Assembly: GCF_900105145.1 (NCBI RefSeq)
Contig: NZ_LT629752.1
Location: 3,887,461 to 3,951,460, forward strand
Direction of reading: 5' to 3'
DNA: 64,000 nucleotides
DNA from: Polaribacter sp. KT25b
GTDB taxonomy: Bacteria; Bacteroidota; Bacteroidia; Flavobacteriales; Flavobacteriaceae
Both the position numbers and the translations under genes were made by a program. Of this stretch, positions 1 to 64,000 are shown piece by piece. A model generated the notes under the pieces. That model saw nothing but the letters and a program-made list of their open reading frames with translations, made no database searches and had not been told where the DNA came from. Numbering within the stretch: the first letter of the stretch is position 1; every line of letters starts with the position of its first letter.

Positions 1-282
1 TGCTAATGTGGGTGCTGTACCAATAATTTTGCCTGTAAAACCTTGTTTAACTAGTCTTGGTAAATAACCAACATGATCTAAATGACCATGCGTTAAAAGC
101 ACAACATCAATCTTTTTAACAGCTACAGGTAAATCTTTCCAGTTTAATTCTCTAAGTTCTTTTAAACCTTGAAACATACCACAATCTATCAATATGTTTT
201 TTTCTGAAGTTTCAATCAAAAATTTTGAGCCTGTTACAACTCCAGAAGCTCCTAAGAATTTTATTTTAGCAAAATGATCCAT
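1..282 (-). CDS. MBL-fold RNA/DNA-processing hydrolase, N-terminal part (partial)
   Basis: The first 94 residues of a metallo-beta-lactamase fold protein; the rest lies beyond the window start. The reverse strand begins with MDHFAKIKFLGASG and carries the zinc-binding HxHxDH signature as LTHGHLDHVG near residues 63-72. The opening GASGVVTGS and the IDCGMFQG segment are typical of the CPSF73/YSH1-type branch (MBL-fold RNA-metabolising hydrolases, often with a beta-CASP insert). That assignment follows family resemblance; the beta-CASP part cannot be seen. The start codon lies 3 nt after the stop of the upstream endonuclease-like gene, so the two are almost surely co-transcribed. Confidence 0.8.
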   Translation of the reverse strand, partial: MDHFAKIKFLGASGVVTGSKFLIETSEKNILIDCGMFQGLKELRELNWKDLPVAVKKIDVVLLTHGHLDHVGYLPRLVKQGFTGKIIGTAPTLA

Positions 283-285
283 CGT

Positions 286-1137
286 TTAGTGATTTTTACT
301 GTTACACAATTGCTTAAATTCATTTAGTATTTTATCTTTTCTGATGCTAGAAATACCTAAATGATCTAAGAAAAAAAAGTCTTCAATTAACTCTCTACAT
401 AAAACTACATTTCTATTTAATAGAAACTGTTTTTCTCTATTTGTAAGTAATGTTGATACTGTTATTGGGTATAATCCTAAGCGATCTATTCTGTCTTTTA
501 AACCATTTCCTTTAGGATAATCCCAACTTAATAAATACAAGCCACAACAGTTACCAAACTTTAAAGCATCTTCTGTAAACCTTGTATTTGTTACAACCCA
601 ACCTGCTGTTAGTTTATTTTGAATTTTACTGCTTTTATCCCAAAATGATTTAACATCTAAATAACGAGAGTTAATATATAACGGAACTTTTACATTACAA
701 TTAAAACCTTGTTCGCTGTGAAACTTACATTCTATAATTGTAGTTTCATTATTTTTATTTGCAGTAACATCTATTTCATGAGTAACGCATTTACCATTTA
801 AAATTTGACCTACTTCTACATTGTAGCCAGAATGTTTTAAGATTGCTGCAACAAACCTTTCAAAAGGAAAACCAGTTGGACCTAATTCGTATATTGCTTT
901 TTTTAATTTGTATTTAGAAGCTAAACAATTTTCCTGTTTTTTGAGTAATGAAAATGCTCTATCATAAATTTCTTTTGTAGAAATCCCTTCATATAATTCA
1001 TCTTTAACTTTCTCTATAATTTGATTTATAACAACATCTTCTGCTCCAGTTTTTTTTAATGAATTGTAGAGCTTATTAGCAGAAAATTTTACTTTTTCTC
1101 CAGAATATTTTATGATGCTTATATCTTTATCGTTCAT
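286..1137 (-). CDS. ATP-cone domain fused to Mrr-like restriction endonuclease domain
   Basis: A 283-residue protein. Residues about 5-85 look like an ATP-cone, the regulatory nucleotide-binding fold known from ribonucleotide reductase and NrdR (KYSGEKVKFSANKLYNSLKKTGA at its start). Residues about 90-200 look like a PD-(D/E)xK nuclease of the Mrr/restriction-endonuclease type, with candidate catalytic residues D123 (HEIDVTAN) and E136-x-K138 (IIECKFHS). The start is the ATG at 1137; a longer frame from a TTG at 1149 adds only four residues and has no support. It overlaps nothing and is 3 nt from the MBL-fold gene, suggesting a nucleic-acid processing pair whose activity senses ATP/dATP. The biological role is unknown; no methylase or specificity subunit is nearby, so classical restriction is unlikely. 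Confidence 0.75.
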   Translation of the reverse strand: MNDKDISIIKYSGEKVKFSANKLYNSLKKTGAEDVVINQIIEKVKDELYEGISTKEIYDRAFSLLKKQENCLASKYKLKKAIYELGPTGFPFERFVAAILKHSGYNVEVGQILNGKCVTHEIDVTANKNNETTIIECKFHSEQGFNCNVKVPLYINSRYLDVKSFWDKSSKIQNKLTAGWVVTNTRFTEDALKFGNCCGLYLLSWDYPKGNGLKDRIDRLGLYPITVSTLLTNREKQFLLNRNVVLCRELIEDFFFLDHLGISSIRKDKILNEFKQLCNSKNH

Positions 1138-1283
1138 ATTTAAAATCAAAAAATGAAACTAAATTAATTTGATTTAAAGAAATCTCTAATCTATTTTTTT
1201 GCTTGATAATTAGGTGTTATAACTGCTGTTTCAATTGTTCTAATTTACTTTCTAACTAAATTTTTTGTATTTTTTATCTTGTT

Positions 1284-2138
1284 TTAGTTTCTTAAATCGT
1301 GCATTACTAATATTGGAATATTAGAATGAAAGCCCATTTCTTTTACAAGAGGTTGTGTTAAAACACTACCAAAAAAATAATGCTTTTTATTAATAAATGC
1401 CACCATATTACTATCTCTACTTTCAATAAAAATATTTATTGCAGCTTCTACTGAGTTATATTTTAACTCATGAAATGAACAGGAAACATCTTCAAAAATT
1501 TCTGTAAGCAATTGCTTGTTTTCTATTTGATTATTAGTTAATTTTTCTTCTTCAGAAACATGTAAGATTGCAATTTTAGCATCACATTTTATAGCTATTT
1601 CTATCAGATAAATTAACTCTCGTCTTTTATAATGTGTTTTATAACTTGTTGGAAAAACAATTTCTTTTGGTAAGGTGTGGTTTGCTTTTTCTGGAACCAC
1701 AATTACGGGGCAATTTCTAACCTTTTCCATAACATAAATTGCAGTTCTACCGTAAGCAATTTGTGTTGAATTTGTTTCTCCTTTTGTGCCCATTACAATC
1801 ATTTCTATATCTTTCTGCTCCACAATATTTTTGATGGCTTCTAAAGGATAATTAAAAGTAGAAATGGTTTCAAAATGATGTTTTGGGTTTTTATAACCTT
1901 CAACATCTAAGACATCTAAAATTCGTACTAAACCTTGTTCAGATTTTGCTTTTGAAAGTTCGTATAATTCGCTTCCAGGTTCAAAGTTTATTAGAATGTC
2001 ATAAACATTTTGTGTTGCAGTAAATACATTTAAAAAGTAAAAAACACATTCATCATTTTTAAATAATTTTAGAGCATACTCTATAGCATTCCAAGAATTT
2101 TTAGAGAAATCTGTTGGTAATAATATTTTACGTTTCAT
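1284..2138 (-). CDS. Universal stress protein, two UspA domains (USP copy 1)
   Basis: A 284-residue protein with tandem UspA folds: domain 1 about residues 1-148 (opens MKRKILLPTDFSKNSWNAIEYAL), domain 2 about 155-284. The first domain has the nucleotide loop written as GTKGETNSTQIAYGRT, where the final Gly is followed by Arg instead of the usual Ser/Thr, so ATP binding may be weaker than in the sister copies. The second domain lacks the loop. USPs are cytoplasmic stress and hypoxia survival proteins of poorly defined mechanism. It is the last of three USP genes in a row on this strand, but has its own promoter-like element (2165-2207) of the shared regulon type. Confidence 0.92.
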   Translation of the reverse strand: MKRKILLPTDFSKNSWNAIEYALKLFKNDECVFYFLNVFTATQNVYDILINFEPGSELYELSKAKSEQGLVRILDVLDVEGYKNPKHHFETISTFNYPLEAIKNIVEQKDIEMIVMGTKGETNSTQIAYGRTAIYVMEKVRNCPVIVVPEKANHTLPKEIVFPTSYKTHYKRRELIYLIEIAIKCDAKIAILHVSEEEKLTNNQIENKQLLTEIFEDVSCSFHELKYNSVEAAINIFIESRDSNMVAFINKKHYFFGSVLTQPLVKEMGFHSNIPILVMHDLRN

Positions 2139-2164
2139 AATATGAGTTGTTAAATATGCTGATG

Positions 2165-2207
2165 TAATTATAATTAATAATCTAAAAATATAAAATGATC
2201 TAAGTCA
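2165..2207 (-). promoter_or_regulatory. CRP/FNR-type dyad plus -7 box upstream of USP copy 1
   Basis: Reading on the minus strand, TGACTTAGATCA (2207-2196) is followed after exactly 23 nt by TATAATTA (2172-2165), a near match to the Bacteroidota -7 box. The USP start codon is at 2138. It is the weakest -7 box of the seven matching promoters in the window; the spacing is what supports it. Confidence 0.6.
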
Positions 2208-2209
2208 AC

Positions 2210-3061
2210 TTAGTCCTTTTTTGTATTTGAAGGAATTACCAAAAAAGGAACATTTAAATGAAAACCGATTTCTTTAATTTTTGATTTAAAAAATAAGTTT
2301 TCGAAAAAAGAATGCTTATTATTAATCATCACCAACAAATTAACGCGTGTTTTTTGTTGAAATTCAGAAATAGCTTCTGTTACATTTTGATCAGGTACGC
2401 TATGAAATACGTGAGAAATAGTATTGAATAACGTATTTAGTTTTTGTTTATTTTTTTCTTGTTTTTCAGATAAATCATAACCATAAGACACATTTAAAAC
2501 ATGAACTTTTGAAGTTTGAGAAAGAGCAATATCTACAATTGGTTTTACTTGTTTTTTCTTAAAAGAAATTTCATAATCAGATGGAAATAAGATTTCTTTT
2601 GGAGCTTCAAAACTAAAACCACTAGGTATTGCTAATACTGGGCATTTTGCCTTTTTAATTACATGCACTGTATTTGAACCAAATAAAACTTCATCTAAAC
2701 CAGTTGCACCTTTTGTACCCATTACAATATAATCCATTGGTTTGGCTTCAGAAAGTTCTTGAATTTCGAAGGTTAAGGTGTTAAATGAAGAAATTTGAAT
2801 AAATTTATGATCAGAATTCACATATTTTTTTTCAATTTTCTTTTGAAGTTTACTAACACCCTTTTCTGATGCTTCTCTCATTGCATCAATTAAACCAAAA
2901 CTTGCAGCACCTACATTCATGTATTCTACATCATAAATTATGGGTGTATACGTGTTTAGTAAAAAGAAATTACATTTTTCATCTTTAAACAATTCAACTG
3001 CATATTGAATTGCATTCCAAGAATTATCAGAAAAATCGGTAGGTAAAAGTATATTTTTCAT
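2210..3061 (-). CDS. Universal stress protein, two UspA domains (USP copy 2)
   Basis: A 283-residue double UspA protein (domain 1 about 1-150, domain 2 about 155-283). The first domain carries a complete G2xG9xG(S/T) ATP-binding loop, GTKGATGLDEVLFGSNT, preceded by the usual VMGTKG strand and followed by CPVLAIP. The second domain has no such loop (MINNKHSFFENLFF instead), as in all copies here. It lies 18 nt downstream of USP copy 3 and is presumably translated from that mRNA. The four copies share order, length and domain asymmetry, so they arose by tandem duplication. Confidence 0.93.
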   Translation of the reverse strand: MKNILLPTDFSDNSWNAIQYAVELFKDEKCNFFLLNTYTPIIYDVEYMNVGAASFGLIDAMREASEKGVSKLQKKIEKKYVNSDHKFIQISSFNTLTFEIQELSEAKPMDYIVMGTKGATGLDEVLFGSNTVHVIKKAKCPVLAIPSGFSFEAPKEILFPSDYEISFKKKQVKPIVDIALSQTSKVHVLNVSYGYDLSEKQEKNKQKLNTLFNTISHVFHSVPDQNVTEAISEFQQKTRVNLLVMINNKHSFFENLFFKSKIKEIGFHLNVPFLVIPSNTKKD

Positions 3062-3079
3062 AATGTTTATTTTTAATAA

Positions 3080-3928
3080 TTAAGTACGTCTCATGTTTTG
3101 TAATGCTAAAAAAGGAATCTTTATTGATAAACTTATTTTATCAATATTATCTTTAAAAAGTATGTTTTCTAAAAAAGAATGTCTTCTATTTATCATAACT
3201 AAAATATCTGTTTCATAATCTTCTATGTACTTATTAATTTCGTTCGAGATATTTTTATCTTTTGTTATTTTAAAATGAATTTTTGTGTTTTTTAAGTTTT
3301 CTTTAATAAAAGATTTGTAGCCTTCTTGCCTAACAGATAAAGAGCCACTGTCTGATATATAAAGTATATCGATTGTTGATTTATAATCAGAAGCTACTTC
3401 ATTTAAAAGCGCTAATTCTCTTTGTTGATAAGGCATGCTGTAATCTGTAGCAAAAAGAATATGATTGGGCTTTTTATAAGTATAACCTTGAGGAATTACT
3501 AAAACAGGACATCTAACATATTTTAAAACTTGTAGTGTGTGGCTTCCAAACGTTAGTTTTTTATTATTTGTTTTGCCCAGAGTTCCCATAACAATGAGAT
3601 CTATGTTTTTTTCTTCTACAACTCTATCTGCCTCATCAACAAGAATGTTATTGGCAGATAGAATTTTAAATAGATGTTTAGAGTTTTGGGAAAGCTTTTT
3701 AATTTGCTTTAGCGTATTTTTTAGTTGTAATTGAGAGTCTTTACCTGCAGTTCTAATAACCTCATTAATTACTTCTTTAGTAATAGGCGCATTGCTTAAA
3801 TTAATATCTTCTTGATATGCATTTAAAATATAAAACTTACAAAACTCATGTTTAAACAACGCTAAAGCATAGTTGATAGCATTTATTGAGTTTTTAGAAA
3901 AATCGATAGGAATTAATATCTTTTTCAT
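3080..3928 (-). CDS. Universal stress protein, two UspA domains (USP copy 3)
   Basis: A 282-residue double UspA protein. Domain 1 has the ATP loop GTLGKTNNKKLTFGSHT and the CPVLVIPQG strand; domain 2 lacks the loop. It is the first gene of a two-gene unit with USP copy 2 and has a strong match to the shared regulatory element upstream (3952-3994). Cytoplasmic, no signal peptide or membrane segment. The 110-nt gap to the hibernation-factor gene contains the promoter, so it is a separate transcription unit from the genes upstream. Confidence 0.93.
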   Translation of the reverse strand: MKKILIPIDFSKNSINAINYALALFKHEFCKFYILNAYQEDINLSNAPITKEVINEVIRTAGKDSQLQLKNTLKQIKKLSQNSKHLFKILSANNILVDEADRVVEEKNIDLIVMGTLGKTNNKKLTFGSHTLQVLKYVRCPVLVIPQGYTYKKPNHILFATDYSMPYQQRELALLNEVASDYKSTIDILYISDSGSLSVRQEGYKSFIKENLKNTKIHFKITKDKNISNEINKYIEDYETDILVMINRRHSFLENILFKDNIDKISLSIKIPFLALQNMRRT

Positions 3929-3951
3929 TGTAAGTGTTTTTAAGGCATATC

Positions 3952-3994
3952 TAAATTTATACCTATTTTTGCACTAAGACAATGATCTACATCA
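3952..3994 (-). promoter_or_regulatory. CRP/FNR-type dyad plus -7 box upstream of USP copy 3
   Basis: On the minus strand TGATGTAGATCA (3994-3983), a clean TGAT-N4-ATCA dyad, is followed after 23 nt by TAAATTTA (3959-3952), matching TAnnTTTR. The dyad centre would sit near -42 relative to a start site a few bases past the -7 box, the class II activator position. The gene starts at 3928. Confidence 0.75.
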
Positions 3995-4038
3995 TGTTAT
4001 GATAAGAATAATAAATATTTAAAATCTGTATTTACAAA

Positions 4039-4341
4039 TTACAAATAAGGTTTTGCTATTCCTTTTCTCTTTTTTAATTGAATTTCTAAGTCAGAAATTG
4101 TGTTTTTTACAGCAAGTTCATAATTTTTTTCATCAGAAGAAGCAAACAATCTTGGTCCAGGAGCGCTTAATTCTATTTCGCAAATCGTTCCTTTATCTTT
4201 AGAGTTTTTTTCTTTTTTAAAAACTACGTTTGCACTAATAATTTTCTCAAACTTTTTAACCAAACTATCTAACTTTTTAATAGTATAAGCTTCCATAGTT
4301 TCACTTGTTGTCATGTTAATGAATTGAATGTTTACGTTCAT
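4039..4341 (-). CDS. hpf: Short-form ribosome hibernation promoting factor / RaiA family
   Basis: A 100-residue protein of the S30AE/HPF fold: MNVNIQFINMTTSETMEAYTIKKLDSL at the start, a KEKNSKDKGTICEIELSAPG strand region and a basic tail (LEIQLKKRKGIAK). Its length fits the short HPF/YfiA class, which binds the 30S subunit and promotes 100S dimers or blocks idle ribosomes during energy shortage. The long-form C-terminal dimerisation domain is absent. It lies 26 nt after a small membrane protein gene and is likely the end of the transcript that begins with USP copy 4, coupling ribosome silencing to the same stress signal. Confidence 0.88.
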   Translation of the reverse strand: MNVNIQFINMTTSETMEAYTIKKLDSLVKKFEKIISANVVFKKEKNSKDKGTICEIELSAPGPRLFASSDEKNYELAVKNTISDLEIQLKKRKGIAKPYL

Positions 4342-4367
4342 AATTATGGATTTTTAAGTTATTAAAA

Positions 4368-4754
4368 TTAAATTAAAATGATTGCGTACCCAATGTTTAA
4401 AAGGTATAATCCTATTAGAAAAAGTAATGTATATATTACTTGTACAAATTTTATGTTTACAAATTTTAACCAATTGATTGTCTGTTTCGGAATAATAAAA
4501 AGAGATAAACCAATTACTAAAGATGTGTAACCAATTAGTGTAATTATAAGTTTCCAATTAGGTTCCCAAATGTTATGAAATAGAATGTTTAACAACCCAA
4601 TTATAATTGATAAAAATGATAAAATAATCAAGAATTTTTGATCTTCTAAATCATTAAATATCTGTCTTATCCTTTTTGGATTAAAGCTCAAAATAACGAA
4701 AAAGATAAGTAAATAATATCCCCAAAACTTTGCTAAAAAAATTGAACTATCCAT
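4368..4754 (-). CDS. Small four-helix integral membrane protein, unknown function
   Basis: A 128-residue, very hydrophobic protein with about four transmembrane segments (near residues 9-25, 42-60, 68-88 and 103-127) separated by short charged loops such as NPKRIRQIFNDLEDQK. I do not recognise a named family. It sits between USP copy 4 (11 nt gap) and the hibernation factor (26 nt gap) in one apparent operon under the shared stress-type promoter at 5631-5673. An overlapping frame at 4354-4557 is not believed to be coding. Confidence 0.75.
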   Translation of the reverse strand: MDSSIFLAKFWGYYLLIFFVILSFNPKRIRQIFNDLEDQKFLIILSFLSIIIGLLNILFHNIWEPNWKLIITLIGYTSLVIGLSLFIIPKQTINWLKFVNIKFVQVIYTLLFLIGLYLLNIGYAIILI

Positions 4755-4765
4755 AACCTTTGTTT

Positions 4766-5608
4766 TTATTCATGAAGAACTAAGAAAGGAACATCTGTAT
4801 GATAACTAATTTCCTCTACTTTAGTGTGAAATAATATTTGTTGAAAATAATTTAGGTTTTTTGCAACCATTGCTATTAAATCTATATTTCTACTTTCTAC
4901 AAAACATTGCACGGCATCTTCTACTTTTTTATTAGTTAAAAAATGGAAACTATGTTTGTAATTATAAAAATAATCTTCTAATAATTCTTTGCTTTTTTGT
5001 TGATCTCTATTTAATACAGAATCTTTTTTACTAATATTAAGCACTCTTAATGAAGAGCTAGTTTCTTCTAAAATTTCTGCAATTGGTTGTAATACTTGTA
5101 AATTGTTAGATAAAGAAAAATCCGTAGGAAAAGCTACTTCTTCTAGTTTTTTATATTTTGCATTTTCTGGTACAACAAGTGTTGTGCATTTTACTTTAGT
5201 AATAACATCGCCTGTATTGCTGCCAATAATAAATTTACTTAATCCAGAAGCACCTTTTGTACCCATAACAATAACATCTACTTTTTTTTCTTCGACGTTA
5301 TTTCTTATAGATTCTATAAAGAAATTGCTTTCTGTTAATGTGTGAAATTTATGTTTTTTATTTTTTGGAAAATTCTCTGATATTTTTTTTAGAAGCGCTT
5401 TTAATTGCGTTTTAGCCGGTTTTATATAAATATCTACAATAACATCTTCTGTAGGAATATATGGGTAATCGGTAGTAGCTACGTTACTTAATCTATTAAT
5501 ATGTAATAAATAAAAGTTGCAAGTTGAGTCTTTATAAAAATTTAAAGCATACTCAATAGCATTCCAAGAATTATCAGAAAAATCTGTGGGTAATAAAATC
5601 GTCTTCAT
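4766..5608 (-). CDS. Universal stress protein, two UspA domains (USP copy 4)
   Basis: A 280-residue double UspA protein and first gene of the unit USP - small membrane protein - hibernation factor. Domain 1 has the full ATP loop GTKGASGLSKFIIGSNT followed by CTTLVVPENAKY; domain 2 (about 155-280) lacks it. The start at 5608 (MKTILLPTDFSDNSWNAIEYAL) matches the start of the other three copies residue by residue. The shared regulatory element upstream has a perfect TAnnTTTG -7 box. Confidence 0.93.
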   Translation of the reverse strand: MKTILLPTDFSDNSWNAIEYALNFYKDSTCNFYLLHINRLSNVATTDYPYIPTEDVIVDIYIKPAKTQLKALLKKISENFPKNKKHKFHTLTESNFFIESIRNNVEEKKVDVIVMGTKGASGLSKFIIGSNTGDVITKVKCTTLVVPENAKYKKLEEVAFPTDFSLSNNLQVLQPIAEILEETSSSLRVLNISKKDSVLNRDQQKSKELLEDYFYNYKHSFHFLTNKKVEDAVQCFVESRNIDLIAMVAKNLNYFQQILFHTKVEEISYHTDVPFLVLHE

Positions 5609-5630
5609 TTAAATTCGTCTTAGAGTTAGA

Positions 5631-5673
5631 CAAATTTATCGTTACAGGGCTTTTTAAAAAATGATATTGGTCA
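5631..5673 (-). promoter_or_regulatory. CRP/FNR-type dyad plus perfect -7 box upstream of USP copy 4
   Basis: On the minus strand TGACCAATATCA (5673-5662), then 23 nt, then TAAATTTG (5638-5631), an exact Bacteroidota -7 box. The start codon is at 5608. It lies between the start of USP copy 4 and the end of the receiver-CRP regulator gene, so the regulator's gene abuts one of its likely targets. Confidence 0.78.
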
Positions 5674-5696
5674 TATTGGCTCTAATTAGCTAAAAA

Positions 5697-6755
5697 CTAA
5701 TAGATGTCTTTTAGTTTTTCTAAATCTAAAATTCTAATATTTCTACCTTCAATTTCTATAATATTTTGTTTTTTAAAGTTAGATAATGTTCTTATTAAAG
5801 TTTCGGTTGCAATACCAGCAACACTAGCTAAATCGTTTCTAGAAATTCTTATTTGTTCTTCTGGCTTGCTATTCAATTTTTCTACAAATTTTAAAATTGT
5901 ATTTGCAGTTTTTTTACTTACAGAACTGTAAGCCATTTGTAAAAGCTGATTTTTTACAACCGCTAAATCTTCTGTTAGTAATTCTATTAATTCTAAAGTT
6001 ACTTGATGGTTTTTGTTTAAAACATTTGTTAATGCTTTTTTAGAAAGACCAACCAATTCTGAATCTTTAATGGCAGTTGCAGATTCTTGATATGATAAAT
6101 TTTGTGTAAAAGATGTATAACCAAACAAATCATCTTCTTTATATAAAGCCGTTGTTAGTTGTTTACCTTGTTCATCTAATTTATGGCATTTTATAAGACC
6201 ACTAATTATTAAATAAATGTAATTAGAGTTATTGCCTTCTTGGTATATAATTTGATTTTTAGCAAAATGAAAAATTTCGCCATTATCATCAAAATAATTT
6301 TTTAAATCATTTAAATTTCTTATTGATTCTTTTTCTTCTATTACTACTTTTTTCTCTTCCTTTTTTTCTCTAAGATCTTTTAATATTGCAGCTTTTGCTA
6401 ATCTACTTTCAATAGCACTAATTAATTCATCTTCGTTAAAAGGTTTTGTAATATAATCATCAGCACCTAAATCCATTCCTTTTCTAACATCTTTTCTTTC
6501 TGTTTTTGCTGATAAAAAAATAAAAGGAATATGATGTGTGCTTTCATTTGTGTGTAAAGCTTGTAACACGCCATAACCATCTAGTTCTGGCATCATAATA
6601 TCGCAAACAATAATATCTGGCAAAGCAACTTTAGCTACTTCTACACCAATTTTACCATTAGGTGCATTTATAACTTCGTAGTTTGCTAATTCTAAAAGTT
6701 CTGATGTGTTTTCTCTTAAAATTAAATCGTCTTCAATTAGTAGTATTTTTTTCAT
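5697..6755 (-). CDS. Response regulator: receiver domain fused to CRP/FNR-type transcription factor
   Basis: A 352-residue hybrid. Residues 1-120 are a CheY-like receiver (acidic E8/D9, phospho-acceptor D52 in VCDIMMPELDG, T/S83-region LSAK, K104 in ITKPF). Residues about 150-270 form a cyclic-nucleotide-binding-type beta roll, and 280-345 a Crp-type helix-turn-helix. The recognition helix reads ATETLIRTLSNF, keeping E318 and R322, the Glu and Arg that in CRP and FNR contact the TGA half-site. There is no FNR-like cysteine cluster. Its ATG overlaps the kinase stop by 4 nt, so kinase and regulator are one cognate pair. I infer it is the activator of the TGAT-N4-ATCA promoters around it, giving FNR-type output under phosphorelay control. 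Confidence 0.88.
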   Translation of the reverse strand: MKKILLIEDDLILRENTSELLELANYEVINAPNGKIGVEVAKVALPDIIVCDIMMPELDGYGVLQALHTNESTHHIPFIFLSAKTERKDVRKGMDLGADDYITKPFNEDELISAIESRLAKAAILKDLREKKEEKKVVIEEKESIRNLNDLKNYFDDNGEIFHFAKNQIIYQEGNNSNYIYLIISGLIKCHKLDEQGKQLTTALYKEDDLFGYTSFTQNLSYQESATAIKDSELVGLSKKALTNVLNKNHQVTLELIELLTEDLAVVKNQLLQMAYSSVSKKTANTILKFVEKLNSKPEEQIRISRNDLASVAGIATETLIRTLSNFKKQNIIEIEGRNIRILDLEKLKDIY

Positions 6756-7993
6756 TTTGCTGTGTTAATAATCTTCATGGTAAAAGTAGAACCAATATTT
6801 TCTTTACTTTCAAAGGTAATTGTTCCGCCTAAATTTTCTAAATGGCTTTTAATAATATTTAAGCCAATTCCTGTTCCTTGTGTTAATAATGCATTTTCTG
6901 CTCTAAAATAACGGTTAAATATATTTTTTTGATCTTCCTCTGGAATTCCAATTCCGTTATCTTTAATCTTAATTGTAGTATATTGTTTGTCTTGAGTTAT
7001 ATTAATGTCAATATCTGTATTTTCTGGCGAATATTTAATAGCATTATTTACTAAATTAGATAGCGCAAGTTCAATTGTTTTTTCATCTTGTGTTAAAGAA
7101 ATTTCATCAATATTTTCTGGATATTTAATTCTTTGTCCTTCTTTTAAAAGCATGTTAGCATTATAAATTACTTCATCTAAAACTTTACTTAATCTAAAAG
7201 TATGAAATTTGTAATTTATTTTACCTGTATCTAACTTTTCTACGGATAAAAAATCGTTTAAAATATTATTTAAATAATGTACTTTATTGGTAATGGTACC
7301 TAAATGCTTATCTCTTTTTTCTTGTTGTTCTGCTAATTTATATTTTCCTAATAATATTGTTGATGTTAAAATACCACTTAAAGGTGTTTTAAATTCATGA
7401 GAAACTAACGATAAAAATTTTGTTTTTAATTCATTTAGTTCTTTTTCCTTTTTTAAAGCATCTTTAATTTGATTTTCTGCTTCTATTCTTTTATGGTTTT
7501 CTTCATCTAGCTCAAGATTTACTGCCTTTAATTCATTAACAGTTTTTCTTAATTCTTTTGTTCTTTCACTAACCTTTTTTTCTAATTCTTCATTTAATTT
7601 ATAGATTTCTTGTTCTTGCCTTTTTCTAACAGAAATATCTATAATTAAAGCCATTATAAAAGTTTTTCCATAAATTTCAAACGGATTTAAACCAGCTTCT
7701 AACGGAAAAATATCGCCATTTTTTCTAGCGCCATATAAATCGCGCCCGTTTCCCATTTGTCTTTTTTCTTTATGCTTCATAAACCCATTAAAATGAGCTC
7801 CATGACCAGCATGATAATCTTTAGGAATTAGAACATTTAATTTTTTTTCTAGAAGTTCATTTTTCTCATAACCAAACATTTTTTCTACAGAAGAATTTAC
7901 AGAAACTATGTTTTGTTGGTCGTCTACAACAACAACACCTTCAGACACAGCTTCAAAAAGTACGTTAAAAACATCTTGTTCTTTATTTAACAT
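6752..7993 (-). CDS. PAS-domain sensor histidine kinase (FixL-like PAS)
   Basis: A 413-residue kinase without transmembrane helices: PAS about 8-120, a long coiled coil about 123-190, HisKA with phospho-acceptor H199 (SLVSHEFKTPLSG), then HATPase_c with N box (NLVNNAIKYSP), G1 (DNGIGIP) and G2 (GTGIGLNI). The PAS reads NVLIPKDYHAGHGAHF; by eye H64 falls where FixL has its haem-ligating histidine. Many non-haem PAS domains share the R/xxxH pattern, so oxygen sensing is only suggested. Translationally coupled to the receiver-CRP regulator. Soluble location fits an internal redox, oxygen or NO signal. Confidence 0.9.
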   Translation of the reverse strand: MLNKEQDVFNVLFEAVSEGVVVVDDQQNIVSVNSSVEKMFGYEKNELLEKKLNVLIPKDYHAGHGAHFNGFMKHKEKRQMGNGRDLYGARKNGDIFPLEAGLNPFEIYGKTFIMALIIDISVRKRQEQEIYKLNEELEKKVSERTKELRKTVNELKAVNLELDEENHKRIEAENQIKDALKKEKELNELKTKFLSLVSHEFKTPLSGILTSTILLGKYKLAEQQEKRDKHLGTITNKVHYLNNILNDFLSVEKLDTGKINYKFHTFRLSKVLDEVIYNANMLLKEGQRIKYPENIDEISLTQDEKTIELALSNLVNNAIKYSPENTDIDINITQDKQYTTIKIKDNGIGIPEEDQKNIFNRYFRAENALLTQGTGIGLNIIKSHLENLGGTITFESKENIGSTFTMKIINTAK

Positions 7994-8064
7994 TTTAGCT
8001 ATAATTATCAGATTTAATAAGGAAATAAAAATACTACATTTTTACAGAAAATTATAGTTAATTA

Positions 8065-8107
8065 TGATTAATATCATAATTTAATAACGTTATATAATCT
8101 ATTTTTA
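8065..8107 (+). promoter_or_regulatory. CRP/FNR-type dyad plus -7 box upstream of the TerB-like gene
   Basis: TGATTAATATCA (8065-8076) is a clean TGAT-N4-ATCA dyad; 23 nt later comes TATTTTTA (8100-8107), matching TAnnTTTR. The ATG at 8131 follows. The same dyad lies 72 nt upstream of the divergent kinase gene, so it could also affect kinase-regulator transcription, but no -7 box sits at the matching distance on that strand. Confidence 0.75.
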
Positions 8108-8130
8108 CTCATATTCATAAATTCTTGATT

Positions 8131-8544
8131 ATGAAACCATCACAAAACACAATTATTTCTTTTTACGAAAACCTTGGTAAATTATTTTATGCAATTGCAG
8201 CAGCAGATAATGTTGTAGAGGATGTTGAGTTTAATGTTTTAAAAGAAACTGTAAAAAATAAATGGACTAAAATTGATCATATTGATGATGATTTTCATTC
8301 TGATGCAGCATATCAAATTGAAACCGTTTTCGATTGGTTAAATAACGAAGGTTTTTCTGATTCTAAAACTTGTTATAACGAGTTTATTGACTTTAAAAGA
8401 GAGCATCCTTCTTTATTTACAGAAGAAACTAAAAGTCTTATTATACAAACAGCAACTAAAATTGCAGCATCAGTTGCAGATTTAAATAAATCGGAATTAA
8501 TGTTGGTTGCAAAACTTAGTATCGAATTTAAGAAAACGGATTGA
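8131..8544 (+). CDS. TerB-like all-helical protein
   Basis: A 137-residue cytoplasmic protein starting MKPSQNTIISFYENLGKLFYAIAAADNVV. The AAADNVVEDVEFNVLKETV segment resembles the acidic metal-binding start of TerB/tellurite-resistance-like domains (D near the first helix, repeated in SVADLNKSEL), and the whole is predicted alpha-helical. Role in the family is poorly defined (stress, metal sensing). The ATG at 8131 is preferred over a TTG at 8125 because its distance from the regulon promoter fits the other six genes. It is monocistronic and transcribed away from the kinase. Confidence 0.65.
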   Translation: MKPSQNTIISFYENLGKLFYAIAAADNVVEDVEFNVLKETVKNKWTKIDHIDDDFHSDAAYQIETVFDWLNNEGFSDSKTCYNEFIDFKREHPSLFTEETKSLIIQTATKIAASVADLNKSELMLVAKLSIEFKKTD

Positions 8545-8548
8545 TAAG

Positions 8549-8662
8549 TTTATCGCAGGGCTATAGCCAAGGATTTAATTCCTCAAGGCTTGCTTTGAAA
8601 TACAAAATATTAGTTTCGTAAGCACACATCGTACCCTTGGGTCGAGGTTGTTGATTCAGACT
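8549..8662 (+). other. Unexplained G+C-richer intergenic element
   Basis: A stretch between the TerB-like gene and the next promoter that is clearly richer in G+C than surrounding spacers. It holds CAAGG/CCTTG complementary words (CCAAGG near 8570, CCCTTGGG near 8632) that could fold back. No frame gives a convincing protein on either strand. It could be a repeated intergenic element, a small structured RNA or a gene remnant. Strand is not established. Confidence 0.3.
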
Positions 8663-8710
8663 TGAAATTTTAAAAATAATTTGCTAAAAAACAGTGTTTT
8701 TTATGCTAAC

Positions 8711-8753
8711 TGATGAAGGTCATTTTACTTTTTTTAAAACTGTAATACCTTTA
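8711..8753 (+). promoter_or_regulatory. CRP/FNR-type dyad plus -7 box upstream of the WG-repeat/efflux operon
   Basis: TGATGAAGGTCA (8711-8722), 23 nt, then TACCTTTA (8746-8753). The ATG of the WG-repeat protein follows at 8780. This places the whole four-gene transporter set in the same putative regulon as the stress proteins. Confidence 0.72.
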
Positions 8754-8779
8754 TTTACTGAATTTTAAATTTTTTGATC

Positions 8780-9373
8780 ATGAAAAAAGCAATCATATTA
8801 TTTTTCTTAATTCCGTTTTTAGGATTTTCTCAAATCACAGATAAGTTAGATTATGTTTCTCCTTTTAATGAAGGCTATTCTGCAGTAAAAAAAGGAAATC
8901 AATGGGCATTTATCAATCAAAAAGGAAACATTGTTATCGATTTTAGAGACGATTTAGTTTTAACAGAAACTAACAAAGAAAAGTATCCAATATTTGTAAA
9001 TGAAAGATGTTTAATTTCAGAAAAAAAAGACGGGATTTCTTACTTCGGATTTATAGATACATCAGGAAAAACAGTAGTTGAACCTTTGTATTTAAATGCT
9101 GCAAATTTTAATGAAGAATTTGCAATTGTAATTCATGTTTATAAAAATTTATTAGGCAAAGATGTGTTAAACAAACAAGTAGTAAGTTATGAAATTACAG
9201 AGATTTTAATTAATAAATCTGGTGAAGTTAAATTCTCTTTAACGGAACCAAAAGGTATTATTCTTTCTAAAGAATATATTAAAAATCCACCAAAAATAAA
9301 TAGTAAGTTTCTAACTAAAAATTTAATTGCAGTTTTAGGAAAAGATAATAAATGGGAGCTTAAAAAATTATAA
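8780..9373 (+). CDS. Exported WG-repeat protein
   Basis: A 197-residue protein with a signal peptide (MKKAIILFFLIPFLGFSQ) and WG-type beta repeats: YVSPFNEGYSAVKKGNQWAFINQKGNIVIDF and YFGFIDTSGKTVVEPLY are typical units, with a weaker third. WG repeats are found in bacterial envelope proteins of unknown binding function. The ATG at 8780 is chosen over a TTG at 8774 because of the signal peptide and promoter spacing. It leads the HlyD-FtsX-LolD genes by only 14 nt and is thus likely an accessory part of that export system. Confidence 0.78.
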   Translation: MKKAIILFFLIPFLGFSQITDKLDYVSPFNEGYSAVKKGNQWAFINQKGNIVIDFRDDLVLTETNKEKYPIFVNERCLISEKKDGISYFGFIDTSGKTVVEPLYLNAANFNEEFAIVIHVYKNLLGKDVLNKQVVSYEITEILINKSGEVKFSLTEPKGIILSKEYIKNPPKINSKFLTKNLIAVLGKDNKWELKKL

Positions 9374-9387
9374 ACTAATTAATTTTT

Positions 9388-10467
9388 ATGAAAAGAATAA
9401 GCGTAATTTGTTTCCTTTTTTTTTGTATTTCTTGTGCTGAAAAAGAAGAAAAAACGGTTCCAGAAAGTAGAAATATGACCGAATCTGTGTATTCTTCTGT
9501 AACGATTCAGCCAGACAGTTTATACCAAGTTTACGCTTCTGTGGCTGGGATTTTAGAAAAAAACTTAGTAGAAGAAGGCGATTTGGTTTTTAAAGAAACA
9601 CCGTTAATTAAGGTGGTAAATAATATGCCTAAATTAAATACCGAAAACGCCAAACTTATGGTAGGTTTAGCAAAAGAAAACTATACAGGAAGTGCTGCTA
9701 TTTTAGATGGAATTGAAGAAGAAATTATTGCTGCAAATCTTACCTATAAAAACGATTCAATTAATTTTTATCGACAAAAAAATCTTTGGAATCAGAAAAT
9801 TGGTTCTAAAGTAGCATTTGAAACAAAAAAGTTAAATTTTGAGTTATCTAAAAATAGTTTACAACTTTTAGAAAGTAAATATAACAGAACAAAAAACGAA
9901 TTAAAAACAGCCTTAAAACAAGCTCAAAACAATTATGAATCTTCATTAATAAACACCAAAGATTTTACTGTAAAAAGTATTATAAATGGTAAAGTTTATG
10001 CGCTATTTAAAGAACCAGGAGAAATTGTTTCTACAACAGAACCTCTAGCCAAAATTGGTAGCGCAACTAATTTTGTGATAGAATTGTTGGTTGATGAAGT
10101 TGATATTGTAAAAATATCAGAAAATCAAGAAGTAATTATAAATTTAGACGCTTATAGTGGTCAAATTTTTACAGGAAAAGTATCTAAAATTTATCCTATA
10201 AAAGACACAAGAAATCAAACTTTTAAGGTTGAAGCTTTGTTTGACAAAGTTCCGAAAACATTGTATCCAGGGCTTTCTGGCGAAGCAAATATTATCATTT
10301 CTAAAAAAGATGCTGTACTTACAATTCCTAAAGACTATCTAATTGATGCTGATAAAGTAAAAACAGATAATGGCATTGTAAAAATTACAACAGGTTTACA
10401 AAACATGGAATTTGTAGAGGTAATTTCTGGAATTTCTAAAAACACAATAATTTATAAACCAGAATAA
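9388..10467 (+). CDS. Membrane fusion protein of the HlyD/MacA family, lipoprotein
   Basis: A 359-residue periplasmic adaptor. A lipobox ends at C16 (FFCISC), then come a biotinyl-lipoyl-like half (YASVAGILEKNLVEEGDLV), a long coiled-coil hairpin about residues 85-190, the second lipoyl half (SIINGKVYALFKEPGEIV) and beta-barrel segments (GLSGEANIIISKKDAVLTIP). It would link the FtsX-type permease to an outer-membrane channel or to substrates in the periplasm. Its last base overlaps the ATG of the permease gene (10467), indicating translational coupling. No TolC-type partner is in the window. Confidence 0.88.
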   Translation: MKRISVICFLFFCISCAEKEEKTVPESRNMTESVYSSVTIQPDSLYQVYASVAGILEKNLVEEGDLVFKETPLIKVVNNMPKLNTENAKLMVGLAKENYTGSAAILDGIEEEIIAANLTYKNDSINFYRQKNLWNQKIGSKVAFETKKLNFELSKNSLQLLESKYNRTKNELKTALKQAQNNYESSLINTKDFTVKSIINGKVYALFKEPGEIVSTTEPLAKIGSATNFVIELLVDEVDIVKISENQEVIINLDAYSGQIFTGKVSKIYPIKDTRNQTFKVEALFDKVPKTLYPGLSGEANIIISKKDAVLTIPKDYLIDADKVKTDNGIVKITTGLQNMEFVEVISGISKNTIIYKPE

Positions 10468-11729
10468 TGGTTAATTGGAAAGTTCTTTTAAACATTGCAA
10501 AAAAGCATTTGCTAACAAAGTTTAAGCAAACTGCTGTTGCAGCTTTAGGCGTTACTTTTGGTATTACATCTTATATTACTTTGGCTAGTTTTATGACGGG
10601 TTTAAACAATGTATTAGATGATTTAATTCTAAACCAAACACCACATATTCATGTTTATAATGAAATTGAACCCTCTAAGCAACAACCCATTTCTTTGTAT
10701 GATGATTTTAAAAATAGCTTTAATGTTGTACATTCTATTAAGCCAAAATTAAATCAGAAAAAAATACATAACGCATTGCCCATTATTAAGTATTTAAATG
10801 ACAATAAAGATGTTAAAGGAGCAATTTCGCAAATAAAAACAAATATTTTTTACATTTCTGGTTCAATAGAACTTGTTGGGAATTTAACAGGAATAAATCC
10901 GATAGAAGAAGCACGGCTTTTTAATTTTAAAGATTATGTAATAGAAGGTTCTCCAAAAGATTTAAAAAACACAGAAAATAGTATCATAATTGGCTCTGGA
11001 GTTGCAAAAAAAATGTCTTTATCAATAGGAGAAAGAGTTCAAATAAGTACTGTAAATGGAACTGTTTTTCCGCTTAAAATTGTTGGTATTTATCAAAGTG
11101 GAGTTTCTGATATTGATGCTATTCAAAGCTTTACTAATATTAAAACAGTTCAAACTATTTTAGGAGAAGCTAAAAACTATATTACAGATATAAATATAAA
11201 ATTATATGACATTGATAAAGCCTTACCATTGGCAAAAAAAATTGAACAACAATTTAATTTAAATGCAATAGATATTAATACTGCAAATGCACAATTTGAA
11301 ACAGGTAGTTCTATTAGAAACCTTATAACGTATGTGGTTTCTATTACTTTATTAGTTGTAGCTGGTTTTGGAATTTATAACATTCTAAACATGTTAATTT
11401 ATGAAAAAATGAATGACATTGCTATTTTAAAAGCAATCGGTTTTTCTGGTAAAGATGTACAGATAATCTTTATGAGTGAGGCATTAATTATCGGAATTGT
11501 TGGTGGTGTTTTGGGTTTGCTTTTTGGATTGCTTTTTACGAATATTATTAATACGATTCCGTATGAAACAGAAGGATTACCTAGAATAAAAACATATCCA
11601 ATAGATTTTAACCTGTGGTATTATGTAATAGGTTTAACTTTTGCAATCATTTCTACTTGTTTTGCAGGTTTTTTACCTTCTCAAAAAGCTAAAAAAATAG
11701 ATCCAGTTAAAATTATAAGAGGCCAATAA
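10467..11729 (+). CDS. ABC transporter permease, MacB/FtsX type
   Basis: A 420-residue permease with the FtsX/MacB layout: one N-terminal membrane helix (about 22-45), a large periplasmic domain (about 50-270, MacB_PCD type), then three helices near 280-305, 330-355 and 375-400, ending KAKKIDPVKIIRGQ, the classic C-terminal motif of this family. It works by mechanotransmission with the neighbouring ATPase and fusion protein, exporting lipoproteins, peptides or small toxic molecules. Substrate cannot be read from sequence. Confidence 0.9.
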   Translation: MVNWKVLLNIAKKHLLTKFKQTAVAALGVTFGITSYITLASFMTGLNNVLDDLILNQTPHIHVYNEIEPSKQQPISLYDDFKNSFNVVHSIKPKLNQKKIHNALPIIKYLNDNKDVKGAISQIKTNIFYISGSIELVGNLTGINPIEEARLFNFKDYVIEGSPKDLKNTENSIIIGSGVAKKMSLSIGERVQISTVNGTVFPLKIVGIYQSGVSDIDAIQSFTNIKTVQTILGEAKNYITDINIKLYDIDKALPLAKKIEQQFNLNAIDINTANAQFETGSSIRNLITYVVSITLLVVAGFGIYNILNMLIYEKMNDIAILKAIGFSGKDVQIIFMSEALIIGIVGGVLGLLFGLLFTNIINTIPYETEGLPRIKTYPIDFNLWYYVIGLTFAIISTCFAGFLPSQKAKKIDPVKIIRGQ

Positions 11730-11730
11730 A

Positions 11731-12405
11731 ATGAGTACAGTATTAGAAGCAAAATATATTAATAAGTATTTTAAAAAGCCTGTATCTTTTCATGTATTAA
11801 AAGATATTAATTTTAAAATTGATAAAGGAGAATTTACTTCAATTATGGGGAAATCTGGTTGCGGAAAATCTACTTTATTGTACATTTTATCTACTATGGA
11901 TACAGATTATGAAGGCGAATTGTATTTAGATAATCAATTAATTACGGGCGATAGTAAAGACAAATTATCATATATCAGAAATAAAAATATAGGTTTTGTT
12001 TTTCAATTTCATTATTTGTTGTCAGAATTTTCTGTGTTAGAAAATGTAATGCTTCCTGCTAAAAAATTAGGAGAAAAATCTGTTAAAGAAATAGAAAATG
12101 ATGCAATTCAGAAATTAAAAATATTAAATATAGAGCATTTAGCTAAAAAAAAAGCATCACAAATTTCTGGTGGAGAAAAACAAAGAGTGGCAATTGCAAG
12201 AGCTTTAATAAACAACCCTTCTATAATTATGGGAGATGAACCAACAGGAAATTTAGATAGTCATAACTCAGAAAATGTTTTTAATATTTTTAAAAAATTA
12301 AGTTTAGAAGAAAAACTATCTCTTTTAATAGTTACTCATGATGAAGATTTTGCAAAAAAAACAGACAGAATTATTACAATGGAAGATGGGAAAATAATTA
12401 CCTAA
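11731..12405 (+). CDS. ABC transporter ATP-binding protein, LolD/MacB type
   Basis: A 224-residue ATPase with Walker A GKSGCGKST (40-48), Q-loop FQFHYL, signature ISGGEKQRVAIARAL, Walker B IIMGDEPTGNLD and the switch histidine in VTHDEDFA. The DEPTGNLDS form is typical of the LolD/MacB/FtsE group that pairs with FtsX-type permeases, as here one nucleotide downstream of its permease. It completes a WG protein - adaptor - permease - ATPase operon. Confidence 0.93.
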   Translation: MSTVLEAKYINKYFKKPVSFHVLKDINFKIDKGEFTSIMGKSGCGKSTLLYILSTMDTDYEGELYLDNQLITGDSKDKLSYIRNKNIGFVFQFHYLLSEFSVLENVMLPAKKLGEKSVKEIENDAIQKLKILNIEHLAKKKASQISGGEKQRVAIARALINNPSIIMGDEPTGNLDSHNSENVFNIFKKLSLEEKLSLLIVTHDEDFAKKTDRIITMEDGKIIT

Positions 12406-12418
12406 AATAATAGCAAAC

Positions 12419-12461
12419 TGATAATTCTCATTTTATATACAATCTAATTATACTACTTTTA
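12419..12461 (+). promoter_or_regulatory. Degenerate CRP/FNR-type dyad plus -7 box upstream of cbpA
   Basis: TGATAATTCTCA (12419-12430), then 23 nt, then TACTTTTA (12454-12461). The left half-site is intact and the right is degenerate (CTCA), but the -7 box and exact 23-nt spacer match the six better examples. The start codon at 12494 is 63 nt after the dyad, a little farther than in the others. Confidence 0.55.
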
Positions 12462-12493
12462 GTATTGTTCTTTAATCATAAAAAATAAGGAAA

Positions 12494-13381
12494 ATGGCAT
12501 TCGTAGATTATTATAAAATATTAGGCATTTCCAAAAGTGCTTCTGAAGCAGATATTAAAAAAGCTTACAGAAAATTGGCTAGAAAATATCATCCAGATTT
12601 AAATCCGAATGATAAAGCAGCCGAAAAAAAGTTTAAAGAAATTAATGAAGCTAATGAAGTTTTAAGTAATCCAGAAAATCGTAAGAAATACGATAAATAT
12701 GGAGAACATTGGGAAAATGGAGAAGCTTACGAACAACAAGAAAAACAACGTCAACAAGATTATCAAAGAAGATCTCAAAGTAGTCAAGGAAGTTATTCTC
12801 AAGAAGATTTTTCTGATATTTTTGGAGATATGTTTGGTGGTGGAGCTTCTGGTAGACGAACGAGTTCAAAATTTAGAGGACAAGATTACAATTCTGAAAT
12901 TCAATTACATTTAAAAGATGTTTATAAGACTCAAAAACAGGTAATTACCGTTAATGGAAAAAATATCAGAATTACAATTCCTGCAGGTGTAGAAAACGGC
13001 CAAACCATCAAAATAAAAGGTCATGGAGGAAAAGGTGTAAATGGAGGCCCAAATGGCGATTTATACATTCAGTTTTCTATTATAAATAACACCAAATTTA
13101 AACGTGATAAAGACAATCTTTATATAGATGTTGATTTAGATTTATATACGGCTTTATTAGGTGGGCAAATTATGGTTGATACTTTTGATGGAAAAGTAAA
13201 ATTGACCATTAAACCAGAAACCGAAAATGGTACCAAAGTTAAACTAAAAGGAAAAGGATTTCCTAAATACAAAAAAGAAGGTCAGTTTGGTGATTTATAT
13301 ATTACGTATCAACTTAAAATACCTACAAAATTAAACGAAAAAGAGAAAGAATTAATTAAAGAATTACAAAAACAACGCTAA
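12494..13381 (+). CDS. cbpA: Co-chaperone CbpA (type II DnaJ without zinc finger)
   Basis: A 295-residue J-domain protein. J domain about 4-70 with the HPD motif at 33-35, a short Gln/Ser-rich and Gly/Phe-like linker (residues about 80-125, ending DMFGGGASG), then two DnaJ C-terminal peptide-binding domains. The cysteine zinc-finger region of DnaJ is absent, which is the CbpA pattern. It stimulates DnaK and may bind curved DNA in starved cells. It is followed after 2 nt by a CbpM-like gene, its specific modulator, which strengthens the name. Confidence 0.92.
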
Positions 13382-13383
13382 AT

Positions 13384-13680
13384 ATGGAAACTGAAAATTT
13401 AATATCTATACAGCAATTTTGTGAGCATTATAGCATTCCAAAAACTTTTATGAATGATTTAAAAGAGTACGAATTAATAGAAATTATTGTTGCAGAAAAT
13501 GATGATTACATTAAAATTACTCAAATTACAGAAGTTGAAAAAATGATTCGTTTGCATTATGATTTAAACATAAATTTAGAAGGTGTTGATGTAATTTACA
13601 ATTTATTAAATCAAGTTGATACTTTAAAAAAAGAAGTAACTGATTTACAAAATAAACTTCGTTTTTACGATAACGTATAA
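13384..13680 (+). CDS. cbpM: Chaperone modulator CbpM
   Basis: A 98-residue protein: an N-terminal MerR-like helical region (ENLISIQQFCEHYSIPKTFMNDL), central LHYDLNINLEGVDVIYNLL and a C-terminal coiled coil (LKKEVTDLQNKL). This is the CbpM/MerR_2 pattern; in Escherichia coli CbpM binds the J domain of CbpA and inhibits it. The start is 2 nt after the cbpA stop. Confidence 0.88.
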   Translation: METENLISIQQFCEHYSIPKTFMNDLKEYELIEIIVAENDDYIKITQITEVEKMIRLHYDLNINLEGVDVIYNLLNQVDTLKKEVTDLQNKLRFYDNV

Positions 13681-13706
13681 AGTACCAGAAAACTAAATAT
13701 TTTCTA

Positions 13707-14924
13707 ATGAAAAGCTACTCTCTATTTACCATTTTGCTTTTATGTTTAGCAATTTTAATCGTAGATATTTTAGCTTTTTATTGGTTGCAATCTATAACAC
13801 AAATCATTGCTTCGGATGGTTTAAAAACTGCAATAAATATTGTTTTTTGGGGTTTTACAATAGGATTAATTGCTTCAATTATAACGCTGAAAATTACTTT
13901 AGAAGATATTGAACCTAAAAGAAAACACAAGCTAGTTTCAGCTTTATCAGGATTAACAATTTCTTCTTTTATTCCTAAAATTATTTTTGTTGTTATTTTC
14001 TCTCTAATGTATTTTTCTAATCAGTTTTTTTCTGAAACGGAATCATTAATTGTTGTTCCGTTATTTGGTTTGCTTTCTGGATTTTTGCCATTTTTTGTAA
14101 TAATGTATGGTTTTTTTAAAGCTGTATATAAATTTAAAGTGCATCATGTTACTGTTAAACATCAAAAATTACCTGCATCTTTTAATGGTTTAAAAATTGT
14201 TCAAATTTCTGATATTCATTTAGGAAGTTTTAATTATAAATATCACATTTTAGACAGAGCAATAAAAGTAATAAATGATGCTGAACCAGATTTTATTTTT
14301 TTTACTGGAGATTTAGTTAATAATTATGCTTGGGAATTAATTGGTTGGGAAAAGGTTTTAGACAAATTAGTTGCTAAAAAAGGCAAATATGCCATTTTAG
14401 GAAATCATGATTATGGAGATTATAGCGAATGGAATTCAAAGGAAGAAAAAAAAGAGAATTTTGATAAAATAAAAACTTTTTTTAAAAGAATTGATTTTAA
14501 ACTCTTGTTAAATCAATCAGAAATAATTGAAAAGAACAATGAAAAAATTGCAATTATTGGCGTCGAAAATTGGGGAAAACCTCGTTTTAAACAATATGGA
14601 AATCTACAAAAAGCAGTAAAAAATGTTACTGAAATTCCGTTTAAAATATTGTTAACACACGATCCAACACATTGGAGCAAAGAAGTACTTAAAAAAACAG
14701 ATATTGCTTTAACGCTTTCTGGTCATACGCATGGAATGCAATTGGGTTTTCAATACAAAAAAAGGCAATGGAGCCCAAGTAAATATCAATACAAACATTG
14801 GGCTGGTTTGTATAATGAAAACGAAAAATATTTATATGTTAATCGTGGTTTAGGTTGGGTTGGCTTTCCTGGTAGATTGGGTATGAGACCAGAAATTACA
14901 TTACTTGAGTTAAAGAAGAAATAA
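13707..14924 (+). CDS. Membrane-anchored metallophosphoesterase, YkuE/YaeI type
   Basis: A 405-residue protein with about four N-terminal transmembrane helices (residues about 8-28, 38-60, 75-98, 105-132) and a calcineurin-like phosphoesterase domain about 150-395. All metal-binding motifs are present: ISDIHLG, FTGDLVN, LGNHDYG, LLTHDP and SGHTHGMQ. Related proteins hydrolyse phosphodiesters such as UDP-diacylglucosamine or phospholipids at the membrane. It follows cbpM by 26 nt and is probably in the same transcript, though a functional link to the chaperones is unclear. Confidence 0.88.
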   Translation: MKSYSLFTILLLCLAILIVDILAFYWLQSITQIIASDGLKTAINIVFWGFTIGLIASIITLKITLEDIEPKRKHKLVSALSGLTISSFIPKIIFVVIFSLMYFSNQFFSETESLIVVPLFGLLSGFLPFFVIMYGFFKAVYKFKVHHVTVKHQKLPASFNGLKIVQISDIHLGSFNYKYHILDRAIKVINDAEPDFIFFTGDLVNNYAWELIGWEKVLDKLVAKKGKYAILGNHDYGDYSEWNSKEEKKENFDKIKTFFKRIDFKLLLNQSEIIEKNNEKIAIIGVENWGKPRFKQYGNLQKAVKNVTEIPFKILLTHDPTHWSKEVLKKTDIALTLSGHTHGMQLGFQYKKRQWSPSKYQYKHWAGLYNENEKYLYVNRGLGWVGFPGRLGMRPEITLLELKKK

Positions 14925-14936
14925 ATTTTTGTAAAC

Positions 14937-14979
14937 TGATGTATATCAGCTTTTTTCTTTAAAATTTCAAATACCTTAG
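14937..14979 (+). promoter_or_regulatory. CRP/FNR-type dyad plus -7 box upstream of the PPOX-like gene
   Basis: TGATGTATATCA (14937-14948), a clean dyad, then 23 nt, then TACCTTAG (14972-14979). The ATG at 15006 lies 57 nt after the dyad. The spacing from dyad to start codon equals that of the WG-repeat gene. Confidence 0.73.
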
Positions 14980-15005
14980 CTTTTCCATTACCTAAAACTT
15001 GCGTT

Positions 15006-15464
15006 ATGATTACTAATTTAAAAGAAGAAGAGTGCAGTCACCTATTAGCAAATAATTATATTGGTCAACTGGCCTATATTTATAAAGATCGACCTTTTGT
15101 AGTGCCAATTACTTATTTTTTTAATAAAAATAATATTATTATTGGTTATTCTGATGAAGGGCATAAAACGATGGCTATGAGAAAAAATAATAAAATTTCT
15201 CTACAAGTTTCAAACATAATAGATTGTGATAATTGGATTTCTGTTCTAGCTCATGGAGTTTATGAAGAGGTTACAGGCTCTGAAGCAAAAAAATATTTAC
15301 ATGAATTTACATCAGGAATTAAAGACATAATCTTAAGAAAAGAAGATAGATGTTTGCGTTCTGTAGGTGATTTTTCTAGCAAAAAATATACAAATCATCC
15401 GCCAATTATTTTTAGAGTAACTGTTGATGAAATGACAGGAAAAAGAAGGGTTCATCATTCATAA
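15006..15464 (+). CDS. Pyridoxamine 5'-phosphate oxidase-like flavin-binding protein
   Basis: A 152-residue split-barrel FMN-binding protein of the PPOX/NimA-like type: NYIGQLAYIYKDRPFVVPITYFF and the GHKTMAMRKNNKISLQV strand are typical of the FMN-binding barrel. Such proteins bind flavin or F420 and include nitroimidazole reductases and proteins of unknown redox role; they recur in low-oxygen regulons of other bacteria. It is monocistronic, under the shared dyad promoter, and ends at a convergent terminator. Confidence 0.82.
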   Translation: MITNLKEEECSHLLANNYIGQLAYIYKDRPFVVPITYFFNKNNIIIGYSDEGHKTMAMRKNNKISLQVSNIIDCDNWISVLAHGVYEEVTGSEAKKYLHEFTSGIKDIILRKEDRCLRSVGDFSSKKYTNHPPIIFRVTVDEMTGKRRVHHS

Positions 15465-15609
15465 ATTTCCTAAAATTCTTTATTCTGAAGATATAGATTA
15501 GTGTGTGAGATGAAACTTTATATTTTATTCTAAAACTAAAATAATTAATAGATTGTCTAAGAAAAATATTCTAAAATTATTTTTTAAAAATTAAATATAT
15601 TCTATAAAT

Positions 15610-15645
15610 AAAAATCGTCTAGAAATTAATTTCTAGACGATTTTT
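15610..15645. terminator. Bidirectional terminator (36-bp perfect palindrome)
   Basis: A perfect inverted repeat with two 18-nt arms flanked by A and T runs inside the arms. It lies between the PPOX-like gene and the convergent symporter gene and can end transcription from both sides. Confidence 0.9.
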
Positions 15646-15666
15646 ATTATTAATTACGCTTTATTT

Positions 15667-17295
15667 TTACCAGAATAAGCAATAAAGTACAATAAGTAAA
15701 ATACAAATTACAATAGAACCAATATTAAATAAAGGCGTTGTTTTAAACAAATCTTTTGTAATTTCAATTCCCTTCGGATCGTCTTTACCATTATTTTGTA
15801 AATGACTTAATACCATGATTATAAGCATTGTTAAAAGAGTTGTTATTCCCATTTGATGCATCCAAGGTTCTAAACCAGCAATCGGAATAAATTTTAAAGC
15901 CAATGCAATAGGGAAAGATAAAATAGCCCCCCAAATTGCAGCGTTATTTGTAGTTTTTTTCCAGAATAAACCTAGTAAAAATATAGCTAAAATACCCGGA
16001 CTTAACATTCCTGTAAACTCTTGTATGTATTGAAAAACTTGATCCAATCCATTTAACATTGGCGCGATAATAACTGCAATTATCAAAGCAATTGCACCAG
16101 AAATTCTACCCACATTTACAGTTGTTTTATCAGTAGCATTTTTGTTGATGTATTGCTTGTAAATATCCATCGTAAAAATAGTAGAAGTAGAGTTTAACAT
16201 CGAAGCTAAAGAAGAAACAATTGCAGCTGCTAAAGCAGCAAAAGCAACACCTTTAAGACCAGTAGGTAAAAACTGTAATAACCAAGGATAGGCTTTATCA
16301 GCTTGCTCTGTAGAAGGAACATTTAACATTCCCGCTTCTCCTAAATTAGCCATAATTGATGGGTCATTTACCATTACATATGCCGCAATACCTGGCACAA
16401 CTACAATTAAAGGAATAATTAACTTTAAAAAAGCCGCTAATAAAATACCTTTTTGAGATTCTTTTAAAGATTTAGCCGCTAAAGTTCTTTGTATAATATA
16501 TTGGTTGAAACCCCAATAATATAAGTTGGCCACCCATAAACCACCAACTAAAACCCAGATTCCAGGTAAGTTTATATAATTGTCATTAGATTTTTCAAGA
16601 ATCATATGGAATTTTTCTGGAGCAGCTTCCCAAATTTTAGAAAACCCAGCTAACATTCCTTCTCCGCCAGAAACTGTATTTAAAGCTAAATAAGTGGTTA
16701 TTAAGCCACCTAAAACTAAGAATACTACTTGTATAACATCTGTCCAAGCAACTGCAGATAAACCTCCATATAGAGAGTAGGCAGCAGCAAAAAGAGCAAG
16801 GCCAATAATTGCATATAACATATCTACCCCCATAATAGTTTCTATCGCTAATCCGCCTAAAAACAGTACAGAAGTAAGGTTTACAAAAACATAAAGAGAT
16901 AACCAGAAAACAGCTAAAATGGTTTTAAGGTTTGTAGAAAAACGTTTTTCAACAAATTCAGGAATTGTGTATAATCCTTTTTCAATAAAAATAGGTAAGA
17001 AATATTTACCAACAATAATTAAAGTTAAAGCAGCCATCCATTCATAAGAAGCAATTGCAATACCAAGAGCAAAACCAGAACCAGACATTCCAATAAATTG
17101 TTCTGCAGAAATATTAGCTGCAATTAGTGATGTACCAATAGCCCACCAAGGCAAAGATTTACTTGCTAAAAAGTAATCTTCTGCATTTTTTTGATGTCCC
17201 TTTTTATCACGAGAAACCCATAGTCCTACACCTAAAATTAAAATGGCATATCCAACGAAGACGACATAGTCCCACATTTCAAATCCTGCTTTCAT
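15667..17295 (-). CDS. Na+/sugar symporter of the SSS family, vSGLT-like (galactose type)
   Basis: A 542-residue transporter with about 14 membrane helices. Long stretches recall the Vibrio Na+/galactose transporter vSGLT as I remember it: AEDYFLASKSLPWWAIG, NISAEQFIGMSGSGFALG, IPEFVEKRF, NLYYWGFNQYIIQRTLAAKS, FAALAAAIVSSLASMLNS and the DDPKGIEIT segment. It imports a hexose with sodium across the inner membrane. The start at 17295 (MKAGFEMWDYVVF) could also be the internal Met seven codons in. It is near, but not inside, the polysaccharide locus, and would supply the final uptake step for released galactose-like sugars. Confidence 0.9.
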   Translation of the reverse strand: MKAGFEMWDYVVFVGYAILILGVGLWVSRDKKGHQKNAEDYFLASKSLPWWAIGTSLIAANISAEQFIGMSGSGFALGIAIASYEWMAALTLIIVGKYFLPIFIEKGLYTIPEFVEKRFSTNLKTILAVFWLSLYVFVNLTSVLFLGGLAIETIMGVDMLYAIIGLALFAAAYSLYGGLSAVAWTDVIQVVFLVLGGLITTYLALNTVSGGEGMLAGFSKIWEAAPEKFHMILEKSNDNYINLPGIWVLVGGLWVANLYYWGFNQYIIQRTLAAKSLKESQKGILLAAFLKLIIPLIVVVPGIAAYVMVNDPSIMANLGEAGMLNVPSTEQADKAYPWLLQFLPTGLKGVAFAALAAAIVSSLASMLNSTSTIFTMDIYKQYINKNATDKTTVNVGRISGAIALIIAVIIAPMLNGLDQVFQYIQEFTGMLSPGILAIFLLGLFWKKTTNNAAIWGAILSFPIALALKFIPIAGLEPWMHQMGITTLLTMLIIMVLSHLQNNGKDDPKGIEITKDLFKTTPLFNIGSIVICILLIVLYCLFW

Positions 17296-17391
17296 AATTG
17301 TTGTTTTTGTTTTTTTTAATTGATTTAATAAATGATAAAGTAACGTAAAGTTTAAAAAATATAATAATTTTTAGAGAGATTTTTTGAAAAA

Positions 17392-17425
17392 AGTATTCCA
17401 TTTTGAATTTTCAAAATGGAATACT
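17392..17425 (-). terminator. Hairpin terminator after the small membrane peptide gene
   Basis: Two perfect 15-nt arms with a 4-nt loop, followed on the minus strand by a run of T. It ends the LRR protein - small peptide transcript and isolates the symporter gene. Confidence 0.85.
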
Positions 17426-17487
17426 AAAAACGATGTTGATTCTTAATAACTTAATAAAGTTAAGGGGGGAGTTTATAGTTTTATTTT

Positions 17488-17670
17488 TTAGAATCCAGTT
17501 CCTGGAGATTCTATAGGAGAAGAGGCTTGCGCTTTATGAGGGCTAAGAATTAAATAAGTTCCTAAAGCTGTTAAAGCAGCATATTTACCGTAATTTCCTA
17601 TTTTCTTTAAAGCATCTTTACGAGTAATATCTTGAGTTGTGCCTTGTGTGTTTTCTATATGTTTTTTCAT
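17488..17670 (-). CDS. Small single-helix membrane or exported peptide, unknown function
   Basis: A 60-residue peptide: a charged N-terminus with DITRKDALKKIGNYGKY, one hydrophobic helix (AALTALGTYLILSP), then HKAQASSPIESPGTGF. The RKDALKK-helix-AxA layout resembles a signal or Tat-like leader with possible cleavage after AQA, leaving a 10-residue tail ending PGTGF. I know of similar short proteins in Flavobacteriia but no function. It lies 29 nt after the LRR protein gene, in the same unit, bounded by a strong terminator, so it is probably real despite its size. Confidence 0.6.
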   Translation of the reverse strand: MKKHIENTQGTTQDITRKDALKKIGNYGKYAALTALGTYLILSPHKAQASSPIESPGTGF

Positions 17671-17699
17671 AATATCTTGTCTTTATAAGTTATTGTTAA

Positions 17700-20090
17700 T
17701 TATTCTAAAATTATTTTCTTATTTAATTTACCTGTTTCAGTTTCTAACTGAACAATGTAAAGCCCTGTAGCTAATTTTGATAAAGAAATATCTTTTACTC
17801 CGTTAGATTCAAAAGATGTGTTTATCATTTGTTTTCCTAGAACATTAAATAATTTAACACTTGCTTTTCCTTGCGATAAACCTGCAATTCTTAATGTAGC
17901 ATTGTTCATCTTATAAATACTTACACTTTCTAAAGTTGAAGTAGTATCAACACTTAAACTTGATTTTGCAGAGGTGTGTATATAGAATCTTCCAACACCA
18001 TTTAAAGCTTCTGATAAAGTTATTTTATAATTACTTTCATTTAAGTTTGTAAAGATGTTTTTTGCTCTATCTTCGATAAAAATGTTAAGATTTTCTGGTA
18101 AGTTTATATTTTCAGTAGAAAAAGTAATTTGTTTACCTGCTTCTGAAATTAAACCAACAGGAACTACAACACTCTCTATACTTGCACTTGGTAAAGACTG
18201 TGTTTGATAATTTTTACCAGTATTATTATCTAATAATTGTGTAAAAACATCCATTTTATTTGAAATTCCATTAAATCTTTCTCCGTCCCAACCTTTATCA
18301 AATCCTGTTGTAGCAGCTTCTGTAAAGTATATTTTAGCAAATCTTTGAGTATCTTCACTATTTATAAGTAGTTTTATTTCTGATAAAGTTTTAGCTTTTT
18401 GAAAAGTACCTGTAGAAGTATTTTGGATAGCTTCTGTAAAATCTACATCTGTTCCACTGGTTGCTTTTACAAAAAATCCTTGTGCAGGAGCAAGTATTTT
18501 ATCATCTCCCGTAACATGAGTTTCATAATTACCTGTAGCTTGGTTATATAACCATATTTCACCAGAAAGATTTGTGTTAGCAGTTAAAAAGTCACCACTA
18601 TTTATATTTGTTAAATAAGGGTTTCCTAATAAATTATATCCATCATCATCAAGAGAAACAGGTATATTATTAACATCACCAGAATTTAATGCGCTTCCAG
18701 TAAAAGAAATACTTCCTGCGCCAGTTGCATTTGCTCTTTTTACAGAATATCCTACACCTGGTGTAAATTGTAAATCTTCACCGTCTTGCATATAATCCCA
18801 AGTATTTCCGTTTGTAGTATACGTTGCTATTGCATTATTTGTTGTAATTGTACCTGCAGCATCAATACTATTAGCTGATACATAAGCATCATTAAACATT
18901 TCATTATTTACAGGAGAAGATACTAAAAACCAGTCATCATCAACACTTAAGTTTCTACTGTATGTAATGTCTGTAGCTGTTTTAGATAACGTTCCTTCAA
19001 CAATAGAGAAATCTGTCCATACATCAGCCGCGTCATAAGCAGAAGCAGCTCCTTCAGGTACTATTATAGTGCTTAAAGCTGTTCCATTAAACATATCAGA
19101 TCTTCCAGAAATACCTACTGGTGTTGCAGATGTAAAAGCAATATGCTTTAAAGATGCTGCATTAGCAAAATGATTAGAAGGCCCAGACCCAAAAGTAGTA
19201 AATGATGCGGGAAATATTATAGATTCTAATCCAGTACTATTAAAAGAACCTGTATTTGCAGTTATTAATGAGGGTAAGTTTAGATATTTAAGAGAAGAAC
19301 ATTTATAAAAACTAAGGTTACCAGTTTGTGTTAAAGCAGGTAAATCTAGAGAAACTAATGAAGAACAATCTACGAACATTTGAGTTCCTGTAGTTTCTAA
19401 AAGAGGTAAGTTTATGGTTGTTAAAGCATTACAATTTTGAAAACCATATTGTAGTCCAGTTATAGCTTTAGGCATATCTATAGTTGTTAAAGATGTACAA
19501 TTTCTAAACATTTTGTTACCAACCGCTAATGCAACAGGTAAATTTACAGTTGTTAACGACGTACAGTTAAGAAACATGCTAGTACCACCTCCTGATGATA
19601 CCAAAGTATTTGCAGAAAAAGTAGTTAAATTAGTACAACCGCTAAAAATTTGATTTCCAATTGATGTAACACCGTCAAAATTAGCAGAAGTTAATGCTGT
19701 ACAGTTTAAAAAAGCACTATTACCTATTTTTTTTGTAACAATAGCGGAAACATCTACAGTTGTAAGACCAGTATTCCTAAAAGCCTGTAACTGAATTTCA
19801 GTATCTCCTTGAACTACTAGAGAAGTAATGCCAGCTTCGTCATTATAAGCAGCACTTTTTATTACAGTAATGGTATAACTATATGAACCATCACTAATAT
19901 GAGTTGGTACTACAATCGCACCAGTTAATGTACCTGGAGTAACTGCATCATGGACAGATACTGTTGTATTATCAGCATTTACTTCATAAATCATATCTCC
20001 AACAGTAAATTGGGTGCCAGAAGCTTGTTGAGCGTTAGTTATTGCTATTGTTAGCAACATCACAATTAATAATAGTATTCGTTTTTTCAT
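17700..20090 (-). CDS. BspA-type leucine-rich-repeat protein with T9SS sorting domain
   Basis: A 796-residue exported protein. Signal peptide 1-20, a beta segment 25-80, then about ten BspA-like (LRR_5) repeats around residues 90-340 (pattern FxNCTSLTTINLP). Next comes a beta-rich region about 370-620 with a LVSSPVNNEMFND start seen in many flavobacterial surface proteins, and a type A T9SS C-terminal domain (LRIAGLSQGKASVKLFNVLGKQM ... ATGLYIVQL). LRR proteins of this kind bind surfaces or polymers; here it is likely cell-surface attached or secreted. Followed by a small peptide gene. Not obviously part of the sugar locus. Confidence 0.85.
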   Translation of the reverse strand: MKKRILLLIVMLLTIAITNAQQASGTQFTVGDMIYEVNADNTTVSVHDAVTPGTLTGAIVVPTHISDGSYSYTITVIKSAAYNDEAGITSLVVQGDTEIQLQAFRNTGLTTVDVSAIVTKKIGNSAFLNCTALTSANFDGVTSIGNQIFSGCTNLTTFSANTLVSSGGGTSMFLNCTSLTTVNLPVALAVGNKMFRNCTSLTTIDMPKAITGLQYGFQNCNALTTINLPLLETTGTQMFVDCSSLVSLDLPALTQTGNLSFYKCSSLKYLNLPSLITANTGSFNSTGLESIIFPASFTTFGSGPSNHFANAASLKHIAFTSATPVGISGRSDMFNGTALSTIIVPEGAASAYDAADVWTDFSIVEGTLSKTATDITYSRNLSVDDDWFLVSSPVNNEMFNDAYVSANSIDAAGTITTNNAIATYTTNGNTWDYMQDGEDLQFTPGVGYSVKRANATGAGSISFTGSALNSGDVNNIPVSLDDDGYNLLGNPYLTNINSGDFLTANTNLSGEIWLYNQATGNYETHVTGDDKILAPAQGFFVKATSGTDVDFTEAIQNTSTGTFQKAKTLSEIKLLINSEDTQRFAKIYFTEAATTGFDKGWDGERFNGISNKMDVFTQLLDNNTGKNYQTQSLPSASIESVVVPVGLISEAGKQITFSTENINLPENLNIFIEDRAKNIFTNLNESNYKITLSEALNGVGRFYIHTSAKSSLSVDTTSTLESVSIYKMNNATLRIAGLSQGKASVKLFNVLGKQMINTSFESNGVKDISLSKLATGLYIVQLETETGKLNKKIILE

Positions 20091-20121
20091 TTTTTTAAAT
20101 TTTAATTAATTTTAGTTTGTT

Positions 20122-20129
20122 CAAAAGTA
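20122..20129 (-). promoter_or_regulatory. -7 box for the LRR protein gene
   Basis: On the minus strand TACTTTTG is an exact TAnnTTTG box 32 nt before the start codon at 20090. No clear -33 TTG stands at the usual distance. Confidence 0.4.
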
Positions 20130-20363
20130 AAAGAAATGTTAAAATTTTATTTATCATAAACGGGGTAATAATGTTTCATTATGAGCTATATATGGGTGTT
20201 TTAATGTAAATAATGAGATTTTGATGTTTTTTTTGGTATTGTCACTTGTCAATTTTTTTAAGGAAATAAAAGCATTTTTTATAATTATTGTAGTTTATAA
20301 TTATCTTTTTTATATTTATTACTGAAAGGACTAGTTTTATACAATCTTCTAAATCTTATGTAA

Positions 20364-20402
20364 AATTAGGGGTAAGAAAATATAATTTTCTTACCCCTAA
20401 TT
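20364..20402 (-). terminator. Hairpin terminator of the decayed gene
   Basis: Arms of about 17 nt (20364-20380 and 20386-20402) pair perfectly around a 5-nt loop. The last codon of the decayed reading frame overlaps the upstream arm on the minus strand, so the hairpin belonged to that gene. Confidence 0.8.
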
Positions 20403-20720
20403 AAATTTAAAATAATAATTTAGATATTCTTTAACTATTTTTAATGTGTTAATAACTAAGTCATTTGCGTCTTTACCTTTTAATAACTAGACGCTAGATT
20501 TTAAAGTACTCATATCAACAGCATTTATTACCTTTTAAGAAAGAATTTTAGCTTCTAATATATTTTAGATTTCTACAGAAGAAACAGTATTTGTAGAAAA
20601 GTATAAAAAATCTTTTACTGCGTTATGGAATGTTTTAAATATTTCTTTAGATAATTAGTTCACTATTAAAGTACCACATTAAAAAATGTTACTATATCAG
20701 CATCTATAATAGTTTTTTAT
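20397..20720 (-). pseudogene. Decayed coding remnant, family not recognised
   Basis: On the minus strand one frame reads in protein-like fashion through several in-frame stops: SKEIFKTFHNAVKDFLYF, then after a stop NILEAKILS, then KVINAVDMSTLKSSV, then LLKGKDANDLVINTLKIVKE, ending at a TAG at 20397. Upstream, another frame gives IIDADIVTFFNVVL, which suggests a frameshift. The stops are single-base neighbours of Gln, Lys or Glu codons. Composition and the terminator at its end support a real former gene. I could not identify the parent family. Confidence 0.45.
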
Positions 20721-20926
20721 AAATTTGAATATAGTTTATTTTAGAAATTGTTACAACTATATATTTAGTGCATCTCGTTTTAGTGTCTAATTTTTTATTT
20801 GACACAAATTACACGAATTTTCATAAATCTGTATTTTCCCACTTTAATGATTACTTTTTTTTTATGAAGCAAATTTTTAGTTTGCTGTTAAAATCTATGA
20901 ACTTTTAGTTTATAGCGGTTTATTTT

Positions 20927-23900
20927 TTACTTATCATCCATGTACGAATTGTTGCTATTCTCAATAGAATCTTTATGTTGTTTTGTATATTCTGTAGGAC
21001 TTATACCGTATTCTTTATTAAAGCACTTACTAAAATATTTTTGATTATTAAAACCTGTTAAATATGCAACTTCAGAGATGTACATACTATTTTTTTTAAG
21101 AAGTTGCTCTGCACGTTTTAGGCGTATTTTTTTTATAAAATTAACGGGTGTTTCATTTACAATTACTTTTAGTTTTCTATATAGATTTGCTCTACTCATT
21201 CCTACTTCCGATGCTAAATATTCAACACTAAAAAGATGATCGCTCATTGAGCTTTCTACAATACTTACTAACTTTTTAATAAATTTTTCATCATTAGATT
21301 CTATTTCAATTTCAGAAGGTGCAGCCGTAATTACTTTACTATATTCATTTCTAAGTTGTTTTCTTGAAACTAAAGTGTTTTTTACTTTCCATTTTACAAA
21401 TTCCATACTAAATGGTTTCTCAATATAATCATCTGCACCTAAAGCAAGGCATTCAATTCTTGTTTCTTGAGAGTTTTTAGCTGTTAACATAAAAATAGGA
21501 ATGTTTTTAATCTTAGAATTTCTTTTCATTCGTTTTAGCATAGAAATACCATCTTCTATAGGCATCATTATATCGCTTATAACAAGTTTAGGTTTCTCGC
21601 GAACCATAATATCGTAGCCTTCTTTTCCGTCTGATGCCTCTAAAATATTAAACAGATCTATTAACTCTTCTTTTATCATTAATCTTAATTCAGAATTATC
21701 ATCAACAATTAATACTTTGGGTTTTGTGTTCTCTGTTGAGCTAACTTTTTCATCAAATTCTGTTGAAACTTCTTCAATAATTTGAAATTCTGAATTTTTA
21801 ATAAAGTTTTTTAAAAGCGGTGTACTTGTTTTTAGAATTTCATTTTTGTTATACATTTTTTTACTTATTGGTAAGTAAAAAGTAAATTCTGTAAATTTAT
21901 TTTCTTCACTTTCGGCAAGTATAAGTCCATGGTGTCTTTCCAATAGTTTTTGAACCAATTCCATACCAATTCCTGTACCCGGAATTTGATTACTATAAGG
22001 TTTTGTTGCTTGATAATATCTGTCAAAAATATGTTCTAAATCTTTTGGCGGAATACCAACTCCGTTATCCTTTACAATACATTTAATATATTTGCTTTTA
22101 GGAAGATTTAAATCTGTAAGTTCTTGAGCATCTTCTTTAACTAAATTTGTTATGATGTTTATTTCTCCTCCTTCTTGTGTGTATTTAAATGCATTTGATA
22201 GTAAGTTAAATAAAATTTTCTCAAGAATATCTACATCATACCATGCTTTAATAACTTCTTCGTTAGATGTTAGTTCGTAGGTTATACCGTAAATTCTAGC
22301 AAAATCGTTAAAAGCATTTTTTATGATGCTAATATCTTTTATAATATCATTTTTAGAAATATTTAATTTAAACTTACCTTGATCAAATTTTCTGATATCC
22401 ATAATTTGATTTATAAGCCTGTGCATTCTTAAAGTATTATTGTAAATACGTTGAGAAGTAAGTGGACTTAACGTAAATTTCTTTTCTTTTACTACTTTTT
22501 CTATTGTTCCTAATATTAATGATAAAGGTGTTCTTAATTCATGAGAAATGTCTGTAAAAAAGGTCATTTTCATTTGATTAAGTTCATTGTCTTTTTCTCT
22601 GCTAATAGTTTCTTTAACAAGGTTTTGTTTTAAGCGATACCATCTTCTAATTAAAATTGTACTTATAAAAAGTAGTATTAAGGCAATAATTATATAAGCC
22701 AAAATTGCCAAATTAGATTTCCAAATAGATGGCATTATTTTAAAGGATAATTCTGTTGGTATTTCGTTCCAAACTCCATCACTATTAGAGCTTTTTACTT
22801 TAAAAGTATATTTACCAGAGGAAAGATCATTATAATTTGCATTTCTGTTAGAAGCATTGGTGTAAATCCAATAATTATTTAAACCCTCTAACATGTATGC
22901 AAATTCATTTTTATTTGGGGTAGTAAGGTCTAATGAAGAGAAATTTACTACAATATTGTTTTGATTATAAGGTAAAACAATAGGTTTTTCTGAATTTACA
23001 TTTATAAGATTCGTTGCATTTAATTCTGAATCAGTTTCATCATTTTCTGTAGCTCCAAGTGTAGCAAAACTTGTAATTACGGTTGATGGCAATATACTTT
23101 TTTGAGAAAAATTATCGCAGTGAACTGTATAAAAACCATCGGAACAACCAAAATAAAGAGTGTTTTTACTTTTGTTTGATGTACTTGAGTTAAAAAGAAA
23201 TTGACTCTCTTTTATGCCATCTTCTTCTTTAAAAGGAATAATTTTTTCGTCTTCTATATCAAAACGAGCCAATCCATCTTGTGTGCTAAGCCAAATATTG
23301 CCTTTATGATCACTTTTTATAGATGACACTGTGTTAGAAGAAGGTCCATTTAATTTTCTAAAGCTTTTAAAACTATTTGTTTCTTTAATGTATTTGTTAA
23401 GTCCTCCACTTCGTGTTCCAATCCATACATTTTTGTTGTTATCTTCATGTAAGCTTAAAATAGCATTTGATGTTAATCCGTTTTCTTTTGATGGAATAAA
23501 ATCCTCTATAGTTTCATTGTTAAGATCTACCTTAAATAAGCCTTCACCTCTTGTTCCTATCCATAATTTTTGATCTTCGGTTAAAAGAAAAACCGAAGTA
23601 TGACTTTTAGAGAGTTTTTGAATTATATCTTTTTTAAATTTTGATATTTCATTTTTTGTATTAATAATGTCAACGCCACCATTCCAGAGGCCAACCCAAA
23701 TTTCATTTTTATTTATAACAGTAATATCAGTAATTTCATAGTTAAAAGTTTTTATTTTAGATAACTTAAAACTATTCTTTTTAAAATCGAAAAGTTCAGA
23801 TTCATAGAGCTTATTTCCAGATGCTAATAAGAGTTTATCCTTTTCATAATTTAATGAAACATGTTTAATATTACGGATATTTGCGTGTATTTTGGTTGAT

Positions 23901-25102
23901 ATATTAGTTTTAGGATTGTGGGTGTAAAGACCACTATTCATACCTATTAAAATATTGCTCGGCGAGAAAAAAACCATACTGTTTGCTATGTCATTTTCTA
24001 TTTTATTAGGCGCTATAATTTCATTATACTCAAAAATAGATGTTCTAATACGGTATTTATTTATTCCTTTTAAGGTACCAATCCAAAGATTGCCATATGT
24101 ATCAAAAACAATAGAGCTTACATAGTTGCTTTTTAAGTTTCCGTTTTCTGGTTCTTTAGAAAATTTTACAAACGTGTAGCAATTGTTTTTTCTAATAGCT
24201 TTAAATAAACCGTTTGTTGTACCTATCCATAAATCCTCATTGTTTAGATTTTTTGCTAATGATGTAAGTGTTGCTTGTGTATCAAGTGTGTTTGTAATGT
24301 TTGGATAAGATTCTAGAATTTCTAAGTTAGCATTAGCTTTATTATAATTTAGAATAAATAGGCTGTTGCTACTTATGGCAATAAATCTATTATTTCCAAA
24401 ATTTTTAAAATTAATAATATCATTATTAAAATTGGATTTAATAAAAGAATTATCATTATTTAAAATGTATAATCCTTTTGATGTTCCTATCCAATTTCTT
24501 CCAAAATCATCTTCAGTAAAAGAGTTAATTTGCCCCTTAAGTATGGGTTTTTTAAGATTAATAGTAATCTTTTTCTTATCACTTATTTTATTAAAATTTT
24601 TTGTTGTGTCAATTTTTGCAAAACCACTACCTTTTAAATCAATGAATATATTTCCTTTAGAGTCTGAGTATAGTACCTCTGTTGTTGTGTTTTTATTAAA
24701 ACCTTTAAATTTATTTTCCTTTCTGTTAAAGTGTATTAAAAAGCTTTCGCTACCAATCCATAAATTTTTATTTTTATCTTCAATAATGGAATTAATACTG
24801 TTATTTGGTATAGAGTGTGGATCAAAAACGTCTTGCTGATAGGAAACTAAATTATATCCATCATATCTATATAGGCCAGTATTACTTCCGATCCATAAGT
24901 ATCCTATACTGTCTTCAAATAAAACATTTACTTTTTTATTAAAAGGATCTCCTTGTATAATTAAATCATTAAAAAAAGTTTCATTCTTTTGAGAGAAACT
25001 AGAACTAGAAAAAAATATAAGTACAAAAAGTGTTATTTTTTTTAATATTTGAATTTTATCTTTATAAATCAATGATGCTGTATTTATTAAGTTATTGTTC
25101 AT
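20927..25102 (-). CDS. Hybrid two-component system (HTCS) regulator of the polysaccharide locus
   Basis: A 1391-residue one-protein phosphorelay. Signal peptide/anchor about 20-38; periplasmic double beta-propeller about 45-670 built from Reg_prop repeats (LWIGTxxGL words); Y_Y_Y domain about 700-790; membrane helix about 797-818; HisKA with H854 (ISHELRTPLS); HATPase about 955-1080 (NLLSNAFKY, DNGVGIP, GTGIGM); receiver about 1128-1245 with D1177 (ISDIMMP); AraC-type HTH about 1285-1385. In this family the propeller binds an oligosaccharide from the target glycan and the AraC part activates the adjacent SusCD genes. It is divergent from the first sulfatase gene, as expected for the local regulator. 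Confidence 0.97.
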   Translation of the reverse strand: MNNNLINTASLIYKDKIQILKKITLFVLIFFSSSSFSQKNETFFNDLIIQGDPFNKKVNVLFEDSIGYLWIGSNTGLYRYDGYNLVSYQQDVFDPHSIPNNSINSIIEDKNKNLWIGSESFLIHFNRKENKFKGFNKNTTTEVLYSDSKGNIFIDLKGSGFAKIDTTKNFNKISDKKKITINLKKPILKGQINSFTEDDFGRNWIGTSKGLYILNNDNSFIKSNFNNDIINFKNFGNNRFIAISSNSLFILNYNKANANLEILESYPNITNTLDTQATLTSLAKNLNNEDLWIGTTNGLFKAIRKNNCYTFVKFSKEPENGNLKSNYVSSIVFDTYGNLWIGTLKGINKYRIRTSIFEYNEIIAPNKIENDIANSMVFFSPSNILIGMNSGLYTHNPKTNISTKIHANIRNIKHVSLNYEKDKLLLASGNKLYESELFDFKKNSFKLSKIKTFNYEITDITVINKNEIWVGLWNGGVDIINTKNEISKFKKDIIQKLSKSHTSVFLLTEDQKLWIGTRGEGLFKVDLNNETIEDFIPSKENGLTSNAILSLHEDNNKNVWIGTRSGGLNKYIKETNSFKSFRKLNGPSSNTVSSIKSDHKGNIWLSTQDGLARFDIEDEKIIPFKEEDGIKESQFLFNSSTSNKSKNTLYFGCSDGFYTVHCDNFSQKSILPSTVITSFATLGATENDETDSELNATNLINVNSEKPIVLPYNQNNIVVNFSSLDLTTPNKNEFAYMLEGLNNYWIYTNASNRNANYNDLSSGKYTFKVKSSNSDGVWNEIPTELSFKIMPSIWKSNLAILAYIIIALILLFISTILIRRWYRLKQNLVKETISREKDNELNQMKMTFFTDISHELRTPLSLILGTIEKVVKEKKFTLSPLTSQRIYNNTLRMHRLINQIMDIRKFDQGKFKLNISKNDIIKDISIIKNAFNDFARIYGITYELTSNEEVIKAWYDVDILEKILFNLLSNAFKYTQEGGEINIITNLVKEDAQELTDLNLPKSKYIKCIVKDNGVGIPPKDLEHIFDRYYQATKPYSNQIPGTGIGMELVQKLLERHHGLILAESEENKFTEFTFYLPISKKMYNKNEILKTSTPLLKNFIKNSEFQIIEEVSTEFDEKVSSTENTKPKVLIVDDNSELRLMIKEELIDLFNILEASDGKEGYDIMVREKPKLVISDIMMPIEDGISMLKRMKRNSKIKNIPIFMLTAKNSQETRIECLALGADDYIEKPFSMEFVKWKVKNTLVSRKQLRNEYSKVITAAPSEIEIESNDEKFIKKLVSIVESSMSDHLFSVEYLASEVGMSRANLYRKLKVIVNETPVNFIKKIRLKRAEQLLKKNSMYISEVAYLTGFNNQKYFSKCFNKEYGISPTEYTKQHKDSIENSNNSYMDDK

Positions 25103-25609
25103 AATGTCAAGTGTAAATAGGTCTTTTAATAATCCTATAATAGTATCTATTTTATCTCAAAAGTATGCAATTTTATTGGTATAATTATGTTGCATTCTAA
25201 GAGTTTTAATGTTGCAGGGTTGTGTTTTTTCTTGGTCTTGTTAAATTTGTTTAGAATTTTAATAAAAATCATAAGTTACGTAAAGTCTATTTTTTAAAGG
25301 GTTTGTTAGTGGTGTAGTTTATTTTATGTACTTAAAATAAGTGTAATTAATATTTATTTTATGTCAAAAAAATACTAATTCGTAGAAGTAAGTAATTTAC
25401 TAAAAAAAGAGATTTGAGAGTGATTATGGGATTATTATACATAAAAAATAGGCTTTTAATGTTGCTTTTTGTGATTTTTAGGCTTATTTCATTAAAAGTG
25501 CAACATTCATAGGGTGTATTTTGTATTTTTATGTTTTATTTTAATAATACATTTGAACTTGCGAGTTAATTTCGCTTTGTTAATCAGTATATTATTAAAA
25601 ATAAAAGAA
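25103..25609. promoter_or_regulatory. Divergent promoter region between HTCS and the first sulfatase
   Basis: No gene here. On the minus strand TACTTTTG (25165-25158) is an exact -7 box for the HTCS gene. Upstream of it stand two TGTTGC words, ATGTTGCAT (25187-25195) and AATGTTGCAG (25208-25217), 22 nt apart. Toward the sulfatase side lie TTTTAATGTTGC (25454-25465) and, inverted, GTGCAACATT (25498-25507). Similar GCAACATTTG words recur upstream of the SusC and GH172 genes. They are candidates for the HTCS or a catabolite-type regulator. Confidence 0.5.
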
Positions 25610-27082
25610 ATGAAAAAAAGTTTAAAAATGTTCTCTTTAGCTGTTTTAATTTTCACTTTGTTTTCATGTAATCATAAAAACACAGTAAAAGAAAGTTCTT
25701 CTCAGCTTACTAAAAAAACCAATAAAAAGCCAAATATTATCTATATCCTGGCAGATGATTTAGGGTATGGAGATTTAAGTAGTTACGGGCAAGAAAAATT
25801 TAAAACGCCAAATATTGATAAATTGGTAACACAAGGTTTAATGTTTACACAGCATTATGCAGGTAATACTGTTTGTGCTCCATCGCGTTCTGCTTTGTTA
25901 ACTGGTATGCATACAGGTCATACGCCTGTAAGGGGAAATAAAGAAGTTCAGCCAGAAGGTCAATATCCAATTCCAGATGCTACTTATACGTTAGCAGAAT
26001 CATTAAAAAAAGGTGGTTATGTAACAGGTGCTTTTGGTAAATGGGGATTAGGATATCCAGGATCAGAAGGAGATCCTGTTTATCAAGGTTTTGATACTTT
26101 TTACGGATATAACTGTCAGCGTTTAGGTCATAATTATTATCCAAATCATTTATGGTCTAACAGAGATTCTATTGCTTTAACAGGTAATGATAATCATCAA
26201 AAAGGGCAATATGCACCAGAGTTAATTCAGGCAGAAGCTATTAAGTTTTTAGAGAAAAATAAAGACACTACCTTCTTTTTATATGTACCTACTATAATTC
26301 CTCATGCAGAATTAGCAGCACCAGAAAATTTAATAGAAAAGTATAGAGGAAAATATTTACCAGAAAAAGAATTTAAAGGAACAGATGATGGTCCAGAATA
26401 TAGATTAGGTAAATATGAATCTCAAAAAGATGCTCATGCTGCATTTGTGGCAATGATTGAAGTAATGGATACTCAAGTTGGTGAAATTTTATCCAAAGTA
26501 AAAGAATTAGGTTTAGAAGATAATACTATTGTAGTTTTTACTTCTGATAATGGACCTCATACAGAAGGAGGAGCAGATCCTAAGTACTTTAATAGTAACG
26601 GAAAATTAAGAGGAGTTAAAAGAGATTTATATGAAGGAGGTGTAAGAGTACCAATGACTATTAGATGGCCAGGTAAAATTAAGCCAGGTACTACAACAGA
26701 TTTAATTTCTGCTTTTTGGGATGTTTTCCCTACGTTTTCTGAAGTTGCTGGTGTAGATGTGCCAGATAATTTAGACGGAATATCTTTTTTACCAACATTA
26801 TTAGATAAACCAGAAGAACAAAAACAACATGATTATTTATATTGGGAGTTTCATGAAAGAGGTGGAAGACAAGCTATAAGGAAAGGAAACTGGAAGGCAG
26901 TTAAGTACAATGTTTTAAAGAAACCTAATGCACCAATGCAATTATTTGATCTTTCTACTGATATAGGTGAAAAAAATAATATTGCTGATAAACACCCAGA
27001 AATTGTTGCAGAAATGAAGGAGTTATTTAAAGGAGCAAGAACTCCTTCAGACGTATTTACATTTGATCAAGTTTCATTTTAA
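25610..27082 (+). CDS. Family S1 formylglycine sulfatase, lipoprotein (S1_16-like)
   Basis: A 490-residue sulfatase. Lipobox ends at C20 (FTLFSC). The catalytic Cys to be turned into formylglycine is C89 in TVCAPSRSALLTG, with metal ligands D49/D50 ([10 protein letters not shown]) and VFTSDNGPH further on, and a C-terminal LYWEFHERGGRQAIRKGNWK region. The HTGHTPVRGN stretch after the CxPSR motif recalls subfamily S1_16, several of which act on sulfated galactose; this is from memory. The ATG at 25610 is chosen over a GTG at 25514 because it gives a proper lipoprotein signal. First gene of the rightward enzyme block; likely periplasmic or surface-anchored. Confidence 0.9.
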   Translation: MKKSLKMFSLAVLIFTLFSCNHKNTVKESSSQLTKKTNKKPNIIYILADDLGYGDLSSYGQEKFKTPNIDKLVTQGLMFTQHYAGNTVCAPSRSALLTGMHTGHTPVRGNKEVQPEGQYPIPDATYTLAESLKKGGYVTGAFGKWGLGYPGSEGDPVYQGFDTFYGYNCQRLGHNYYPNHLWSNRDSIALTGNDNHQKGQYAPELIQAEAIKFLEKNKDTTFFLYVPTIIPHAELAAPENLIEKYRGKYLPEKEFKGTDDGPEYRLGKYESQKDAHAAFVAMIEVMDTQVGEILSKVKELGLEDNTIVVFTSDNGPHTEGGADPKYFNSNGKLRGVKRDLYEGGVRVPMTIRWPGKIKPGTTTDLISAFWDVFPTFSEVAGVDVPDNLDGISFLPTLLDKPEEQKQHDYLYWEFHERGGRQAIRKGNWKAVKYNVLKKPNAPMQLFDLSTDIGEKNNIADKHPEIVAEMKELFKGARTPSDVFTFDQVSF

Positions 27083-27099
27083 TTAAATACAATATATGG

Positions 27100-27142
27100 T
27101 TTACTTGTAAAGCACAAATATTATTTTGTCTTTACAAGTAAA
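27100..27142 (+). other. Intercistronic hairpin after the first sulfatase
   Basis: Arms TTTACTTGTAAAG and its complement (27100-27112, 27130-27142) with a 17-nt loop. A U-run is weak, so it may stabilise mRNA ends or act as a partial terminator between the sulfatase and the next hydrolase. Confidence 0.5.
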
Positions 27143-27179
27143 TCTTTAAATAGATCTAAATCAATTATTCTTTCTGTAT

Positions 27180-29771
27180 ATGATTTTAAAGAATACATAT
27201 TTGGTAGTAATATTTAGCCTTTTTATGGCAAATGCTGTTTTGTGTCAAAACTTAAGAAACATAAATATTAATACACATAAAGGGCATGCTATAAATAAAG
27301 GAGCTAGTGGTTTTAATGTTCGTATAGCAGATAAAATTTGGAGTTATACACATCCAGATTTTGTAAAATCTGTAAAAGAATTAAAACCTGGTTGGTTGCG
27401 TTATTTTTCTGGCACAATGGGAGATGCTTTTAGCAGTGCAACAGGAGAATACGATTTAGATTACATATCAATGTTAGATCATACTAAAGGATACTTAAAA
27501 GGATATAGATATGTAAAAGTTAAAGGGCCACATAGAATAATCGATTTATATAATCTTTTAAGTGAAGTTAATGCTAAGTTGATAATTACAGTAAATGCAT
27601 TTACAGAATCGCCAGAAATGATTTTAGAATTGGCACGTTTCTGTAAAAACAATAATATAGAAGTAGCTGTTTGGCAGTTTTGTAACGAGCCTTATTTTTA
27701 TGTTCCAAATAGAAACAGATTCTGGTGGAATGATGGTTATGATTATGCAGCCAAAATGCAACCTTATGCAGAGGCAATTCAACAAATTTTTCCTGATGCT
27801 CAATTAACCCTTAATTATACTTGGGATGGCGTTTGGACTTTTATGAAAGAAATTAATAAATATCAAAAAGAAAACGGTGCGTATTGGAATGTGTTTTCTA
27901 AACATTCTTACGCTCCACATACAGGAAAAAAAGAAACCGTAGAACAAGCGTATAAACGAGCAAATACAAAATTATTAGAAGCAACTTCTAGTGATGCAAT
28001 GTCAGAAATTGAAGCGTATACTTGGCAAGATGTACCAATGGTAATTACAGAATTTGGTGTTTGGAATAGTCCTTTAAACGGAATCTATTCAAGTATTTAT
28101 AACATAGAATATGTAATGCGACAATTAGCACACACAAACACACAATATGTAGGTGCGCATGAAATAAGTAATAAATATTACCCAGGTAAAGGAAATGGTA
28201 GGGTTGTAGAAAATGCTTTTAAAAATAATTTAAAGATTGAAACGGATACAGTTCTAACAGGAGTCCGTAGAGATTTAGAAGGTAAAGCCTATAAAATTTA
28301 TAACGAAGCTGTTAATAATTCTGAATATTTATATACCGTAGATATTTCTGATAATGTAAAAGTTGATGGCTTAAAGAACTCAAAAGTAAACGGAATGTTT
28401 GCTCAAGGGTATAAAGGAAGCAATGGTTACAATTATTTAGTAGTAAGTAATAGAAGTAAGATTGCTAATCAATATCAAATTAATATTGATAACAAGGCAT
28501 TTAAAGACAATATGTTAGTAACTTATATTTCTGCGGATTCATTAAAAACTAGAGATACAGAAATTAAAGAAACTCAAATTAAAAACGGAATATTATCTGT
28601 AAAACCATTTAGCATATCGGTATTAAAATGGAAAACGGATTCTTACAAATTAGAGCAACCAACAATTTATAGAACTACCGTTGAAAAAGAAGGAGTTTTA
28701 TTAAAATGGGGTGCAATCTCAAAAGCAAAATCCTATAAAATTCATTACGGAACAGATGCTTCTAGTTTAAGCAAAACCATTAACGTCGCTGCAACGAATA
28801 CTTTTTTGGTAAAAGGATTACATCCGAAGAAAAAATACTTTTTTACAGTTGAAGCTTTAAACGATGAGAAAATTAGTGAGGTATCTAAGAACGTTTCTGT
28901 AACGTATAATTTACCAAATAAACCAACCATTTTTAAAGTTGCAAGAAGAGATAATACGGTTACTTTATTTTGGCAAAGTGTACCCGATGCAACTAGTTAT
29001 TTAATTAACTACGTTGATGAAAATAATAAAAATATTGAAATAAATACAGCCAATGTTTTTGGTTATAGAATTGAAGAACTTAAGGATAATACCAAATATC
29101 AATTTACGGTAACTGCATATAATGGTTTAGGTAAAAGTCTTTCTTCGGATAAAAAGAATGTGTTGGTTTCTTCTAGAGTGCCATTTAGTCCAAGAAATGT
29201 ATCGGCAACTAAAATAACTTCAAATTCTATAAATGTAAATTGGAAACCACAAGATAAAGTGCTTACAAATACTTCTTATAATGTGTATAGAGGTGTAAAA
29301 TTACACGAGTTCACAAAAATTGCGAGTGGTGTAAAAGACACTATGTATCTAGATAATTCTATTAAAGAAAACACACAATATTACTATACAGTTAAAGCAG
29401 AAACAGAGGTTGGTGAAAGTAATTTTCATCCAAATATTGCTACTGCTTTTTCTATAGAAAAAAATAATAAGATTATAATTCAATCTGTTGAAAATCAAAA
29501 AGAGGGTTATTTGGTAAAAGTTGAATTAAATCAAATGAAATTAAAACCAGAAGATAATTTTGGAGTAATCATTAATAATGTTTCTTATTTGAATGTAGAA
29601 CATATTAAAATTTTAGGAACAATAGATTCTGATAAAAAGAAATCTTTTAAAGTTTTTATTCCAAATTCAAAAGTAAAAATAGACTCAAAATATGCTATAA
29701 AAGCCTTTGTAATAAAAAAAGGTAAGCAAATTGAAAGTGCTATTGTAAACCAGTATATCAGTAAAAATTAA
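27180..29771 (+). CDS. Clan GH-A-type glycoside hydrolase with fibronectin III modules
   Basis: An 863-residue exported protein with signal peptide 1-22. A TIM-barrel-like region about 30-390 carries a probable acid/base Glu, E170, in WQFCNEPYFY and a probable nucleophile, E291, in MVITEFGVW, about 120 residues apart as in GH39/GH51/GH86-like clan GH-A enzymes. A beta-sandwich follows (about 390-485), then three Fn3 modules about 490-765 (PTIYRTTVEKEGVLLKWGA, KPTIFKVARRDNTVTLFWQ, SPRNVSATKITSNSINVNW) and a C-terminal beta domain. There is no T9SS tail and no lipobox. The exact GH family is uncertain; GH39 or GH86 are possible, or an unclassified group. Placed between a sulfatase and GH2 enzymes, it probably acts on the same glycan. 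Confidence 0.75.
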   Translation: MILKNTYLVVIFSLFMANAVLCQNLRNININTHKGHAINKGASGFNVRIADKIWSYTHPDFVKSVKELKPGWLRYFSGTMGDAFSSATGEYDLDYISMLDHTKGYLKGYRYVKVKGPHRIIDLYNLLSEVNAKLIITVNAFTESPEMILELARFCKNNNIEVAVWQFCNEPYFYVPNRNRFWWNDGYDYAAKMQPYAEAIQQIFPDAQLTLNYTWDGVWTFMKEINKYQKENGAYWNVFSKHSYAPHTGKKETVEQAYKRANTKLLEATSSDAMSEIEAYTWQDVPMVITEFGVWNSPLNGIYSSIYNIEYVMRQLAHTNTQYVGAHEISNKYYPGKGNGRVVENAFKNNLKIETDTVLTGVRRDLEGKAYKIYNEAVNNSEYLYTVDISDNVKVDGLKNSKVNGMFAQGYKGSNGYNYLVVSNRSKIANQYQINIDNKAFKDNMLVTYISADSLKTRDTEIKETQIKNGILSVKPFSISVLKWKTDSYKLEQPTIYRTTVEKEGVLLKWGAISKAKSYKIHYGTDASSLSKTINVAATNTFLVKGLHPKKKYFFTVEALNDEKISEVSKNVSVTYNLPNKPTIFKVARRDNTVTLFWQSVPDATSYLINYVDENNKNIEINTANVFGYRIEELKDNTKYQFTVTAYNGLGKSLSSDKKNVLVSSRVPFSPRNVSATKITSNSINVNWKPQDKVLTNTSYNVYRGVKLHEFTKIASGVKDTMYLDNSIKENTQYYYTVKAETEVGESNFHPNIATAFSIEKNNKIIIQSVENQKEGYLVKVELNQMKLKPEDNFGVIINNVSYLNVEHIKILGTIDSDKKKSFKVFIPNSKVKIDSKYAIKAFVIKKGKQIESAIVNQYISKN

Positions 29772-29785
29772 AACCAAATATCTAA

Positions 29786-32941
<3,156 letters not shown>

Positions 32942-32955
32942 TGGTAGTAACTTAA

Positions 32956-32994
32956 AAAATAGCGCTTACTTAGTAATTAGGTAAGCGCTATTTT
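32956..32994 (+). terminator. Hairpin terminator between the two GH2 genes
   Basis: Perfect 14-nt arms around an 11-nt loop, with the 3' arm ending in TTTT. It may end or attenuate the transcript before the second GH2 gene, which starts 43 nt later. Confidence 0.75.
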
Positions 32995-33036
32995 AGCAAT
33001 ATAAATAAGCTTAACAACTTTTTAAATTTAAAAGAT

Positions 33037-36000
33037 ATGCATATAAAAAAAATAATATTCCTTTTTGTTTTTAGTTTTATTTTTTCTGGGTTTTCACGTG
33101 ATAAGAATCCTAAAGAAAATATAAAACGAATTAGAATTAGTTTTGATGCTCGTTGGAAATTTATTCAAGAAGATGTTACAGGGGCAGAAAAAGTCTCTTT
33201 TAACGATGCTTCTTGGCGAACTTTGAATTTACCACACGATTGGAGTATAGAAGGTGAGTATAATGAAAACAACCCTATGGGAGCTGGTGCAGGCTATTTA
33301 CCAGCAGGTTTTGGTTGGTATAGAAAAACCATTACAGTACCAAAAGATTGGAAAGGGAAACACGTAGAAATAGCTTTCGATGGTGTTTTTATGAATAGTA
33401 CGGTTTGGGCAAACGGACAAAAATTAGGTACAAGACCTTATGGTTGGGTTTCTTTTGCCTATGATGTTAGTGAAATAGCTAAAACATCAGAAACAATTAC
33501 GTTTGCAGTGCGTGTAGATAATGACAAGCAACCTTCTGCGCGTTGGTATACAGGTAGTGGGATTTATGCACATACTTGGATTGATGTTAAAAACAACACT
33601 CATGTAAAAAGAGACGGAATTTTTCTTAAAACAGAAGGTAATAAGGTTTTTGTAGAAACAGAATTATTCACCAAAGAAGATTGTGAAAAAGTAAAATTAA
33701 TTACTTCTATTGTTGATAAAAATGGGGTTGTAGTTGCTTCTACGAAGGATAAAATTAAAATAGAAAAAGAAGCACTTGCTAAGACAGAATTAGAGATTAA
33801 AAACCCAAATTTATGGTCTGTAGAAGATCCTTATTTATATACTTTAAAAACAGAAATACTTATTGGTAGAAAAGTAGTTGATATTGTAGGAACCAAATTT
33901 GGTGTTCGTGATATTGAATGGATTGCAGAATCTGGAATGTGGATTAACGGTAAAAACGTAAAACTACAAGGAGTTTGTAATCATCAAGATGCTGGAGCTT
34001 TAGGGGCAGCAGTTCCATATAAAATTTTGAAGTTTAGAGTTCAGCAATTAAAAAACATGGGGGTAAATGCTATTAGAACATCTCACAATCCACAAACACC
34101 AGAGTTTTATGACATTTGTGATGAGGTTGGAATGATGGTGATGGATGAAATTTTTGATGGTTGGAAAAAGAAAGCCAAAAATGATTATGGCGCTCATCAT
34201 TTTGATAAATGGTGGAAACAAGATTTGACAGATTGGATTAAGCGTGATAGAAATCATCCATCAATTGTAATTTATAGTGTAGGTAATGAAACTGGTGGTC
34301 CTGTTGCTAAAGATTTGGTAGCAACTTGTAATCTTTTAGATCCTACAAGACCGGTAACTTCGGGTCATTCTGGTTCAGATCACATGAATGTTTTAGGAAT
34401 AAACGGTGGTAGTGAAAAGAAAGGGTTTATGGAAAACCTAGCAAAAAATCCGAAAGATAGAGTTTTTATAGGTACAGAAAACACACATACTTGGCAAGTT
34501 AGAGGGTATTACAGAACAAAAACTTGGTATAGAGATGGTTTTCCTAATAGAAATCAAACCTACGAAATTCCTGATTTAACAGAAAAAGAAGTGTTTACGA
34601 ATGACTGGATTGACGAATCTGGTAGAAAAAATAGAAAACAAATATTTAATTCTAGTTATGATAATGCAACGGTGCGTGTTTCATCTAGATTAAGTATTGC
34701 TCAATTACGAGATGTACCAGCGTATGCAGGTTCTTTTAGATGGACTGGTTACGATTATATTGGAGAAGCAGGTTATGTACACGGAGGTTGGCCTTTTAAA
34801 GCCTTTATGGGTGGAGCAATTGATTTAGCAAATTTTGAGAAAGATTTGTATTACTTATATCAAAGTCAATGGACAACTAAACCAATGGTACATATTTTAC
34901 CACATTGGACACATCCAAAAGTAGCGTTAGAGACAGAAATTCCGGTTTGGGTTTATTCGAATACAGAAGAAGTAGAATTGTTTTTTAATGATGTTTCTTT
35001 AGGGAAACAAAAACCAGGTATAGCTTGGGAAGAAATGCAGTGTCAATGGATGGTAAAATGGCAACCAGGAACTTTAAAAGCAGTTGGTTATAACAATGGT
35101 AAAGTAGTTTCAGAGAAAATTATTAGAACTGCCAATCAACCTTCTAAAATTAAATTATCAGTAGACGGAGAAGTGTTGCAGAAAAGAGAAGATGATATTG
35201 TTCAAGTACGTGTAACTACTACAGATGATAAAGGAGAATTTTATCCTTACGGAGAAAATAGAACCTATTTTAATGTATTTGGTGCTGGTAAAATAAAAGC
35301 TTTAGATAATGGAAGTCCGGTTGATGTGGAGCAACATGTTGGTCGAGATAACAGAATTGCTTTTTATGGATTAACTCGTGCATATATTTCATCTACAGAT
35401 GCAACGGGAGCTATTAATCTATTAGCAAGTTGTATTTTAGGAGAGAAAAAATTAATTACTTCTAATAAAGTAAGTATAGATACTAAAATTATCAATTTAA
35501 GAGGGGATAAAATTAAGCCTAAAATTGAAGTGTATTATACTACAAATGGAGATACACCAACAACCAATTCTAAAGTTTACAAAGGTAGTTTTGAAATTAA
35601 TTTAGAAACAACCGTAAAAGCTTTAATTGTTGTTGATGGAAAAGAAACACAATTTTTAGAAGAAAATTTTGGAAAAAGTGAAGGTTTCACTTGGAATGAA
35701 ACGATGGAAAACAAAGGGCAAATTGGTGAGCAGGCTGAAGAAGCTACGTTAGTGAATGCAACAATTTCATCGAAAGGGAAAAACTTTAATGGGAAAGGTT
35801 TTGTTAGTCTTGCTAAAAAAGGAGCTTCTATTTCTTGGTATCAAGAAAATGATGGTAGTGCTGGTAAAGTAGAACTAACGATACGTTACAGCACGAATAC
35901 TAAGAATGAATCTGGAGCTCATATAAAAGTAAGCATAAGTGGTAAAGTGGTTCGTGAAAAAGTGTTACTATCTAATACACAACATTCTGGTAATAAATGG

Positions 36001-36105
36001 AAAACAGTTAAAATTCCAATTAGAATAGGTCGTGGCGCTAATACTATTTTGATAGAATCTTTAGAAAATAAAAAAGTTTTAATTGATGAGATTATGATTA
36101 AATAA
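33037..36105 (+). CDS. GH2 glycosidase with chitobiase-C-like and CBM6/35-like modules
   Basis: A 1022-residue GH2 enzyme with signal peptide 1-20. Jelly roll (about 33-185), Ig-like (190-290), TIM barrel (about 295-620), with acid/base E418 (IYSVGNETGG) and probable nucleophile E481 (VFIGTENTH). After further Ig-like domains comes a chitobiase C-terminal-like segment (about 830-880, VYYTTNGDTPTTNSKVYKG) and a C-terminal CBM6/35-like module (about 895-1022, QAEEATLVNATISS ... DEIMIK). It is of the short GH2 type typical of Bacteroidota beta-galactosidases/glucuronidases, not LacZ; the exact sugar is uncertain. Last gene of the first enzyme block. Confidence 0.88.
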   Translation: MHIKKIIFLFVFSFIFSGFSRDKNPKENIKRIRISFDARWKFIQEDVTGAEKVSFNDASWRTLNLPHDWSIEGEYNENNPMGAGAGYLPAGFGWYRKTITVPKDWKGKHVEIAFDGVFMNSTVWANGQKLGTRPYGWVSFAYDVSEIAKTSETITFAVRVDNDKQPSARWYTGSGIYAHTWIDVKNNTHVKRDGIFLKTEGNKVFVETELFTKEDCEKVKLITSIVDKNGVVVASTKDKIKIEKEALAKTELEIKNPNLWSVEDPYLYTLKTEILIGRKVVDIVGTKFGVRDIEWIAESGMWINGKNVKLQGVCNHQDAGALGAAVPYKILKFRVQQLKNMGVNAIRTSHNPQTPEFYDICDEVGMMVMDEIFDGWKKKAKNDYGAHHFDKWWKQDLTDWIKRDRNHPSIVIYSVGNETGGPVAKDLVATCNLLDPTRPVTSGHSGSDHMNVLGINGGSEKKGFMENLAKNPKDRVFIGTENTHTWQVRGYYRTKTWYRDGFPNRNQTYEIPDLTEKEVFTNDWIDESGRKNRKQIFNSSYDNATVRVSSRLSIAQLRDVPAYAGSFRWTGYDYIGEAGYVHGGWPFKAFMGGAIDLANFEKDLYYLYQSQWTTKPMVHILPHWTHPKVALETEIPVWVYSNTEEVELFFNDVSLGKQKPGIAWEEMQCQWMVKWQPGTLKAVGYNNGKVVSEKIIRTANQPSKIKLSVDGEVLQKREDDIVQVRVTTTDDKGEFYPYGENRTYFNVFGAGKIKALDNGSPVDVEQHVGRDNRIAFYGLTRAYISSTDATGAINLLASCILGEKKLITSNKVSIDTKIINLRGDKIKPKIEVYYTTNGDTPTTNSKVYKGSFEINLETTVKALIVVDGKETQFLEENFGKSEGFTWNETMENKGQIGEQAEEATLVNATISSKGKNFNGKGFVSLAKKGASISWYQENDGSAGKVELTIRYSTNTKNESGAHIKVSISGKVVREKVLLSNTQHSGNKWKTVKIPIRIGRGANTILIESLENKKVLIDEIMIK

Positions 36106-36173
36106 AACGAAGGTGTTTTTTAAGAATCTTAAATTTCTTGTTTAATAGTCATTGCTATTAAAAAAATAAATGT

Positions 36174-36209
36174 AAAATCATCTAAAACAAGTTTGTTTTA
36201 GATGATTTT
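36174..36209 (+). terminator. Hairpin terminator after the second GH2 gene
   Basis: Arms of 17 nt pair around a 2-nt centre and end in a T run. It closes the first enzyme block. Confidence 0.88.
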
Positions 36210-36870
36210 TTATTTCAGATGGTTTTTAGAGGTGTTTTGTTTCTTTTTAATTAAAAATATATACATTTTACGAATGCAACATTTGTTACCTTTAATAGCT
36301 GTGTGTTGTATTTACAAAAGGCACATTAATTAATGTGCTTGTATTTAGTTATATAAAACTTTTTTGGTGCTATAATTCAAGTTTTTAATGCCGTTTATAA
36401 TAAGTGAGTACAACAGTCTACTATTATTTTCAATGACTTGTTAAACCTTATTATTCCATAGTGCTTTATGATTATGTTTTGGTATCTAATGGGGATAGAA
36501 AACAAAATTTTTGAACCATTGTTGCCGTTTAAAGAAACGTTGCAGGTTGGATATTTAAGTTCTTAAGACGGTAAACATATAACATAAAGAAGAAGTAATT
36601 GCAATGTTCAAAAAAAAGCAACTAACCTAGCAAATTTATTATTAACATGTCATGTTTAAAATCAATTGAAATACATCTAAAAGAATTAATTTTTTTTAAA
36701 AAAAAATGGTAATGAAAGAAGAAATAAAGCTTGGGGAATCTTTTAAATTCTTAACTTTTATTATATGTTAAATTAACTCAAAAGTTATTTATATTGCAAC
36801 CTAAAATTCTGCAACAAAAAACTCCAAAACTCTTTAAAACCCCTGTTTATCTATAAAATATCATTAAAAA

Positions 36871-36926
36871 GCAACATTTTGAATCCCTATATGAGAAATT
36901 TTACTCTTAATAATATGTTAATTTTG
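36871..36926 (+). promoter_or_regulatory. Candidate promoter of the SusCD operon
   Basis: TAATTTTG (36919-36926) matches the -7 consensus exactly. There is no -33 TTG at the usual distance; instead GCAACATTTTG (36871-36881) lies about 40 nt upstream, which suits an activator-dependent promoter. The 5' leader to SusC would be about 150 nt. Confidence 0.45.
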
Positions 36927-37082
36927 TGTGTGATTACATAATTGATTGTTAACATAACTCATTACAATAAAAAAAATAGGAGAATTGTCAATCAAAAAAA
37001 TAATCAAAAAACAATTAATTAACTCATTAAATATTATGATTGTGAAATTTCAATATTCTATTAATCCAGAAAATTTAAATTT

Positions 37083-40000
37083 ATGAAAAAACTCAACTTA
37101 TTATTATTATTAATATCCATTTCTTGGGGGGCTTTTTCTCAAGATGTAATTAAAGGTATAGTAAAGGATTCTGGAGGAATTCCTTTACCAGGAGTTAGTG
37201 TGATGGAAAAAGGAACACAAAACGGAACTAGTACAGATTTTGATGGAGTATATCAAATAAAGGTTTCTTCAAATGCTACACTAGTTTTTTCTTACCTAGG
37301 TTTTAAAGGTCAAGAAATAAAAGTCACAGGGAAGTCTACTCTTAACGTTATAATGAAAGAAGATACAGAAAGTCTTGCAGAAATTGTAATTGTTGGTTAT
37401 GGAGCACAAAAAAAAGAAAGTGTTTTAGGGGCAATTAGTCAGGTAAAAGCAGAAGCCATTGTACAATCTGGTGCTGCAAATATTACTAATGCTTTAAGTG
37501 GTCTTTCAGCAGGTCTTAATGTTGTACAAAGTTCTGGTCAACCAGGAAGTGATGCTGGTGAAATCTATATTCGTGGTAATTCAAATCCGCTAATATTAGT
37601 AGATGGAGTAGAAGTGGTTGGTGGGTTTTCTAATATAGACCCTAGAGATGTAGAAAGTATTAGTACGCTAAAAGATGGTGCTGCAACCGCTGTTTATGGT
37701 ATTAGAGGTGCTAATGGTGTTATTATTATTACTACTAAAAGGGGTAAAATAGGAAAGCCTGTGGTTAGTGTAACTAGTGAAGTGTCTATAAAATTATACC
37801 CAGATAGATACGATTCTTTAGATGCTTATACTGCAGAAAGCGCTCGTAATGTTGGTCTTTATAATGATGCTGCATTTGATAGTGGTTTTGCTTCTACAAC
37901 AGATTTAAATCATTGGAAAGAAGGGGATTTACCATATATTTATCCTAATACAGATTGGGTTGGTTACACAACTAAAGATTTTGCAACAAGTTTTAATCAA
38001 TCAATTTCTGTAAGAGGTGGTACTGAGTCTGTAAAATACTATGCTTCTGCGGGGTATTTACAAGAAGGAGATATTACCAATTCTGAGCAATTTTTTAACT
38101 TTGATCCTGAGTATAAATTTGAAAGATATTCTTTTAGAGGGAATTTAGATTTTACTTTATCTAAAACTACAAAATTAAAAACAAGTGTTAGTAGCCGTAT
38201 AGAAGATCAAAATAGTGCTGGAGGATCAGGTAGCTTTTTAGGACTGTATACTGTTTCGCCAAGTGCTGGGGTTCCTTATTATCCAGCTGAAGTTATGGAG
38301 CAATATCCAGACCCATTATATCCTGGGTTAGCAGAAATCAGATTTCCTATAAGTGTAACTGTAGGTAATAACCTTGCAGGGTCTACAAACACCTTAAAAA
38401 CTATTTTTTCTATTGATTTTCAATTAGAACAAGATTTAGATATAATTACTAAGGGGTTAAAATTTACAGGAAAATACAACTATATAAGTAATTACCAAAC
38501 ATCAAGTAGTATCTCTTTTGATAGTAGTTTAGAATCAAGATTAGATAGATACGATTTATTACGAGACGGTACTTGGGATTCTTTTGAAGGAGCTGACTAT
38601 GAGCGCCCTTTTGATTTTAATCTAGGTAATGAAGGTATTAATAATACTCAAGATATAACAAATATAAGAGCAAATCTTAATTATAATCGTTCTTTTGGGA
38701 AACATAATGTATCTGGTTTAGCGCTATTTACGCGTAACAAAAGAATTTCTAATACTACATTTCCATATTTTGAAGAAGCTTGGGTAGGTAGAGCTACTTA
38801 TAATTACGATGCTCATTATTTTGTAGAATTTAATGGTTCTTATAATGGTGATGAAACTTTTTATACAGGTAATAAATTTATGTTTTTCCCTTCTTACTCT
38901 TTAGGTATTAATCTAGCTAAAGAAAAATGGGTAAAAGAAGCAATACCTGCTCTTAATAATTTTAAAATTAGATATTCTAATGGTAAAACAGGTAATAAGA
39001 GTGGTTTAGGATCTAATCGTTGGCAGTATTTAAGTTATTATGATTCTGCAAACCCAAGAGAAACTTGGAGGTATCGTTTTGGAGAAGGAGATACAGGGCG
39101 TTTATCAGTTATTAGACAAACTCAACTTGGTAATGAAGATTTAACTTGGTCTACAGTTACAAAACAAAACTTAGGTGTTGAGTTTGGGTTATTTAAAAAT
39201 AAAATTACAGGTGAAGTAGAAGTCTTTAAGGATAAAAGAGAAGATCAAATAAGTAGACCATCTGCAACAGTACCTGCATATTTTGGTTCTTCTGTTGCGT
39301 TGCCTTTTGCAAATATTGGAGCTTCAGAAAGCCATGGTTTAGAGGCATCTTTAACTTATAAAAACAAAACAAAAGGAGGTTTTAAATATTCAGCAACCGC
39401 TATCTATGGTTTTTATGAAAACCGTGTTTTAATAAGTGCTGCGGATGGACCAGGAACACCAGAGTATACGAAAGTGGCTGGTAAACCTGCAGGAGCATCT
39501 TCATTGCTACAAACAGATGGGTATTTTCAGAATATAGATGAATTGGTAAATTACCCTATTTATGCCGGAGAACCTGGTTTAGGAGATTACAGATATATCG
39601 ATTACAATGCAAATGGTACCGTAGTGGGTACAAATTTAGAAGATCAAATTAGATTTGATTTACCTAAATCTCCTCAACATAGTTTTAGTTTAAATTTAAA
39701 AGGATCTTATAAAAACTGGTCTGTTAGTGCCTTAATTAACGGAATTACTGGGCATAAAGGGCTTGAAAATAGTAGTTTAGCGTATGCACTACCTAGTGGT
39801 GATGCTGTAGGTCGTTATGAGCAATTAGATTATTGGACTCCTACTAATACAAATGCTAGTTATCCTGCATTACACGGAGATTCTGTAGATCCAAATTTAG
39901 TAGCTGGAACTACTGCTAGAATTATTAGTCTAGACTATATTAAATTAAGAAGTATGAACATTGGTTATAATTTTAATATGGATAATAATGAAAGTATAAA

Positions 40001-40136
40001 GACTTTTAAATTATATATTAGTGGTACTAACCTCTTTACCTTCTCTGATATGAAATATGCAGATCCAGAAGGGAACAATCCAGGATCTTACCCAATGTTA
40101 CAAAGAATTAACCTAGGTCTAAATATGAGCTTTTAA
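37083..40136 (+). CDS. susC: SusC-type TonB-dependent outer-membrane transporter 1
   Basis: A 1017-residue receptor. Signal peptide 1-19, CarboxypepD_reg-like N-terminal extension about 21-105 ([31 protein letters not shown]), a TonB-box-like EIVIVGYG near 120-127, plug about 130-240 with [12 protein letters not shown] and the hallmark [26 protein letters not shown], then a 22-strand barrel ending with a C-terminal Phe (LNMSF). It imports oligosaccharides across the outer membrane with its SusD lid. First gene of the five-gene uptake operon. Confidence 0.96.
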   Translation: [1017 protein letters not shown]

Positions 40137-40147
40137 AATTTAAAACT

Positions 40148-42067
40148 ATGAAAACAATAAAATATACATTTATTTTAATCTTAGCGGCACTTTTCTTTAG
40201 TTGTGAAGATTATTTAGAAAAAGAACAAGATTTTGAAGGTTTAGATCAAAATGATGTTTTTGAAGATGTTCGTTTAGCTAGAAATTTTTTAAACGGAGCA
40301 TACACAAACTTAATAACAGAAGTAACTGCTAAATCTAATAACCCAGATATTCTTCCAGGAATGTCTATGTCGGGAGAAGGGTATCCTGCAAGACATAATA
40401 ATAATGTACCACAGCGATATAATTCTTATGCAACTTCAGATTACTTAACTTTAATGAATCTTAATGGTGCTGTAGGGCAAGGACAAACACCTAATTTTGT
40501 TTCTAGATATTACGAGTCTTGGAAAGGAGTTAATACTGTAAATACCTTTTTAGCTAATAGTGATAAAATAGCAAATTCTGATGAAGCAACTGTAAACGCT
40601 TTAAAAGGTGAAGCTTATTTTTTAAGAGCCTATTTTTATCATTTAATGACTAAGCGTCACGGTGGGCTTATTTATTTAAAAGAAAACTTAAATGTTAATA
40701 ACCCATTTAATCAAGAAAGAGAAACGTATGCAAGTAATCTAGCAAATATGTTAGAAGACTTAGAAACAGCTATTACTTTATTGCCTGTAAATAGAGCTTC
40801 AGAAGATTACGGAAGACCTACAAGAGGTGCAGCTATGGCTTTAAAATCTAGAATAACGTTATTTGCTGCAAGTCCATTAATTAACACCACAAATGATAAT
40901 CAAGCATGGATAGATGCAGCTACAGCAGCATCTGATTTAATTAATTTTGCTAATAATAATGGCTTATATACACTTGCGAGTGCTCCTAATGCCAATAATA
41001 TAGATGTGAGCCACAATGGTGCAGATCTTTTTAACCCAGAACCAGAAGAATTAGAACCTTACAGAAGCATATTTGTAGGTCCTGGAAAATCTAAAATATT
41101 GCCTCCAGAGGTAATTTTTATGGAAGTAAATGAGTTTACAGCTGGTGGTGGTGGTACTTTAGTTCCGTTACCTAGAACTTACTTAACAGTTGGTTTTGAT
41201 ATTGTTAAAGGTAATAATAACCCAATGGGTATTGGAGCATTGGCCAATTTTGTAGAAAAATTCGAAACAAAAAATGGGTTGGCAATTGAAGATGATCCTT
41301 CTTATAACCCTCAAGAACCATTTATTAATAGAGATCCAAGGTTTTACAATAACATTTTGTTTGATGGAGTGCCATGGACAGTAACAACATCTAATCCTAC
41401 AAACAAAACAGGTTTTACAGATTTAGCAATCATCAATGAAGATGGTAATTTAGGCTTCGATTTTCGTGACCCTAATACACCAACTAATAGAGAATGGCAA
41501 GTTAAAAATAAAACGGGTTTAAAAATAAGAAAGTGGTTGCCTAATGGATATTTCTTAACACAAGGATGGAAAGGATCTTTAGATTTCTATACTAATAATA
41601 GTGTTTTTAGAATGGCTGAAATATATTTAAACTATGCAGAAGCGGCTAATGAAGCATATGGGCCAGGTGGTACTGCTCCAGGAGCTACTTTAAGTGCTCT
41701 TGATGCTGTAAATAAAATTAGAAACAGAGTAGGAATGCCAAATGTAAATGGTGCTTATTCAGGTTCTAAAGATGGTTTAAGAGATCGTATTAGAAATGAG
41801 AGAGCTATAGAACTTTGTTTTGAAGGGTTTAGATATGACGATATTAGAAGATGGAAAACAGCTCATTTAGAAGAAAACTTAAAAGTAGAGTTTTTAGAAA
41901 TGCGTTGGCAAGGAGGTACTTCATCTACTTATCCTACAGGTTTTAGTTTTGAAAATGTAGAACAATCAGATTTGAAAAAAACATTTACTGATAGAAACTA
42001 TTGGTGGCCAATTCCTAGTTCAGAAATTGAAGCTGTACCTAGTTTTAAACAAACAGAAGGTTGGTAA
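40148..42067 (+). CDS. susD: SusD-type surface glycan-binding lipoprotein 1
   Basis: A 639-residue RagB/SusD protein. Lipobox ends at C19 (ALFFSC). SusD features: the YYESWKGVNTVNTFL helix, GEAYFLRAYFYHLMTKRHGG, the TPR-like helices with RGAAMALKSRITLFAASP, RNERAIELCFEGFRYDDIRRWK near the C-terminus and the final WWPIPSSEIEAVPSFKQTEGW. It forms the hinged lid of SusC 1, 11 nt upstream. Its glycan-binding residues cannot be assigned by eye. Confidence 0.95.
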   Translation: MKTIKYTFILILAALFFSCEDYLEKEQDFEGLDQNDVFEDVRLARNFLNGAYTNLITEVTAKSNNPDILPGMSMSGEGYPARHNNNVPQRYNSYATSDYLTLMNLNGAVGQGQTPNFVSRYYESWKGVNTVNTFLANSDKIANSDEATVNALKGEAYFLRAYFYHLMTKRHGGLIYLKENLNVNNPFNQERETYASNLANMLEDLETAITLLPVNRASEDYGRPTRGAAMALKSRITLFAASPLINTTNDNQAWIDAATAASDLINFANNNGLYTLASAPNANNIDVSHNGADLFNPEPEELEPYRSIFVGPGKSKILPPEVIFMEVNEFTAGGGGTLVPLPRTYLTVGFDIVKGNNNPMGIGALANFVEKFETKNGLAIEDDPSYNPQEPFINRDPRFYNNILFDGVPWTVTTSNPTNKTGFTDLAIINEDGNLGFDFRDPNTPTNREWQVKNKTGLKIRKWLPNGYFLTQGWKGSLDFYTNNSVFRMAEIYLNYAEAANEAYGPGGTAPGATLSALDAVNKIRNRVGMPNVNGAYSGSKDGLRDRIRNERAIELCFEGFRYDDIRRWKTAHLEENLKVEFLEMRWQGGTSSTYPTGFSFENVEQSDLKKTFTDRNYWWPIPSSEIEAVPSFKQTEGW

Positions 42068-42129
42068 TATACATATGTTTAAAGTTAATGTGTTAAATAT
42101 TAGTAAATTAAAAATATAAAATAAAACAA

Positions 42130-44925
42130 ATGAAAATAACCATAAAAGAACTAAAAGGTTTTGTTTTCTGCGTACTGAATGTTCTTGCTATTAATATAGG
42201 TGTAGCTCAAAATACACCGTTAAATAATTTAGCCGTACAAGATTCGCTTAAAACAAAAGGCAATAATGAACTCTTAAAAACACCATTTGGGGTTTTTAAT
42301 ATTGGCCAAACAACGGGTGCTGTATTTAGAATTTCTGGTGATGAGTTAAGAAAATCAGGTGGAGATAATTTGATCAATTCTTTAAGAGGTAGAGTGCCTG
42401 GTTTAAGAATCGTGAGAACAAGTAATACCCCAGGAAATGGAGGGTATTCTTATACATTAAATGGTGGAACCCCGAATGTATTAATTGATGGGCAACCAAG
42501 GGGTTTACAAGTAGATTTAAGAGATGTAGATGAAGTAATTGTACTTAGTGATGCGACCTTTAATGCTTTACTAGGAAACTTAGGAGATAATGGTCTTATT
42601 TACGTAGTAACCAAGGGAAATAAACTAAGTAAGCCAGCAATAGAAGTTAATTACCAAGTAGGATATAGTACACCTACTCATTTGCCAAAATTATTGTCTG
42701 CATCAGAGTATGCAACGATAATAAACGAAGCATCCAATAATGATGGTTTAGGAAATGTATACAGCCCAGAGGCAATTGAAGCTTATAAGAATGGATCAGA
42801 TCCAATTAATTTTCCGAATGTAGATACTCAAGAAACTTATTTGTCAAATTTAGCTGCTTCTAACTATATGTCTCTTAATTTATATGGAGCATCAGAAAAG
42901 GTATCTTATAGTGCTTTTTTAGGGTATTCAGATTGGGAAGGACTAGAAAAAGTGGGTTCGAAAATAGATGGTAGAAACATTACTTTTAGAACTAAAATTG
43001 ATACTAAGATTAATGATTTAGTAAAAGCACATGCTAGTGTTTATGGTAGATTTGGAGAAAATGAAAGACCAGTTATTGGTCCAGATGATACATTTAGATG
43101 GATTACCAATACGCCTGCAAATGCGTTTCCTCTTATGGTTGGAGATTCTGCGTATGTGGTGAATAACCAATTTCAGACAAACTTATTATCAGAATTAGAA
43201 AATGGAGGAACAAGAACAGACTATACATCAAATATGATTTTTGATATCGGGTTTGATTTTGATTTAGATCAATTTGTGCCAGGTCTTGCTTATGATACTT
43301 ACATTATGATGAAAACGTATAATGCACATTCATTGCTTACAAATAATCAACCTGCATTATATACGTTAGAAAATTTAGAAGACACCAATGGTTTAGATTC
43401 ATTAGCGTTAAAGGTTTATAAAAATGAAGTCTTAGACCTTAGCATAGGAAGAACAGGTGGAGCTATTCAAAGAAATTTTGCCTACGGAGGAAACCTTAGT
43501 TATGTTAAAGAAACAGCTAAAGGAATCTTAAATTTAAATTTAAGTCATCTGTTATTTTATCAACCAAATATTACAGCAAGTCAAACAGATCAACGTAATT
43601 TTACAGTTAATCTAAACGGTTCTTACGCATTAGAAAATAAATATATTTTATTTGCCAATGCAAACTCTAGCAGTAGTTCTCGTTTTTTAGATAATCATAA
43701 AACTAAAATGTATCCAACTGTTGGAGCTGCGTGGGTAGCATCAAATGAAAACTTTTTAAAAGATAGTAAAGTAATCGATTATTTAAAGTTTAGAACTTCT
43801 TATGGAATTGTAGGTACAGAATATGGTTTTACTACCCTTTTATACCTAGATACTTGGAGTGGTGGTAGAAATAATGGTACTACCTATTTGGGTACTAATG
43901 GTAATTTATCTCAAGATGAATTAGGATATCGCTTAAATACAACTGGTAACGATGAAATCGATTGGGTAGAGTATAATCAATTATTTGCAGGTGTAGAATT
44001 ACAAATGTTTAAAAAACTAAAACTAGATTTTAATTACTTTAATATTTTAATTAACAATCAAGTAATTAGAGCAAGTCAATTATATGCAAGTGCTTTAGGG
44101 AATGATGTGTACTTACCTCAATTAAATTTTAAAGAGAGTAGAAATAAAGGTTTTAATACAAATATTACTTTTAGCGATAGTAAAGATTCTTTTAAATACC
44201 ACATTAGTGCAAATGCAGGTTATAATAAGGTAATTGGAGAAAAAATAGCTGAAGTACAATATCCAGATGAATATAGATTACAGCAAGGACAAGCACAAGA
44301 TAACATAGTTGGTTATGTAAGTGATGGTCTTTATACAGCAGAAAACATTGGTAGCGCATTGCCACAATTTGGAGATTTACAAGTTGGAGATGTAAAGTAT
44401 GTGGATTTAAATGGTGATAATGTAATTGATTCTAGAGATACAAAAACTATTGGAAACAGTAACCCAAGAGTTAATTATGGTATTAACTTTGGTTTTGAAT
44501 ATAAAGGGATAAACCTAGATGTTGTAGGTATGGGAGTTACAGGTTATGATATTAACCTTAATTCATATGCATATTATCAACATGGTGGATTAGGTAATTA
44601 TTATGGAAGTGTAAATAGCGATTTACCTAATGGAAATGCAAATCCTAGATTAAGTACGTTAACAAGTATTAATAATAATAAGAATTCTGATTATTGGTTA
44701 TTGAACGGTGGTTATTTTAAAATAGCGAATGTAGAACTAGGTTACTCATTACCAGAAAGTATAATTTCTGATAGCTCATTTGCAGATGTAAAACTCTTTT
44801 TAAGAGGAAGTAATTTAGCTGTATTTAGTAAAATGAAAGATTTAGATCCAGAAAATATTAATGCAGGTTTTTCTCAATATCCAATGATGAGAACTTTTAC
44901 TTTAGGAGCTTCTATTAATTTTTAA
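42130..44925 (+). CDS. SusC-like TonB-dependent transporter 2, atypical (no N-terminal extension)
   Basis: A 931-residue SusC relative with signal peptide 1-26. Unlike SusC 1 it lacks the CarboxypepD_reg domain and a recognisable TonB box; only about 40 residues separate the signal peptide from the plug (RISGDELRKSGGDNLINSLRGRVPGL). The plug hallmark is altered: VLSDATFNALLGNLGDNGLIYVVTKGNK in place of the usual LKDAxAxAxYGxRGxNGV. The barrel (ending LGASINF) looks intact. It is paired with its own SusD 18 nt downstream. It may be a second transporter with different energising needs, or a mostly binding partner of SusC 1. Confidence 0.88.
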   Translation: MKITIKELKGFVFCVLNVLAINIGVAQNTPLNNLAVQDSLKTKGNNELLKTPFGVFNIGQTTGAVFRISGDELRKSGGDNLINSLRGRVPGLRIVRTSNTPGNGGYSYTLNGGTPNVLIDGQPRGLQVDLRDVDEVIVLSDATFNALLGNLGDNGLIYVVTKGNKLSKPAIEVNYQVGYSTPTHLPKLLSASEYATIINEASNNDGLGNVYSPEAIEAYKNGSDPINFPNVDTQETYLSNLAASNYMSLNLYGASEKVSYSAFLGYSDWEGLEKVGSKIDGRNITFRTKIDTKINDLVKAHASVYGRFGENERPVIGPDDTFRWITNTPANAFPLMVGDSAYVVNNQFQTNLLSELENGGTRTDYTSNMIFDIGFDFDLDQFVPGLAYDTYIMMKTYNAHSLLTNNQPALYTLENLEDTNGLDSLALKVYKNEVLDLSIGRTGGAIQRNFAYGGNLSYVKETAKGILNLNLSHLLFYQPNITASQTDQRNFTVNLNGSYALENKYILFANANSSSSSRFLDNHKTKMYPTVGAAWVASNENFLKDSKVIDYLKFRTSYGIVGTEYGFTTLLYLDTWSGGRNNGTTYLGTNGNLSQDELGYRLNTTGNDEIDWVEYNQLFAGVELQMFKKLKLDFNYFNILINNQVIRASQLYASALGNDVYLPQLNFKESRNKGFNTNITFSDSKDSFKYHISANAGYNKVIGEKIAEVQYPDEYRLQQGQAQDNIVGYVSDGLYTAENIGSALPQFGDLQVGDVKYVDLNGDNVIDSRDTKTIGNSNPRVNYGINFGFEYKGINLDVVGMGVTGYDINLNSYAYYQHGGLGNYYGSVNSDLPNGNANPRLSTLTSINNNKNSDYWLLNGGYFKIANVELGYSLPESIISDSSFADVKLFLRGSNLAVFSKMKDLDPENINAGFSQYPMMRTFTLGASINF

Positions 44926-44943
44926 TACGTAAAAAATAAAAAG

Positions 44944-46686
44944 ATGAAATTAACTAAAAACATATTAATAATTAGTGTCTTAATGCTTAGCATTACTGGA
45001 TGCGAAAGTTTTTTAGAAGATACAATTCAATATACGTCTGAAGAAGAAGTTTTAACTTCAGGACAACGTTCTAGAGGACTTATTGATGATATTTATACAG
45101 ACTATTCTTTTAGATATTTTACAGATTTTTCTGTAGAATATTTAACAGACAATGGTGTTTTAAATTCTTCTGCTACTAATTTTGCAAATAATAATTGGGG
45201 ACCCGCAGAAAGCCATCCTAATAACTATATTTGGCAACAGTCATATAATAATATCAGACAAATTTATCAGTATATAGAAGAAGTTCACAATACAGGACTT
45301 CCCTATTTGCCTTCAGAAGCAAGTGCTTCATTAAGTGATATTATAGTAAGTAGGTATTATGGAGAAGCACATTTCTTAAAAGCTTGGGCAGAATGGGAAT
45401 TGTTAAAAACGTATGGTGGGCCAGCAGCAGACGGAACGATGCTTGGTTTTCCTATTGTAAATGAGGTTTTAGAAAATGAAGAATATGCACTGTTAAGTAG
45501 AAATACGTATGATGAATGTGTAGACCAAATTATGGCAGATTTAGCGGTTGCTATAGATCATTTACCTTTAATTTATTCTGGTGCGGATAAAGACAACCCA
45601 GGAACTAGTGATTTAGAAACAGGTAGAGCAAGTGGTTTGGCTGCTTACGCCTTAAAAGCTAAAGTTGCATTATTTGCAGCGAGTCCTGCTTTTAATCCAA
45701 CTAACGATGTTACTAAATGGCAATTAGCAGCAGAATATGCACAAGAAGTAATTCAACTTAATGGTGGTTTAAAATCATTACAATCTATAAATAATAGTAG
45801 AGAAGACAACCCAGATCACATCTGGAGATTGCGTAATTCTAGAAATAATAATTCATTAGAAAACCGTTTATATCCTCCTACTCTATATGGTCAAGGAGAA
45901 GTAAATCCATCTCAAAATTTAGTAGATGCATTTCCAGACGCTAATGGATTTCCTATTACAGACGCCTCAAGTACGTATGATGCTACAGCACCTTATGCTT
46001 CTAGAGATAGTAGGTTCTATAAATTTATCTTTTACAACGGAGATCAATGTTTTACTAGTGAAAACTGTACAGATTTTAGCCCTTTAGAAACCTACCAAGG
46101 TGGTTTAGATAATTTTGGAGGATTTATTGCAAATGAAGGAACAAGAACTGGGTATTATTTAAAAAAATACTTAAGTAATTTAAATTTTGATCCATCTGCA
46201 AATAATAATCCTTTAACAACTTTACCTAAAGTGTATGTGCAATTAGGTCTTACCGAGGTGTATTTAAATTATGTTGAAGCTGTAATTGAAGGTTACGGAG
46301 AAGTAGAAACTGCCCCTGCAGGATTAAATTATTCAGCAAAAGAAGTTTTAGCTCAAATAAGAAAAAGAGCAGGTTTGTCTAATGACCCTTATTTAAATAC
46401 TGCTGCTACTGATGTAAATGTTTTTAAAGATTTGTTAAAATCAGAAAGACGTTTAGAGTTATCTTTTACAGGAGAAAGATTTCATGATTTAAGAAGATGG
46501 AAGGAAATTGATAAGATAGAAGATTTAAAAGGTGTTAAAATTATCAAGAATACCGACGATTCTTTTTCTTACCAAGAGATTACAGTAGAACAAAGAGGAT
46601 ACCAAAATAAAAATTATTATTTACCTTTACCTTATGCAGAGTTGATATTAAATAGCAATTTGAAACAAAACCAAGGTTGGGAATAA
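44944..46686 (+). CDS. SusD-like surface glycan-binding lipoprotein 2
   Basis: A 580-residue SusD/RagB protein. Lipobox ends at C20 (SITGC). Typical segments: YNNIRQIYQYIEEV, RYYGEAHFLKAWAEWELLKTYGG, ASGLAAYALKAKVALFAASPAF, LKSERRLELSFTGERFHDLRRWK and the end YYLPLPYAELILNSNLKQNQGWE. Partner of atypical SusC 2. Its sequence is quite different from SusD 1, so the pairs are not a recent duplication. Confidence 0.94.
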   Translation: MKLTKNILIISVLMLSITGCESFLEDTIQYTSEEEVLTSGQRSRGLIDDIYTDYSFRYFTDFSVEYLTDNGVLNSSATNFANNNWGPAESHPNNYIWQQSYNNIRQIYQYIEEVHNTGLPYLPSEASASLSDIIVSRYYGEAHFLKAWAEWELLKTYGGPAADGTMLGFPIVNEVLENEEYALLSRNTYDECVDQIMADLAVAIDHLPLIYSGADKDNPGTSDLETGRASGLAAYALKAKVALFAASPAFNPTNDVTKWQLAAEYAQEVIQLNGGLKSLQSINNSREDNPDHIWRLRNSRNNNSLENRLYPPTLYGQGEVNPSQNLVDAFPDANGFPITDASSTYDATAPYASRDSRFYKFIFYNGDQCFTSENCTDFSPLETYQGGLDNFGGFIANEGTRTGYYLKKYLSNLNFDPSANNNPLTTLPKVYVQLGLTEVYLNYVEAVIEGYGEVETAPAGLNYSAKEVLAQIRKRAGLSNDPYLNTAATDVNVFKDLLKSERRLELSFTGERFHDLRRWKEIDKIEDLKGVKIIKNTDDSFSYQEITVEQRGYQNKNYYLPLPYAELILNSNLKQNQGWE

Positions 46687-46703
46687 AATTAAACATAAAG
46701 AAT

Positions 46704-47609
46704 ATGAAAAATAATAAATTAAGATCTTTTACCAAAATATTGGTATTAGCCGTACTTGCATTAAGTATGACATCATGTTATGATGATTTTGTAGAGAATG
46801 AGTTTGAATTTACCTCTGTATACTTACCAAAAGAAACAATTGACCGTACTTTTATTATGGGAGAAGGTATGCAAATTGGTGTTGGTGTTGTATTAGGTGG
46901 TAGATTAGATAACAGAGAAGATGTAGAGGTAAGTTTTTCTTTAGATGAGTCTCTTTTAGACCCAGGTTCTGCCTTACCAGCTAGTTATTATAGCCTTGTA
47001 GATGCTGATGGAAACCCTGCTAATAACAAAATAATAATTCCTGCTGGTAAAACACAGGGGTTTGTATATGTAAAAGCAGATTCTATTAATTTTTTAAATG
47101 ATCCTGTTTCTTTAGGAAACAATTATGCATTAGGCTTTACTTTAGACAATGTTGTAAAAGCAGATTCTATTTTAGTAGATTACAAATCAACTAAAATTAC
47201 ATTTACATATATCAATCAATTGTATGGTAATTATGTACAGAAAGGAGCATATACAAAAGATGATGGAACTACCGTTGAAACGGTAGAGTATCCAAAAGAT
47301 AATTCTAATATTTCAGAAGCTATAGAATTAACAATGGTTTCTCCTAACACTTTGGAATATAAAGGTTTGTTAAATTTGGGAGATGATCGAAAATTAAATT
47401 TAGTGGTTGCAGACGATAATTCTATAACTATTGAAACTGCTCCAGGTGGAGTTAACGTTGTAGATGATGGAGGATCTTCATATAACCCTGATACTAGAGA
47501 AATTAAACTTAACTATTCTTTTAGCTATAACGGTGTAGATTATAAGGTATCTGATGTTTTAGAGTTTAGAAATAGAATAGTAGATGGTGTAAACCAGTAC
47601 GATATTTAG
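46704..47609 (+). CDS. SusE/F-like surface lipoprotein with DUF1735-type domain
   Basis: A 301-residue lipoprotein, lipobox ending MTSC (YDDFVENEF follows). The N-terminal half resembles the BT_3987-like/DUF1735 Ig fold (VYLPKETIDRTFIMGEGMQIGVGVVLGGRLDNREDVEV); the C-terminal half is the DUF4361-like beta domain ending FRNRIVDG. Such proteins assist glycan capture at the surface beside SusCD. The ATG at 46704 gives the signal peptide; an in-frame start at 46677 would overlap SusD 2 and spoil it. Last gene of the uptake operon, followed by a strong terminator. Confidence 0.85.
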   Translation: MKNNKLRSFTKILVLAVLALSMTSCYDDFVENEFEFTSVYLPKETIDRTFIMGEGMQIGVGVVLGGRLDNREDVEVSFSLDESLLDPGSALPASYYSLVDADGNPANNKIIIPAGKTQGFVYVKADSINFLNDPVSLGNNYALGFTLDNVVKADSILVDYKSTKITFTYINQLYGNYVQKGAYTKDDGTTVETVEYPKDNSNISEAIELTMVSPNTLEYKGLLNLGDDRKLNLVVADDNSITIETAPGGVNVVDDGGSSYNPDTREIKLNYSFSYNGVDYKVSDVLEFRNRIVDGVNQYDI

Positions 47610-47630
47610 TTTTTAGTATTTAAAAATAGT

Positions 47631-47662
47631 AAAAAAGACCAATATTTATATTGGTCTTTTTT
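47631..47662 (+). terminator. Terminator of the SusCD operon
   Basis: Perfect 14-nt arms (47631-47644 and 47649-47662) around a 4-nt loop, with a T run on the 3' side. It separates the uptake genes from the secreted enzyme block. Confidence 0.92.
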
Positions 47663-47750
47663 TATGAAAAAATAATTCTTTTATAGAGTCTATTTTTAGC
47701 TTTCATTACGTTTTAGTATCAGTGTGAAGTAATTTGTAGTTAAAAAGTAC

Positions 47751-47780
47751 TTGATTGTAACATTTTTACCCTTAATTTTA
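47751..47780 (+). promoter_or_regulatory. Candidate promoter for the secreted enzyme block
   Basis: TTG (47751) and TAATTTTA (47773-47780) are 19 nt apart, a good fit to the flavobacterial -33/-7 promoter. The overlap with TTGTAACATTTTTACCC resembles the GCAACATTTGTTACC word at 36274, so a regulator may also touch it. The esterase start is at 47856. Confidence 0.5.
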
Positions 47781-47855
47781 GAAAATAAATTCTATAAGAA
47801 CAAGTAAGTTTGTAAGAACAAGATTAAGTTATCTAACCTTATTATAGAATTTATT

Positions 47856-50000
47856 ATGAAAACTTCAGTAATCGTTATCTTCCTTTTTTACTTTTTCAGT
47901 AGCTTCAGTCAAACAAAAACAGTTTCACTAGAAAATGCAAAAGGCATCATTGCAGACAATCTAGGTTCTGTTACCCTTTGGGAAAATCAAATAGATGGTT
48001 ATGGTGATGCTTCACAAAGTGATACAAATCTTGGGGCGGAAGAATCGCAAGAAACGTATCCTGGAAAAACCACTGTTCTTTTTAATAAAGATGGATCTTT
48101 TCTTGAACTAGAAGGTTCTAGTACTTATATTTCTGATAATAGTTACAGTGTTTTTTATGTAGGAAAAGCTGAAAACGAGGTAACAGGTAAACCAGCATCA
48201 TTGTTAGGTAACTACGATATGAGTGGAGGTTTTTCTAACTGTAAGGGAATTAGATTTGTAAGATTACAAGATGGTAAAATAGGTTTTGATTATGGAAGAC
48301 CAAATTACACACGTGTAAATATAGGATCTAATGAAATACCTGCAGAAGATTACTTCTTCTTTGGATTTTCAATGGATTCATCTGGAAATTATCAATATTT
48401 TGACAGTACTTCTCCTATTATAACCACAGGTACTATTACAAATACAATGCATATTAATTCTGATGTAGACCTTAAATTTAATATTTTTGAAGAAGTTGCA
48501 GGAGCACAAACATATAATCATACAGAAGTTGTAGAAGTAACAATGTACGATGGATCACTTGATACTGCAGCGTTTCAAAATGAGTATAATAGATTAGCTA
48601 CAGAATACGCAGAACTTGTAACTGCTAAATTTTCAGTAACAGAAGTATTACCGGCAGAACGAACAAATTTGTCTGTAGATTCAGATATTACTGTTGTTTG
48701 TGATCAACCAATTGATCCTACTTCCGTTTTTCCAAAAATATATATTAATAAAAGTGAAACTGAAGCTGCTGGTAATTGGGTTTTAACAAAGTCTAATACA
48801 CTTAAATTTACTCCTAATACAAACTGGCCTTATAACGGACTAGTAACCTTAGAAATAAATGAAGGTCTTAAATCTACAGATGATGTATCTGTTAATTTAT
48901 CTAAAGGAACTAAATATAATTTTTTGGTTGAAACGGATAAAGATTTTGGTGTTTCAGAAAACATAGAATTAACATCAATAGCTACTGTAGATTTTCCTCA
49001 AGCAGGGCATACTTTAGGGTTAAAAATGAATTTACCGACAAATAGAACTCAAAAAACACCTGTACATTTTTGGGTACATGGTGGTGGTTGGTCTGGCGGA
49101 ACTCCAGAGGCTTCTGCAGGTTCTTATTCGCCTCATGGAGAGTATTTGGCAGAAAATTTAGGTATTGCAACTTTAGGTATTGGCTATAGGTGTTCTGGTT
49201 CTAGCGGAACATTTTCTTTAGCAATGGAAGATATTGCTGCAGCCTATCAATGGGCTTTAGACAACGCAGATACTTACAATTTTGATATGACAAAAGTATT
49301 TTTTAGTGGCGGTTCTGCTGGTACTCCTTTAGCGGCATTAGCTTCTCAACAACTTCCAAATGTTATTGGGTTTATAGGTTTTAACGGAATTTATGATTTT
49401 GTAAATGATGCAGGAGATTTTGGTGTTGGAAATTGGTACAAGCAAAACGTGCCAAGTGAAACTGCAAATTCTCCAATTTTTAACCTAAGAACTCCTCCAC
49501 CAGCAACTATAATGATGCATGGTGATGCAGATACCACGATTTCATACACACAAAGCACCTTATTTGCGGATGCAATAAATGCAAATGGAGGACAAGCAGA
49601 AGCTGTAATATATCCTGGAGAAGTACATGCCTTTTTTAATCAAGGAAAATCTGCATATGAAGATGTTTTAATTGAAATGGTAGGTTTTATAAACAGAGTG
49701 CTTAATGAACAAAGTTTAAGTCTTACAGATATTAGTATTGATGATCAAATAACAGTGTATCCTAATCCTGTAAAAAAAGGAGATACACTTACGTTACAAT
49801 TAAAATCAAAATTTAGTTCTGAAAAACTTGAAACTCAAATAATAAATTATTTAGGTCAAATAGTAGTAAAGAAAACACTTTACCCAAATAAAGATTCAAA
49901 TGTCATTAAAATTGATACCAAAAATCTAGAACAAGGTGTTTATATTTTAAAAACGTTTGATCAACAATTATCAAAAACTTTAAAATTTTTGATTGAATAA
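47856..50000 (+). CDS. T9SS-exported alpha/beta-hydrolase esterase with LamG-like and Big_5 domains
   Basis: A 714-residue protein: signal peptide 1-19, a LamG/concanavalin-like sandwich about 25-245, an SbsA-type Ig domain (Big_5) about 258-358, an alpha/beta hydrolase about 370-615, and a T9SS type A tail about 630-714 (VYPNPVKKGDTL). The hydrolase has the oxyanion motif HGGGW (408-412), nucleophile S487 in FSGGSAG, acidic residue D557 or D559 (MMHGDADT) and H591 (GEVHAFF). The HGGGW and GxSAG signs place it near the hormone-sensitive-lipase/acetyl-esterase group. In this locus it is likely a carbohydrate esterase removing acyl groups from the polymer outside the cell. First gene of the secreted block. 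Confidence 0.85.
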   Translation: MKTSVIVIFLFYFFSSFSQTKTVSLENAKGIIADNLGSVTLWENQIDGYGDASQSDTNLGAEESQETYPGKTTVLFNKDGSFLELEGSSTYISDNSYSVFYVGKAENEVTGKPASLLGNYDMSGGFSNCKGIRFVRLQDGKIGFDYGRPNYTRVNIGSNEIPAEDYFFFGFSMDSSGNYQYFDSTSPIITTGTITNTMHINSDVDLKFNIFEEVAGAQTYNHTEVVEVTMYDGSLDTAAFQNEYNRLATEYAELVTAKFSVTEVLPAERTNLSVDSDITVVCDQPIDPTSVFPKIYINKSETEAAGNWVLTKSNTLKFTPNTNWPYNGLVTLEINEGLKSTDDVSVNLSKGTKYNFLVETDKDFGVSENIELTSIATVDFPQAGHTLGLKMNLPTNRTQKTPVHFWVHGGGWSGGTPEASAGSYSPHGEYLAENLGIATLGIGYRCSGSSGTFSLAMEDIAAAYQWALDNADTYNFDMTKVFFSGGSAGTPLAALASQQLPNVIGFIGFNGIYDFVNDAGDFGVGNWYKQNVPSETANSPIFNLRTPPPATIMMHGDADTTISYTQSTLFADAINANGGQAEAVIYPGEVHAFFNQGKSAYEDVLIEMVGFINRVLNEQSLSLTDISIDDQITVYPNPVKKGDTLTLQLKSKFSSEKLETQIINYLGQIVVKKTLYPNKDSNVIKIDTKNLEQGVYILKTFDQQLSKTLKFLIE

Positions 50001-50048
50001 TTATAAGTATAGAAAAATACATCACTAATAGAACTAAAACTAAAATCA

Positions 50049-52220
50049 ATGAGACTTAAATTTTTTTATGTACTAGCATTTCTTTTTGCTATTAACAATT
50101 TTGCACAAACAACTTCTTGTGGCAATGTAGTTAATGATACTTTTGATGTAGCAGGAGCCTTACCAGAAGGTTGGACAGAATATAGTACTTCGGGGAGTGT
50201 AACCGTTGTGAATGATTATCTGAAGTTTAATCTTGCTCAAAATACTCCTTCAGCATATAGAACTTTTACGCCTGTTTCTAATAACAGTTCTTGTTCTTTT
50301 GATGTTCAAGGTAGTCGTACTACTATGAATTTTCAGATGGATCTAGTATCTTCTGATGGAAAGTATATTGCTAGTATTGCTTTAGGTAAGGCGACTACAG
50401 ATATAAAATATGCAACTGAAATGGTAAATACAATACCCGGAACTTATATTGCAGGTGTTATAGGAACAGCTAAGTTTGCTAAGAATAAGAATTATTCTCT
50501 GTCATTGTATGTTGATTTTGATAATCAGACAGTAGATTTTTATAACGATGGCGTGCTAACATTAGAGAATATTCCATTTTTGGAAGCAACTACAAATTTT
50601 GCTAAAGTAGATGCAAAACTACTTTATATGTATAGTAACTCAGGAACTGCTTTTTTAGATAATTTGACTATTGTTGAAGCTAATGAAAGTAGAATAGCGT
50701 TGTCTAATGCAATTGATTCTTCTCAAAATACAATTAACGCTGCTATTGTAGGTGATAAATACAGCCAATATCCACAATCTGCTGTAGACAATTTTCAGTT
50801 AGCTATTGATAATGCAAATGTAGTACTTGCTAATTGCGATGCAACTTCTAGTGTTATGGATGCTGCTATTTCAGATCTTCAAACAGCACAAAATATTTTT
50901 GCAACTACTAGCGTAAATGATCCTGTACTTAAAATGTATAGTGGTTATGATTTTACAGGTGATGTAAACGAAGTTTATTGTGGTTATTATAATGGTGGCT
51001 TAGGTGCATACGAAGATTGGGGTGTTTCTTTTACTTTAGAAAAAGGATATATGGCAACTTTTGCACAAGATGTTAATGGCTTAGGTTTTAGTAAAATATA
51101 TATTGCTCAAGATGATGATTTAGAGATTAATTTGCCTGTAGATTTACAGAGTTCTATTTCATTTATACGTGTGAGTCCTTGGTATCCAGTAGGTAAAAAA
51201 GGAAGTTTAGGAGGAGATATAAAGTGGAGTAGTGCAGATAATTATAATACGACTTGGCATTATAGTTGGGGTTTAACTGATCAGAAATCAGAAGGAGTTC
51301 AATTTGTTCCAATGTCGTGGAGTAAGGGTGATAACTGGACATCAATTGAAAATATGGAAAAAGTTGGACAGAATATGTCGTTCAATCATTTATTAGCTTT
51401 TAATGAACCAGATAATAAAGATCAATCAAATTTAACAGTAGAACAGGCTTTAGATGCTTACCCTAAATTATTAGCTTCTGGGCTTAGATTGGGAGCTCCT
51501 GGTGTAGAGAATGTACAATATAGTGCAACAAGTGATTCTTTTAATGAAAGTTCTTGGATTAAAGAATTTATGGACGGTTGTGTAGAACGTGGATATCGAG
51601 TAGATTTTATACCAGCACATGATTATGTTCGTCGTTCTAAGTCTACCTTTTTAGAGCGTTTTAAGGCACTTCATGACCGATACGATCTTCCTGTTTGGGT
51701 TACAGAATATAATTACGGAAACCCAAATATGGGTTCTGCACCTCTTACTGTAGAACAAGGGTATAATAATATTAAAGGTTTAACAGAAGTACTTGAAAAC
51801 GCAGACTTTATAGAGCGTTACAATTGGTATTATTTCTTTGGAGCAGATTCTGGTATTGGTGGTATTACTGATGGCGAATTAAATATTACTGGACAATTTT
51901 ATCGAGATCTTGACTCGCAAAATCCTTCATACATTCAAGAAGAATATGAACAAGGAGCACAATTATCTGTAAATGATGCATTGATCAAATCTAAAGTTTT
52001 AATGTTTCCAACTGTAATAACAGAAGGTGTTTTTAACCTAAGATATTCAGAAGAAATTAAAGATAGTACCATACATATTTATTCTACTGTTGGACAGTTA
52101 GTAAAAAAAATCGTTGGCTTAAAATCAGAAATTGATGTAAGAACACTCTCTAGTGGATTATATATTGTTAAAATAGAATCTCACTTAGGAAACTTTACTA
52201 AAAAGATTATCATTCAATAA
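50049..52220 (+). CDS. T9SS-exported GH128-like endo-hydrolase A, multi-domain
   Basis: A 723-residue enzyme: signal peptide 1-20; a beta-sandwich module 25-210; a helical FIVAR-like stretch 215-285; a beta/gamma-crystallin-like module about 292-378 (VLKMYSGYDFTGDVNEVYCG ... KISxxRV-type repeat); a GH128/Asl1-type catalytic barrel about 395-625; T9SS tail 650-723. Catalytic candidates are E453 in LAFNEPDNKDQSN and E553 in VWVTEYNYG, matching the NEPD and WxTE(F/Y) motifs of GH128 endo-beta-1,3-glucanases. The true bond may differ in this sulfatase-rich locus. Paralogous to the next gene, with an almost identical N-terminal module. Confidence 0.82.
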   Translation: MRLKFFYVLAFLFAINNFAQTTSCGNVVNDTFDVAGALPEGWTEYSTSGSVTVVNDYLKFNLAQNTPSAYRTFTPVSNNSSCSFDVQGSRTTMNFQMDLVSSDGKYIASIALGKATTDIKYATEMVNTIPGTYIAGVIGTAKFAKNKNYSLSLYVDFDNQTVDFYNDGVLTLENIPFLEATTNFAKVDAKLLYMYSNSGTAFLDNLTIVEANESRIALSNAIDSSQNTINAAIVGDKYSQYPQSAVDNFQLAIDNANVVLANCDATSSVMDAAISDLQTAQNIFATTSVNDPVLKMYSGYDFTGDVNEVYCGYYNGGLGAYEDWGVSFTLEKGYMATFAQDVNGLGFSKIYIAQDDDLEINLPVDLQSSISFIRVSPWYPVGKKGSLGGDIKWSSADNYNTTWHYSWGLTDQKSEGVQFVPMSWSKGDNWTSIENMEKVGQNMSFNHLLAFNEPDNKDQSNLTVEQALDAYPKLLASGLRLGAPGVENVQYSATSDSFNESSWIKEFMDGCVERGYRVDFIPAHDYVRRSKSTFLERFKALHDRYDLPVWVTEYNYGNPNMGSAPLTVEQGYNNIKGLTEVLENADFIERYNWYYFFGADSGIGGITDGELNITGQFYRDLDSQNPSYIQEEYEQGAQLSVNDALIKSKVLMFPTVITEGVFNLRYSEEIKDSTIHIYSTVGQLVKKIVGLKSEIDVRTLSSGLYIVKIESHLGNFTKKIIIQ

Positions 52221-52269
52221 TTGTTCTTTTTCTGTTAAAAAAATAACACTAAACTTATAATACAAAGAA

Positions 52270-54420
52270 ATGAAACTAAAACTCTTATATATAATTGCTT
52301 CTCTTTTTGCGATTAATAATTTTGCGCAAACAACTTCTTGTGAAACTATAGTTGAAGATACATTTGACACAGCAGGAGTCTTATCTGAAGGTTGGACAGA
52401 ATATAGCACTTCGGGGAGTGTAACCGTTGTAAATGATTACTTGAAGTTTAATCTTGCTCAAAATACCCCTTCAGCATATCGAACTTTTGCATCCGTTTCT
52501 AATAATTGTTCTTTATCTTTTGATGTTCAAGGAAGTCGTAATACTATGAATTTTCAAATGGACTTAGTATCTTCTGATGGAAAATATATTGCGAGTATCG
52601 CTTTAGGTAAGGCAACTTCAGATATAAAATATGCAACTGAAATGGTAGACGTAATACCAGGAACTTATATTGCAGGTGTTATTGGAACAGCTAAGTTTGC
52701 TAAGAATAAGAATTATTCACTGTCAATGTATGTTGATTTTGATAACCAAACAGTAGATTTTTATAATGATGGCGAGTTAACATTAGAGAATATTCCATTT
52801 TTAGAAACGACGACAGATTTTACTAAAGTGGATACAAAACTACTTTATATGTATAGTAATTCAGGAACTGTTTTTCTTGATAATTTGACAGTTATCGAAG
52901 CTAATGAGAGTAGGATAGCATTATCAAATGCTGTTCAATCTTCTCAAAACTTACTGAGTTCAGCATCTGTAGGAGAAAAATATAGTCAATATCCACAAGC
53001 TGCTATTGATGCTTTTCAATTGGTGGTTGATAATGGAAATACTATACTTTCTGATTGTGATTCTGCTGCTAGTATAATTGATAATGCATTAGCAGAACTT
53101 AAGGAAGCACAAGATGTTTTTTCTGCATCACAGGTGAATGATCCTGTTCTAAAAGTTTATAATTCTTATAATTTTGGAGGAGAAGAACATGAAATTTATG
53201 TTGGTTATTATAATGGAGATTTAGGACTATATGATGACTGGATAGCCTCGTTTACTTTAGATAAAGGTTATATGGTAACTTTTGCAGAAAATATTAATGG
53301 TACAGGATTTAGTAAGGTCTATGTGGCTTCAGAAGAAGATTTACGAATAAACTTAACAGAAGATTTGTACAAGAAAATATCATTTATTCGTGTAGGTCCT
53401 TGGCGAGATACTCTTAAAAAAGGTTCAAGTGGTAAAAGCAGTACTAATGATGTAACGTTAGCATTAAACACCTCTTGGTTTTATGATTGGGGTAATGGAG
53501 ATACTGATATTGAAGGAAATGAATATGTTGTAATGAATTGGGGGGGGACACCTAGTCTTGCTACAATGGAAAAGCTAGGTAAACAAATGAATACTACACA
53601 TCATTTAGCTTTTAATGAACCTGATGGCGAAAAACAAGCTAATATGTCTGTAGATGTTGCGGTTGCAAGATATGCAACGTTACAAGCATCTGGTTTGCGT
53701 TTGGGAGCTCCTGCTGTAACAGATGGTACAAAAGGAAGAGCTTGGCTTGATGAGTTTATGACGAAAGCAAAAGCGGCAGGTTATCGTATAGATTTTATAC
53801 CGGTGCATTATTATAAAATAATGACAGCTTCTAATTTTAAAGCATGGTTAAAAGATTTTTATGATGAATACCAAGTTCCTATTTGGGTTACAGAATTTAA
53901 CTATGGAGATATTTGGGCAGCAAACGAAAAAACTAAAACAGAGGCGCAGGTATTAACAAATATTAAGGCGTACTGTGAAATGATGGATGATGCTGATTTT
54001 ATAGAGCGTTATTGTATTTTTACTTGGCAGCCATCAGAAACTTCAGCGCAAACCGTGATGTCTGTTAGAAATCCGATAGTACTAAATACAGTTGGGGAAT
54101 TTTATAAAAATCATGAATCACCAGTGGCGTATATACAAGAAACTTATGAACAAGGAGTAGCACTTTCTTTGGATAAGAATGTTATTGCTCCTAAATTTTC
54201 AGTGTACCCAACAGTCATAACAAATGGTGTTTTTAATTGGTCAGTTTCAGAAGAAATTAACAATATAAGATTATCAATCTATAATACATCCGGACAATTG
54301 GTTAAAGAGATAGAAAAGCCAAATTTAGAAATAAATGTGAGTAAACTTTCTGGAGGTTTATATTTTGTTAAAATTAATTCTGATTTAGGGAGTGCTACTA
54401 AAAAAATTATTATTGAATAG
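52270..54420 (+). CDS. T9SS-exported GH128-like endo-hydrolase B, multi-domain
   Basis: A 716-residue paralogue of the preceding protein with the same order: signal peptide, beta-sandwich 25-210, FIVAR-like helices 215-285, beta/gamma-crystallin-like module 292-378, GH128-type barrel about 390-615, T9SS tail 643-716. Catalytic candidates E450 (LAFNEPDGEKQAN) and E542 (IWVTEFNYG). By eye about 24 differences separate residues 21-220 of the two paralogues, whereas the catalytic parts differ at roughly half of positions, so the two enzymes probably cut different sites while sharing one binding module. It lies 49 nt after copy A. Confidence 0.82.
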   Translation: MKLKLLYIIASLFAINNFAQTTSCETIVEDTFDTAGVLSEGWTEYSTSGSVTVVNDYLKFNLAQNTPSAYRTFASVSNNCSLSFDVQGSRNTMNFQMDLVSSDGKYIASIALGKATSDIKYATEMVDVIPGTYIAGVIGTAKFAKNKNYSLSMYVDFDNQTVDFYNDGELTLENIPFLETTTDFTKVDTKLLYMYSNSGTVFLDNLTVIEANESRIALSNAVQSSQNLLSSASVGEKYSQYPQAAIDAFQLVVDNGNTILSDCDSAASIIDNALAELKEAQDVFSASQVNDPVLKVYNSYNFGGEEHEIYVGYYNGDLGLYDDWIASFTLDKGYMVTFAENINGTGFSKVYVASEEDLRINLTEDLYKKISFIRVGPWRDTLKKGSSGKSSTNDVTLALNTSWFYDWGNGDTDIEGNEYVVMNWGGTPSLATMEKLGKQMNTTHHLAFNEPDGEKQANMSVDVAVARYATLQASGLRLGAPAVTDGTKGRAWLDEFMTKAKAAGYRIDFIPVHYYKIMTASNFKAWLKDFYDEYQVPIWVTEFNYGDIWAANEKTKTEAQVLTNIKAYCEMMDDADFIERYCIFTWQPSETSAQTVMSVRNPIVLNTVGEFYKNHESPVAYIQETYEQGVALSLDKNVIAPKFSVYPTVITNGVFNWSVSEEINNIRLSIYNTSGQLVKEIEKPNLEINVSKLSGGLYFVKINSDLGSATKKIIIE

Positions 54421-54848
54421 TTTTATTATAAGAATAATACTTACTACTGAGTTTAATCAATATTAAAAGCCAAGAAATCTTAAGTGTTAAAATAGTTGAT
54501 ACTGACCTGATAAATTGCCATAATATACCTATATGTTGAAATTGATTGTTGCTCAATTTTCAATATTACGTAAGAAACTTTAAAAAAAATAAATCTAATA
54601 TATGTATGTTAGATACTGCTTTTTGTTTCTTGTGTATTTTGCTATTGGTTTAAATTCAGAACTATACATTTATCTTAGCAACAAAAGAACTCCATAAATG
54701 AGAATTTTAGAAGGAAAGAAAGTGTTTATTTTGTATTTTAGAGGATAGATTATTTTTTATGACACTTAAAAAATGATGTATACTTTGTAATTAAAAGTGA
54801 TAAGCTTACATAGAATTTAAAATAATGATAACAAAAAACTACAAAATA
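54421..54848. other. 428-nt spacer between GH128-like and fucolectin-type hydrolase genes
   Basis: No gene seen. It holds GTTGCT (54548-54553) and GCAACA (54678-54683), which resemble the words near other promoters of the locus, but no exact -7 box at a fixed distance. No hairpin terminator was found, so readthrough from the preceding genes is possible. Confidence 0.4.
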
Positions 54849-56459
54849 ATGAAAACAAAAATATTTTTTTTATTAATTATCTGTTGCTTTAATTTTAGCG
54901 CTTTTAGTCAAAAGTATGTGAATGACATGGATTACGTACTTGGTGATACTAAACAAGCTTTTATTACAAATGCAATTACAACAGAAGCGCAAGCAGATAA
55001 TCTTTTATTAGGGTTTAAAAATATGGGAGCCAACGGTATTCGTATCCCTCTTTTTGGGAGAGGTGTTGATGGGGTAGATTTAAATCCAAATAAACCAATG
55101 ATGGATTATTTTTATGAACAAGCTTTGGCTCAAGGCTTTGTTATTTTTGCAAATCCAGCGCAAGGTGGTGGTGGTAAAAGAGTCGCAAATAATATGCTTA
55201 ATGGTAATGGTGCTAATGAAGGAGAAGACGTTGCTGTTAAGAATATTCAAGCTGCAACAGATGAATTAGTGAATAGAGTTATCGAATTTTCAAATGAATA
55301 TCCAGACTGTAAGTGGATTAACCCATTTAATGAAGACGGAAGAGCAACCAATAGTACTTGGAGTATCAATCAAATCAATGAAATTTACAAGAGACTTTAT
55401 GAGCATGGTTTAAACGGAGCAGAATTAATAGGTCCTTGTACTTGGGGACTTGTTGCAGGTATAGATATGTTTAATAAAACGGATATTGCAGAATATGTTA
55501 CCGTTGCTTCAACACATAACTTAGGGTTTAATCATAATCTTTGGGTTGATTTTATTGCTGAAGCAGATAAAGAGAATTTACCTGTTTGGGATTCTGAAGT
55601 AAATCATAATGATAAGTTTCCAGATGATGACGTTAAAGGCGGAACACGTTTAGAGAGAGCTATTGAAAATAAGGTAGATGGTTTGGTTTTATACAATTCA
55701 TGGAATACTGTAAGTTTAACTACAGGTGCTATAAATGCTACAGGAGAAAAAGCAATGGCATTGTATTTAATACCTAAAGTTAATTTAGCACTAAATGGTA
55801 CAGCAACACAATCATCAACAAACCCATCTTATAACAAAGGACCGGAACTAGCCATTGATAATGATATTAATGGTAATTATGGAGGTGGATCTGTTACAGT
55901 TACAAATAATGAAGAAAACCCTTGGTGGCAAGTAGATTTAGGGTCTAATAAAACAATAAATGAGATAAAAGTGTTTAATAGAACTGATGGTTGTTGTAAG
56001 GCAAATATGTCTAATTTTACAGTATCTGTAATTAATAATAGTGGTCTAGAAGTTTTTACACAAACATTCACAACATTTCCTGACCCTTCAGTTATTGTTA
56101 ATGCAGGAGGAATTGTAGGGCAAATAGTTAAAGTTCAGTTAAATGCTACTGGTTCATTAACGCTTGCAGAAGTACAAGTTTTTGGTTCTGATGAAGTATT
56201 ATCAACCAAAAGTTATAACGATATTAAAGTAAATCTGTCTCCAAACCCTTTTAAAGGTAATTTAAAAGTAACTTCTCCAAATTCAAGTTTTAATAATTAT
56301 ACAATATATAATATTAACGGACAGAAAGTTTTAAGTAATAAAGTTGAAGCTAATTCAAGTGAAATAAATATTAATACAAGTAAATTATCTAAAGGTATTT
56401 ATTTTGTAAAATTAAATAGCGACACTTTTTCTAAATCATATAAGGTGATAAAGAATTAA
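54849..56459 (+). CDS. T9SS-exported TIM-barrel-type hydrolase with fucolectin-like module, copy 1
   Basis: A 536-residue protein (counting from the ATG at 54849, eight codons inside a longer frame, because it gives a clean signal peptide). A catalytic-looking domain of about 290 residues opens NDMDYVLGDTKQAFIT and has two conserved acids in clan GH-A style: INPFNEDGR (E162) and LPVWDSEVN (E250). Then a discoidin/fucolectin (CBM47-like) module about 310-445 with NPWWQVDLGS and NRTDGCCKANMSNF, including the vicinal cysteine pair of that fold, and a T9SS tail (LSPNPFKGNLKV). I do not recognise the catalytic family. The module suggests binding of fucose or a related sugar. Confidence 0.72.
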   Translation: MKTKIFFLLIICCFNFSAFSQKYVNDMDYVLGDTKQAFITNAITTEAQADNLLLGFKNMGANGIRIPLFGRGVDGVDLNPNKPMMDYFYEQALAQGFVIFANPAQGGGGKRVANNMLNGNGANEGEDVAVKNIQAATDELVNRVIEFSNEYPDCKWINPFNEDGRATNSTWSINQINEIYKRLYEHGLNGAELIGPCTWGLVAGIDMFNKTDIAEYVTVASTHNLGFNHNLWVDFIAEADKENLPVWDSEVNHNDKFPDDDVKGGTRLERAIENKVDGLVLYNSWNTVSLTTGAINATGEKAMALYLIPKVNLALNGTATQSSTNPSYNKGPELAIDNDINGNYGGGSVTVTNNEENPWWQVDLGSNKTINEIKVFNRTDGCCKANMSNFTVSVINNSGLEVFTQTFTTFPDPSVIVNAGGIVGQIVKVQLNATGSLTLAEVQVFGSDEVLSTKSYNDIKVNLSPNPFKGNLKVTSPNSSFNNYTIYNINGQKVLSNKVEANSSEININTSKLSKGIYFVKLNSDTFSKSYKVIKN

Positions 56460-56477
56460 TAAACTAAAATAGAAAGT

Positions 56478-58130
56478 ATGTATCTAAATATTAGAATTGT
56501 TAAAAGATTTTTCATCTTATTGTTTATTGGAGTGAATAGTGTTGCGTTTAGTCAAACTATTTATACCAACGACATGGATTATGTTTTGGGAGATGTTAAG
56601 CAACGTTTTATTACGAAGGATATTTCTACTCAAGAAGAAGCTGATAATTTACTAAAAGGTTTTACGACCATGAAAGTAAATGGTATCCGTCTCCCTATTT
56701 TTCCTGCAGGTTGGGATTATAATAAAGATATAATGCAATACTTTTTTACACAAGCTAAATCACAAGGTTTTCTTATTTATGCAAATCCAGCACAGGATTC
56801 TGGTGCACGTAGAATAGCTAGTGGTACACTTCTTAGTGCAGATCTTATTGCAACTAACAATAATGCTGCAGCAACTGCTACAGTAATTAGTACTGTTTCT
56901 CAGTTTGCTTTAGATTATCCTGGTTTAAAGTGGATCAATCCATTTAATGAAGATGGGCGACCTGGAGGTGCGTGGACAGCGGCTCAAATAAATGCAATAT
57001 ATAGTGGTGTTAAAGCAAATTTGGAATCGTATTTTACTGCCGGACAAATTCCAAATGTGCCTGAATTAATAGGTCCTTGTTCTTGGGGAATTCCTGCATC
57101 CATAGATATGTTAAATAATTCTAATATAGGAGAATATATTACAGTCGCATCAAGTCACAATTTAGGATCTAATGATTCTTCATGGTCTACGTTTATTGCA
57201 GCTGCTAATAACAATACAACAAATGGAGTTTCTAATCCTTTACCCGTTTGGGATTCTGAAGTAAATAACAGCGTTGGTAGAGATGGAGGTACAACAACAC
57301 GTATAGATGCTGCTATAGCTAATAAAGTAGATGGATTAGTTATATACAATTCTGGTAATAATATCTTTAAAGGTAGCGGTGAATTAACGGCACTCAACGA
57401 ACTATACATGTCTAAATATTTAAAAGATGAAACTATTGAGGATTTAGGAGTTAATGTTGCTCCTAATGGAACAGCAACACAATCTTCTGTTGGATATGCA
57501 GGAGCTACTTCAGATAAAGCGATTGATGGAATTACAGACGGTCTTCTTGCAGATAATTCATTATCAATTATTAGAGGTGATGATACTCCTCCGTATTGGG
57601 AAGTAGATTTAGGTGCAAATAAAGAAATTGGGTATATTAGAATATATAACAGAACAGATAATTGTTGTAAAAATAGGCTAGAGAATTTTACGGTCTATGT
57701 TATGGATAATAATAGAGTAATTACATTTTCTAAAACTTATACGAGTTATCCAGATCCATCTGTTACTATGGAGGTAAATAAATCAGGCCAAATTGTTAGA
57801 GTTGAATCAGATGCTACAGATGGTACAGCATTGAATTTAGCAGAGGTAGAAGTGTATGAGTCTACACAATTATCCATAGAAAATTATGAAGATATCAAAG
57901 TAAATCTGTCTCCAAATCCATTTTTAGACAATTTAAAAATAACGTCTCCGAATGCTGATTTTAACTCAATCTCGATATATAATATTAACGGACAGAAAAT
58001 TTTAAGTACTAAAGTTGAAGCTGATTTAAGTGATATCAATATTAATACAAGTAAGTTTTCAAAAGGTATTTATATGATAAAGTTAAACGGAGTTAATTTT
58101 TCTAAAACTTATAAAATAGTTAAAGAGTAA
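56478..58130 (+). CDS. T9SS-exported TIM-barrel-type hydrolase with fucolectin-like module, copy 2
   Basis: A 550-residue paralogue of the previous gene, 18 nt downstream. Signal peptide 1-25; catalytic-type domain about 28-315 with the same NDMDYVLGD opening, candidate acids E158 (INPFNEDGR) and E261 (LPVWDSEVN), and conserved ELIGPCSWG and ASSHNLG strands; fucolectin-like module about 325-465 (PPYWEVDLGA, NRTDNCCKNRLENF); T9SS tail about 475-550. Compared with copy 1 it has short insertions before the second acid (FTAGQIPNVP, NNNTTNGVSNP), pointing to a different active-site cleft. Catalytic family not recognised. Confidence 0.72.
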   Translation: MYLNIRIVKRFFILLFIGVNSVAFSQTIYTNDMDYVLGDVKQRFITKDISTQEEADNLLKGFTTMKVNGIRLPIFPAGWDYNKDIMQYFFTQAKSQGFLIYANPAQDSGARRIASGTLLSADLIATNNNAAATATVISTVSQFALDYPGLKWINPFNEDGRPGGAWTAAQINAIYSGVKANLESYFTAGQIPNVPELIGPCSWGIPASIDMLNNSNIGEYITVASSHNLGSNDSSWSTFIAAANNNTTNGVSNPLPVWDSEVNNSVGRDGGTTTRIDAAIANKVDGLVIYNSGNNIFKGSGELTALNELYMSKYLKDETIEDLGVNVAPNGTATQSSVGYAGATSDKAIDGITDGLLADNSLSIIRGDDTPPYWEVDLGANKEIGYIRIYNRTDNCCKNRLENFTVYVMDNNRVITFSKTYTSYPDPSVTMEVNKSGQIVRVESDATDGTALNLAEVEVYESTQLSIENYEDIKVNLSPNPFLDNLKITSPNADFNSISIYNINGQKILSTKVEADLSDININTSKFSKGIYMIKLNGVNFSKTYKIVKE

Positions 58131-58153
58131 TTAAAATTATGTTTTAAATTCAC

Positions 58154-58183
58154 AAAAGAGCATCTTAAAGATGTTCTTTTTTT
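58154..58183 (+). terminator. Terminator of the secreted enzyme block
   Basis: A hairpin with about 12-nt arms (AAAAGAGCATCT pairing with AGATGTTCTTTT, one G-U pair) and a T run. Confidence 0.85.
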
Positions 58184-58408
58184 ATGCTTTGTATTTATAG
58201 GTAGAGTAAATTGTTATTGTTTAGAGTCGTAAAAATATTAAAAAAATGACACCTCAAATATTTTATTGAACTCTAAAAATTAGTCCAAATAAAAGGATAA
58301 TTAAAGGGGGAATTCTATTCAATGTTTTTATTAGATTTACAATAGTAATTGCTCCTTTTGCAACAAGTAGTGTTTTTTAAAAGCCTACTATACCTGCAAT
58401 TTATCAAT

Positions 58409-58476
58409 ATGCAACATTTGTAATGACTTGCTGCAACAATAGTTTCCGCTAATAACAACTAATATTTTTATATTTG
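58409..58476 (+). promoter_or_regulatory. Candidate regulated promoter of the GH172/sulfatase/GH97 block
   Basis: Two GCAACA words 22 nt apart (58411 and 58433) followed by TATATTTG (58469-58476). The start codon is at 58541. The word ATGCAACATTTGT is identical to one upstream of the SusC genes. Confidence 0.5.
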
Positions 58477-58540
58477 AGTTAACTTTTTAAAAAACGAAAC
58501 TAAAAATTTTATCTTAAAAAATTACCTTAAGTATTAAAAC

Positions 58541-60160
58541 ATGAACAAACAATTTATTAGTAAAATACTATCTTTTTTTATGTTCTTGATTTTATTCTCA
58601 TGTGAAAAAGTCGACCAAAAAATTACCATAGAATCTCTGTTAAATGAAATGGTGAATAGAGAAAAAATAGCGCAGTTTCCAGATGATAATTTTCGACTAA
58701 AACAAGAAAGTAGTTACAATAGAGCTTCCGTAAATCCAAAAGATACCTTAGGATGGTTTAATAATAAAGACCATAATAACAATAATAAAGATTATAATTT
58801 TATTCGAATCGAAGAAAAAAACGGGCAAAAAGAATGGGTGATGATGGATCATAAAGGACCTGGAGCGATTGTACGTACTTGGATGCCTTTTAGAAATCCT
58901 AAGAATTCTAAAACAAACAGCATTATTAAATTTTATTTAGACGGTTCAGACACGCCAGCTTTAGAAGGAAATATGTTAGATTTATTAAATGGAGATGGGT
59001 TAATACCTTTTCCGTTAGCGCATAAATCTTTACGTTCGGCAGTTTCATTTTTCCCAATTCCGTATGCAAAAAGTTGTAAAATTACCGTTACAGAACGTCC
59101 TTTTTTTTATCAGTTTACGTACAGAGAATATCTTGCTGAAACAGCTGTAAAAACATTTACATTAGAAGATTATAAACTAGCAAAACCGACTATTGATGAG
59201 GTTGCTGCAACACTTTTGCAATCTGAAGATAAAAAGGAGTTTGATAAAGGTACCGATTTTTATCAATTAAACCCAAATGAAGAAAAGGTTTTTGAGTTAG
59301 AAAAAGGAGAAGCAGCTTTAAAAAACTTGGCATTAAAGTTAAAAAGTTATCAAGATTCTAGTGTTACACGTTCGGTAATCATCAAAATAAATTTTGATGG
59401 AAAAGAAACAGTTTGGTCTCCAATAGGCGATTTCTTTGGAACAGGAGTAGGTTTACATCCTTTTAAAGGTTGGTACAGAACTGTAGCAGAAGATGGTACT
59501 TTGTCTAGCAGATGGGTAATGCCATATCAAAAAGAAGCAAAAATTACCATTGTTAATTTAGGCGAAACGGCTGTCGATTTTAAATTAAAAACCAAAGTTG
59601 CATCTTGGAAATGGAGTGAGAACTCTATGTACTTTCATGCAGGTTATCGTCAGCAATATCCTGTAGCAACACGACCTTTTTCAGATTGGAATTATATCAC
59701 CATAAAAGGAAGAGGTGTGTATGTTGGAGATGCTCTTACCGTTATGAATCCTGAAGAAAAATGGTGGGGAGAAGGCGATGAAAAAATTTATGTTGATGGA
59801 GAAAAATTTCCATCTATATTTGGTACAGGCACCGAAGATTATTATGCATATTCTTGGGGAGGAATTAGTACCGATTTCTATGAACATCCATTTCATGCGC
59901 AACCTCGTAGCAATGTCTACAATAAGTTAAACAGAAAAACTACTACTGAGCGAAATACTTTAGGTTATAGCACAGAAACCAGAACAAGAGCATTAGACGG
60001 AATGCCTTTTAGTAGTTCTTTACAACTAGATATGGAAGTTTGGAGTTGGGCAGATTGCGATATGCAATACACATTAGGAATGTATTGGTATGGAGATGCA
60101 AATTCTACTGCCAATGTAAAACCTGTGCCAGAACAAGTATTAATATTTCCTAGTTGGTAA
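58541..60160 (+). CDS. GH172-like (DUF2961) glycosidase, lipoprotein
   Basis: A 539-residue protein with a lipobox ending at C21 (LILFSC). DUF2961 signs: KEWVMMDHKGPGAIVRTWMPF, the IKFYLDGSDTPALEGNMLDLL strand, PIPYAKSCKITV, and the late FGTGTEDYYAYSWGG motif. Characterised GH172 members are alpha-D-fructofuranosidases or alpha-D-arabinofuranosidases; other activities are likely in marine members. It opens the fourth block with two sulfatases and a GH97-like gene. As a lipoprotein it likely acts in the periplasm on imported fragments, or at the surface. Confidence 0.88.
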   Translation: MNKQFISKILSFFMFLILFSCEKVDQKITIESLLNEMVNREKIAQFPDDNFRLKQESSYNRASVNPKDTLGWFNNKDHNNNNKDYNFIRIEEKNGQKEWVMMDHKGPGAIVRTWMPFRNPKNSKTNSIIKFYLDGSDTPALEGNMLDLLNGDGLIPFPLAHKSLRSAVSFFPIPYAKSCKITVTERPFFYQFTYREYLAETAVKTFTLEDYKLAKPTIDEVAATLLQSEDKKEFDKGTDFYQLNPNEEKVFELEKGEAALKNLALKLKSYQDSSVTRSVIIKINFDGKETVWSPIGDFFGTGVGLHPFKGWYRTVAEDGTLSSRWVMPYQKEAKITIVNLGETAVDFKLKTKVASWKWSENSMYFHAGYRQQYPVATRPFSDWNYITIKGRGVYVGDALTVMNPEEKWWGEGDEKIYVDGEKFPSIFGTGTEDYYAYSWGGISTDFYEHPFHAQPRSNVYNKLNRKTTTERNTLGYSTETRTRALDGMPFSSSLQLDMEVWSWADCDMQYTLGMYWYGDANSTANVKPVPEQVLIFPSW

Positions 60161-60203
60161 TTTTTTAAATACTTAAAATGAATATTATATAAATAATAAT
60201 CGA

Positions 60204-61667
60204 ATGAAAACCAAGTTAAAGCTTCTATTAATAACGTTAATTGCTTCAGTGTCTTTTACAAGTTGTAAAACAATAAAAGAAAATAAAGCAGCTGATAAAA
60301 CAGAAGTTAAGGAAGTCGCTAAAAAACCAAATATTATTTATATTCTGGCAGACGATTTAGGATATGCAGATATTGGTCCTTATGGTCAAACTAAAATTAA
60401 AACTCCAAATTTAGATAGAATGGCTGCTGAGGGAATAATTTTTACCAATCATTATTCAGGTTCTACAGTGTGTATGCCATCTCGTGCAAGTTTACTAACA
60501 GGTTATGATCAAGGACATGCATCGGTTAGAGGAAACCCAGTTTGGACCAATAGTGGAAAACCTGTCAACTTAAAAAGATACGAAAAAACGGTTGGCAATG
60601 AACTTAAAAAAGTAGGTTATAAAACAGCGGTTATTGGTAAATGGGGTTTATCCGAAGGAAATACCAATGGGAATTTTCCGTCAGAGCATGGATTCGATTA
60701 TTTCTTAGGATACAAAAAACACGGACAAGCACATCATTATTATGCAGATACCTTATATCGTAACAATGAACCTTATGTTTTAAAAGGAAATAAGCCTTTG
60801 TTAAAACAAGGAAAATATACACATGATGTATTTGTAAATGAAGCGCTTAGTTATGTGGAAAGAGAAAAAGATAATCCGTTTTTTCTATACATAGCATTAA
60901 CAATTCCTCATTTAGAGATAACAGTTCCGGAAGAATCAAAAGAACAATATTTAAATTTAGGATGGCCAAAACGTAAAATGAATACAAAAGGGCATTATAA
61001 AAATGACCCGGAAGGAAATACTACGTATGCGGGTATGGTTTCTCGTATGGATAGGGATATTGGTAGGTTGTTAGACAAATTAAAAGAACTTGGTATCGAT
61101 GATAATACCATCGTTTTCTTTTCTAGTGATAATGGTCCGGAATTTGAAAAAAGAGACAAGTTTTTTAATAGCAACGGAGATTTAAGAGGAGGTAAACGCG
61201 ATTTGTATGAAGGAGGAATTAGAGTGCCTTTAATTGCGAGATATCCAGGAAAAATTGCTCCTTCCACTAAAAGCGAACATATTTCTGCTTTTTGGGATTT
61301 TTTACCAACAGTTTGTGACTTAGCAGGTGTTACTCCAGAAAATAAAGATATCAACGGAATTTCTTTTGCTCCGGAATTAATGGGGAAAACAAAAAATCAA
61401 AAAGAACACGAATATTTATATTGGGAGTTTAACGAGCGTCAAGGACCAATACAGGCCATAAGACAAGGAGATTGGAAATTAGTTTGGTTGCTAGAAAAAG
61501 AACCAGAATTATACAATTTATCATTAGACCTTGGCGAACAAAATAATCTTGCAAAACAAAATCCAGAGAAACTAAAAGAAATGCTTTCGATTTTGAAAAA
61601 TGTAAGAACAGAAAATGCAGAATTCCCTTTAGAAACAAGAGTATTAGCATTAAAAAAAAGAAAATAA
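60204..61667 (+). CDS. Family S1 formylglycine sulfatase, lipoprotein (second, S1_16-like)
   Basis: A 487-residue sulfatase. Lipobox ends at C21 (SFTSC). Catalytic C90 in [13 protein letters not shown] (CxPSR, with Met at x), metal ligands D50/D51 ([10 protein letters not shown]) and FSSDNGPEF, late [17 protein letters not shown]. The GHASVRGN stretch and overall layout match the first sulfatase of the locus, so both likely belong to the same subfamily but act on different sulfate positions. It needs the formylglycine-generating maturase, which is not in the window. Confidence 0.92.
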
Positions 61668-61688
61668 TTTTTTAAAATTAAATATAAA

Positions 61689-63266
61689 ATGAATAAGTAT
61701 AGTTGTCATTTACTAGTAATTTCCTTACTATTTTTTTCTGCTTGCAGTAGTTCTAAAGTAAAAACAAAAGACGAAAAAGTAGTTTCTAAAAAACCAAATA
61801 TCATTTACATTCTTGCTGACGATTTAGGGTATGGAGATGTGAGTAGTTTTAATCCAGAGAGTAAAATACCAACTGTAAATTTAGACAAAATGGCGTCTAA
61901 TGGAGTAATGTTTACAGATGCACATACCTCTTCTGCTGTTTGTACACCAACAAGATATGGTATTTTAACAGGTCGTTATAATTGGAGAAGTAGCTTAAAA
62001 AGTGGAGTTTTAGGAGGGTATTCAAAATCATTAATTACACCAGACAGAACAACAGTTGCAGATGTGCTAAAAAACCAAGGCTATACAACTGCCTATATTG
62101 GTAAATGGCACATGGGGTGGGATTGGGCTTTTAATGGCGAGCCAAAAGAAACCATCAATAACTTACATACAATACAAGATGTAGATTATACAAAACCTAT
62201 TCAAAATGGCCCATCTACACATGGTTTCGATTATTCATTTGGTTTCTGTGGTTCGCTAGATATGCCGCCTTATGTATATGTAGAAAATGACATGCCAACA
62301 ATGGTACCTACAAAAATGACAGTAAATAAAGATTCTAAGGGAGTGTGGAGAAAAGGACCAACTTCAGATGATTTTGTACATCAAACAGTATTACAAGATT
62401 TAACAGATAGAGCTCTTAATTATATAGGTGACAAAGCAAATAGAAACGATCCTTTCTTTTTATATCTTCCTTTACCAGCACCACATACACCTATTTTACC
62501 TTCGGATGAATTTTTAGGAAAAAGTAAAACAAATAAGTATGGAGATTTTGTGATGCAAGTAGATGATGTAGTTGGTCAAGTTAGAAAAAAATTAAAAGAT
62601 TTAGGGATTTCAGAAAATACATTGTTGGTTTTTACTAGTGATAATGGCTGTTCTCCGAAAGCAAATTTTAAAGAATTAGAAAAATTTAATCACGACCCAA
62701 GTTATGTCTTTAGAGGAATGAAAGCAGATATTTATGAAGGAGGGCATCATGTACCTTTTATTGTAGAGTGGCCAAACCATGCTTTAAAAAATATAAGTAC
62801 AGATATCACAATTGGTACAACAGATTTTTTTGCAACTTGTGCAGATATTTCGGGTTATAAAATTAAAGATACAGAAGGTGAAGATAGTTACAGTATGTTG
62901 CCATTACTGACGAATAAAAAAACAAAAGAAATAAGAGAATATATAATTTATCACTCAATAGATGGTTCATTTGCAATAAAACAAGGAGATTGGAAATTGT
63001 GTCTAACGCAAGGTTCTGCTGGTTGGAGTTATCCTAAACCTCAAGAGATAAAAAAGAAAAAATTAGATTTACCTGCAATGCAATTGTTTAATATTAAAGA
63101 AGATGTTTCAGAAACTAAAAATTTAATTGCCAGTAATCCTAAAAAAGCAGCAGAATTAAAAGCAGCTTTAAAGAAAATTATTTTAGAAGGAAGAAGTACT
63201 GAAGGAGTTGTTCAAACAAATGAAGGTATGGAAGGTTGGAAACAGATTGAAAAAATAATAAACTGA
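61689..63266 (+). CDS. Family S1 formylglycine sulfatase, lipoprotein (third, S1_15-like)
   Basis: A 525-residue sulfatase. Lipobox ends at C19 (FFSAC). Catalytic C85 in AVCTPTRYGILTGRYNWRS, a CxPTR variant typical of the arylsulfatase A / N-acetylgalactosamine-6-sulfatase branch (S1_15-like, from memory). Metal ligands [10 protein letters not shown] and VFTSDNGCS; GKWHMGWDWAF and LYLPLPAPHTPI complete the pattern. It probably removes 6-sulfate from a galactose-type residue; this is inferred from the subfamily. Lies 21 nt after the second sulfatase gene. Confidence 0.92.
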   Translation: MNKYSCHLLVISLLFFSACSSSKVKTKDEKVVSKKPNIIYILADDLGYGDVSSFNPESKIPTVNLDKMASNGVMFTDAHTSSAVCTPTRYGILTGRYNWRSSLKSGVLGGYSKSLITPDRTTVADVLKNQGYTTAYIGKWHMGWDWAFNGEPKETINNLHTIQDVDYTKPIQNGPSTHGFDYSFGFCGSLDMPPYVYVENDMPTMVPTKMTVNKDSKGVWRKGPTSDDFVHQTVLQDLTDRALNYIGDKANRNDPFFLYLPLPAPHTPILPSDEFLGKSKTNKYGDFVMQVDDVVGQVRKKLKDLGISENTLLVFTSDNGCSPKANFKELEKFNHDPSYVFRGMKADIYEGGHHVPFIVEWPNHALKNISTDITIGTTDFFATCADISGYKIKDTEGEDSYSMLPLLTNKKTKEIREYIIYHSIDGSFAIKQGDWKLCLTQGSAGWSYPKPQEIKKKKLDLPAMQLFNIKEDVSETKNLIASNPKKAAELKAALKKIILEGRSTEGVVQTNEGMEGWKQIEKIIN

Positions 63267-63289
63267 AAAAATTAAATCTATTTGTACAT

Positions 63290-64000
63290 ATGACATTAAA
63301 AATCAAATTTAGTATATCTTTTCTTGTTCTTTTTGTTACCATAATTGGATGTAGCAAAAGTAATACTGATTTTTCAGTAGAATCTTCTGATGGTAATACA
63401 TCTGTAATCATAAAAAATACAGAAGGTAAGGTAACTTATGCGCTTTTTAAAAACGGCAAGGAACTTGTAAAAAACTCTGAAATTTCTATACTACCAAATG
63501 TACTTGCAGAAATTACAAATAGTTCTTTAAACGCTAATAATACCAATTGGAAACCTGTTTGGGGGCAGTTTAGTGAAATTAAAAATGAGTATAATGAACT
63601 TGTTTTAGATGTTTTATTAGAAGAAGTAAAAGCAAAATTATATGTACGTGTTTTTAATAATGGTGTTGGTTTTAGGTATGAAATAGAAGGATTTAAAGAA
63701 GGAAACGAAGCAATTTTTTATTGTGAATATATTTTGAATAGCTCTAATGAATTGTATTCTCCGAATGGAGAAAATCCGCCATTAGGACCTTTTTCTATCG
63801 AAAATTTGACAAAAGTTAAAAAGCAACCAAGATTAATGACTCCTTTGGTGGTTGAGAATTCTAAAACTTCGTATTTGTCATTATTAGAATCAGATTTATA
63901 TGTTGCACCAGAATTTGGTACCATAAAATTTAAGTTTAATAAAGACAAAAAGGTGCTTGCTGCTACAAACAAAGTAAAATTAAAAGGCACAAAAGTAACA
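63290..64000 (+). CDS. GH97-like glycosidase, N-terminal part (partial), lipoprotein
   Basis: The first 237 codons of a protein cut by the window end. It starts MTLKIKFSISFLVLFVTIIGC (lipobox), then a beta-sandwich with VESSDGNTSVIIKNTEGKVTYALFKNGKELV, LYVRVFNNGVGFRYEIEG, SPNGENPPLGPFSIENL and TPLVVENSKTSYLSLLESDLY, which fits the GH97 N-terminal domain. GH97 enzymes are alpha-glucosidases or alpha-galactosidases; the catalytic barrel is not in view, so the specificity is open. It follows the third sulfatase by 23 nt. Confidence 0.78.
   Translation, partial: MTLKIKFSISFLVLFVTIIGCSKSNTDFSVESSDGNTSVIIKNTEGKVTYALFKNGKELVKNSEISILPNVLAEITNSSLNANNTNWKPVWGQFSEIKNEYNELVLDVLLEEVKAKLYVRVFNNGVGFRYEIEGFKEGNEAIFYCEYILNSSNELYSPNGENPPLGPFSIENLTKVKKQPRLMTPLVVENSKTSYLSLLESDLYVAPEFGTIKFKFNKDKKVLAATNKVKLKGTKVT

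Follow-up and report, generated by a model that had tools for sequence, protein, structure and literature searches.

A promoter layout with an exact 23-nt spacing in Flavobacteriaceae, and a receiver–CRP hybrid as its likely activator in a universal stress protein cluster

In Polaribacter sp. KT25b, a member of the Flavobacteriaceae, a promoter layout consisting of a TGA-N6-TCA-type dyad, a spacer of exactly 23 nt and a TA-starting -7 box is present in dozens of copies; it is real, and larger than was first described. The initial annotation of the window (the 64,000 nt stretch of DNA analysed here) had proposed a stress regulon of seven promoters, and that regulon holds up as a real entity but is far larger, taking in respiration and fermentation genes besides the stress genes. 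What the sequences themselves show is the layout, together with its enrichment and conservation and the way it co-occurs with candidate regulators. With a probability of roughly 0.6, we propose that a FixL-like kinase and a FixJ/FixK-type fusion protein, both encoded within the cluster, would activate a regulon for survival under oxygen limitation, using operators held in common with an FNR-like protein.

The promoter elements and their genes

The seven elements lie at the following positions in the window, each promoter being of class II type:

2165..2207, minus strand: usp1 promoter, TGACTTAGATCA-N23-TATAATTA, box off consensus
3952..3994, minus strand: usp3-usp2 promoter, TGATGTAGATCA-N23-TAAATTTA, strict
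5631..5673, minus strand: usp4 promoter, serving also the small protein gene and hpf by gene order, TGACCAATATCA-N23-TAAATTTG, strict
8065..8107, plus strand: promoter of the TerB-like gene, TGATTAATATCA-N23-TATTTTTA, strict
8711..8753, plus strand: WG-HlyD-FtsX-ABC promoter, TGATGAAGGTCA-N23-TACCTTTA, strict
12419..12461, plus strand: cbpA-cbpM-phosphoesterase promoter, TGATAATTCTCA-N23-TACTTTTA, strict box
14937..14979, plus strand: promoter of the PNPOx-like gene, TGATGTATATCA-N23-TACCTTAG, box off consensus

The genes of the cluster are:

1284..2138, minus strand: usp1, universal stress protein (PF00582)
2210..3061, minus strand: usp2, universal stress protein (PF00582)
3080..3928, minus strand: usp3, universal stress protein (PF00582)
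4039..4341, minus strand: hpf, ribosome hibernation factor family (PF02482)
4368..4754, minus strand: small protein, a membrane protein according to the initial annotation; no Pfam or NCBIfam match
4766..5608, minus strand: usp4, universal stress protein (PF00582)
5697..6755, minus strand: RR1, hybrid response regulator (receiver, cNMP-binding fold, Crp-type HTH) and proposed activator
6752..7993, minus strand: soluble PAS-HisKA-HATPase kinase (Pfam), the PAS nearest in the PDB to FixL and DosP
8131..8544, plus strand: TerB-like protein according to the initial annotation; no Pfam or NCBIfam match
8780..12405, plus strand: genes for a WG-repeat protein, HlyD, a MacB/FtsX permease and an ABC ATPase
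12494..14924, plus strand: genes for cbpA (DnaJ type), a cbpM-like protein and a metallophosphoesterase
15006..15464, plus strand: PNPOx-like flavin-binding family gene (PF12900)

The coordinates and strands first given for the seven dyads are right, and each dyad is followed, after exactly 23 nt, by a box that starts with TA. The accompanying description was somewhat too regular: five of the seven boxes are strictly TAnnTTTR, those at 2207-2165 (TATAATTA) and 14937-14979 (TACCTTAG) being off consensus; four of the dyads said to be mostly TGAT-N4-RTCA match that pattern in full and the other three do not; and the distances from dyad end to start codon, in map order, are 57, 54, 53, 54, 57, 63 and 57 nt, so that two of them (53 and 63) fall outside the range of 54-58 nt claimed for six of the seven. 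A scan of the whole window with the N23 pattern returned five strict sites, all in the first 16 kb, and no strict site at N23 in the other 48 kb.

Published start-site mapping in another flavobacterium places the sigma-A (-7) box at -12 to -5. Together with the 23-nt spacer, this position puts the dyad centre at -41.5, which is the class II geometry of the CRP/FNR family and refines the activator position near -42 that had been proposed, albeit by way of a box position from another species. The elements combine a two-fold TGA-N6-TCA-type operator, a calculated location near -41.5 and a rigidly fixed distance to the sigma box.

Enrichment of the 23-nt spacing

The case for a regulon had been made to depend on genome-wide enrichment of the 23-nt spacing, and such enrichment was found: across 249 genomes of the family there are 4450 matches at N23, compared with 1096 at N22 and 597 for the reversed pattern. 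The reversed pattern is a low baseline, as N22 (1096) is commoner than N23 reversed (597). The strain's own genome (3.95 Mb) has 49 matches to the strict layout and three to the backwards pattern. When TGAYN4RTCA was searched there with spacers of 8-38 nt, 106 matches were obtained; among the 100 listed, 39 have a spacer of 23 nt and the remaining 61 are spread over 30 other spacings, at about two each. Seven of the 49 strict matches (four plus three) fall inside ORF calls and, therefore, not all of them look genuine. One N23 site in this genome lies 215 nt upstream of a cbb3 gene.

The same preference is seen in three sets of neighbourhoods, where histograms of spacers from 0 to 90 nt give 67, 83 and 236 sites at N23 against means of 1.22, 1.44 and 3.29, respectively. 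These sets overlap, since six loci of the 20-locus RR1 set are the same DNA as loci in the 80-locus set; a pooled total of 386 sites counted these six twice, and the distinct total is 364, of which 353 fall in no ORF and 320 have an ATG within 100 nt. Across the phylum, 46 of 296 genomes match RR1 at an E value of 1e-40, in three of which the match is limited to the receiver. Outside the family, sites appear to be fewer, an impression taken from untotalled counts.

The hybrid regulator RR1 and its kinase

RR1 comprises a receiver (PF00072), a cNMP-binding fold (PF00027) and a Crp-type HTH (PF13545), and entries for CRP, FNR-type proteins and FixK2 are among its PDB matches. The cNMP-binding fold and the HTH place it in the CRP/FNR superfamily, and the receiver, with an adjoining kinase (PF00512/PF02518), identifies it as a two-component response regulator; its output is a Crp-type HTH and not the LuxR/NarL-type HTH of FixJ. 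No conserved FNR-type cysteine cluster was found in the RR1 segments compared from 21 sequences, nor any in the whole window protein, and RR1 is therefore not an FNR proper. The binding loop carries no R-S/T-A motif, the cAMP-binding motif of CRP. In the recognition helix, which is Arg-Glu-Arg in CRP, the E and R are kept and CRP's first, extra Arg is replaced by Thr. In both respects RR1 does not resemble a cAMP-dependent CRP.

The site between RR1 and usp4 is present in 19 of the 20 loci of the smaller set. In the 80-locus set, 73 loci have a site with the exact N23 spacing in the 330 nt that follow the hybrid gene, and 71 of these have a USP-like start within 400 nt (loose motif). Elsewhere in the 20-locus set, a site precedes terB in all seven neighbourhoods where terB was found, and stands before the WG gene in three of four and before cbpA in three of four; the PNPOx-like gene has a site before it in only one of five (L092), which counts against the explanation we favour. 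Overall, the activator of the window cluster is likely to be RR1, encoded inside the cluster, and not FNR itself. The proposal of an FNR-style class II regulon is supported, with the refinement that the likely activator here, which the initial annotation did not name, is a receiver–CRP hybrid.

The best PDB match of the kinase PAS domain is FixL (1d06, E 6e-13), followed by DosP, and His64 and Arg84 of the kinase align with FixL residues of the heme pocket. An ORF lies upstream of the hybrid gene in 79 of the 80 loci, and 79 of the 80 also give a tblastn match to the kinase. In a full alignment of the 79 ORFs, His is found at the heme position in 76 (two of the exceptions have Leu and one does not reach the position) and Arg in 67, with 12 lacking it. 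The full alignment was used in place of an earlier count from best local alignments (His in 52 and Arg in 50 of 65 covered), the lower values of which we put down to alignments slipping in the longer kinases. By homology, the PAS domain is FixL-like, with a proximal His and a distal Arg, and the kinase–RR1 pair is perhaps a low-oxygen sensor. A FixL-like His/Arg pair is also found in PAS domains that are not known to bind heme.

Other regulators and alternative explanations

The median number of sites per genome is 30 where both the hybrid and the FNR-like protein are encoded, 18 with the hybrid only, 13 with the FNR-like protein only and 3 with neither; the genomes are related and many of those with neither regulator are small, so the p-values overstate independence. 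The hybrid class comprises 113 genomes, that is, 114 matches less one over the receiver only (G002), with one partial match (G194) retained; the hybrid-only class comprises 45, which have no FNR-like match at E 1e-45. The median of 13 in the FNR-like-only genomes counts against specificity for RR1, and the layout is, therefore, not specific to it. There are also misfits: G098 has the hybrid yet only six sites against seven for the reversed pattern, and no match to either regulator passes the thresholds in G048, G138, G147 and G238, yet these have 22-33 sites.

An account that we consider unlikely, although it survives best among the alternatives, is that RR1, its paralog RR2 and the FNR-like protein share operators, acting on overlapping sets of sites with preferences that depend on the inner N6 and on the choice between TGAC and TGAT. 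It would fit the highest site counts being those of genomes with both regulator types, and the dyads near RR2 do differ from those near RR1, with C at dyad offset 4 in 34 of 82 as against 5 of 67, and TGAC in 44 of 82 as against 18 of 67. The difference is graded, however, and not clean. A clean division of sites by sequence among RR1, RR2 and the FNR-like protein was looked for, and only graded differences were found; the dyads of the RR1 and RR2 neighbourhoods overlap in sequence and, consequently, single sites cannot be assigned to a regulator.

Somewhat less likely still, in our judgement, is that the FNR-like cysteine-rich protein (C1:2119708-2120391) is the main activator of the window promoters, RR1 being a neighbour with other targets. 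Its gene lies ~5.7 kb from a cbb3 oxidase gene, it has the same ExxIR recognition helix as RR1, and six cysteines (C4, C7, C29, C53, C59 and C106) are invariant in the 20 FNR-like sequences collected, 16 of them distinct, which would fit an Fe-S sensor; their positions differ from those in E. coli FNR. Genomes with the FNR-like protein only do reach their median of 13 sites. Set against this are the 45 hybrid-only genomes with a median of 18, and the 73 of 80 loci that have a site behind this gene for the hybrid. Moreover, G131, a genome of the same genus with an FNR-like protein and no hybrid match, has 10 sites (control 1), none of them adjoining its Usp matches, whereas in G040, which has RR1 and no FNR-like match at the threshold used, six of 17 sites lie directly before Usp matches. 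The hybrid-only genomes, G131 and G040 together weaken the idea that FNR alone drives the window cluster. The FNR-like protein probably reads the same kind of dyad.

It is very improbable that the dyads serve for repression, as operators that overlap the promoter: repression by CRP/FNR proteins does occur, and a site at -41.5 is close to RNA polymerase, but repression needs no exact spacing, and in the 80-locus set the length of 23 nt is kept while the spacer letters drift to 41% pairwise identity. Chance, or a low-complexity artefact of A+T-rich intergenic DNA, could be entertained from the G+C content of the window (29.6%) and the seven matches inside ORF calls, but the far lower counts of the reversed pattern, of N22 and of the other spacings from 0 to 90 in the histograms rule it out for the set taken together.

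Proposed mechanism

Returning to the pathway of kinase and fusion protein, we infer from the sequences the regulator bound, its phosphorylation, the heme, oxygen as the signal and activation itself. The elements would be operators of CRP/FNR-family activators at the class II position: an activator dimer on TGA-N6-TCA at -41.5 would help the housekeeping sigma factor to use a -7 box of the TAnnTTTG type. RR1, which joins a receiver to a CRP-type sensor fold and an HTH of FNR type, is the most likely activator here, and would be phosphorylated by the adjoining soluble kinase, the PAS domain of which resembles those of the heme oxygen sensors FixL and DosP; the FixL-FixJ-FixK logic would in this way be compressed into a kinase and one fusion protein. 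The same layout also seems to be used by a paralogous pair, RR2 with its own PAS kinase, and by the cysteine-rich FNR-like protein, whose gene in some relatives comes after usp4, downstream of the promoter on the RR1 side; such an arrangement would give a feed-forward cascade. The predicted output (universal stress proteins, hibernation factor, chaperones, ferritin-family proteins, cbb3 oxidase and fermentation enzymes) would amount to a programme for survival at low oxygen; in Flavobacterium psychrophilum, oxygen limitation is reported to raise cbb3 oxidase strongly (PMC9723704).

A broader formulation, which we put forward tentatively and at a little under even odds, is of a low-oxygen and dormancy programme of the Flavobacteriaceae in which a one-protein fusion of FixJ receiver and FixK DNA-binding module is switched by a FixL-like heme kinase, and shares with an Fe-S FNR, which in some genera it can itself turn on, an invariant class II grammar (TGA-N6-TCA, 23 nt, TAnnTTTG).

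Comparison with known systems

Neither a receiver–CRP hybrid of Bacteroidota nor the 23-nt rule was found among the matches listed in the literature, which covered titles and the starts of abstracts, with subscription journals mostly outside. HcpR, PgRsp and CrpPg are likewise CRP/FNR regulators of this phylum, and no receiver fusion or 23-nt rule was found for them in the portions of the sources consulted (PMC12750200, PMC6955866, PMC12040651 and PMC1274295); for most Bacteroides species and for P. gingivalis, the HcpR2 regulons predicted in the last of these contain hcp genes only. Few activator-dependent promoters seem to have been mapped in the Bacteroidota, a phylum in which the housekeeping sigma factor recognises an unusual -7 box. 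With a grammar that holds to the base pair across a family, regulons could be predicted from sequence, and the way in which CRP/FNR activators touch this RNA polymerase could be tested directly. The pathway is also a candidate for oxygen sensing in a family among whose named members identified here many genera are marine.

The class II promoters of FNR and CRP in E. coli have TGA-N6-TCA centred at -41.5, at a fixed distance from the sigma box. The present layout is the same in both respects; it differs in that the box is the TAnnTTTG of Bacteroidota and that the candidate activator, a receiver hybrid, lacks a cysteine cluster of the FNR type. The DosR dormancy regulon of mycobacteria includes universal stress proteins, Hsp20 and the like, and is controlled by a NarL-type regulator with another operator; the likeness is one of output only, in gene content such as the universal stress proteins, whereas the regulator type and operator differ.

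The FixL-FixJ-FixK system is known from rhizobia. FixLJ-FixK2 is named in two reports (PMC6710368 and PMC9104804). The likeness, as judged from the proteins encoded, would lie in a FixL-like PAS kinase, a receiver and a CRP/FNR output acting on FNR-type sites, and a cbb3 oxidase gene is among the genes behind N23 sites in the strain's own genome. Unlike in that system, the heme is putative here, there is no LuxR-type HTH as in FixJ, and the receiver and the CRP output are united in one protein.

Promoter architecture and its distribution

The initial annotation had described seven elements, at 2207-2165, 3994-3952 and 5673-5631 (minus strand) and at 8065-8107, 8711-8753, 12419-12461 and 14937-14979 (plus strand), in front of usp1, usp3-usp2, usp4, terB, the WG-HlyD-FtsX-ABC set, cbpA-cbpM-phosphoesterase and ppox. 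All are present, each with a TGA-N6-TCA dyad, and in 7/7 the dyad lies exactly 23 nt from a box starting with TA (hereafter N23 sites). The proposed -7 box, TAnnTTTR, is strict in five; those of usp1 (TATAATTA) and ppox (TACCTTAG) deviate. Start codons had been placed 54-58 nt from the dyad in six promoters: the clustering of six holds, with the range shifted slightly to 53-57 nt from the dyad end, and the cbpA element has the longest distance of the seven (63 nt). Within the window, strict N23 sites number five in the first 16 kb and none in the remaining 48 kb. Upstream of the WG promoter, the intergenic segment 8545-8666 is a dispersed repeat with four more copies (75-85% identity) in the same genome; further along, 17700-20090 encodes a protein of 796 aa that combines BspA-type leucine-rich repeats with a T9SS C-terminal sorting domain.

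For Flavobacterium psychrophilum, a species with mapped 5' ends, the sigma-A box TAnnTTTG has been placed at -12 to -5 (PMC9723704). With this borrowed register, the dyad runs from -47 to -36, followed by the 23-nt spacer from -35 to -13; the centre of the dyad, at -41.5, is in keeping with the activator position near -42 suggested initially. CRP and FNR occupy this same position at class II promoters of Escherichia coli.

In the complete genome (a single contig, C1, of 3.95 Mb that ends with the 64-kb window), the strict pattern has 49 matches versus three for the same pattern reversed. TGAYN4RTCA with spacers of 8-38 nt yields 106 matches in total; among the 100 listed, 39 fall at 23 nt and 61 across the other 30 spacings. 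Across 249 genomes from its family (Flavobacteriaceae, a membership inferred from named loci), there are 4450 matches with the 23-nt spacer versus 1096 with 22 nt and 597 reversed, so that the genome-wide enrichment proposed as a check is borne out. The candidate regulators of these sites, together with an adjacent kinase, are as follows.

5697-6755, minus strand: RR1, a hybrid regulator fusing a receiver domain to a cNMP-binding fold and Crp-type HTH
6752-7993, minus strand: PAS-HisKA-HATPase kinase (from domain matches), overlapping the RR1 gene
C1:2731150-2732205: RR2, a second hybrid with 44% identity to RR1
C1:2119708-2120391: FNR-like protein, about 5.7 kb from a cbb3 gene

Histograms of spacers 0-90 in the neighbourhoods of both hybrids peak at 23 in all three locus sets: 67 against a mean of 1.22 for other spacings (20 anonymous RR1 loci), 83 against 1.44 (20 RR2 loci) and 236 against 3.29 (80 named RR1 loci). 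Six of the anonymous RR1 loci duplicate named ones in their DNA, and removal of duplicates leaves 364 distinct sites, of which 353 lie outside ORFs of at least 120 aa and 320 have, within 100 nt, an ATG opening at least 60 codons. The middle half lies 20-29 nt from the ATG, against a median of 120 nt for 20 control spacings. Part of the 49 own-genome matches is chance: seven lie inside ORF calls (441581, 962061, 1231451, 1868456, 1327761, 1643248 and 2000094), and 8/38 checked have no gene within 260 nt. For one of these eight, which is at the edge of its locus, another extraction has a gene 29 nt away.

Conservation at RR1 loci

Of 20 anonymous relatives, 19 carry the site between RR1 and usp4 (the exception being L105). 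Where the genes were located, a site precedes, by inspection, terB in 7/7 anonymous neighbourhoods, WG in 3/4, cbpA in 3/4 and ppox in just 1/5. Among the 80 named loci (from Polaribacter, Kordia, Winogradskyella, Aquimarina, Tenacibaculum and others, with two from Mariniflexile fucanivorans), 73 have an exact N23 site no more than 330 nt past the hybrid gene; of spacings 12-35, besides 23 only 17 nt occurs, three times. A USP-like start, by a loose motif, follows within 400 nt in 71 of the 73 (exceptions L214 and L217). In four of the seven site-less loci (L198, L203, L218 and L228), inspection shows the dyad and 23 nt intact and a box that reads TAnnTTAG. Pairwise identity is 41% for spacer letters and 52% for the inner N6; spacer length is thus better conserved than its letters. 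Additionally, an FNR-like gene starts past usp4 on the same strand, 0.94-0.99 kb behind the hybrid gene, in 8/80 named loci (L160, L161, L162, L169, L172, L174, L176 and L221), a position that suggests a hybrid-to-FNR cascade.

Candidate regulators

RR1 is the candidate for the activator left unnamed when an FNR-style class II regulon was first proposed, a proposal that the present results support. The CRP part of RR1 has matches among PDB entries for CRP, FNR-type proteins and FixK2. Its recognition helix, TETLIR, retains the Glu and Arg that read the TGA core in CRP/FNR proteins and lacks the extra Arg of CRP, as does FNR; in the RR1 segments compared across 21 sequences, neither a conserved cysteine cluster nor the cAMP motif was found.

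The kinase has a peak hydrophobicity over 19 residues of 1.27, under membrane-helix level. The closest PDB entries to its PAS domain are FixL (1d06, E 6e-13), then DosP, and in the FixL alignment His64 and Arg84 lie opposite the heme-ligand His and the distal Arg, respectively. In a full alignment of 79 ORFs upstream of hybrid genes in named genomes, the former position is His in 76 and Leu in two, one ORF ending short of it, and the latter is Arg in 67; an earlier count by local alignments was lower (52/65 and 50/65, respectively). Kinases of 625-628 aa upstream of the hybrid lack the distal Arg in L179, L180, L194, L198, L203, L204, L215, L218 and L228, those of L203 and L218 lacking the His as well; the sensed signal may therefore have changed in these loci.

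The genome encodes six Crp-type HTH genes. RR2 adjoins a gene for a 929-residue multi-PAS kinase (the pair at C1:2728156-2732205; L034 and L053), and an N23 site lies 184 nt upstream of this kinase gene, suggesting autoregulation; around RR2, sites more commonly have TGAC, and C at the following position. In the FNR-like protein, six cysteines are invariant in 20 rows (16 distinct), making an Fe-S sensor plausible. Judged by sequence, single sites are not assignable to one regulator. At C1:3296925-3296998 (L056), two N23 sites stand back to back, one aimed at a 209-aa Crp-family gene from 255 nt upstream; the protein next to the latter has CxxCH motifs, seen by eye.

Site counts follow the regulators across the 249 genomes. 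With hybrids defined by an RR1- or RR2-type match (113 genomes; G002 dropped) and FNR-like proteins by a match at E 1e-45 (157 genomes), the median number of sites is 30 with both (n=68), 18 with the hybrid only (n=45), 13 with the FNR-like protein only (n=89) and 3 with neither (n=47), against reversed-pattern means of 1.8 to 2.9; the Mann-Whitney p-values (all <1e-12) exaggerate the significance, because the genomes are related and unequal in size. Misfits are G048, G138, G147 and G238, which carry 22-33 sites with neither regulator, and G098, which has the hybrid yet only six sites versus seven reversed. In G131, of the source's genus (FNR-like gene, no hybrid match), none of the 10 matches (control 1) adjoins a Usp match; in G040 (RR1, no FNR-like match), 6/17 sites lie directly upstream of one.

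Putative regulon and mechanism

Beyond the window, own-genome sites precede stress-type genes (a three-USP cluster, thioredoxin, Hsp20 and two ferritin-family proteins), metabolic genes (phosphotransacetylase, Fe-alcohol dehydrogenase, malate dehydrogenase and PEP carboxykinase) and those for YtxH, a cytochrome/multicopper protein, the RR2-associated PAS kinase and a patatin-like protein. ClpB also follows a site, but one inside an ORF call. The 16 Usp-domain matches in the genome merge by eye into 13 genes, seven of them in two site-fronted clusters. A site lies 215 nt from the cbb3 oxidase gene; in F. psychrophilum, cbb3 oxidase is strongly up under oxygen limitation (PMC9723704).

The fixed spacing argues for polymerase contact and hence for activation. 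Most likely, low oxygen, or another signal read by heme, would increase phosphorylation of RR1, which would then dimerise on the dyad at -41.5 and touch RNA polymerase at promoters with the -7 box. In this scheme, we infer the phosphorylation, the heme, the signal and the activation. Among the matches listed from the open-access literature, we found neither a receiver-CRP fusion with a FixL-like kinase nor the 23-nt rule. The components are of kinds already known: class II promoters of CRP/FNR, FixL kinases and, in Bacteroidota, the CRP/FNR regulators HcpR, PgRsp and CrpPg.
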